From Verrucomicrobiaceae bacterium (GTDB taxonomy: Bacteria; Verrucomicrobiota; Verrucomicrobiia; Verrucomicrobiales; Akkermansiaceae): a stretch of DNA of 42,058 nt. Positions 1-42,058 of the stretch are shown in pieces. Where the stretch lies: positions 1-42,058 of the forward strand of contig JAIYDP010000008.1 in the NCBI GenBank assembly GCA_027487435.1. Direction: 5' to 3'. The translations under genes were made by a program, and so were the position numbers. Below the pieces are notes generated by a model that saw only the letters and a program-made list of their open reading frames with translations, was not told where the DNA came from and searched no databases. Each line of letters begins with the position of its first letter. The first letter of the stretch is position 1.

Positions 1-2239
1 AGGAGGAGGGGGGGGGGGGGCCTTACGATGAGGCTGGGTCGCCGAACGTGGGGCCGATGACTGTTCGAATGCAATGGGAGTCAGAAGTCTGTAGCGCGAC
101 GGTTGAGGTGACGGATGAGGAGATTGAGTCAACATCAATCATTTTGATCTTCCACTCGTTGTTTCCACAAAGCGCAATGGGGCGCGACACTTCAAATCGC
201 GGTAATGGCGCCATCACTTCTGAGGGAACGACGCAGAGGGACACCGGCTGGGCCGTTTGCTCGACCATGACCGCCCACTGCTCGAAGTCAGGGGCGAGGG
301 GGGTTGGACAAAACGACCTTGACTACAACGCCCGTTTCGACAAACGAATTGACAACGTCAAACTCTACGAGCATCCTGTCGGCGCCGAGACTGAACAAGC
401 GCATGGGCTCATCGACGGCGCGGAAGAACTGCACGCCGACGACGGCCTTTCGATGGCAGCGGTACCTCCCGATGTAGCGCCAATCGACGTCTTTTTTGAA
501 TTCGTTGACATGGCGCTCCCTTCGAAACAGTCCAACGCAGCCATTCCCATCGGCGGTTGCAAAATGACCATCGTCTGGGGCGCACGCGATGAGGGTGATG
601 GGGGCCGACGCAACGCCGAACGTTTGGACGTCCTGAGCGCGTCAGGACACAATTCGCGCCGCGGGGGACCTCAAGCGTCTCAGCGTTGAGCATTTTGATG
701 GTGCCATTGTCAAACCCGACGATAAGGAAGCTGCCCGACGCGTTGAAAGACAAAGACGTCGGGACACCTTTTTGAAACGAGCGCGACGTCCCGAAAAGCT
801 TGGCTCCGTAGTCGATCAGCGACACGATTCCTGAACAGATGAGCCAGTTGCAGAGGGGGGGGGGGAGGACCTGAGGAGTAGATGACCGCAACGAAGGGAG
901 ACGCGGGATGGGCGGCGATCTTTTGAATGGCCGCTGCACAGCCCGTGACAATGAGGTCCCCACGGCGTTCCTGCGGGTGAGAGAAATCAAGCGCGCGCAA
1001 GACCTCTTTGACGCCGCGCTGAAAAATGCCCGCGTTCACAAAGAGGACGCTTGCGGAGGTTGAAGCGACAATAAAGTTGGGGATGACCGGCTCCTCGTCG
1101 GAGTCTATTTTCGTCAGCGGCGACAAGTTAGGGTTCGACGCAGTTTCTCCGCGGGGTTGACGTTGAAGAAGCTTATGGACGCAATTGGCCCCGCGCCGAG
1201 GTCTTCGTACCACGCCAGCAGGCGGCCCTAACGAGTCAGTCCGCGCCGGTGGAAGAGAATGAACTTTAAAATCGTAAAAGCGAACCGCGCCGTTAGAATC
1301 GCCCGTGACGATAAACGACGAATAGACATGAAGGACATCAATGCGACTGTTGTGGAGCCTACGACATCAACGCGCAGCAACGCCAACGCCAAACCGAATG
1401 ATTTTGACGGCGCGCTTGTCGGTTGGCGAGGTGTTGGCGTCAGCCAGCGCCGGAGTGTCCCAAAAAATCATATCGCCATCTTTCGTCGCGCTGATGGCCA
1501 TCGTGCCCGTGAGGTAGGAGGAGACGGTGAAGTCTCCGACGCTCTGCTGCAGCTCCCTAAAAGGGGTCAGTGTGCGAAGGGTTCGCATGGCACTTTGTCG
1601 ACACGGGGGGGGAGTAGAATTTAAGCCTCTGCCCATCCATGCGCCAGAAAATGACCCTCTGGGGGCCGTTTGAAACAAACTGCGTGGGGTCTTCGAGGCT
1701 GAACCGGACGAACGCCTGGACGTCACTGGAGGGTACTTTTTCGGTCGCAACAGGGACATCACTGTCAGAGCCCCATTCCCAGACTTGGACCTGCTGCGGC
1801 TGCGCTGTGGGGTCATGGGGGAAGTGAGGGGGGGGCTCACCTGCCGTCAGCAAGACAACGAACTTGCCATCTGAAGAAATGTCGACACTGCAAATGCCTC
1901 CCTTCTCTGCCGAGAAGATGTTCCTCATCGGCGCCCCAGTAGTGGAGTCCCAAATCACGAGCATGCTGTCGGAAGCTCTATCGGCGGTGACAATCCAGCG
2001 CCTGTCAGCGGATACCGCGCAACAGGAAATGCAAGAGGTCTGAGAGGTTAAAGTAGAATGGTAAAATATACATGGCCCAGAAGGAAACTTTGATGATGAG
2101 CGTCAAGGTCGTACAAGACACCAACGTGTCCAGAAATGTAGAAAATGGACTTCTTCTCGTCGACAGACAAGTCCCATACTGCACTTGTGATGTCCTTTGA
2201 GAATCCAAACGTCCATCGTAAATTCTTCGACGTAAGCAT
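1..2239 (-). CDS. CFAP251: CFAP251/WDR66-like radial-spoke WD40 protein (3' end beyond window)
   Basis: In characterised flagellates CFAP251 is a WD-repeat protein of the calmodulin- and spoke-associated complex at the base of radial spoke 3. Reading starts at ATG 2239. Ten short introns were removed: 2040-2071, 1805-1840, 1557-1593, 1359-1394, 1228-1264, 1105-1139, 971-1003 (least sure), 831-870, 633-669 and 281-317. An eleventh has its donor at 26 and runs off the left edge. The joined frame is open for 617 codons. Family landmarks appear in order: FYISGHVGVLYD, DRRWIVTADRASDSMLVIWD, VSNGPQRVIFWRMD, ATKDGDMIFWDTP, FIVTGDSNGAVRFYDFK, LLAWYEDLGAGPI, DDGHFATADGNGCVGLFRRE, GNNEWKIKMID and VIGPTFGDP. 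It lacks the long acidic N-terminus of animal WDR66 and begins directly at the first WD blade. The C-terminus is missing. The family is clear; the exact start is less so. Confidence 0.9.
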
Positions 2240-2342
2240 TTACGCTGAAGGTGCAAACAAGGGCTGATCGTTGCATGCAAACTGTTTGTGCTCAAATTTA
2301 TTCGAAAATAGTCATTATCCAACGGAAGGGAGCAGAGTTGAG

Positions 2343-3217
2343 TTAAGCATCTTCTGCATCGCCGTCGTCTTCGTCGCCTTCATCGTCATCCTCCTCCTCG
2401 CCTCCTTCGTCATTTTCTTCGTCGTCGTCGTCCCCCTGATTCGTTATCCGATTCCCGAATGGGAGAAATACAAGGAAGAGATCTTTCGAATTCGCGAAGA
2501 TGTCATCCTTTATTGCTTCAATCAAGTCCAAGCCCACATCAGTCGATGTTAGCGTCCCGAACAAACCGCTCGGCTGCTGCTTCCCCTTTTCAATAAGATA
2601 TCCCAACTACCGAGTCATTACGCTTTTCTTCCACTGAATCGGATCCACTTTGATCGCGACTGAATTGTCGTCGGAAATGTCAATTGTGCTTGTTATCTTC
2701 GAGTTCGAGAAATGCGGGTTCGCTCTGAACGACTTGACAAGTCAAAAAGAGACGGCCGAAGACGTCGGAGGACTTACATATGTAATAACGATCCCATTTT
2801 TCGACGTAGGCATGAGATCACATTCGATGTTGGTCAGCGACCCAAAATATTCGTCATCGTCGTCTGCCCAACACACTGCTGTTTCACCACATTTCTTGAG
2901 CTACATTCGGTCAGAGAACGTAGCTCTACACACCCACGCAAGTAATCCAAAAGTTGGGAATCTTGGAGAGAGCTGCGTTGCGCTTGACGATGAACGGGCG
3001 CTTCTTTTTGAAATACTCGTTCGAAATGTCATTAACCTGGCGAGTCAGGGATTGTAAACGAAGAAAAACTTTTGACGACAACTCTTCCTCCAGTTCAGAC
3101 AGTTTCTCTTCCATGGGTTCGATCGAATCAAGAATGGCCTCGAGATCAACTTCCTTGTCTGTTACAAAGTTGCACGGCCATGTCAACCAAAACAGCCTCA
3201 CCGGTCTCTCCTTTCAT
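2343..3217 (-). CDS. SET: SET/TAF-I (NAP-family) histone chaperone
   Basis: NAP-family proteins bind histones H2A/H2B or H3/H4 and assist nucleosome assembly. Five introns (3154-3193, 2901-2937, 2733-2777, 2586-2621, 2436-2471; 36-45 nt) leave six exons totalling 681 nt, or 226 aa. The order is: an N-terminal coiled coil rich in EE/LEE (residues about 9-45), the NAP/SET helix-to-earmuff junction KKKRPFIVKRNAALSKIPNF followed by WIT, a beta region with NPHFSNSKITSTIDISDD and IQWKKS, the segment LDLIEAIKDDIFANSKDLF, and an unbroken acidic tail of about 30 residues. The lack of an extended C-terminal region, and PNFW, favour SET/TAF-I/Vps75 over NAP1. ATG 3217 gives a 24-nt first exon; this start is the least certain part. 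The gene diverges from the TTLL gene 109 bp away. Confidence 0.85.
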
Positions 3218-3326
3218 ACGCTTCGCAGGTGGGCCAGTTTCCCTGCTCGCTAAGATTCAGTATTGCCAACACGAACTTCATCTGCGTGTGTCGAAAAGTA
3301 GGAATTAGTCTTTAATTTAATGTTAT
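3218..3326. promoter_or_regulatory. 109-bp divergent intergenic region between SET and TTLL
   Basis: This is all the DNA between two divergent start codons, so it should hold both 5' UTRs and the promoter(s). The half nearest the TTLL start is AT-rich (about 3306-3326, with alternating TTTAATTTAATG). I cannot identify a TATA box or a named factor site. The role is inferred from position only. Confidence 0.45.
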
Positions 3327-6300
3327 ATGACAACCGATCCAGGTTTGAATGACAGTGCACGGTTTCCTTGGGCTTTTCGGCCACGGCGCGACCTCACTGT
3401 AGATTCTGATGATGTCATCATTGCAGATGATGACGATGTCGGCGCAGTTGATGACATTATTGCCCCTTTGCGGACGAATTTGGTCACAAGCGGAAAATTG
3501 CGTCCTGTCTCCGCAAGAATACAACGTGACCAGACTTCTTTGAAAAATCATGTCAAGCCAAGACCATCTTCTGCAGTAGGCCGGGTAGAGATGATCAAGG
3601 CAACGAGGCAAAGACAAGATGAGGACCGCGCGGACGTTGCGTTCTTCGCAGATAGGAAACGAGCCCCTTCCCAAGTACAGGCTCATTGCTTCATGAAAAT
3701 TTACATCACCCATTGATTCTTTCGCTTCTAACCTCCTAGAAACTTTTCGTTATATCTGGAAACTTCCCTTGTCTAGAGAAGTCCCTCGTCACTCGCGGCT
3801 GGCAGAAGAATCCGCTTGGGTCCTCCTCCCTCTTCGACTTCAAATGGTCCTTTGACGTTAAGGACATCCCGTTCGATCGGCTAGAGCCTCATCAGATCGT
3901 CAACCATTTCCGGAACAACGAAGAAATCACAACCAAGGCGTCCCTCTCAAGAAATCTTCGCTCCTTGCGATGGCAGCGCGATGTTGATTGCAACGCTTTC
4001 TTTCCTCGCGCTTACGATGCGTCAGACCCAAGCGAGTTCGCCGACTTCCTTGTTGACTTTAAGGATTCAATGTATGAAGCCATTGCGAAACAATTTGTCT
4101 TCCGCCACGTGTTCGGGACTTGTCACGTGTTTCAAAAGGCCAACTCCCTTGCACTTCACGCCCTCGTTGCGGCCATGCGTTCGGCCGCAGTGCCTGACAG
4201 CGACTTCATCTCAGAAGAGACGTCCCTCTCCTCGCTCATGGCTGAGCTCGCCCCCCTCTCCTCCCTCCTCTCCTCCCTCCGCAACGACTGCGGCGACTCG
4301 GCAGGGCGAACAAACCTTCGAGCCCTCCCGTCCCTCAGCCTGTCCATGTGTGCCTCCTGCCTCCAGCCGTTTCGCACCTACGACGCTGTGCTTCGAGCGG
4401 CTCTTCTGCGGCGGCTGTCGACGTCGCAGTACTCGCTCAACGGCTGCACCAACACGTGGATCATGAAGCCAACCGGGTCGTCTAAAGGAATCGGCGTTAA
4501 ATGCTTTCAAAATCTTAACGTCTTGGCGAATGCGGCCGAGAAAGGGAAGGTGCTGCAGAAGTACGTAGAGTCTCCCCTCCTCATCGACGGGAAGAAGTTC
4601 GACCTACGCCTTTGGGTTCTTGTCACGTCGTGGCGCCCTCTACGAGCATTTTTGTACGACAAAGGGCTTGCGCGGTTTTGCCCGTCTGCTTTTTCTCTCT
4701 CTCAGGTAGATGATGTTCATCGACACGTCAGTAACTTCGCCATCAATCGAAATGTCGAAGGTGCAGAGGACATCATGTGGCCGTTGGACGCTCTAATTGC
4801 CCGACTGTCTCTTCAGGAGGGTTTCGCCGCTCGCTGGAGCTCGTCCATCCTCCCAGCCATTGATGCCCTCATCAGCAGCACTTTGATGGCAGTCACGGAG
4901 AAAATTGAGCCACGAAGGGGTACGTTTGAGCTGTACGGGTTTGACGTCCTCCTCGACTCGAGTTTTACGCCGTGGCTAATTGAAGTCAACCTCTCGCCAG
5001 ACCTGCGCATCACCACGGCGGTGAAAGAGACAGTTGTGCCCCAGCTTGTAGACGACGTCGTCGCGGCGGTCGTTGACAATCCGCTGGACCATCCATGGGC
5101 TGTTGGCGACAGGCTCTGTGCGTGGCGTTGCATCGTCGTTGACGTCGACGATGACGCTGTGCCCACGCGCCCCACTCTCGGCTTCAACCTCGTCTGCGAA
5201 GGGCGACGCTGGACGCGTCAAGCGCGTCTCTTTGAAGTTGCTGCAGAGGCCTTCAGAGACAACAGCGCCGCCATGTCTCTGCAGGCGCTCGTTCGGAGAG
5301 TCCTCGCCCATGCGCTCGCCGAGCGTCGCCGTCTTGCCCTTCATGTCGTCGGGGCTGCATTTCTGCGTATTGGCTTGCGGCTCCGGCGCCGCGCTGGCCG
5401 TTATTTGTCCTCTTGGACCCTGGCCTCACGATGGAGACGTCACTTTCATCTTCGCTTCGCTTCGTTGATGCTTAGCACCTGCGTTCTTCGAATCACTCGC
5501 AATGGGCGCCGAATTCTAGAGCAAGCTGGCACTCGGTTGCAATCAGCATTTCGGCGAAGGGTCGCCCATAAATCTCACATCAGCAGCCTACGCGCAAGCG
5601 CCTCAATCGTCGCCGTCGCCGCTGCGTATTTCCTCCGCCGTGCCTATGGGCGTGCAGTTTTGGAATATTTTCGCGCACCCTACTTGCCTTTCCGATTTTA
5701 TTTTGCGCTCCGCAGGGCTGAGATGGTCCTCCGCGGCCCCATGGCAGCATTTCCGACGCTCCTTCATAGGCGGAGGGCCATTGTGGAGGCTAACAAAGTG
5801 GTTGCCTCCATGAATTTAAGGAAGGCTTGCCTTCGATCAGTTGTTCAACGGAAGTACTTCCGACTGGTTAGCAGCACGGCCGTCTGCGCAATATTGTGCA
5901 CCCTGTCGGCACGCAGAGTGTGGGGCCATCACTTCGCAGCCGCGCAAGACTTGCGCCGGGTCCTTGTGGCCCTGCTGGTGCGCGCTCGCATGCATCGCAT
6001 CCTATCGTCGACGTCGTTTCTGCTCGATCGCGTCGCCTCCCATCAAGCTCATCAGAACTTGCGCCAGCAAATCGCCGCGTGTGCTCGGCTCAGCGTCTGT
6101 GCAGTCGCTCGACGCCCCCGAGACAACTTCATACGTGTCCTCTCTGCGGTCCGTTTGGCTGCATTCTTCGGCCGCACGGCATCGAAAAATCAGTATCTAC
6201 GGCGATGGGGTGCGTCGAAGCTCCTTCGAGTGGCGCGTTGCCGCCGCACGCGCAGGCGCTACTGCCGCCTTGTTGTCATCATTGGCGCGATACCTCGCCT

Positions 6301-6808
6301 GGCCAAGGTTGCGCTTTCAAAATTCAAATATGATGCTGTTCGGCGCGCAGCAAACGCTTTGAACGCGGTCTTGCGTCGGAAACGAATCCAAGCTGCCTTC
6401 TCTCGAGTTGCTCGAGCAGGACGGCTCTTGACACTCAAAGCGTGGGTGCTGACACGGGCATCGCCGGCTGTGCTGAAGATTCAATGCGCTTGGAGAGTGA
6501 AGCTGGCCTTCAGACAAGTTCAAGAGATTCAGCGCACTCTTCAAGCCATGCGGAGAAGGGCCATCGCGCGGCTGGCTCAAGTTGAGGCCGTCAGGGTTGT
6601 CACACGGCGAAATTACTCAGGCCTGAGCCGCTTTGAAAAGCCTGCATGGGACGTCACAACGACGGCTCATGACGTTGGAGTAGGCGGCGGGACCATTTAT
6701 GAACAAGTTCGCGAGAAATTGGCAAAAAAGACGGGGAGGAAGATGTCCAAAGACGAGGTGCGTCAGCTGGTGCTTGTTTCGCTGTACGGTGGCGCAGCCA
6801 AGAAGTGA
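3327..6808 (+). CDS. Tubulin tyrosine ligase-like protein with long IQ-type helical tail
   Basis: TTLL enzymes are ATP-grasp ligases that add glutamate, glycine or tyrosine to tubulin tails. One intron (3675-3739, 65 nt, ending CTAACCTCCTAG) joins a 116-codon exon to a 3069-nt exon, giving 1138 aa. The join restores the TTL start: KLFVISGNFPCLEKSLVTRG. Then come FDFKWSFDVKDIPF, QIVNHFRNNEEITTKASLSR, the ATP-grasp loop KPTGSSKGIGV (Lys about 359), FDLRLWVLVTSWRPLRAFLY and the metal-binding WLIEVNLSP (Glu about 531, Asn about 533). The usual HLTNYSVNK reads HVSNFAINR. Residues about 620-1080 are an Arg/Leu-rich helical array with IQ-like units such as LQSAFRRRVAHK and IQCAWRVKLAFRQVQE, so calmodulin or centrin light chains may bind. 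The N-lobe resembles glycylases (TTLL3/8/10) slightly more than glutamylases; the substrate class is unresolved. The N-terminal 116 aa are acidic and low-complexity. Confidence 0.9.
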
Positions 6809-7383
6809 CAGTCTGCTCCCTTCATTTTGGGGTGGTGCCTTTGTAACATTGTAGTATCTGTAGTGAACTATTCTAAGTTTTTTACCAGCGATGCGCCGTC
6901 GTCTTTTTCATACGCTCCATTGGCAGCAAAGGGCAGAGCAAGGATTAAAACAACAAGGGCGGAAAAGAAGGAAAAAAGGCGTGGCCGCTGCGTGCGAGGT
7001 GTGCGAGCCCACGTTAGTGGGAGGGCAACGACTCGTTGATACGCTGCAACTAATACGCATATTTGCATATGATGAACGGCATTGGTCAGTCAAATCTCCA
7101 CCATCAGACGCGTGTTTGTGGTGCAAAACGAACTAACGTAGAGTCCGCACCCAACTCCGCAACAGTATCGAAAACGCCCTTCCTGCCATAGGCATGGGCC
7201 CGTCCGTCAGAAGATGCGTCGCACACGGCGTGGACTCAGCCCAGAAGTAACTCCGCTGAGATGATCGCCCCAAAAGGGCTGAAAACATCTCAGAGACCGA
7301 AATGGACGATCGTACACCGCAAGTGTTTGACGTGAAGAGCCGTGGCGAATCACATAGTCCATCTGGATTCTCGAAGCAAGAAA
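6809..7383. other. Intergenic, possibly with 5' exons of the next gene
   Basis: This 575-bp stretch follows the TTLL stop. An ORF at 6891-7136 (+) is basic (GRKRRKKG) but has no family signal. From ATG 7194, an open frame with one 30-nt intron (7247-7276) reads an acidic segment containing ENISETEMDDRTPQVFDV. It could be the 5' end of the gene at 7384 through a second intron, but that second splice lacks a good branch motif. I see nothing else supportable. Confidence 0.3.
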
Positions 7384-8412
7384 ATGGCCTCTCTGAGCGA
7401 AGCTGCGGAGCGACTTGAGAATTTAAAGACCACTGTTTCTGCTCTGCGTGGCGTGCGTGGTTTCCTCGTGCATTGCAACGACGACAAGGCTGAAATGGCC
7501 GCGTTTCGAATTGAGACGAAAGGAGACGAGCACACCCTCAAAGCAATCCCATTTTACCGAGATCAATTTTGGACTTCGCCGTCTGCAGTCGGTCGCGCAA
7601 TGAAAGGGATTTTGGATCAAGCGGAGGGCGTCAACGGGTACCGTGATCTTTCGTACCACTGTCGAGCGGACAGAGACGTTTCGAAATTGCGAAAGCTCGG
7701 CGAAATGCTGACTCCTGAGGTGAGAAGCGGCAAGGCAGCGCTCGATGTCAATCTCCTGCCAGATCCTGTCCCGGCACAGACTCTTCAAACATTTCCTCCG
7801 GAACTGGACGCATGCGTCGTCTTGTCCTCGAGCCTAAATCCAAAGAAACGCAAGCGCAGCTCCAGGCCCAATAATCAAGCTGACCGCGCGCCCTGTCCCC
7901 GCAACAACCTCACAGAGAATGGCGGCCCACGTCCACCTGGTAGCGGCGTTGAGGCTGTCGTGGAGCAGGAACTGTCGGAGGACGAGCGGTGCGCGCGCGA
8001 CAACCTCGTCAGCCTCATTAACAGCGGCAAGGCGCAGGAGAACGGGACTCGACGTCGGTCCCACGACGACGGTCCACGGCTTGCGCAGATCTACTTTCAG
8101 CGCTTGATGGATGAGACGAGCACTCACCCCTCTTCAGTGAGACACGGGGCGCTGCAGCATTTGCTCCATATGACCTTCAATACGCTACAGGAGATGCAAT
8201 CCTCCATGAGCATTCCAAGGCTGGAAGCGCTCCTCCCGCGCCCGTTTCCTCTCTACCCCAACCATCACTTTTTCTCAACGAGCGTCACCACCAACCGTTT
8301 CGCGTCGGCGTCTGTCAAGTCCTTCGACGGCGTCTCCTTTGGGAGCCCTCTATTGCCCCCCATCATCTTCGCGCCACAGCCGATGAGACCGCCGGTGGGA
8401 ATGCAGCACTGA
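7384..8412 (+). CDS. Orphan protein, probably nuclear (unrecognised)
   Basis: I do not recognise a family. The frame is open from just after a stop at 7333-7335. The first ATG in frame is 7384, giving 342 aa; the frame also reads back to a GTG at 7342. Residues 1-70 are predicted helical (SLSEAAERLENLKTTVSALR). Around residue 155 there is a basic cluster, NPKKRKRSSRP, that looks like a nuclear localisation signal. It is followed by a polar, proline-rich linker, a helical stretch and a Pro/Phe-rich C-terminus (LLPRPFPLYPNHHFF). Upstream coding exons from ATG 7194 are possible. Its frame is unbroken, unlike its intron-dense neighbours. That it is coding is likely from ORF length and composition; function is unknown. 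Confidence 0.6.
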   Translation: MASLSEAAERLENLKTTVSALRGVRGFLVHCNDDKAEMAAFRIETKGDEHTLKAIPFYRDQFWTSPSAVGRAMKGILDQAEGVNGYRDLSYHCRADRDVSKLRKLGEMLTPEVRSGKAALDVNLLPDPVPAQTLQTFPPELDACVVLSSSLNPKKRKRSSRPNNQADRAPCPRNNLTENGGPRPPGSGVEAVVEQELSEDERCARDNLVSLINSGKAQENGTRRRSHDDGPRLAQIYFQRLMDETSTHPSSVRHGALQHLLHMTFNTLQEMQSSMSIPRLEALLPRPFPLYPNHHFFSTSVTTNRFASASVKSFDGVSFGSPLLPPIIFAPQPMRPPVGMQH

Positions 8413-9165
8413 CGCCGTCGGCTCGGTCCTGTAACTTTCTGTACATAGCGCAGAGAACGGAAATGCTTCATTTGTATGTTAGCCTCTCAGACAAGTGAGG
8501 AAGGAACAGAAAATCCCATTGCTTGCTGTTTCGAGCTTGTCGAAGTAAACGAGACCATGTTCATTGTGATTTTTTGTTTTTTTAAACAAAATGATGTAAC
8601 TGCCTTGCGACCGAAGCGGCATCTGAAAGACATCGAGTGAGTCTCTGAGAAACGTTTCCGGCGAATTGCAAATCTTCAGGCGGGGATGCCGTCAAGGCTG
8701 CGCCATGACGAAACGTTGCAAGACAGCACACGGCTCCACGCGCGACCCTGTCAACAATTTTGACATCACGGCCTTAGACCATATGTCCGTGTCGCGCAGT
8801 ATGGTCAAAAGAACCGCAAGGGTGGGAGATGCTCAATAGGCCATCACCTGTCGTCTGTTCGCAATATGTAAGTGTCAAGTCTTGGACGTCATGACAGGAG
8901 TCAAAAAGTTCACTCGCGGCCCCACAAACGGAGCGGATCGAATCAGCTCTACACAGCGGCCGCGTCAATCGACCAAAGCCTTCACAAACAGCGCAATGAT
9001 GGACGTCAACTTCTCAGCCCGGGTTTCCAAACGTCGTCGCCAACGACCCCTCGGACTCTCTCGCCCCACGGGCCGCAGCGGCTCCTGGGCCCCTCACAAC
9101 GGACGCTCCACCGCCCTGCGCCCTCTCAATTGTGCGGAGCCTCCTCAGCGCATTTGTAACAGCGG
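8413..9165. other. Intergenic between two convergent genes
   Basis: This 753-bp stretch lies between the stops of the orphan gene (+) and the TTLL6-like gene (-). Short ORFs on both strands show no family motif. An AT-rich patch at about 8566-8592 with a T-run and AAACAAAA could belong to 3' end formation. I see no RNA gene or repeat. Confidence 0.4.
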
Positions 9166-10904
9166 CTATTCGCACATCTGCAGATGGTGCAGGGCTGTCG
9201 TTGTAAAAATAAAAAGCAAACGGACAAACGGAGGCTGCGACAATCGCTGCGACAAGAACCCGGACGGCAGAACGGCGCGACCAACAGCCGCCGAGGCTGC
9301 GGCGGCGTAGGACTGGCGCTCGGCTGTCGCATAGACGTCTTTGTCCTCCTTCGGCGGGTAAATCAAAGTAAGCGACGTCTGCGGGGGGGGTAAACAAGGG
9401 GGAGGCGGGCCAGAGAGCACCAAATTGGCTTCCTCATGCGCGACGCGCATCGCCACGAGCTCTTCGCGGGCGAAATCCTTCTTCGTCAAAACAACCTCAA
9501 ACGAAGGGACATAGTCGCCCCCTGCGCGAAGCGCCTTCAACCTGTTCCGCTCTGGGGCGGTCGTTTCAACCATTTTGAACACCTGCGTCAGCAAGGAGAG
9601 CTTCACCTCTTGATCAAGGGGCGAGTTCGTGTCGAAGGAGGGCATTTCGTTGACCTGGCGCCCTCAGCAACCCCCCCTCACCCCGCGCGCCTCAATCAAA
9701 TTCGGCTTGCCCTTGTGGTCGAGCATCACGTCAAGGCCCATCACATCAAAACAGCTGAAGCCAACGCTGTCCTTTGCGTCCGGCAGACAAGCCTCATCTC
9801 GTGAGCAAATCCCCACCACCCCTTACGCGGTACGTCTGGCGCAACGTCGGCAACGCGGAAATAATCGTCAGCCGCACAAGCCGCTTAATATCACCCCAAA
9901 TTGCCTCTTCATCAAAGCCGTTCTCACGCAGCCACAGCCGCACGAAGGAGAGCGGCCGCTTGCTCGCGGTGTCGCTTCTGCCGTCGTTTTCGACAAAGTC
10001 TTCGTTCTTTTTGTTCACGGAATAGTTCGTCAGGTGCATGAATTGCCTGCTCTGAAGGCTTGAGACAAGCGAAGCTGACGGTGCGCAGCACCAGCGTCGC
10101 GTCGGTTAGCTTTTGAAACGGCTCTGTCGCAAAGCGCGCAAGGCCTTCTTCGTTGAGGTACACGCGCAGGGGGTCGAGGGACGTGACGACGACGTAGATG
10201 CGGAGATCAAACTTATAGCCGTCGATAAGCATCGGCTGGGCACCATCAGAACGAAGGGCCGCGTGAGGGGGACTTTGTTTATGTACCGCTGCGCAACGTA
10301 CTTTGCTCCGCTCTCAATCCCATCGCCCGTGCGGGTGAGGAAAATTCCACGGCCACAGCACCCCCCGTCGGGCTTGACGATGAAGGTGCGAACCTTGAGA
10401 ATTGAACACACAATCGACAAAAGACAAGACCTTGCGCTTGCCTTGAACGACTCGATGAAGCTGGCCTTCAAACGCGGCGCGACTGAGGGGTGAGGAGGAC
10501 ACGGGAGAGGCGTGCTCCTGAGGCAAGATGTACGACTCTGGGAAGAAGTTGTAAGCCTCTGGCATTGCCGCTTTCATGCGGTTCAAATTCTTGGCAAGCT
10601 TGCATTTGTGCGCCAATTCCGACATTTGAGGGAAGTGGTTGATTTTCTGCGCCATTATGGTTGCAATGCACGGTCACCTGCATCCTCTTCATCCTGAATA
10701 TGCGCTCTTCTGAAACCGAATAATCCATCCAGAAAACATCCCATTTCTCGGAATCATCCGTTTCCTTCCACCCGACCTCTTCAGCTGCTTCCCTCACTGC
10801 GGATTAGCCCTCATCACGCCTACAATCATAGGCTGCTTACCAACGTCGTACAGGGCCATCGAAAGGTTTACACGACATCGCCGTTTCTTTTTTCTCCTGT
10901 CCAT
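9166..10904 (-). CDS. TTLL6/13-like tubulin polyglutamylase
   Basis: Members of this clade elongate glutamate chains on tubulin of cilia and basal bodies. Eight exons (introns 10797-10840, 10647-10677, 10394-10430, 10236-10273, 10052-10091, 9793-9826 and 9655-9690) sum to 1479 nt, or 492 aa. The joined protein runs through the family almost motif by motif: [134 protein letters not shown] and EVNEMPSF. The ATP-grasp lysines and metal ligands are present; the usual PWLLEVN tryptophan is Asn (PNLIEVN). The start is the first ATG before the RRKKK block. The last intron has a GC donor. The C-terminal 40 residues are unconfirmed. TTLL6/13 is the best match; TTLL7 or TTLL4 cannot be excluded without a tree. 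Confidence 0.92.
9655..9690 (-). other. 36-nt GC-AG intron in the TTLL6-like gene
   Basis: Read on the minus strand, the intron begins GCGCGC and ends CTGAGGGCGCCAG. Removing exactly 36 nt joins LIE to VNEMPSF and restores the conserved metal-binding (L/I)EVN of TTL ligases in frame. The nearest GT alternative (27 nt) would leave three extra residues inside that motif. It fits the local length class and branch-like CTGAG placement. Confidence 0.75.
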
Positions 10905-10931
10905 TCTCAATTTTCTTAAAAGTTGTTCGTT
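10905..10931. promoter_or_regulatory. 27-bp gap between divergent start codons
   Basis: Only 27 bp separate the proposed ATG of the TTLL6-like gene (10904, -) from the ATG of the 147-aa orphan (10932, +). If both starts are right, the two transcripts must have extremely short leaders or start inside each other's genes. The gap is AT-rich; no named promoter element is visible. Confidence 0.4.
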
Positions 10932-11408
10932 ATGCAGACGTCGACTCCCGCTGGAAATCCGAATCAGTTTGCGCGTGTCGCTTCGAGGCCACAGCCCGCA
11001 ACACAACTGTCCCCAGAAGCTCGGAGAATGTGATTTAAGGGTCTGCTCATTTTACTTTGCAGATACTCACAAGCACACCAAATGCCACGGCAAGTTGGCC
11101 CTGGGATGGTTGCCATCAGCGCAGCGGCGACTCCCTATCGTAAGAGTCAATCGTATTCCCTACTGATAACCAAAGCTGACGGGAAGTCGGATGATTTCAC
11201 CCCTATGGAGCAGTCTGCACAATACCCCCCCGGATTCGACGACAAGTCGTACCAGACCCTTCAGAAGATTTGTCCTTTTGTGACTCCTGCTACTCGATGG
11301 GTTTCCCTTGATGAGCTCCTGGGAATCCCCAGAGACAAGAAGAAAGACTTGAAGATGAAAACCGCACAGGCTCAACAGAAGCGGATTCAAAAAGCAGCTG
11401 TGCGGTGA
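10932..11408 (+). CDS. Orphan 147-aa two-exon protein
   Basis: No family recognised. Exon 1 (10932-11029) and exon 2 (11063-11408) flank a 33-nt intron (GTGATT...TTTTACTTTGCAG), and together give 147 aa. Support for coding comes from the frame-restoring intron of the local class and from the composition. The N-terminus is low-complexity and Pro/Gln-rich (NPNQFARVASRPQPATQ). The middle has YPPGFDDKSYQTLQKI and CPFVTPATRWVSLDELLGIP, which reads like a folded motif. The C-terminus is a Lys/Gln-rich helix (KKKDLKMKTAQAQQKRIQK). It is shut in between the TTLL6-like start (27 bp) and the OGT stop (22 bp). Confidence 0.65.
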
Positions 11409-11430
11409 GCGCAACTGACAGCCAACGACG

Positions 11431-13706
11431 TTATGTATCATTAAATGTACCCTTACCACAATGTGGAATGATGTGCATGCGGCATCCTCCGCACGCGAAT
11501 TCAAGCTCTGCCGACAATCTCAGCCCCGTGTCCCAACATGAGGTCCAGCGGGCCGTGTCAAACACATTTGATGTGGTGGCGTCCCTTTCGCTTCAACCCA
11601 ATCCATCAACGTCCTCACCTCATCTTCCGAAGCCGCGTGGCAATCGATGCTAACTTACGCGGCCGGCTCGCCGCGGCAACAACCAACTCGAGGAAGTCGC
11701 CGTGGTCGCGGGCGACCATTTCCGCCAAGCCGAGCCCCAGCGCCAGCGCCGGCGACACTCTCGCCGAGAAGTCCTCGCCGGGGACGCAAAGAACGGGGAC
11801 CTTCGTGGTCAACTCAAGAGGAACGATCACGCACGCCGCTCCAAAGAGTATCGATGGCCGTTGTGTGTGCGGTGAAAAGGACGGTGTCGACAAACCCGTC
11901 GGCAAGGCCTTTAATCAAAAACTCGCGCTCTCGGGGGAAGAAGTCGTGGAAGTGGAATCTGCGAGGTGACGCCAACATTTGCAAGCGCTGACCTGTCGGA
12001 GGAAATGTTGCGAAGCGCAAGGGCCCGACGGCGCATGTTCTGGTTGTGAGGGGTGGCATGAGGGGGGTAACTTCGGGGGGGTATGGGTCAAAAATTATCA
12101 TCCACAAATGCAGCTTGGGAACTCGCGCCATGGCGTCGACCCAAATGTCAAACGACGTCGGCTCCATCTTGTACATGGACTGCGGGGTAAAACTAAATGT
12201 CATTTGCGGACGTTCCATGCGCCGAAAACGATTGCGTCGTCGGGGATTCCAAACTCTGCACGAGTTGGCCACGCCATCGGCGAGCCGTCTGTGCGATTGA
12301 CCAACGGCTCGCCTCGCTGCAGGAGGACTTCTCTTCGGCTTTGTCTGTAATCTGTGACGAGGTATGTGTCTGCGAGATAGATCAGCTTCTGCGACAAGTA
12401 AGAACGATAAACCGCATGCGCGACCTCGGAATAATAAGAGATGAGGTCAGGAGGCGACGTTATCTTATCAGACGCAAGGTAGTCGACAAACGGGGCACCC
12501 ATTGTGCCAGGGTATCCATGGAAGTGCATCACGAGAGGCGCAGGCCGCATTGCCAGCAGCTCCATGCCCGGGAACAGCGTCCAACCGGACATGTCGATGA
12601 GGACGTGGATCTGCCGCTGCTGAACCGCCAGCGCAACTTCCGCGTCGTTCATGGCCGCCGCTTCGATAAATTCGAAAACCTCTGCCATGACTTGAAGCCT
12701 CTCAACGCGGCCATCATTGCTTTTCCTAGCGAATGCAAACACCTAAGCGCAATCATTTAAACGCAACGACGGGGACCTGAAAATTGGAGCGTCGATGAAG
12801 CCCGAAGATAGAACGAGTGAACCTTGCCGTCGTCGTGTTTCCCTGAAACCCTGAAGACGATACGTAGCCGATTCGAAGGGTGCCGCTCCACTCTGATCTA
12901 CATTTAGAGCGATGGCACGGAGAAACTGCCTGGGCGGGGGTTCAAGACAAAGCCTTTGATGTGGTGAAGAGTTATTTGTGCGTGGAGGCGCGCGTTCGAT
13001 TGCAGTTGCAGAGGGGACAGCTGGTCGTTTGGGGGAGGGGTCAGGAGTGGGACGGCTGGACACTCACGCCGTACACAGCGGACTGCCACGGCTGGACCAG
13101 AACTCTGTTGTCGCGCATAAACGAATCGAACAATGAGCGGAACGAGATCATGTGGTCGTGCCAGTGGCGCCAATCGGCGGTCTTTTGCATAACGGCGAGG
13201 CTATTCATGATGGGGGTTTGATGTGTTGAGTCCAGCTGGATTGCGATCGCAAGGGCGTCTTCGGCAAGCTTCAGACGTCAGCCCCCCCGATCGCAAACAA
13301 GAAGTACTGTGAAGTTCTTGAGGCTAATATAGGCATTACCGAGGTTGTTGTAAGCACGAAAGAACTGCAGGGGTCATTTTCGCCCTAAAATAGCGACATC
13401 AGGCCGGATAGTCGTCGCTTGAATTTGACAAAAAGCCTCTGCGTGAAATCGCTTCATCGAATGCATGACATTACCAAGCCCAAACCACGCATCTGCATCC
13501 ATGGGGTCCCGCTTTAAAGACTCGCGGTAGAACCTTGTCGTCTTGACAGTCAGTGTGGCGAAAATTGAGTGGGAAACAATTCGTTCAGCGCCTTCTAGTC
13601 CACTGATGGCGTTGGCTGGTCTGTTACTTGAATTGATATCAAACCAACCGATGGAGATGAGGACCGAGGCATTGACGGTCTTGTCAACGTAGACGCAAGG
13701 GTTCAT
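11431..13706 (-). CDS. UDP-GlcNAc: protein O-GlcNAc transferase (GT41)
   Basis: OGT transfers GlcNAc from UDP-GlcNAc to Ser/Thr of nuclear and cytosolic proteins. Thirteen exons (introns 13542-13577, 13365-13397, 13269-13307, 13021-13067, 12893-12926, 12743-12776, 12180-12211, 12040-12071, 11959-11992, 11801-11834, 11585-11618 and 11508-11537; the first and last are least sure) sum to 1857 nt, or 618 aa. Residues about 40-150 hold two to three TPRs (DADAWFGLGNVMHSMKRF; AYNNLGNAYISLKNF). GT41 motifs follow: LRIGYVSS, FAFARKSNDGRVERLQVMAE, MRPAPLVMHFHGYPGTMGAP, the catalytic-lobe Lys in NSMYKMEPTSFDIW (about 428), TAHTTAIDTLWSG and VPVLCVPGEDFSARV, then FDTARWT near the end. GYVSS is followed by SGFQGNTTT instead of the usual DFxxH. 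The TPR array is far shorter than in animals or plants, unless upstream exons were missed. Confidence 0.92.
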
Positions 13707-13994
13707 GGCAGAAACAGCTCCGTCAAAATGATTCTAGGGAATAAACTTCGAACCTAAATGCTCTCATACCCTTTGCAACTCTTCCAAGACGTACTCACAC
13801 CATTTCACAGACATCACATCATGCGAGCAGGAGGCCAGACAAAAGAAAACAAAGCCGGCCCACAGACGCATTCGTTAAATTTGAGGTACAACTTTTGAGT
13901 TGGAAATGGCGGGAAGTAGAATTGTCCTACCCATTGTGGAGGATAAGACGGTTCTGAAAGCATCTGCAGAGCAAAGCTTCTTGCGATCTTCGGC
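13707..13994. promoter_or_regulatory. 288-bp divergent region between OGT and GCP2
   Basis: This is the space between the OGT (-) and GCP2 (+) start codons and presumably carries both promoters. A short ORF on the minus strand (13814-14002) has no family signal. The role is inferred from position; no specific element was seen. Confidence 0.4.
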
Positions 13995-16356
13995 ATGTTC
14001 ACGCCATTTGAAGTTTCGTTGATGTCTGCAGCGGATACAACATTTCAGCGTCCATTTCTGAGCATTGGGCTGCCGAGCCGCTCCTCAATCATGATGGTTT
14101 CGACCACTGGAAAAGTTCACCATGCAGGAGAAGTCAAAAGCAGCCACTCCAGCAGGTGCGCTGTCAGTGGAACATCAGGAAATTGCAGTGATTGACGATC
14201 TCCTCAATTTCATGATAGTAAGCCATGAGGAGGCATTGCTTTTACAAGCCTAGGGCATTGATGGCATATACATCAAATTTAGCTACACGAATGAGTCTCT
14301 GAAGGAGCTTACGTTTGACTTGGATCCAACCCTAGGTGGTGTCTGTGAACGCAGCATTGACGCGGCTCAGATTCCTCCACATCCTTTCTTGCGAAACGTA
14401 TTTGCCCCCTTGGGCTCTACTATGCGCACATCGCCCGCTTCATCGAGAGTAGATCTATCATGGATTGTGGTCTCGTCAGCCACGCGCTGTCGGCCGCCAT
14501 GAGAACCCTCCTCAAGGTGGGATCCTTGGCGTTGCTGCTGATGAATTAGGAGTATCTTGTACTCGTCGCGCAACTTGAAAGCCTCCACCTCTTGTCTGAG
14601 CTGACTCTTCAAAAGATGTCGTTCTTTGTTCAGCCGACACTTGAAACGCTTCGCCACATTGACGATCTCGTACGCGGCATCGACGCCGCCTCCCGAGACC
14701 GGGGAGGAGCCCTCCTCAATATCATTTACGCCCGCCTCCTGGACGTCGGCGGCGCTTCCGATGTGTTGCAGAAGTTGTTCCTCTTCCTGCTCGAGGCTGC
14801 AGCGCAGCCTTTCCTCGCACAGCTTGAGGCTTGGCTCTACAGCGGCACTGTTGATGACCCATTCCTTGAGTTCATGATTGAAACGACGAATAGCTCAAAC
14901 TTTTGGGCATCAAGGTTCCGATTGATTGCCGAGCGGGCGCCAAATTTTTTGGGCGATGTGCATTTATTTCAAAAGATTCTTGTCTGCGGTAAGAACTTAA
15001 GCGTTCTGCGCGAGTGTGGGGAGGCCTCTCGGCTTCCAGAGCGAACAAAAGTTCCGTTCAGCACGTCGGCCCACATGTGGCCACCCACCCTTTGAGCTGA
15101 CGATGGCAGATTCTCCGCTGTCGTCGACAAGGCTCTGAGAGTATCTTCCAAAATGCTAATCGACCATTTTCGGGACAAGCGGTCCCTGGTGTCCCGATTT
15201 CAGTTCGGTTCATAGCGATCCCTCTCAAACCTCAGGTCTCTTAAGCATTTCTTTCTTCTCGATCAATGCGACTGGATGACGCTTTTCTTGGACCTGGCGG
15301 CCGATGAGCTCTGCCTGAAGCGAAGCGACATCGACCGTTCTCGGCTTGAAGCTGCCCTTGAGGTTGCTGTTCGCGCGTCGGTTGCGTCAGCGGACCCTCA
15401 TCACGGTGATATCAAGCCCGTGTTGATGGATGCGTCGGCTCTTCACGAAATCATGCACCTTCTCAACGTCGACAAAGAAGATGCTGAGAGCGCCGATGCT
15501 CCAGTCATCCAACTAAACGGTTGCCTCCCTGTCGTCCTTCCCTCACACGCAGGATTTGAGGCTTTTTCTATTGCTTACGAAGCGCAATGGCCCCTCAACA
15601 TTGTCTTCAACAGAGAAGCCATGGGAAAATATCGTTTCCTTTTTCGCCACCTGTTTGCCCTCAAGCGAACGGAACTTGCTCTCTCAGCCGCGTGGAAAAT
15701 CCTCTCAGCGTCTAGGGCGTCGGAGCTGTCTGGGCCTCTTGTGACTGTCCATGTCCTCCGCAGTGCGCAGCTCCATTTCATTCATTCGCTGCTGCATTAC
15801 CTTGCCTTCGACGTTGTGGAGGACTGCTTTCAAACGTTCATGGCCAAGCTTGAGGGCGCCCAGTCCCTGGACGACATCCTCGGCCTCCACTCAGACTTCC
15901 TTGACAATTGTATCCGGAGGTTTTTCCTTCCGAATCGAGAGCTGACACAAGTGAGAGATTTGCGTCCCTTTGACACATCAAGGCATTCGCAAACATCCTC
16001 TCAACTTGTGACCGCTTCGCAGACTACGCGCAGAGGACAGCGCGAACGTTTGAGACGTCGTTGGCGGAACAAAGCAGTACCACCAAGACCTCAACTGCAC
16101 TAATCACTTCGCGGTCAAAGGTTTTCAAGTCAAATTCACGCCCTCCTCACTCAAGCAGCTGCGAGCAGAGATTGCGTCCACTTTGGCAGACGACGATCAT
16201 TTCAAACGAACGATCCACAAGCTCAAGAGCGAGTTCGAGGAGCGCTTGCAGGGTTTCATGCGGTTAGTGCAGGGGCACACGTCTCAAGATCTTCAGTTGT
16301 CGACCCTTTTGATTGGCCTCAACTTCAACCATTACTATACATCTATAAAACTGTAA
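13995..16356 (+). CDS. TUBGCP2: Gamma-tubulin complex component 2 (GCP2)
   Basis: GCP2 pairs with GCP3 and gamma-tubulin in the small complex that nucleates microtubules. Nine exons (introns 14097-14127, 14218-14253, 14336-14370, 14517-14549, 15077-15109, 15203-15235, 15951-15982 and 16077-16120; 31-44 nt) sum to 2085 nt, or 694 aa. N-terminal grip1 motifs: EHQEIAVIDDLLNFMI, GIDGIYIKF, FDLDPTL, YYAHIARFIESRSIMDCGLV, SHALSAAMRTLLKEYLVLVA, QLESLHLLSELTLQKMSFFV, PFLAQLEAWLYSGTVDDPF and LEFMIE. Grip2, gamma-tubulin binding: RFQSLKHFFLLDQCDW, FLDLAADEL, FEAFSIAYEAQWPLNIVFNR, YRFLFRHLFALKRTE and DDILGLHSDFLDNCIRR. AMRTLL and LDQCDW point to GCP2 rather than GCP3. The protein is shorter than human GCP2, mostly from a trimmed N-terminus. 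The 15077 donor has an alternative at 15065. The CDS overlaps the convergent neighbour by 14 bp. Confidence 0.93.
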
Positions 16357-19208
16357 ATTTACATGTGTTCAGTCGGCTGCGGCTCTTCTCCATCATTTCA
16401 AACGCTTGTTCCGCAGCGGCTCGCCGCTTTCGAATGAACGCGAGAATCCCTAAGACAATGCCAACTAGTGCAACGCTTCCGACCGATGCAACTACGACGA
16501 CGATCAAGTTTGCTCCTGAGCTCACTGGGAGCTTGTTTGAAGGTCCCCAGACTTCGGCAACTGCGGCCCACAAGAACTCAGCACCCTTGCGCTCACAGTC
16601 CCTTTCAGGGCCCATCGCCCACAACGATGAAGTTCGATTGTAGGCAGCTGGTCCTCTGAGCACTGCGCGTGCGCTCTGTGGCCATGTGTTGGTTCGAATC
16701 GCTTGGTCATACACCCCTGTCCCGGCCCCAGAGAGAGCGGCTGTAATTCCCAGCGAGGAGATGAACTTGGGACTGAATGGGTGGTCGATCGCTGTGCTGT
16801 AAACGAATGCAAGCGTCATGGGATCCTGAGAAAACGCGAGGCCCCGGAGAATAAAAGGAGCCAGGGCTGTGTCATTTAGGAGAGGGGCAGCAACGTCCAT
16901 CGCAGAGGGGAAGATGAACGCATATGCAGCCAGCGCTGCCTCAAATAACGGCGAGTTTGACGCGTCGCGCAGAGCGTCTGTCGTCACGCCCATTCCTGCG
17001 ATGGAGCCCAAGTCGACGACCTGCTGGACATCAAACCAAGCGACGCTCTGTGCAAGCAGCTCAAGGCCCATCAGCGCATCGGCGCTACGAGTTTTCCAAG
17101 CCCGGCGCGCAACCACATCCTCGACTGCCGCCCAAACTGCAGCACCAGCGTTTTTGTTGATGAAGCTAACGACTGACGCGTTTTGAGACAAGGCTTTCAA
17201 ATTTGCAAGGGACAGCGTGGCAGCGTAAAAATCTGGAAGAGCGGGCGTTGAGCGCAGCAGGGCTAGTGCTTTGTCGTAGAGGCCGGAGAGGTTCGTCGGG
17301 GCGAACGACGCCATGGCGAGGGTGTGGAGGAGCGAGCGGCCAGCAGACGGGGGAGAGGTAGCGTTTGGGTTAAAAGGGAAAAAAACAGGGGCAAGGACAG
17401 TTTGCCTGCACGCACTCTCAGCCGCAACTCCTGCAGCAGTCTGCAAAATCCGCCCGCGAGCACGGGACATGGCCGCAGCGGCTACGCGAAGATTCTGTGG
17501 AAAGAGCGCCGAGCAAACGACCGTTTGACCGCTGGATGGGAGAGGGGGCGACGACAACGCCGACATGACCCGTTCGGCCTTCGCTCCAAACACAGCGAGA
17601 GCGTCAGAGATCGCTAGCGCAGGGATGGGCGGGTCGGCAATGGGCTCGTCCAGACCCGCCGCTTCGACCGCCATGGCCTCCCACTCCGCACGGAGGCGAA
17701 AAAATCCGGCCGTGTCCGCGTCGAAATGGTGGTTCAAAACCATGCGGCGAGCAAGAGCGAAGCCACACCACAAGTCTCGTGCCGACGCGGGGGGGTTTCG
17801 CATCGAAAAATGGTGAAAAGCCATGAGCGTGTGGAGGCCGGCAGCAGCCCATGAGCGGCGGAACGCCGACGGCCCGGACAGAGCGCTCGCGTCAGCGGCG
17901 CTGACCAAAAACAGGCCCCCTCTGACGAAAGAGAACGGGGCCTGGTGAACGAACGCCGCGCGAGAGGAAGTGACGTTGGCGAGGGCTGCGACAGCGCGCG
18001 ATGAAATGACAGCAGGGGCCAGGAGGGTGACAGGGCCAGCCGGGTGGGCGAAGTCAGATAACAACAACAAGAAATCGCACGGTGAGGCGAGGGATGTAGG
18101 CGGCAGTGACTCGAAAACGTATTTAAATTGAGTGCTGATGTTAAAATTAAACGTCGCCAAAAAGCCAGGCTCATCAAACGACGGCAAGAGCGTCCGCAAG
18201 CCCTGCGTGAGGGAGAGGCCGCCATGGCGGCCCTCAGAGGCGACGAAAATGACAGCGGGGGAGGGATTTGCGGCAGCGAATGTCAGCGCGAGGGTCAAAT
18301 TTGCTGCAGCTGGAATGCGTGTGACGAAGCGGATGACATCGGACGACACTTGAACGGGGTGCGACATCAAATACGGCGTATTCTCATCGCCGTGAAGGCT
18401 TGCGTCTAGGACTTGAACGTCTTGCGCATGGAGGTCGAGCCAATTGACGGGGGCGCGGGTCTCAAAGGAGATTCGAGCAGCGCCATGGACTGCGTTTGTT
18501 GTGCGGTTGTGGGACAGCGTTGCGACGTAGACGATGCGGTGCACGACTCGAGGGAGCGACGACGCTGAAGGGGGGGGGAGGATTGGGACGGGGGACGTGC
18601 CATTAACGAAAAAGAATGCGAAGGAGTTGTTGAGGGGGAAGGACGCTGTTGCGTTGACGAGAAGGAGAGAGTGAAGCCAGAGATGAGCCGCGAGGTTCAT
18701 TGTGTACTTTGTTACGTTAACGGCGAAGAGAGTCGCGGACAGGCCGGCGAAGTTAAGCTCGTCAATGACAACTGGAGCGACGTGGTGAGACGTCCAAACT
18801 TGCAAGGAGGCTTTCAGCTGAGCGTTGCGTTGATCGTCGAGCGTAACATCAATGCGATCAGCGCGAGCAAGCACTTGGGCTTGAATGAGATCGCCGCCAA
18901 AGCTTGTCCACAGTGAAACTCGCACCAACGTGACCGGTAGATTGTCAAGGACTACAGAGAGCGTTACGAAGTATTTAAATCCAGACACGAGCTGCCGATC
19001 TGCATCGTTAATGACCAGAGTACAATGGTCGCCTATGCAAGAAACCGTGTCCTGAAACGCGTCAAATCACACGAGGAAGGACGACATTGCATATACGGTT
19101 TCGCGAATGCTCAACAGCTTTGATCAGGTCCTCATCTGCAGTACTGATTGGCATTGCAGGATGAGCAACAGTAAGTGAGAATGCGACCAAAAAGAGGTAA
19201 GGGACCAT
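16343..19208 (-). CDS. Secreted/membrane protein: cystatin-like domain plus degenerate M1 aminopeptidase fold
   Basis: Exon 1 (19086-19208) encodes a hydrophobic leader, MVPYLFLVAFSLTVAHP. A 34-nt intron (19052-19085) joins it to one uninterrupted 2709-nt exon, giving 943 aa. Residues about 20-85 resemble a cystatin: helix, paired Cys, then QLVSG (61-65), matching the papain-binding QxVxG loop, followed by a beta strand. From about 185 on, the protein follows the M1 aminopeptidase (APN/ERAP) fold, with LLPSFDEPGFLATFNF (333-338 = FDEPGF). However, the GAMEN exopeptidase motif and the HEXXH(18)E zinc site are absent; the corresponding stretch reads FHHFSMRNPPASARDLWCGF. It should therefore be catalytically dead. 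Many N-x-S/T sequons, a C-terminal transmembrane helix (about 888-912) and a short basic tail predict a type I, surface or lysosomal location. Unlike its neighbours it is nearly intron-free. Confidence 0.72.
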
Positions 19209-19237
19209 TTAGTCAGAAGTACAAAGTAAGCGATCTG

Positions 19238-20924
19238 TTAGGCTCTAGGGAGCAGGTCCTCAAGCTGCGAGACGCCGAAGCTCCAAACCGCCATTGACGC
19301 CGCACAGTGCTGCAATTGGGTCTTGTCAAGCTTGTCTGGAGTATCTGCTGCAGTGTGGTGGAACCAAAAATATCCATTAGGAATGCTGCCTGCGGGAGGC
19401 TGCTTGCTTGGGCCAGAACTGAACCCATCGCAAGGATTGTTTGCCGACTCGGGACCCCAGCGAGGATCCAGATCCTTGGAAGTTACAAAGAGAAAAATCC
19501 AAAAACACTTCCAAACTAGCGCAAGGAACACCAGTTTCACACATGAACGATATGTCCTTCGTTCATTAGGAAAATCGACAAAAGTATACGGTTCCACCAC
19601 CTCCAGCTGTCACGTTACCAGAGCCCATGTCCCCCAGTAAGTGTTGCCCAACATCCTGTCGTTTCAGTCGGTAGTTTTAATGCGAAACCTCAAGAATCTG
19701 ACGGGCCTTATCTGACCCTCCAAATCCGATTGCATAAGGCGTAAATGTTCCATCTGTGTCATTAGGGTTTCCTCACTAGTGTTACCGTCAGATTCAATGG
19801 CAATCGACGTTTTGTTCATCTCCAAAACGTGATCGGTGAGATATTGACGGCCCCCGCGAGCGCCATTCTCCTCTGCAAAATGAGGGCATTGGATACGCGC
19901 TGACCGTTGACAAACATCACTGCCCGGATGGTTCGACGGGGCTTGAGGCCTAACTTGTGGATCAAGCGGACAGCTTCCCAAGATGACACCGCACCAGCCC
20001 CATCATCGATCGCACCCTCCGCGATGTCCCAGCTGTCCATGTGTCCCCCAATGACAACATACTCGTCAGGTTTCTCCACACCTCGTACTTGAATGATGAC
20101 ATTTCTAGAGGGGACATCCGCTTCCTGATGTGCTTCCATGTTTAATTCCAAGAAGATACGCTGGCCGCGATCTTGCATGCGCTGCATCAGCTCCGCGTCC
20201 TCCACTGTGATACACGCGCCCGGTATCGTTGTCGTCTGACTGCTTCCAGTGTGCGGAGTTTGCAAAGAATAAGGTGTGACGGATCGGATCAACGCGGCAA
20301 CAGCTCCATATTGCGCTGCAGTTGAGGCACCTAATCGATGAGCAATTCAACTGTATAGAAAACACCAGCAAAGCGGTACTCGACAGTTTCGCCATATGAC
20401 ACAAATGGTGCATTGTACACCACAATCTTGCCAGATGCATTGGCAGCTCGCTCCTTCAATTCGTCAAAGGAGCGCACAACAAAAGCTTCGGCAACCAGGG
20501 GCTTCCCCAAGGTTCCGATTGAACCACCAACGGCTGCCTTGGAAGTAAGAGACATTGGAGTAACTTGGACCATAGCCATGTTCTTTTCACGAACCGATGG
20601 GGACACCAACCGAAGACTTTCACGGCCGCGAACCCATCGTGGAATCATGACAGGCTCTGTGAACACTTCAAGTCCATCTTGAGTAGCAAGTTCAACAACA
20701 TGATCGATGGCTTTCTCCAAGGCAGGAGTTCCACTGAATCGAGGACCGAATGTGTCACAGATGTAGGCAATTCTTTGAAACACTTCGTCATTCCCATCCA
20801 AGGCTTCACGAAGTATTGCGTCAGTAGCCATCTTCGTAGACATGGAAACATATCTGCTTGTTGGAATTAATGAGGACGAGACGGAGCTCAAGAGAAAACA
20901 CAAACAAACGATCGTAGCGCCCAT
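19238..20924 (-). CDS. CPQ: Carboxypeptidase Q (M28 family, lysosomal/secreted dipeptidase)
   Basis: CPQ (PGCP) is a di-zinc metallopeptidase that hydrolyses dipeptides in lysosomes or outside the cell. Seven exons (introns 20331-20365, 19873-19904, 19754-19785, 19657-19689, 19557-19589 and 19475-19508; 32-35 nt) sum to 1488 nt, or 495 aa, close to animal CPQ. A signal peptide (MGATIVCLCFLLSSVSSS) is followed by DTFGPRFSGTPALEKAI, EPVMIPRWVRGRESLRL, FDELKERAANASGKIVVYN, ACITVEDAELM, GGHMDSWDIAEGAIDDGAGA (zinc His and Asp), NEENGARGG (catalytic Glu and ligand), IESDDGTF (Asp), GGTDISFMCETGVPCASL and YFWFHHTAADT (His). All five expected metal ligands and the catalytic Glu are present, so it should be active. 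The stop is 29 bp before the start of the downstream same-strand gene. Confidence 0.95.
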
Positions 20925-21326
20925 AACAATTTGTTAAACTTTTTTTTATTGCTCTGGGTCTGAAAGGAGACTGAGGTTCAATTTACGACCTGAACGAAAG
21001 GGGCACAACACTCGAGAGGGTGAGATGGGGGAAAGGGAAGGGAGCCCAGCAATCAGGCTGAGACAGGGTTGGAGGGACGGAATGGGCTGCGGCGATACCA
21101 TCGACTGGAACGTCCGAGGAGGACGGCGGGGAAATAAAAGACGGTAGAAGAAAGGTCAGCGGAACGAAGAGAGGTGTGCTAGGACGCACTTAAGCAGCCA
21201 GTCAGTGTGGAAGCGGTGGAAGGCCAGGAGCGTCAACGTGCACCGCCGCGACGCCCATGGAAGTTTACAAAAAACAGAGCATTGGATACACGTTTGCAAA
21301 AGGATATTCTGTTTGAAGGAAACTTT
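20925..21326. other. Intergenic, no gene seen
   Basis: The CPQ start codon lies to the left and the partial H3 copy to the right. A T-run (20941-20948) sits just upstream of the CPQ start. A Pro/Ser-rich ORF on the minus strand (20983-21189) has no family signal and is probably chance. Confidence 0.4.
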
Positions 21327-21479
21327 CAGCTTTCGCAGGAACAATTCTGTAGATTTCTGGAACTTTCGGATTTCCCAAAGCGCAACAGTCCCAGGACGGA
21401 AACGATGAGGCTTCTTCACTCCGCCAGTAGTTGGAGCACTCTTACGAGCAGCCTTGCTTTGCCCGCTGCTTGTGGGGGC
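21327..21479 (-). pseudogene. Partial, diverged histone H3 copy
   Basis: About 153 bp is nearly identical at nucleotide level to the middle of the intact H3 gene 700 bp upstream. It covers the end of the N-terminal tail through the alphaN helix: [40 protein letters not shown]. It starts after an acceptor-like TTACGTAACAG, as does the intact second exon, but the first residues read APTSSGQ instead of APRKQLA. Arg49 is Trp and Leu60 is Phe. After LRKL the reading frame leaves H3 completely, so the histone-fold helices are absent. No MARTK exon was found upstream. A truncated duplicate is the simplest reading; an unusual short H3-tail protein is possible. Confidence 0.7.
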
Positions 21480-21788
21480 CTGTTACGTAATCTGTAAGTG
21501 CCCCACGTCTAGTCACTCTACAACAGGAAATTTTCAACTTGAAGAACGTGTTGCTCGCTGACGTCACAATGCAGACAAGTCAAAGAAACACGGATTTCTT
21601 TCAGGTTCTAGTGGTAGTTGTTGGGTGAAGGTGAATGGTATTTTTCGAAGCATGTCCAACATTGAGCACACAAAAACTCCTGGAGTGGTAACTGTGAAAC
21701 TTTGGAGATTGAAATTCACAACAATTTCAGAACAAGAATATGCGTACAACGATGAGTGCTCTGCCGCTCCTGCAAACTATTCGCGGAG
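21480..21788. other. Intergenic between partial and intact H3
   Basis: Short ORFs occur on both strands (for example 21564-21749 minus) without family motifs. I looked for a MARTK-like first exon for the partial copy and found none. No terminator hairpin of the animal histone type was recognised. Confidence 0.4.
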
Positions 21789-22328
<540 letters not shown>

Positions 22329-22582
22329 CGTGCTTGATCAGGTGATTTAATTTGCTAAAAAAGGAAGTCGATGAATCTGGGAGGGGGGGTCGGAAATCTG
22401 ACAGGGGGGGGGGGGGATTTCCAAATTTGGATAACAAATTCAAGAACTTGTTACACGCTTTCATCGTTTTCTGCCACTTAGCTTTTGTTACCGTTAAAGA
22501 AAATATGGCTTACACTTGAAAGCAAGATCCTATGACTAATTCGTTCAGATAAATTTCGGCTGTTTAGTTAAATTAACTTGTC
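22329..22582. promoter_or_regulatory. Divergent region between H3 and cathepsin X, with G-run hairpin
   Basis: This 254-bp region separates the H3 start (-) from the cathepsin X start (+). It contains a 7-bp inverted repeat GGAAATC/GATTTCC (22392-22398 and 22416-22422) enclosing a run of 13 G (22404-22416, sharing its last G with the right arm). The 10-bp perfect palindrome CCAAATTTGG (22421-22430) overlaps the right arm. The part near the cathepsin start is AT-rich. Promoter function is inferred from position. Confidence 0.5.
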
Positions 22583-23747
22583 ATGAAGGCCGTTCTCATT
22601 CTGTCGATTGTTATTCTCGCGACGGTTTCGATTCTCATCTCTTGTGACACGAAAGGGCTGTCGCCATAATTCTTTCAAGCTTCCCCCAGTTTCCCAATGG
22701 CCGTCCCGCGTTCTTTCCCCCTTGCCCTCTGAGTCGATGCTGCTCTCCGAGCTTCCCTCGGAATGGGATTGGAGGTACCATTCTTTCGAGTATTCTTACT
22801 CCAGAAATGTAAATGGCACCAACTTCTGTACCAAGAACCTTAACCAACATATTCCTCAGTGTCTGCAATTTTGGGACCGGCTGACGTCGGCAGATTGTGG
22901 AAGTTGCTGGGCTCACGGATCGATGTCTAGTCTTGCCGACCGCATCAAAATCTCTCGGAAGGCTGCTTGGCCGGATATCATACCCGCTATTCAAGGTTGG
23001 TATTACCTGTTGTGTCCCACGTTGTAGACATTCTCAATTGTGGTACTTCGGCTGGAACCTGCGGAGGAGGCTCTCCGATCATGGCATTCAAATTTGTCCA
23101 TGAAAATGGAATCCCCGACGACACGTACGACGTTCTAATTGCGTTTTCATCTTCCAGATGCCAAGCTTACGTCGCCGACGACTTGAAATGCACTGACGAG
23201 CATCGCTGCCAAAACTGCCAGCGTTGAGTATCGTCCGCAAGGTGCTTACATTGTAGCTGGAGTCGGCTGCTTTGCTCAAAAGAACTACACGTTGTATCAC
23301 ATCGACGAATACAGTTCCGTCGTCGGCGAGCAAAAAATGATGGCCGAAATTTACGCTCGCGGCGTTCCCAATTTGTCACCGCTATTGACTTTTCAGCCTA
23401 TTGCCTGCGGAATCAACGCCGACCCCATCGAGTCTTACACTGGGGGAATCATTAAGAGTGCATCTGCGCTTGTATTCCTCTAAGCTCTCAGCCATTGAAC
23501 CGCCGATGATTAATCACATCATCTCAGTCGTGGGATGGGGCGAAGAAGGCGGCGTGAAGTATTGGATAGGCCGAAATTCATGGGGTAGCATACATCCCGT
23601 CCCAATGAATAGTCAGGCATGTACTGGGGAGAGCAGGGATGGTTCAGGATCATCCGTGGCTACAATGCGCTTGGTATTGAGGAGGCATGCTCATGGTTCC
23701 ATCCTTTTTGCTCGTCACTGACACAAGTAGGGCAACCCCTGTCGTGA
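22583..23747 (+). CDS. CTSZ: Cathepsin X/Z-type cysteine carboxypeptidase (C1A)
   Basis: Cathepsin X is a papain-fold lysosomal carboxypeptidase. Ten exons (introns 22625-22655, 22775-22804, 22861-22893, 22996-23027, 23125-23157, 23223-23256, 23364-23396, 23458-23491 and 23585-23616; all 30-34 nt) sum to 873 nt, or 290 aa. A signal peptide ([14 protein letters not shown]) precedes a short propeptide of about 36 residues with one Cys, as in cathepsin X. Mature landmarks: [29 protein letters not shown] (catalytic Cys; HIPQY is the cathepsin X mini-loop), [84 protein letters not shown] (catalytic His) and YWIGRNSWG (Asn). Two introns (22775, 22861) are stop-free multiples of three that would otherwise be mistaken for insertions; removing them restores the family sequence exactly. 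Confidence 0.95.
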
Positions 23748-23924
23748 CTGCAGCGTAGTTTCAAACTTAAGTACACTATGTTGTCACGATACATCTTGAC
23801 TAGTTTATTTTCGCCCTAGCATGCTCGACGTTATGTTTGATATCTAAGAGCTGATGAGAGAAACCTCAACGGACAAACGGCATCTGCTTTCATTGCAATC
23901 ACTGATCTCGCCTAAGACTTAAGT

Positions 23925-25074
23925 TCAGGCCAATGCAAGCAGACCCCAGAAACTATCTTTGACGCGAAACTGTCTTGCTGAGATCCATCTGGAGAGTTTG
24001 CAAAGAAGCAAAGGCTCACAAACACGCGCTGAATGTCTTGTTTGGGGCCATTTCAGTTGCAAAAAGGTCTCTGCTAGCGGAAAACATAGTGTTCTCAGCA
24101 TTGGCTGAGATGTTCTCTCCAAGATGGACCTGTGGTTCCGAAAAGAGATCTGAAGAAGAGATTGACTTCTTGTTCCAAAATCTCGCCTGAATATCGGCGT
24201 TGTTTGAGTTGGATGCATCCGGAGCGAGCACCTGCATCTGGGGTTCCCTCTTTGAAGCAGCAACCAATCTACTTGGTCGTGAGTTGCGGAGAGCTGGCAC
24301 GCACGTTTCTTGAGAATCAGTCGGGCTTTCGGTGAGAGAGAGTTTCGGAAACTGAGTCCTTCACGTCAGCACAACTATGCCATAGCGATACAATGGGTCG
24401 GCGGCGATAGTCTTCGCTTCACATGAGTCATTGGGGGCTGCCGCCGCTGCAGGGAACACAACTGCAGTACCGAGCTTCGTTGCGCCAAGCGAAGTTTTCT
24501 TTGAGGACACAGGACGCTTCAAAAGGGTAGAGGATTTCGCTTCTGACGCGGTCCGAACCATAGGGGAGGCGGACGACGGAAGATTTGGCTGCAGATGAGG
24601 ACGTGCAGACGTTTCAGCAGCAACGGGGACTGGCATCTCATGCACTGAGCTGCTTGTTAACTCAACTGAATGCTCGTCAGGATGCAGCGCAACTTCCTTC
24701 CTGAAATGTCAGCCGAAATCTGAAGCGCCACACTTAAGCTCCAAGGCAGCAAGGCTGTGGAGATGATTCTTGTACAACTCAGCAGCCCTTGATGTGTACT
24801 TAGCCTCTATTCTGCTAGCGCCAGCTCCAGTTATGCCATGCTGACTGAAGAAAGTTGCTGCATTGGCATTTCCACCAACAACCATGTTTGCAATCTGCTC
24901 CGGAGTCCATGTATCGAACTCAATGGACCGAACAAATGAAACATGAACACCGAGTTTTCGATGCTGCCCGGCGCAATCTAAACACAGGAGGATCCCAAAG
25001 GAGGTCGATGCCCATGCAGGGTTTTTTGTCCCACAATCGATGCAGACCTGAACAATCACCTTGAAAGCGGCCAT
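23925..25074 (-). CDS. ArfGAP2/3 (Glo3)-type Arf GTPase-activating protein
   Basis: ArfGAP2/3 stimulates GTP hydrolysis on Arf1 at COPI vesicles. Four exons (introns 24701-24733, 24359-24391 and 23989-24025; 33-37 nt) sum to 1047 nt, or 348 aa. The zinc finger is complete: CIDC (11-14), then CLDC 16 residues later, with the arginine finger in [18 protein letters not shown] and [16 protein letters not shown], then [17 protein letters not shown]. The middle is Ser/Ala/Pro-rich and disordered. Toward the C-terminus, [15 protein letters not shown] matches the ArfGAP2/3 C-terminal box (xxxKxISSxxxF). The protein starts unusually close to the zinc finger (MAAFKVIVQ), so a missed upstream exon is possible. 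The start codon diverges from the golgin gene by about 130 bp. Confidence 0.9.
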
Positions 25075-25203
25075 TGTACTTTATTCTCTTGTTTCGATCG
25101 AACCTTCTTCAGCGCATTAGCGCTGGCTTCGAGGCACAGGTGCTTTGCAGAGGCCATTCGCAGTGAGAATAAAGATGTGTGGGTTGCTGCTGTTAGTTTT
25201 TAG

Positions 25204-27572
25204 TATGTTGTCTATTTTCGGTGAGGAAGTCAGGAAAAAACTAGCTGAAGGACAGAAAATGTTTGACGAAGCCTTTGATGCGCAGAAAGCTTCCAACGGG
25301 AGGGAGGTCTCGGCTTGTCCTTTTTGTCTGAGACATGAGGAGATCAATTTCTCTGATGCTCCGCTGGGTCGCAGTCAAGAAAGGGCTCTGCCATCTCGCC
25401 CGAATGCACAATCCACAGTATAGGGCTGATGTATTAAATATCTAATTGCTCTAGTCCTCTGATCAATTTGAAGTCCTTTCCAAAGCCGACCTCATTGCCG
25501 TTGTGACACGACAGAAACGACAAATCGCAGCACTTAATGAGCAATGCCGATGTGCCCTGCTCACGTTATGCCTGACAGTGCAAGCGCAAGGCAGAGGAAG
25601 TCAAGATGAAGTCACCCAATTGCAGCAAACTCTAACAAAGCATCAATCTGAGGCAAAGGCTCTCGTTAGGAAGCTTCGTTCTGAGGTAGCATTCTCCTTA
25701 AAATTTTAAACACTGGCAGATTTTATCCCTCAAAAAGACAGTGGAGGATCAGCAGCAATTGATTCCCGAGTCGCCGACGACATTGGCGAAGTCTCTCGTT
25801 CTCCACATTGTCGATGACTCGCTTTCAAAAGTGCACCCATCAGACCCTCGCAGGGCCGCTCTTCCTGTTGTCTATGCCATCGCTAAGTTCCTCTCAGACG
25901 GCAACACTCAACATCTTGCCGTCTTATCGGACGAGCGTCTCGATGAAGTTGACGCAGCGATTTCCGGCGTAGTCGATGCGGCAAGAACGCTGATGCAGAG
26001 GTTCACAATGCCTGAAGCATGTTTATATGTCAGCACGAAGCTGCGAGTCGATGGTTTGTCTCAGCAGTTGTCAATCAAAAAGCGTGAAGTGGACGAATGT
26101 CTTACAAAAATGTCGTCTCTAGAAGAACAGGTAGACGCAGAGCGTGCCCTGCGCGCCGATGCGGAGACTGAACGAGACACTCAGATCAAACTGAGAGAGA
26201 TGGCAGATCGCGTCCGAGACTCCGCCTTGGAGCGCGAGTCGCAAGCGAAGCAGCTCGTCGAAGCAGAGAACATTGACGAGGCTCGGGCCCTTGCCGTTGT
26301 CGCTTATGCAGACGATCGTTGGGTTGTCTCTGATAGTCGCCAAGGCCGGGTCTGTCGACGACTCTCCAGTGGACATGTGGACGGCAATGTCCCATTGGCA
26401 CTCATCGACAACTCTCCTAAATCCGTTTTTCGGACCATCCCTCAGCTGGTTCTGGTTCCTCTTTTGTTGGCTGATAAATCTTCAGACGGAGCAACTGGCG
26501 AAATCCTCAGCGGCGTTGGAGAGGCTTCAGTCTGAGTTCACTTCATACAAGGTTCGAGCGGCTGCCATCATGAAGCAGAAGGCGATGGACATTCTTGATC
26601 CTGTGCGTTGATGTGCGGGCACTCCTGACTCTCAGACGGAATCCCTTCATGAAAAGCCCTATCCTGTGCCACTTGTTCCGCAACCCCCTTCCAAGGGGGC
26701 CAACGACGACCGCGTGAGGGAATTGCAAGAAGCGAAAGCAAGCCTGGAGGCAGATCTGGCTGCAAGTCGCCAGGAAAATGCGCGTTTGCGGGAAGAATTG
26801 AGTTGTATGGTCAAAGCTCAGTCGGAGGCGGTCCTCAAGCTTGATGAAGAACACAAGGACATTGTTCATTCTATGCAACGAGGTACTCTCTCTCTCTCTC
26901 TCTGAGGCCGTTTTGACGCAGGATGATTGCTTCCAAAAGGTTTCCGATGTTGAGCGGAGGCTTAGAGAGTTGGAACTGGAGTCGGAAGCCCATCATGCCA
27001 ATTCAAGAAAGCTCATCGAAGCGAAGGATGCGGAACTCTTCGAGCTGAGATTCAGGATCAAGGTTTGCATTCGTTTCGTACTCTCAAGCTTGCAGAATGC
27101 GTCGAAAGATATCGAACGACCTCGACCAAAGGAAGTCTCAGTCGACAATGTTGCAACGACATCTCAACCAAGTCATTCGAATGGGATCTCCGGAGAAGCA
27201 GAAGAAGTCATTCTTCCTCTTGCAAAAGTAGTTGCGTTCAAAGACAGCGAGATCTCCTTTCTCCGAAATCGCATTTCGCAGCTGGAGAACTCCTTAGAAG
27301 AATCTTTGAAGTCTCAATGCAACACCGACATCGTTTATCTCCAAAATGTTTGTAGGCAGTATCTCATGACTCAGGAAGAGGTTCTTCTTCGCTGGTAGCA
27401 AGCCTAACAGAGCAGAGTCTTCTTCCCGTCGTGTGCCGTCTTCTCAAATTGGATCCATCGCAGCGGAAGCGAGTGGAAGAGTCTCACAAGGTACTAAGGC
27501 TTTGCATGGCTAAATTAATGTGCAAAGCCGGCGTCCACATTGAAACGGATGGCAGAAAGCTTGTGGAAGTAA
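25204..27572 (+). CDS. GRIP-domain golgin (coiled-coil, trans-Golgi tether)
   Basis: GRIP golgins bind Arl1 at the trans-Golgi and tether vesicles. The likely start is ATG 25204 (MLSIFGEEVRKKLAEG); ATG 25175 in the same frame is an alternative. Introns placed with fair confidence: 25418-25454, 25552-25584, 25686-25719, 26449-26485, 26603-26635, 27063-27095, 27381-27415 and 27491-27527. One more, around 26864-26921, contains a (CT)9 repeat and is not resolved. The product is heptad-rich throughout: RKQRQ-type N-terminus, LSIKKREVDECLTKMSSLEE, EFTSYKVRAAAIMKQKAMDI, RVRELQEAKASLEADLAASR, VERRLRELELESEAHHAN. The C-terminal GRIP-like module reads DIVYLQNVCRQYLMTQEE joined to SLLPVVCRLLKLDPSQRKRV; the Tyr and the hydrophobic spacing fit GRIP. 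The central 25740-26020 stretch is a compact, less coiled region. Exact length is uncertain, roughly 650-700 aa. Confidence 0.78.
26886..26903 (+). repeat. (CT)9 microsatellite within a golgin intron
   Basis: Nine perfect CT units directly follow GGTA. The repeat lies where the coding frame of the golgin must change, so it is almost certainly intronic and may serve as a polypyrimidine stretch. Length polymorphism is likely. Confidence 0.85.
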
Positions 27573-28003
27573 CTGAGGAAAGCGTTGAAGAAATTTCTTT
27601 GAGTTAGCTTTTCTTGTCTGAGCTCCTTCCGGTCTTTCCGCTTGTTGTTCATCTATGTTGTGTATTACCGCCATGACTGTAGGCTGTGTCGTTGTCGTTT
27701 GAAGAACTTCCATGCAGACAACGCCCTGCCGTTCCTATACTTTAACACCCTGACCAGAGGAGCTTGGCAACTCGACGCCCCCTTGATCAACATCCAGACC
27801 TTACAGTAAATTCGTGCAATGTCGGGTCAAACGCTATGTTCGCGATAAAATGCCCTCACTACCACGGGGGTCATTGTTGCGCTTTCTGTTTATTGGTAAC
27901 ACATCGTCGACATGCGGCGCCCGTATCCACGCTCTCAGCGGCGCAAACCGATTCCCCCTGCACGAGCTTGCTTGTTTTCTTAACAGACGTAAACTTTAGA
28001 GCC
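27573..28003. other. Intergenic between golgin and FHIP genes
   Basis: This 431-bp stretch lies between two same-strand genes. A plus ORF (27764-28162) overlaps the FHIP start in another frame and shows no motif. CTTAACAG at 27979-27986 resembles a local acceptor, so an intron in the FHIP 5' UTR is possible. Nothing else is supportable. Confidence 0.4.
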
Positions 28004-30036
28004 ATGAACTTTTTTCGAGGCGTCAGCAATGTTTTGTTCCCACAAGCGAAGCCGGAGCAGAATTTCAATGCGAATTGTGAAGTGATAAAGGCTTATGACG
28101 AAGCTATCAGGACGTCGAGAAAGAGTGCGGCGACGTTTCTTGCTCTCACCACGCAGACCTGACGCCAGACAAACTTGCCACTGATTTGGGCCTCTTCAAT
28201 GCAATAGATGACATGCAGAAACTTTTGATTTCTGAAGACAAGTCTCTCATGTCTCTCTCGTCTTCGACTCCACCTTGCTTTGAGCTGCTGATCCAGAACC
28301 GAGTGGTAGAACTGCTCTGTAAGGTCGGCACGGTGCAAGTTTTTCAAAGTTGTACTCATATCTTACCATGAAAGAATTCTCCCATGGTTCTATCGGCCGT
28401 TCTCCGTTTCATTCATATTATCCTTGGTCTGCGGTTTCCGGTCCTCCGACAATCAAACGTCACAGTTTCTATAATCAACTTAGTGGAGACTGTCCATGTC
28501 TAGTTGATGATACCTTCTCTCATACTGAAGGCGCGGCAGTCTGATGCGGATGTGACGAAAGTTGCGTTCGTCCTTGAGGACTTAGCGTCCAATCTTGCGC
28601 TTGACCCATCACTTCTGTGTTGCTTTTTTCACTCTCCAACCCCTGTTGGTTCACGGTTTGTGTTCTTATAAGTCAGTCGGAGCCGCCTCAATGTTCGCTT
28701 CTCTTGTTGTGCCTGTCGCTCGTTGACCATGTCAAAGTTAGAGCCGACATCAATAAGGCGCTGTGTAGCTTGCTTCGCATTCGCAATAGATCGTTTGAGG
28801 AATACGTCATCAAGCAATCTGGCCTGTCTAAGCGATTGGTTGCAGCAGTATCGAGGGCTTTCGAGGAGTGCATGAAGTCGAGACGGACAGACGATTTTGT
28901 AGAAGTCTGTTGTCGTTTGGATGGCGTCTACGCGGCGGCTGGCCTTGTACTTTTCTCTTTTCCGTCTTCACTGACGGCTAGGACGTAGTGTTTGCAGTAG
29001 ATGAGGAACTGGAAACTGCGTTTGGAAAGCAAGTGCTGCGGAGGGCGTTGGTCAACAAGTGATTGCAGTTGTCGACAGTCTCATGAGGCAGATCGGAGGA
29101 TGATGCTCTTTTGACTTGTCGCGCTCTAAGCCAGGTTTTGCAAAGGGCCAGTTCCCCACCTTTCTTGCAGTGTGTTATTAGTGTTTTATTTCCCGTTTCC
29201 ATGGAAGACGACGATACCTTTTTTCGGGCGAATTTCTTCGAATACGCAGACGCTGTTTCTGATGACGTGTGAGGGGTCTGGAGATTCTGATTGAGTAGCT
29301 CTCTGCGTCATTCTTTCTCCTCCTTCTTCAGTGTGTTGAGGCAATGTCTTTTGATCTGCTAACTTTCTTCTTTATCCGGCCCTTCAAGAAGTTTGAAATA
29401 CAATCGTCGGTGCTCTTTGCCCAAGAACTAAAAGAGTCTATCATCCGTGTTTCTCTGACACTGCAGTTTGGACTTGCTGGTTTTCAACAGCGGGTACCAA
29501 CCTTCGATTTCCGAGCTCTACTGGCGATGTGGTCATATCTGCAATTCCTGGAGAGATGACGGAGATATGTTCGACACCAAGTTGATCAACATGCTGCTGC
29601 TTCGCCTGAGAAAAGCACTGACTAATTCTCCAGCACTCAATGCCCTATTAACTGGGGTTCTCACTCATGTTCTTATCGTGTCTTCGAATCTTTCTCTCTT
29701 GTCGGCTGCGCTCAAGTTTCCTAACGATCACGACTGCTTGACTTCAACCTTGAAAACGATACACGACGAAGTTGGTATAAGGGCAAGCAAGACTCCTGAG
29801 CATAGTGGATTCGCGCAGTCTGTACAGCAGGAAAGAGACAGCATGGCGAAGGAGACAAGGATTCGTTCGGATTCCAGGTTGCTGCACGGACCTGCAAGTT
29901 TGCTGACTGCACGAGAATGTACGAGGAATTTGAGAATCAGTCGTCTCTTCGGTTCAAACGCGGAGTGATTATCTTGCAAGATTTCGTTGACGAACTCAAA
30001 AGCATTGAGCGAGCAGCTGCAGAGAAGTTACAATGA
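28004..30036 (+). CDS. FHIP-family (FTS-Hook-interacting, FAM160) dynein adaptor subunit
   Basis: FHIP proteins form the FTS-Hook-FHIP complex linking dynein to early endosomes (Rab5) or other vesicles. The start is ATG 28004 (MNFFRGVSNVLFPQ). Introns placed include 28125-28156, 28332-28373, 28465-28503, 28947-28981, 29059-29091, 29270-29301 and 29878-29915; the region 29400-29560 is unresolved. Conserved FHIP/RAI16-like segments: PPCFELLIQNRVVELLCKVG, VLSAVLRFIHIILGLRFPVL, KVAFVLEDLASNLALDPSLL, ADINKALCSLLRI, DALLTCRALSQVLQRASSPP, NSPALNALLTGVLTHVLIVS, and a C-terminal VIILQDFVDELKSIE equivalent to the family's terminal LEEFCKEL helix. Together this is an alpha-helical repeat protein of about 550-600 aa. 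Family assignment rests on pattern matching along the length. FHIP1 versus FHIP2 is not decidable here. Confidence 0.78.
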
Positions 30037-30270
30037 CCTGATTCTGCAAAGTTGTAATGCGATTGTATTTATGTTAATTCGCTTCAAGCCGTTCCAGATT
30101 CGACGAAAGCATGGCCTTTTCTGTACCACAATTTTGACCACAATTTTGTGGTGGGGGGAGCCGGATGCCAGATTGTAACCTCCGACATGAACCGCTGTGC
30201 ACGTGTGGCTGGGGACCGCAGAGCATGAGAAGTTGTGGTTCTCGTTGTTTTGAGTCGGCGGTCCTCAGTC

Positions 30271-31131
30271 ATGACTTTTTTGTGGCTAGGATTCATCCTT
30301 CAGGTCGCCAGCATGAGGGGGAGAATTGCAATCTCTGAGCTGGTTGAACAGCATCCTGCGTGCGACTATTCTCCTCTCCATGTTGTTCACTACTCAAACC
30401 ATGCTCTGAGCAATCAAACAATCAAGTTCGCTGGCCCATTGCTTGCTCAGGCTCATTTGACTCAACAACGTAAAGAAAGGTCCAGAACAGACAACTCATT
30501 TGTACAAGGCTCAGGCAATGATCTTGAAACGCTTGCATCATTTGCGCTTCATCAGATATCGTCCTCAAAGATCTTGCTCAAGGAGCATCCAAGTCGCTGG
30601 ACTCAAGATGCTGAAGATCACAACAACCGAATCTCCTCGATGTCCGATAGCGACAATGACGATGTCATCAACTCAACTTCTACCGGAGATGCAATTCTTT
30701 CCAACGAAATCCCATCAGAGGAAGACCCTTCATGGAGTGACAACGACGCTGGCCATCGCACGAAGCGTTCCTCGCGCCTCCGGCTCCGTGCAAGGATGAA
30801 GAGGGCTGAAATGTTGCCACTGCACTCGACGAAGGACGTACTGAAGCGATGGTTTATCCGCAACGCTCAATATCCGTACCCAAACGACGAAGTCACTGAC
30901 CGGCTGAGTGAGTTCAGCGGCCTGAGCCGAAAGCAGCTATCTCAGTGGTTCCTCAATGTGCGAAAGCGTCATTGGCTGAGACTCGCAAGGCAACTCCGGT
31001 TCAATTTTGGCTCAGAGCTGAGCAAAACTGAGAAGGCCAAGATGCAAACGATGTTGCTTCGCTCCAAGTTCTTCCAAGAGCTCGCCGACGACCCGGAATT
31101 TAAAGATCTCTCGGCTGTTCGAGCGCGGTGA
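30271..31131 (+). CDS. TALE-class homeodomain transcription factor
   Basis: This is an open frame of 286 aa from ATG 30271; it reads back to a GTG at 30235, and ATG 30313 (MRGRIAISELVEQ) is an alternative start. The C-terminal third holds a three-amino-acid-loop-extension homeodomain: LKRWFIRNAQYPYPNDEV, LSEFSGLSRKQLSQWFLN, then VRKRHW. The PYP loop and the invariant WFxN with a following basic stretch are diagnostic of the TALE class (PBC/KNOX/MEIS/CUP type), which contacts DNA through Asn51 and Arg residues of helix 3. Upstream lies an acidic, Ser-rich segment (MSDSDNDDVINSTSTGD; SEEDPSWSDNDAG), possibly an activation or phospho-regulated region, then a basic patch (RSSRLRLRARMKR). I see no MEIS, PBC or KNOX co-domain. 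Unusually for this window, I found no intron. It converges on the DOCK gene. Confidence 0.9.
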   Translation: MTFLWLGFILQVASMRGRIAISELVEQHPACDYSPLHVVHYSNHALSNQTIKFAGPLLAQAHLTQQRKERSRTDNSFVQGSGNDLETLASFALHQISSSKILLKEHPSRWTQDAEDHNNRISSMSDSDNDDVINSTSTGDAILSNEIPSEEDPSWSDNDAGHRTKRSSRLRLRARMKRAEMLPLHSTKDVLKRWFIRNAQYPYPNDEVTDRLSEFSGLSRKQLSQWFLNVRKRHWLRLARQLRFNFGSELSKTEKAKMQTMLLRSKFFQELADDPEFKDLSAVRAR

Positions 31132-31259
31132 TGGCTAGTTTGTATTCTCGCATGGGCGCAACGTCGCCAGTATTTAAGTGTAAATTAGCGTTGTCCTGAT
31201 ATGGTCCTCAAGCATTCGATTGCTTCCCGCACAACAGCTGCTCGCGTGAGTTCGTTCAT

Positions 31260-34200
31260 TTACGTCGCACCAATGCTTTGGACAAGCTGCTCCGCACTTT
31301 GGTCGAGCAACGCGCCACCCCCGCTCAATGCGCATTCGCTCAGCAGCTCTTCGCACTTGCTGAGCTCTTCAAAGAGAGCGTCGCGTAACAAAATGTCCTC
31401 CAGCTCGTGGGAAAAAGAAACGTACGGCTCTGAAAGGCCCACGTCATCGTCGTGGAGCCCAATCAGAAAAGATGCTGCAGAGGCTGCGTAGCGAGGAGAA
31501 TCCCAGAAGTCGCGAGTCGGCGGACGCGACATCTCCACTAAGAACTTTGAAAACGTCGATACCGCCTCGCCGATGGAGGAATCGATGAGAGAGTCGATTG
31601 CGTCTTCGACAAGGAACTGTACCAAAGACTCAGCCTGCTCCTGAGCGACAGACACTTCGATCCCTTTGACGACCTCGTCGCTGATCTTGCGCTGCTGAAT
31701 GAGAGTCCACGTCTCAGCCAATAGAGGTGAAAAGGAGTTGCATAGCGCTGCAAGAGATGTCATGAACGCCTCTCCAGTTGCGCAGCCGGGGGGCCAAGCA
31801 ACGGATGGGCCGATTCGTCTCAACTTCCAAAGCCGGACGGACTCAAAGTCCCCTCGAGACAGCTGAACATTCGCGAGGCGCACTCGCAACGACGACACGC
31901 TCTTGGTCACGACGCTGATGACCTCCGAGCGACGTGACGTTGTAGGGAACGATTTCGTGGTTTCAAAGAAAGTCATTTCATCTGAAATCACAGTCGCATC
32001 AGACATGCTCATCCGCACAAAATGCCGCGTTCGAGAGGCACGCCTGAGTTGGAGGATTGGATATGGCATGAGGTCAGCTGGAGTCAAGTATCCGTTGGCA
32101 TATTCAAATTCGGATGACGGCCTCACGCCAATGACAATGACGTCTGCTGCGTCAGAGTCCTAACTAGGGGCTCACTGTCTCCCGATGACGGAGTAACACT
32201 CGGCCTTGTGTCCCGGATTCGGCTGAGAACGGCCTCCAAACAGTCCGCAGGGGACGCTTTGATGACAAACTAGTCAATCAGCGTCGGCCATGAGAGCCAA
32301 ACTATCGAATTGGGAAAGTCGAGATACTTGACGACAAAATATGCAGGAACGGTCTCCGGATCTTCAAGCATTTTGGAATATATCGATGATTGCTGTGTCT
32401 GCCAAAGTCAGCAACCACAAACAGATCACGCAACCAAGACGTTGGCGACTCGTGAGAACTCAAAGCTCGACTCATAGAGGACGCGCAGCTTCTCCAAAAA
32501 TCGAAGGGCTGCGGACCATCTCCCACCTTGAACCAAAAGCTGGACCATCCGCCACAGCTGATCGGCCTCGTCGTTTTTCGAATCGTTGTTGAATTCAATC
32601 AAAAGGAGCGACAGCGCAGCCTCCTCATAATTGGCCAACGCAGCGTGCACCGACGACAGGACTTCAACGTAGCGGTTGTAGGAGCCTCTTCTGTCGCTGC
32701 GATTGAGCCTCTCAAGGAGCTGCAGGACTGCATCAACTTTGTCATCCTCGTGGGAGGCATCGTCGGGGATGCGGCGGAGACGATCGAGAATTGAGAGCAT
32801 CGACGTGAGGTCCTCAACCATTCGAAGTCCCTCCGCCACTGGAAACGGCTGCATCGCCTGAGCGATCTCTTCCCGCAGACCCGAGAGCCATCGCCGCAGC
32901 TCGCCAATGTCGACTGCACGGCGATCCGTTCGCAAGATCGAATCTAGCGCAACGTCGGTTGCAAAATATACATCAGAAAAGGAGCAAGACATCGAAGCCT
33001 TTTGAAAAGCGATCGAGCGGAACGCTGCTGAGCCGAAGCGGCGAATCGACGCCGATGGAGATTTCAGCAGGAGGAGGACGGGACGAACAAATGTGGCCCA
33101 AACTTCGAAACGACGCGCGGCCAAAAGTGGCGAAGACTCGACGGCCATTTGAAGCCACATGCAGGCTTCTTCGCGAAGGTCGCCACAGAGAGGAACCACA
33201 CGTGCAGCAACATGAGGGGGGAGAGTCTCCAGTTGTAATGGAGGGGCGAGGGCAATCGCTGACAAAACGGATGCAAAATTTGCCCAAACTGATTGCGCAA
33301 ATTCTCCTGCGAAGAGAGAGGGTGTTGCGATCTTAATAAGACAAAGGGCTGCTCGGTAGAGTGAAAGGGACATGAATAGCCAAGTGGGAGGGTAGGGGGG
33401 GTCCTCCACGATCCGACTGACAAACGCAAGTGTACCAGCGACTGTGTCAGACGCGATTGACGTCTTAAGGAGCACATGGAGCAAGCAAGTTGCTGTGTTC
33501 ATGGACAGATCACGGCGGCCAGATAACGACAGGGCGCCCGCCGCGCTGACTGAAGGGAATATGAAGTTGACAGCAGATGATGTGAGCTCTGAGAGGCGTT
33601 GTAGAAGGATTGGGAATTCTTTGGCATCACTAATGATGTACGGAGCGGCGATTCGAAGAAGCTTCAGCACATCATCGACAAGAGGAATGTCAGCACTCAT
33701 AGCTCTGCACATGGCTTCAAAAATGTGCGGCCACATAGGCAGTCTGTTGTGCTCCTGCTCAGCAAAAGGTCCTGCCATGAACTTCAAAAACAGTCGGACC
33801 ACGTTTGGCTGGTCTCGAGAGGACTGGGACAGAGTGACGACTGCTGAGGCCATCATAGCAACTTGTCCAGGACTGAGCATTCTCTCTAGCGCGACGAGGG
33901 ACTCGTAAAGAGTCTAGGGGATCATTAGAGGCTGTGGGGAGTCAGACGTCGACAGCGAGAGACTGTGTCGATGAATCCACGGACGAATCCACAATGGCGG
34001 CGGTAACAAACGACAATATTATTGCGACGCGCTTGTCAAAATCAACATCCATGACAAAAGGGTGAGTGAGAGGAAATCCGCGCGCTCGGATCTGGGCGCA
34101 ACAACTCTCAAAACTAAATCTAAAAATAAACGAAAGCGCCTGATGCGTTATAGGCGAGGGCGAGCCCAAACAGCTAAACAGTCGCGCAATGCTGAGGGAT

Positions 34201-36876
34201 CTCTCCTGAAAGCCTTCAAGTACACATCAGCTGTGTCCAAAAGACCTCTCCAAGCGTTGGGCCGGGCTGCAGCATGGGAAATAGCATCCGCAAGGTTCTG
34301 ATGAGCATCTCCGCGATCGACGGCAAGCGGTAGCGAACTAACGACAGCGACGCTTCTGTTCAGCACCGACAATCTAAAGAAGTTAACGGACTCGAAAATG
34401 TTGACGCTGAGAGAGAAAAATCTCGGTCTGTGGACGAAGCTGTGACGTCGATCAAAAACAGGGATAGCGGAACAAAAAACTACCCAAGTGAGACTAGGAG
34501 CCGCGTCTTACTTTGGCAGCGTCAGAGTCCGGAAGATTTTTTATTTCGGCAAGAAATAAAGATAACCCATCAGTCGCAGCCAAGTCTAACATGTTTCGAA
34601 ACTTGTTGACCTTGTGGAGCACTAAAAGGATCAAGGACGGGGCAGAGGAGAGACGCTTTGAGCGGGACGTGTCAAAACGAACTGATGCGACATCCACGAC
34701 ATCAGACCCGTCGGTCTGCATCCTTAGTAGCTCCCCTGCAAGGTTAGAGGCGCATAACAGACGTGACGCTCATCTCGAAGCAGGTCTGATAGCGCTCGAT
34801 TTGTCTTGAACATTCTCAATGAGACGACCTCAGCGCTGCCATCGAGATGACTGATTTTCACAGCTGAAATAGCAGCCTGCTCGATTCTGCCTTTCATCTT
34901 AGGAAACGCGTACAATTCATCCAGACGCTTGCTTGCTCGAATATTGAAGAGCGAAAGTACCAGGAAAGCCCTCTCTTCTAGCTCCGGAGGAACCTTCATG
35001 TAAAACGTCCAAATCATCTCAGCATGGTCCCCCCGCACAACTGGGCTCCACATCTCATCAGAGAAGGGCTCGTGCGGCGAAGAGAAAAGAACATCCTTTG
35101 GCATCAGATGGAGAGGATCAAAGGAGACTCGAAGAAGAGAGCCATCGCCCATCGCAACGCGAGCACAAATGACCGCAGGCTTCTTGAATTTTGACCTCCA
35201 GAGGGACTTTATTGTCACGGCCATCGACCGCAGCTGCGACGAGTACCGAGAGAGGCGATCCGAACGAGGAAGCGACTGGGCAATTGATGCTTTGGTTGCA
35301 GAAAAAGCAAAGGAAATCCCGACGCTTTTTGCCGCTGTAGCGAACGTACCCACGCCATCACAAGCCACTAGTGCGTTAAGTGTAGCAGACAAATGGCGCC
35401 GACGCTCATGCGAAGTGTCGAAGGCAGTTGACACTGGAACGAGCATGGGGGCTACACGGGATGCGTCGATAATGTCGTCGTCGGACACAGAGGGGCGGGC
35501 AAAAAGGTGAGAGATTGGACAGACGGAGATAGCGAAGGGAAGACGAACGGCTACAGGAGCGAACGCATCGTCTCGTCGATGGGGAAGGACTTGATAAACC
35601 CGACAAACTACGTAAATACCTCTATACATGTCCTCCAAAGTGATGTCCTACGCCATGAGAAACATAGGGGGGAATATAGAAAACGTCGAAGAAAATCCTG
35701 CGGATTTCATCTCGAAGAAGAAGACCAGCCCCACCCGAGGGGATAAAAATAGACGCGAAGGGGGTCAAAAAAACGCGTCTCTCGGGAGCGTAGAGGGCGA
35801 TGCGAAGCTCAATGGCCGAGTCAGCCTTTCCATTAGTGGACGTGGTGGTAACGTGAACCGTAAAAATGATGTGCTTAATGATGACTGAGAGAGTGTAGCG
35901 AGAGCCCTTGATGTCATCGAATTCCATCCTAGGCTCTCAGGCTTGGTCACGGGGAGAATTAGAATGAGACTCACATTAGTTCTCGAGCTGCAGACGACAT
36001 TGGAGCAAGAGATTTCAAAACGTGCTGCTGATTAAGTTCTCTGAGTTCAGACAACGGCTACATGGCTGAACAGCTCAGAAAGATTGAGCCATTCCTCCGA
36101 AAAGTGATTCTCATCGCACTCCATGTCAATGAGCTCGTCGCCGCGCCCGAGAGCGCTAAGGGTCAGCGAGGAGATGATTTCCAAATACAAATTGTAAACC
36201 GATGTAACATCCTCATCAACTGAATCTCCTGGTGAGTAAGAATCCAAATATCAATCACTGTCACCAAGAGCCATTGTGATGTTGTGTAGGTCCAACGCGC
36301 GAGCGAGAAGGCGGATCTCTCGAGTGGATGAGCTCACAGGAGGCGCCTCAGCGCGAGAAGGGGACCCGAGGAAGGTGCTTCGCTGAGGAGAGCTGCTGAC
36401 TATTGACACGCCAGTTGAAGGCTTCTCATGAGAATATCGCTCCGTCACGTAGTTGTAATATCCAACAGCATCATCCTTTGCAACACAAATCCAGCCCAGA
36501 GGGAGATCCTACCGAATAAATAAGATACTTGGTACATAACTGCGAGATCGTCGAGGTCGTAGTCCGCAGCATACAACATCTTGAGATACTTGGTCGTGAT
36601 CCAATCTTCAATCGCCCTAACTTTAGAATATCAAAAACTGAGGTACCTTGAGTTCTCGAGGGAAGGCCTTCCGGAAACTTTCTCTTCGAAGTGGTGCCAG
36701 CAAATCCGGTTTCCTCTCCTTTGCAGAAACTAGATATCAGCCCACGCGGTCACGGAGCACACCAGTAATTCATGAACTGAAAGCACTGACTTCGTAGACC
36801 TTACATCAGCCTCAGGAAGAATTCTATCAAGTTGAGGTGCGCACGAGTAAACCACTTTTTCATCGCTTGAGAACAT
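31260..36876 (-). CDS. DOCK-family guanine nucleotide exchange factor (DHR1-DHR2)
   Basis: DOCK proteins activate Rac/Cdc42/Rap GTPases through DHR2 and bind membrane lipids through DHR1. The start is ATG 36876 (MFSSDEKVVYSCAPQLD), with introns at 36730-36762, 36617-36646 and 36509-36540; more introns lie downstream and were not all placed. N-terminal SRAIEDWITTKYLKMLYAAD and DLDDLADLPLGWICV fit the DOCK6-11-like armadillo entry. ELRIALYAPERRVFLTPFAS leads to YVVCRVYQVLPHRRDD and RLPFAISVCPISHL. DHR1 spans about 35190-34730 (SFDPLHLMPKDVLF; EMIWTFYMKVPPELEERAFL). The helical scaffold covers 34700-32900. DHR2 covers about 32750-31262: SYNRYVEVLSSVHAALANYE, EAALSLLLIEFNND, WSAALRFLEKLRVLYESSFE, AYFVVKYLDFP, MTFFETTKSFPTTSRRSEV, ending QLVQSIGAT. 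Subfamily is not assigned. Expected length is about 1,650-1,750 aa. Confidence 0.85.
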
Positions 36877-37080
36877 CGAGAGCAAAGGAAGAGCCCAAGC
36901 GTCACAGACACGTCGGTAACATCTTTGCCGTCACCGAGTTTCAAGATTCACACCATGAGATTTACATTCCTGGCAACAATCATTTCCTGGGAGCCGCTGC
37001 AACGCGGAGAGCAACGCGTCGGATGTGCAACTCATACATTGGCCTACGCTCTAACTATTACTTGTTATTTCAAAGAAGAC
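36877..37080. promoter_or_regulatory. 204-bp divergent region between DOCK and LRRCC1
   Basis: This is the space between the proposed DOCK (-) and LRRCC1 (+) start codons, so it presumably carries both promoters. Open frames crossing it (36837-37241 and 36925 onward) show no family motif before the LRRCC1 start. Inferred from position only. Confidence 0.4.
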
Positions 37081-40000
37081 ATGACGGACAGTTTCCTCTC
37101 CTGTATTGGTGCAGGACTGACATCGGTCCCGACTATCACAAACAATCTCACTCGCGTCAATCTGCATGCAAACTGTGTGCGCTCCATCGGATCGTCGTTT
37201 GCAAATGCAACGAACTTGCAGGAATTGGACCTGAGTTCTAATCAGCTTCGCTCAACGATTGGGTTCTCGCCATTGATATCAGTCACTTGTCTGAATATTG
37301 CTTGCAACAAGGTGATGCACCCCTACGTTACGTTTATATCCCAGATCGTTTGTATTGAGGGTCTCGGTGCCCTGACACGCTTGCAAAAGCTTAACTTGTC
37401 TTACAATCGAATCAACAGTTTATCAGGACTCGAGGATCTCAGTTCGCCGTATCATTCTCTTCGGTCCGCAACTCTTCCAAACATCATCCTCATTGATTGA
37501 AGGGTCCTTGATGTTCGGGACAATCAGATCTCGAAGCGCGAAGACCTCCGCATTGTCTGTGGCCTCAAAGTAATCAACGCGTCATCTCCCCAACATTGTA
37601 GAAATTAGAAGATGTCTCATTCTCTGTCAAGGAGAAGACAAATCCCGTCGTCCACACCGACGTCGAAAATATTTCCAGCCGCCACTGATTCTCCCAGTTC
37701 TATAGAAAATTCATGTCATCTCATGCTCCTCCATCCCTTTCCATGATCGATGGAGTTTCTCTAGCGTTGTTTCGCACCCATCCTGAAGATGACTTTCCCC
37801 CACGACATGAAAATGAGCCCGTCCAAGTCCAGTCGCCGCCATCGAGGCCTCAGAGAGCGGCTCCTGAAGTTTTTTCTCCAGCTGAAGCTGCAAGGGTGCT
37901 GCGAAACGAAATTCGATTGGGAAGGTTCGTCAATGGCAGATGATCTCCTTATTTTAGGCTAGAAGAAAACATTGACCATCTCCGAAAGGCACGGGCGCGG
38001 TTCGGAGGCCGTGGCCGAGAGGAGCCCGAGGCTGTGGAGGTAGAAGCAGTGCCAAGGCATGGGCATAAGAAGGACGCTTGTTGTGCCACAGAGACTTGGA
38101 GAGCCACGGCCGCTTCGGCTGTGCAGACGGAGCAAAGGCTGACGACGTCATCTTCTCAGACCCAAAACGGTAAAAATTCCTTTGTTTCGAGGTTTTCCGA
38201 GTGTCTGATGGGAAAGATCGATTGGAGCAAAAAATTCAAGTCGATACGATGTCGCCTTTGATATCTGACCTGGAGTGTGCTCTGTTGCAGAAGGAAGCCG
38301 ACTTGAAGACGTTTGCTTCTTTCCTCCTTTCTCACTTCGCAGCTTTGCGTCTGCTGCTGAGCTCCGCGATGCCGATGCAGCAAAAAGATTGAACACGGAA
38401 ATGGAGGTTCGAGCTGCAGTCGAGAGGAAGCTTGTCGTTGACTTCACCCTCGTTGTTGACGTGGGCAGGCATCGTCAATTGAATCAAATGCCTCGATGCA
38501 AGTTGCAATCAGCGAGCTTTCCGTTCGCCTTGAGGAAGCTGTTCTGCGTGCCCGTGCAGCGGAAGTGCCGATTTCGAATCTCTTTTGACAAATGAAGGGC
38601 CGAGCAGCCTCATCAGGGTCAGAATTTGATGCCCAGCGAAGTCGTGAGCTTGAGGCTCGAGAGCAGCACCAAGTTGCATTGGCCGAAATTGATGTGACGT
38701 TGTTCGTAATGCTCCTCACGACTCAGCGCAATCGTGCCGAAATTCGGGATCTGAAACGTCGGATCCAGCTACAGCAAGAGGAAATTGATGAGAGCCAGCG
38801 CAAACTCACCATAATCAAGCATGGTTTCGCTTTAATGTCTGACTGAAGTAGAACTCGAGAGAACGAGCTGTCGTTGGAAGCGTCTGCTCTTCGGGACCGC
38901 GTGGTGCTGCGCGATTGCTTTGAAATTTTACGGTGCAGCAAGTGGCTGAGCGGGCTCGCCTTCAGACTGATTCTGAAATTGCCGTGTATTGTTTTGGAAG
39001 GGAGATACCAATTTGCAAAGGATACGGGATGAGGCGAAGGCGTCTTTGAGAGCATTTGACTCAGAGCGAGCCAAATGGAGAGACGGGAGCCATCAGCAGG
39101 AGTGTCAGCACGAAGCAGAGAGGCTGAAAGTACGACCCTTTGGGTACAAATGACGTGCTCAGTGGGCTGCAGATAGGGAGTTGCTCAGGGTTTGCGCCTC
39201 TTTGAGAGAGTTCTCATCTTTTTCAGAGCGCAACAGAAGATGCGTCGAAGAAGATAGCAGATCTTCGGGCTTTACTATCTCGCAGCGAATCCAAAGAGGC
39301 TTGTCATCGACAGGAAATGTTCATTTTCCAGAAGCGCGCTGCCTCTGTTGTCGAGGAGCTGACAGATGTCGTTCGAGAGCTCAAAGATAAACTCTCGTCG
39401 GAGTGCCGCGCACGAAAACGAGTAGGCAGGAGTCAGAGGTGTCTGAATTCGAAGGAATCTCAGCGAGTGGAACAATTATCAAAACAGTTGGCGGAGCGAG
39501 ACAAGGACGTCCAACTTGCGCTCGATTCGGAGCGACACGGAAGGGTTTGGAGGCTTTGATTGACTTGACAAAACGAGGCTGATGTTCTCCGAGAGGAGCT
39601 GCGACAAGCGCGCGAGCTGATTGAGGACTTGAGCGAGGACCTTCGTAGCGCTAGAGTTGCGGAAGAGAGCGTCACCTTTTGTGGTTGGAGCTCAAGTTGT
39701 AGGCCTTGAAGAAACTGGATTCGATGACCAAGGAGCACGAGCATCTGAAGTACCTCTTTGCCAACCTTTGGTGAATACTCAGAAATGAATTGGCTCGCCG
39801 CGAGGAAAATGAGCGCATATCTGACGTTGTGACGAGGGATTTGCGCGAATCTATCGAGGGGCAAAAGAAGAAGGTCCTTTCTCGGTTGCCATGCTGATAT
39901 CAGGAGCTTGCGGAAGTGTCTGCGCGGCTTACGGATGAAGGTCTCCATTTTGTTTTGTTGTTGATGAAGTAGAGAGGAGACGCCGAGAGTTACAGAAGAA

Positions 40001-40700
40001 GCTGGACGAATCTGCAGTTGACATGGTACCCATTCCTTGTGTTTACTCACTCGTGAGGACGAATTAGACCATTGCAAGAGAAGAATCGTTTTGAAGAACG
40101 TGGACGAAGGCTAACGCGTCAGAGTGGATATGAAGATACTATCGTTGAGATGGAGAGCATTATCAACGAATTGAGAGAGAGTCTCCGCAAGACCGACCGG
40201 TCCTGGCGAAGCTGCGAAGAAGAGCTACATGATCGGTCGGAACAGCTTGCAGAGACAGAAGAGTCTCTCTTGGCTACGAAAAGGAAGCTCGCTGAGGCCG
40301 AGGCTCGTATTATCAGCATTCAAAACGAGGCCAATCAAACTTGGCGAGCGTAAGCAAATTCTTTACCAAACCAAAGTGTCAGTGAAGTCGCTGCCATTGA
40401 AAAGAAGCTCAGCGTGGAATCTGCAGAGTGGCCTGATTTTTGTGAAAGATTCTTATGCAGAAAGGCTCAGTAGCGAGCGTGCAAGAGTGGCTCAATTGGA
40501 GAGGCAGATTGAGGACCGAGATCGGGCTGTTCTGAGAGTTTTTTCGCCTTGAGCTACTCTGACCACGAAAGCTGGAGGAGAAAGTAGGGCAATGCGAAGA
40601 TGAGATGCGCTCTATCCTCTATCAGTCCCAAAAAGAGCGTCAAGCCTTCGCAGCGAAGATAGACAAACTCGGCAAGGCAATGCTGCAAGGCCATGTTTGA
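37081..40700 (+). CDS. LRRCC1: LRRCC1/VFL1-like centriolar leucine-rich-repeat coiled-coil protein
   Basis: LRRCC1 (VFL1 in Chlamydomonas) marks one side of the centriole lumen and sets basal-body rotational polarity. The start is ATG 37081 (MTDSFLSCIGAGLTSVP). Three introns placed with confidence (37313-37345, 37462-37500, 37570-37601) join an N-terminal LRR block: LTRVNLHANCVRSIGSSFAN, NLQELDLSSNQLRS, VTCLNIACNKIVCIEGLGAL, LQKLNLSYNRINSLSGLEDL, VLDVRDNQISKREDL. LHANCV/LDLSSNQ/LNLSYN and the LRR order are close to LRRCC1. Then come a linker (SLSMIDGVSLALF) and a long heptad-rich region in several frames: RNRAEIRDLKRRIQLQQEEI, VEELTDVVRELKDKLSSECR, YEDTIVEMESIINELRESLR, LEEKVGQCEDEMRSILYQSQ, stop at 40700. 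Introns in the coiled-coil part (37620-40560) were not all placed. The homology claim rests on the LRR block plus architecture. Confidence 0.8.
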
Positions 40701-40722
40701 TTGATATTTACATCTCGGCTCT

Positions 40723-42009
40723 CTAGCAGAGAGAATCTTGAAGACATACCATAGAGTCCCGATAGGACCCTTGGCCGAGCTTCACAGAAAATGTTATGCA
40801 GTAGTGGCTCTGGATCAAGTTCCATTCCTCATACTCGTCCAGAAATTCAGCTTTGGACGCCCTTTCTTGTTATACTACCATTAGAGTTTGTACCTTAGCT
40901 GATCCTCCTTCGATAAACGAGAGTACATCTCCAGCATGTCTCTACATTTTCTAGACCATTACGGAGAACCGACAGCATTACGATGCGTCGTAACCGAGCC
41001 CGGTGTACCTCTTTTCTTGATCATCCTTCTCTGGGTACGCTCGCACAGAGAGCAGCGGGCATCCTCGAGCCTATTCTGTCATCCAGTAGAACACCAACGG
41101 GAACCTCCAAATTTGACATCATGATGACGCCAAAAGCATCATGTGGACGAATTTGCTCGTAGGTCAAGAACGCAACATGGTCAAACTTTGAGGAAGACAT
41201 TTCAATAAGCATATTGCCCTACCTAATCACAAGGGTGGGGGGTGAGTAAAGTCAGACCTGTTCAGGACTCAAATAGACCAACACACACTCCGACAAAAAA
41301 AGTGTGGGCTTCCTGATCATTAAAATTGAAAAGCGCCAGATACCCATAATCCACTTTCGATGCATCCAATGCTCTCACGATGGATGACTGCTCTCGAAGA
41401 TCACATGATAACAACGAATAGCAGGGGCTTGTGATCTCCTTTGTCACTTCATTCCTATTCCATCACTCAAAACAAGTAAATTTACAAGAAAGAGGAGAAA
41501 TGAACCTTCTCTGCGTGGATACTTTGATCTTTTGATGCAGAGAGTTCAATGTGATCTTTCAGATGCTGCATGATAATCGCAGTCTTCGCGACCACATTCT
41601 CTGCAAGATCCAATTCCACATATTTTTCAAAGAGGAATGAATGATGATGCTAAAATGTCAAGGCCACTTGACTTTGTTATTCCTGAAGAGCAAAAAAGGT
41701 ACTGTCAAAACCCGAACCCAATGACACAACTTGAGCGCATGGGCCAACCAGAGAGCAAAATTTCAACACAGAGTCTCGAATAGATTGCACTCGGGAGAAG
41801 TAGCCTTCAGTGTTAGAAAGCTGAGACCATGCGGACCCCGATTGATCAAAGGTGGCCGTCTGACAGTGGATCTGCAAAATATCATAAGATAGGGATCGTC
41901 GAAGTAGCCAAGCCTGCAAGCTGACCTAATGTGTCAGGCTGCCAACGAACAAGTTGTACAGCTTGCTCTCGAGGGCGTCATGAGCTGTGGAACGAACACT
42001 CTCACACAT
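40723..42009 (-). CDS. LCMT1: Leucine carboxyl methyltransferase 1 (PP2A C-terminal methylation)
   Basis: LCMT1 uses S-adenosylmethionine to methylate the C-terminal Leu of the PP2A catalytic subunit, controlling B-subunit recruitment. Ten exons (introns 41926-41959, 41805-41836, 41650-41682 or -41691, 41455-41485, 41313-41343, 41219-41257, 41071-41104, 40942-40981 and 40862-40893) sum to 981 nt, or 326 aa (323 with the alternative third donor); human LCMT1 is 334. Motifs in order: LSACRLGYFDDPYLM, RRPPLINRGYFSRV, the SAM-binding VVSLGSGFDSTFF, FEKYVELDL, YSLLSCDLREQ, GKPTLFLSECVLVYLSPEQ, DHVAFLTYEQIRPHDAFGVI, MMSNLEARGCPLLSV, SRDMLEMYSRLSKEDQ and AEFLDEYEEWNLIQSHYCI. ATG 42009 is taken as the start because the family begins just upstream of the GYFDDP motif; sequence beyond the window edge could add residues. 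Its stop is 22 bp from the LRRCC1 stop. Confidence 0.93.
41650..41691 (-). other. Intron with non-GT donor in LCMT1
   Basis: On the minus strand the acceptor is clear (CTTGACATTTTAG) and a TAA lies in frame, so an intron is needed here. No GT before the stop is in the right phase. A GC donor gives 42 nt (41650-41691); a GA donor gives 33 nt (41650-41682), the usual local length. Both keep the frame from SGFDSTFF to FEKYVELDL. Which donor is used cannot be told from sequence. Confidence 0.6.
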
Positions 42010-42058
42010 TGAGTCGATTGTACCAAGCAAATTTGGGACTTCGTTTTTAGAGGAGGCG

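What the first reader, a model, noticed from the sequence alone, without database searches (positions are those of the whole stretch)
1..42058. A whole-window class of 30-47-nt spliceosomal micro-introns with a short branch-to-acceptor ruler
I reconstructed more than 70 introns by requiring conserved family motifs to join in frame. Most are 30-40 nt. The donor is weakly constrained beyond GT (GTCCCC, GTGCGT, GTTTCG and GTACAA all occur). The 3' end is nearly always YTNAY, most often CTGAC, TTGAC, CTAAC or CTCAC, with the branch-like A about 7-10 nt before the intron end, and no separate polypyrimidine tract. For CFAP251, SET, TTLL6-like, OGT, GCP2, CPQ, cathepsin X, ArfGAP and LCMT1 the exon sums fit one uninterrupted frame. 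Recognition seems to rest on length and the 3' block rather than the donor, which would be notable for U1/U2AF function.
Basis: partly seen in the sequence, partly recalled or inferred. Interest (0 to 1): 0.8.

Follow-up and report, generated by a model that had tools for sequence, protein, structure and literature searches.

The report
Tiny introns measured by branch-point distance
The genes in this DNA, from an unidentified and likely single-celled eukaryote, are broken up by about 150 predicted introns of only 30-40 letters (ten backed by a transcript-like sequence) whose ends sit at set distances from a short internal signal; the cell therefore likely finds where an intron starts mostly by distance, perhaps with a splicing factor (U2AF65) whose predicted gene lacks one of its usual RNA-gripping domains.

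Summary
Confirmed and extended. The window is contig C369 of a mixed bacterial/eukaryotic assembly. A gene finder with flat length prior and no motif gave a GT-AG excess at 31-38 nt (403 vs 127-160 for 11 decoy pairs). Trained on 28 other loci, it introns in the held-out window, 150 at 30-47 nt. A transcript-like public protein (P0001; its 921-nt contig is shorter than the 1173-nt genomic CDS) fits the cathepsin X gene at 281/282 residues once ten GT-AG introns of 30-35 nt are removed.
Two spacings, not one length: mostly 22-29 nt before the branch A, then 8-10 nt to the end, uncorrelated. Donors carry about 0.2 bit beyond GT. Out-of-frame exonic GTs at the ruler distance are depleted about three-fold (12 seen, 36 expected); control dinucleotides are not. 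The assembly has a canonical U6 and a U2AF65 homologue with RRM1 and UHM but no RRM2, fitting the missing pyrimidine tract.
Inferred: donors picked mainly by distance; U2AF65 shed its second tract-binding domain. Not found, assembly incomplete: U1, U2, U2AF35, SF1, Prp8. Organism unplaced. A published pattern is broken: short-intron, weak-donor genomes were described as lacking a branch signature.

The parts
22583..23758 (+). Cathepsin X gene (peptidase C1A), 11 exons, TAG stop at 23756-23758
   Evidence: P0001 aligns 281/282 residues after removal of ten introns; PDB procathepsin X E 3e-75
22625..22655 (+). intron, 31 nt, donor GTTTCG, transcript-supported
22775..22804 (+). intron, 30 nt, donor GTACCA, stopless 3n, missed by the gene finder, transcript-supported
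22861..22893 (+). intron, 33 nt, donor GTCTGC, branch CTGAC, transcript-supported
22996..23027 (+). intron, 32 nt, donor GTTGGT, transcript-supported
23125..23157 (+). intron, 33 nt, donor GTACGA, transcript-supported
23223..23256 (+). intron, 34 nt, donor GTTGAG, transcript-supported
23364..23396 (+). intron, 33 nt, donor GTTCCC, branch TTGAC, transcript-supported
23458..23491 (+). intron, 34 nt, donor GTGCAT, transcript-supported
23585..23616 (+). intron, 32 nt, donor GTAGCA, transcript-supported
23696..23730 (+). intron, 35 nt, donor GTTCCA, branch CTGAC, transcript-supported
23..2276 (-).
2343..3281 (-). SET/NAP-family gene, 7 predicted introns of 33-45 nt
   Evidence: Pfam NAP 3.5e-16
9014..10859 (-). 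TTLL6-like tubulin polyglutamylase gene, 8 predicted introns
   Evidence: PDB TTLL6 E 1.1e-85
9655..9690 (-). candidate GC-AG intron, 36 nt, that would remove the 3-residue insertion left by the 27-nt GT-AG call 9655-9681
   Evidence: read by eye from the sequence against the alignment; suggestive only
11431..13871 (-). OGT-like (GT41) gene, 14 predicted introns of 30-41 nt
   Evidence: Pfam GT41 1.2e-76; PDB OGT
13906..16312 (+). GCP2 gene, 11 predicted introns of 31-38 nt
   Evidence: PDB GCP2 E 1.6e-110
24016..25157 (-). ArfGAP gene, 4 predicted introns of 32-33 nt
   Evidence: Pfam ArfGap 3.1e-34
37081..40700 (+). predicted gene (coiled coil by eye) with 27 predicted introns, 26 of them 32-39 nt and one 47
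   Evidence: held-out model
40723..42009 (-). LCMT1 gene, 9 predicted introns (eight of 31-39 nt, one dubious 81)
   Evidence: PDB LCMT1 E 3.8e-41

Best explanation
The window is dense with GT-AG introns, most of them predicted and 30-40 nt long, that are likely U2-type spliceosomal introns whose donor and acceptor each lie at a set distance from a YTNAY branch signal, so the spliceosome likely locates the donor mainly by distance. Working model: U2 snRNP and its helpers read the branch signal (inferred). The acceptor is the first AG at least 7 nt after the branch A (sequence pattern, 1621 of 1657 predicted introns). The donor is a GT about 22-29 nt before the A (1518 of 1657), with only weak help from an AG|GT..G context (sequence pattern). 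With 8-10 nt between A and intron end there is no room for a usual pyrimidine tract; the U2AF65 homologue in the same assembly keeps RRM1 and the UHM and lacks RRM2 (gene model), which would suit contacts to the few bases between branch and AG while its UHM still docks on SF1 or SF3B1 (inferred from known U2AF biology). U6 with an intact ACAGAGA box would check the donor late (inferred).
For: Decoy test: GT-AG 403 introns of 31-38 nt, 11 other pairs 127-160. Held-out window 146 at 30-42 nt versus 94 in 215.5 kb of bacterial-looking loci. Transcript-like P0001: ten GT-AG introns, 281/282 residues. Homology junctions 29 of 34 clean. Motif-free branch peak at 8-10 nt; YTNAY with A 7-11 nt from the end in 68.1% of 1663 introns versus 11.6% after shuffling. 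Two uncorrelated spacings: rho -0.04 over the 1615 of 1657 introns with 7-12 nt after the A. Frame-controlled GT depletion at the ruler, matched by offset from the donor: 12 seen in 1276 slots, 35.8 expected, p 5e-4; GA, TG, CT, AT ratios 0.97-1.20, GC 0.75 (p 0.16). U6 104.9 bits with ACAGAGA. U2AF65: 62 bits to human RRM1, 9 to RRM2; UHM match; only 175 nt, two introns included, lie between the RRM1 and UHM hits.
Against: No RNA-seq reads; P0001 is judged transcript-like from its contig length only. In the ten supported introns, distance and donor matrix rank the true GT first equally often. The donor matrix is not empty (AUC 0.76). The unmatched version of the GT-depletion test (0.9% vs 4.4%) overstates it; at offset 4 alone the fall is not significant (5 of 754 vs 10 of 577), and at offset 2 there is none. 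One call in eight or more may be false, which blurs the donor logo. The branch sequence is degenerate: the commonest hexamer, TCTGAC, is in 5.4% of introns, CTRAY in 30.4%. The U2AF65 match is below the family cut-off (136.5 of 310.3 bits). U1, U2, Prp8 PROCN, U1-70K, SF1-HH, U2AF35 and LUC7 were not found, so a second, full-length U2AF65 could lie in the missing part. 3n introns hold more in-frame stops (54.7% vs 44-46%), which may be detection bias.
Confidence: 0.7

Rival explanations
1. Ordinary U2-type introns merely shortened to a steric minimum: donors are still picked by U1 pairing, and spacing is uniform because nothing shorter can be spliced and nothing longer is tolerated in a compact genome.
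For: The lower edge is sharp (few introns under 31 nt); donors match U1 better than exonic GTs (2.32 vs 1.45 of 7); in the ten supported introns the donor matrix ranks the true GT first in 9 of 10.
Against: Distance separates true from competing GTs better than the donor matrix (AUC 0.958 vs 0.761); out-of-frame exonic GTs at the ruler distance are depleted about three-fold, which a U1-led choice does not predict; GTAAGT begins only 10 of 1657 introns.
Confidence: 0.29
2. Gene-finder artefact: short GT-AG segments cut out of coding sequence to stitch frames.
For: The finder such segments in 215.5 kb of bacterial-looking DNA; some odd-length calls sit at alignment gaps; in cathepsin X it added a false 94-nt call past the real stop.
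Against: Eightfold higher density in the window; excess only for GT-AG among 12 pairs; ten introns fixed by an independent protein at 281/282 residues; clean junctions in four further genes.
Confidence: 0.02
3. The segments are removed from DNA, like ciliate internal eliminated sequences, and P0001 comes from a rearranged somatic genome.
For: P0001's contig type is not stated.
Against: Ends are GT and AG with a branch-like signal 8-10 nt inside, not TA-bounded (the TA rule is recalled); excess only for GT-AG.
Confidence: 0.02

Closest known systems
Stentor coeruleus 15-16-nt introns (PMC9505925, passages read)
   Same: ultra-short GT-AG introns with the branch A at a nearly fixed place (10th base of 15) and no strong branch consensus
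   Different: half the length; U2AF2 and U2AF1 are listed as found there; here 34-nt mode, mostly 22-29 nt before the A and 8-10 after, and a U2AF65 without RRM2
Short-intron lineages of Irimia and Roy 2008: dicyemids, Paramecium, Bigelowiella nucleomorph (PMC2483917, passages read)
   Same: very short introns, very weak 5' splice sites; by that paper's hexamer measure the branch sequence here is weak too
   Different: those are reported to show no branch-point signature; here YTNAY at a fixed place is a strong signal
Intron-poor lineages with fused or constrained branch point and 3' splice site: Giardia, Spironucleus, Trichomonas, some yeasts (PMC2483917, PMC6679479, passages read)
   Same: set, short branch-to-AG distance; moving the branch signal abolishes splicing in Trichomonas
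   Different: few introns, strict branch and donor sequences; here about 7 introns per predicted gene, degenerate donor and branch
Human short introns spliced with SPF45/RBM17 instead of U2AF (PMC8363638, passages read)
   Same: short introns with truncated pyrimidine tract that U2AF65 binds poorly
   Different: there another UHM protein replaces U2AF65; here U2AF65 itself appears cut down
Yeast Mud2 (review PMC8624252, passages read)
   Same: U2AF65 relative that has lost recognisable RNA-binding RRMs and kept the UHM
   Different: in Mud2 only the UHM is recognisable; here RRM1 is kept and only RRM2 is gone, in an intron-rich genome
Diplonemid introns (PMC12621601, passages read)
   Same: flagellates with short introns, median 41-42 nt in two species
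   Different: YTRAY found in 2.4-15.8% of introns there (5-50 nt before the end), 51% here (whole intron; 23% after shuffling)

Membership tests
U2-type (major) spliceosomal introns | GT-AG ends | tested here: met
   excess at 31-38 nt only for GT-AG among 12 pairs; ten supported introns fit GT-AG (which allowed only GT-AG; five of the ten could shift 1-2 nt with the same product)
U2-type (major) spliceosomal introns | removed from RNA | tested here: met
   P0001, 281/282 residues, contig 921 nt shorter than the 1173-nt genomic CDS; transcript nature inferred; one gene of the window
U2-type (major) spliceosomal introns | YTNAY-type branch signal upstream of the acceptor | tested here: met
   branching itself not tested
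U2-type (major) spliceosomal introns | U6 snRNA in the genome | tested here: met
   C420:26255-26359, 104.9 bits, ACAGAGA intact
U2-type (major) spliceosomal introns | U1 and U2 snRNA in the genome | tested here: inconclusive
   no Rfam match; assembly probably incomplete
U2-type introns with polypyrimidine tract | pyrimidine tract between branch and AG | tested here: not met
   8-10 nt from A to end, Y 49-64% at +2 to +6
U12-type (minor) introns | strict donor (AT/GT-ATCCTT, recalled) or AT-AC ends | tested here: not met
   donor nearly random after GT; no AT-AC excess (146 vs 127-160)
Ciliate internal eliminated sequences | TA-bounded DNA segments (recalled) | tested here: not met
   ends are GT and AG
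U2AF65 (U2AF2) | RRM1 | tested here: met
   residues 64-157, human RRM1 62.3 bits
U2AF65 (U2AF2) | RRM2 | tested here: not met
   no match; 175 nt including two predicted introns between the RRM1 and UHM hits
U2AF65 (U2AF2) | C-terminal UHM | tested here: met
   residues 187-284, U2AF65 UHM chain E 1.6e-8
U2AF65 (U2AF2) | whole-protein score over the NCBIfam cut-off | tested here: not met
   TIGR01642 136.5 bits, cut-off 310.3; I therefore call it a homologue
U2AF65 (U2AF2) | N-terminal charged region and U2AF35-binding tryptophan motif | tested here: inconclusive
   RD-rich start and RKKTNWDVGP read by eye; motif recalled, not searched
U2AF65 (U2AF2) | U2AF35 partner | tested here: inconclusive

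The most novel reading that the evidence does not exclude
An intron-rich eukaryote that chooses 5' splice sites by measuring about 25 nt back from the branch point rather than by reading them, with U1 pairing reduced to an accessory role and U2AF65 stripped of RRM2 because the pyrimidine tract is gone: a branch-centred two-caliper splicing code.
Probability: 0.27. Interest if true: 0.85.

Novelty: new variant of a known kind. Interest (0 to 1): 0.63.

Why it matters
A 50-species comparison holds that strong 3' constraint goes with few introns, and that short-intron genomes show weak donors and no branch signature (PMC2483917, passages). Here a genome with about 7 introns per predicted gene joins ultra-short length, near-random donors and a fixed branch-to-AG spacing. 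The same assembly links this to a protein change, U2AF65 without RRM2, which makes a testable pair: lose the pyrimidine tract, lose the domain that needs it. It also gives a simple rule that gene finders for uncultured protists can use.

Tried and rejected
Artefact of frame stitching: rejected by decoy dinucleotides, held-out test, bacterial-looking control loci and P0001. One total-length ruler: rejected, the two spacings do not correlate. U12-type, AT-AC or a frequent GC-AG class: no excess, though one GC-AG case at 9655-9690 looks plausible. Translation-dependent selection against 3n introns: lengths mod 3 (0, 1, 2) are 544, 537, 576 and stops are richer in 3n introns, but the finder can miss stopless 3n introns (it missed 22775-22804), so left open. 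The ten supported introns did not separate distance from donor sequence. The second and third protein searches gave no transcript-like match: LCMT1 best 47% identity, SET/NAP best 28%. A relative of the 1022-aa window ORF was not found in genome contigs (the window's own genome may be left out there). LCMT1 tree: query on a long branch, no placement. U1, U2, Prp8, SF1, U1-70K, LUC7 and U2AF35 searches were empty and are read as uninformative.

Selection told: of 61 loci loaded (L032-L091 and the window), 55 passed a filter of under 5% N; 29 entered the eukaryotic set by length of 10 kb or more and 1.5 or more short introns per kb, 15 the bacterial-looking set by 5 kb or more and under 0.75 per kb (so both densities are partly by choice), 11 neither. 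Only L038 was seen to be all N; the other five dropped loci I know only to have failed the filter. L098-L101 were fetched later and are in neither set. Introns outside 30-42 nt were dropped before (1657 of 1845 kept). Competing sites in frame with the true site were dropped. In one search the near class used 22-28 nt although its printed title says 23-28.

Full report
WHAT THE WINDOW IS. The window is the whole 42,058-bp contig C369 of an assembly of 9.39 Mb in 506 contigs that is filed among prokaryotes. It is mixed: 32 kinesin matches and a canonical U6 snRNA mark eukaryotic contigs, while other contigs are long-ORF, intron-poor and bacterial-looking. The window has no tRNA found by ARAGORN and no Rfam match at gathering score.

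TRANSCRIPT-LEVEL SUPPORT. The cathepsin X gene has a near-identical public protein, P0001, from a JGI contig of 921 nt. The genomic CDS spans 1173 nt without its stop, so the contig cannot contain the introns. Aligning P0001 to the window with GT-AG introns allowed gives 281 of 282 residues and ten introns of 30-35 nt; nine had been predicted, the tenth (22775-22804) is a stopless 30-mer; the finder also made one false 94-nt call beyond the real stop. Five of the ten could be shifted by 1-2 nt with the same product, off GT-AG. That P0001 is cDNA is inferred, not stated by the source. The donors are GTTTCG, GTACCA, GTCTGC, GTTGGT, GTACGA, GTTGAG, GTTCCC, GTGCAT, GTAGCA, GTTCCA.

HOMOLOGY SUPPORT. 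Spliced models match TTLL6, LCMT1, OGT and GCP2 (1.6e-110). Of 34 predicted introns inside aligned spans, 29 lie more than 3 residues from any gap (gaps listed by hand from the printed alignments). One exception, a 27-nt call in the TTLL6-like gene, leaves three extra residues; a 36-nt segment at 9655-9690 beginning GC and ending AG would remove them (read by eye; a GT-AG alternative was sought there and not found).

ANATOMY. n = 1657 introns of 30-42 nt. After the branch A come 8 (816), 9 (453) or 10 (194) nt; before it 22-29 nt in 1518 of 1657, mode 24. The two do not correlate (rho -0.04, p 0.09). Because the A was chosen with a learned distance, I checked the motif-free set: YTNAY peaks at 8, 9, 10 nt after the A (101, 72, 38 in 403 introns), and shuffled introns have YTNAY with A 7-11 nt from the end in 11.6% against 68.1%. 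The branch sequence is loose: CTGAC, CTCAC, TTGAC, CTGAT lead; TCTGAC is the commonest hexamer at 5.4%. Donor information: 0.19 bit over +3 to +6 and 0.32 bit over exon -3 to -1 (sums); GTAAGT begins 10 of 1657. For scale, Irimia and Roy name 0.5 bit (dicyemids) as the weakest 5' boundary score known to them (PMC2483917, passage); their window may differ from mine and false calls dilute mine. There is no clear pyrimidine tract after the branch.

WHAT SELECTS THE ENDS. Against 1759 out-of-frame competing GTs, distance to the A gives AUC 0.958 and the donor matrix 0.761. The length model helped make the calls, so part of this is built in. A better-controlled test compares exonic, out-of-frame GTs at the same offset from the donor, near (22-28 nt before A) or far (30-60 nt): 12 seen near in 1276 slots, 35.8 expected from the far slots, p 5e-4; GA, TG, CT and AT give ratios of 0.97-1.20 and GC 0.75 (p 0.16). 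The pooled version (0.9% vs 4.4%) overstated this. By offset, the fall is clear at 5 (4 of 410 vs 38 of 892), not significant at 4 (5 of 754 vs 10 of 577) and absent at 2. On the intronic side it is weak (5.4% vs 7.1%). This fits selection against decoy donors at the ruler distance. The acceptor is the first AG at least 7 nt after the A in 1621 of 1657; AGs 4-6 nt after the A were skipped in 169 introns; AGs further downstream are not avoided. In yeasts, avoidance of such AGs goes with loss of U2AF1 (PMC8496845, passages), so I would expect U2AF35 here. In the ten transcript-supported introns, distance and donor matrix each rank the true GT first in 9 of 10: they do not decide.

MACHINERY. U6 is close to consensus with ACAGAGA. 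A U2AF65 model hit the assembly at C329. The gene there (L098, about 8436-9479, with a likely in-frame start further upstream) aligns to human U2AF65 RRM1 (62 bits; 9 to RRM2) and to its UHM; its whole-protein score is below the family cut-off (136.5 of 310.3 bits). Between the two hits lie 175 nt, two predicted introns included, too little for an RRM of some 75-80 residues (RRM size recalled). The first 30-nt intron predicted in this gene is probably false, since it reads through as DRYGGGPREEKRRR. The other hits are on RRM proteins of other kinds, as read by eye; no second U2AF65 was seen. Human U2AF65 holds nine contiguous nucleotides with RRM1 and RRM2 together (PMC4786784, passages), more than the space left here between branch and AG; human short introns with truncated tracts are handed from U2AF65 to SPF45 (PMC8363638, passages). 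Not found: U1 snRNA, U2 snRNA, Prp8 PROCN, U1-70K N-terminus, SF1-HH, LUC7, U2AF35. As Prp8 is near-universal in splicing eukaryotes (recalled), these blanks most likely mean an incomplete assembly.

COMPARISON AND NOVELTY. See Closest known systems. The combination of intron-rich, ultra-short, weak donor and fixed branch-to-AG spacing does not fit the two-class picture of PMC2483917, although by its hexamer measure the branch sequence here is weak, as in other intron-rich species. Stentor is the nearest precedent that I found for a fixed branch position in tiny introns (PMC9505925). Searches aimed at a U2AF65 with RRM1 and UHM but no RRM2 (listings, plus passages of PMC9247205, PMC8624252, PMC8363638 and PMC13326754) showed none; Mud2, with only the UHM recognisable, is the nearest (PMC8624252, passage). 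Only open-licence papers were searchable, so this is weak evidence of novelty. I rate it a new variant of a known kind.

Noticed in passing
window 31185-37035 (-): One predicted gene with 21 introns joins an ArfGAP zinc finger (1.7e-10) to a DOCK-type DHR-2 lobe A (4.6e-7): an Arf-GAP/Rho-family-GEF fusion or two merged genes.
   Followed up: partly
window 30271-31131 (+): KN/TALE-type homeobox domain (1.4e-12) (the query had a slip at its far N-terminal end).
   Followed up: no
window about 21500-22464 (-): Histone H3-like coding sequence (Pfam Histone 4.8e-48) with a second, truncated-looking copy beside it; the model merges it with the M28/CPQ peptidase gene.
   Followed up: no
assembly G000; e.g. 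L099 (C447, 137 kb): A prokaryote-listed assembly that mixes bacterial-looking contigs (DsbD-, glucose-6-phosphate isomerase- and Lgt-like proteins read by eye) with eukaryotic ones of similar GC: co-binning or a real association.
   Followed up: partly
window 9655-9690 (-): Possible 36-nt GC-AG intron; if real, the ruler tolerates a non-GT donor.
   Followed up: partly
1663 introns in 29 loci: 3n introns carry in-frame stops more often (299 of 547) than 3n+1 (239 of 539) or 3n+2 (268 of 577): NMD-type selection or detection bias.
   Followed up: partly
L098 8296-8450: The U2AF65 homologue seems to begin with an RD-dipeptide run where others have RS repeats (by eye).
   Followed up: no
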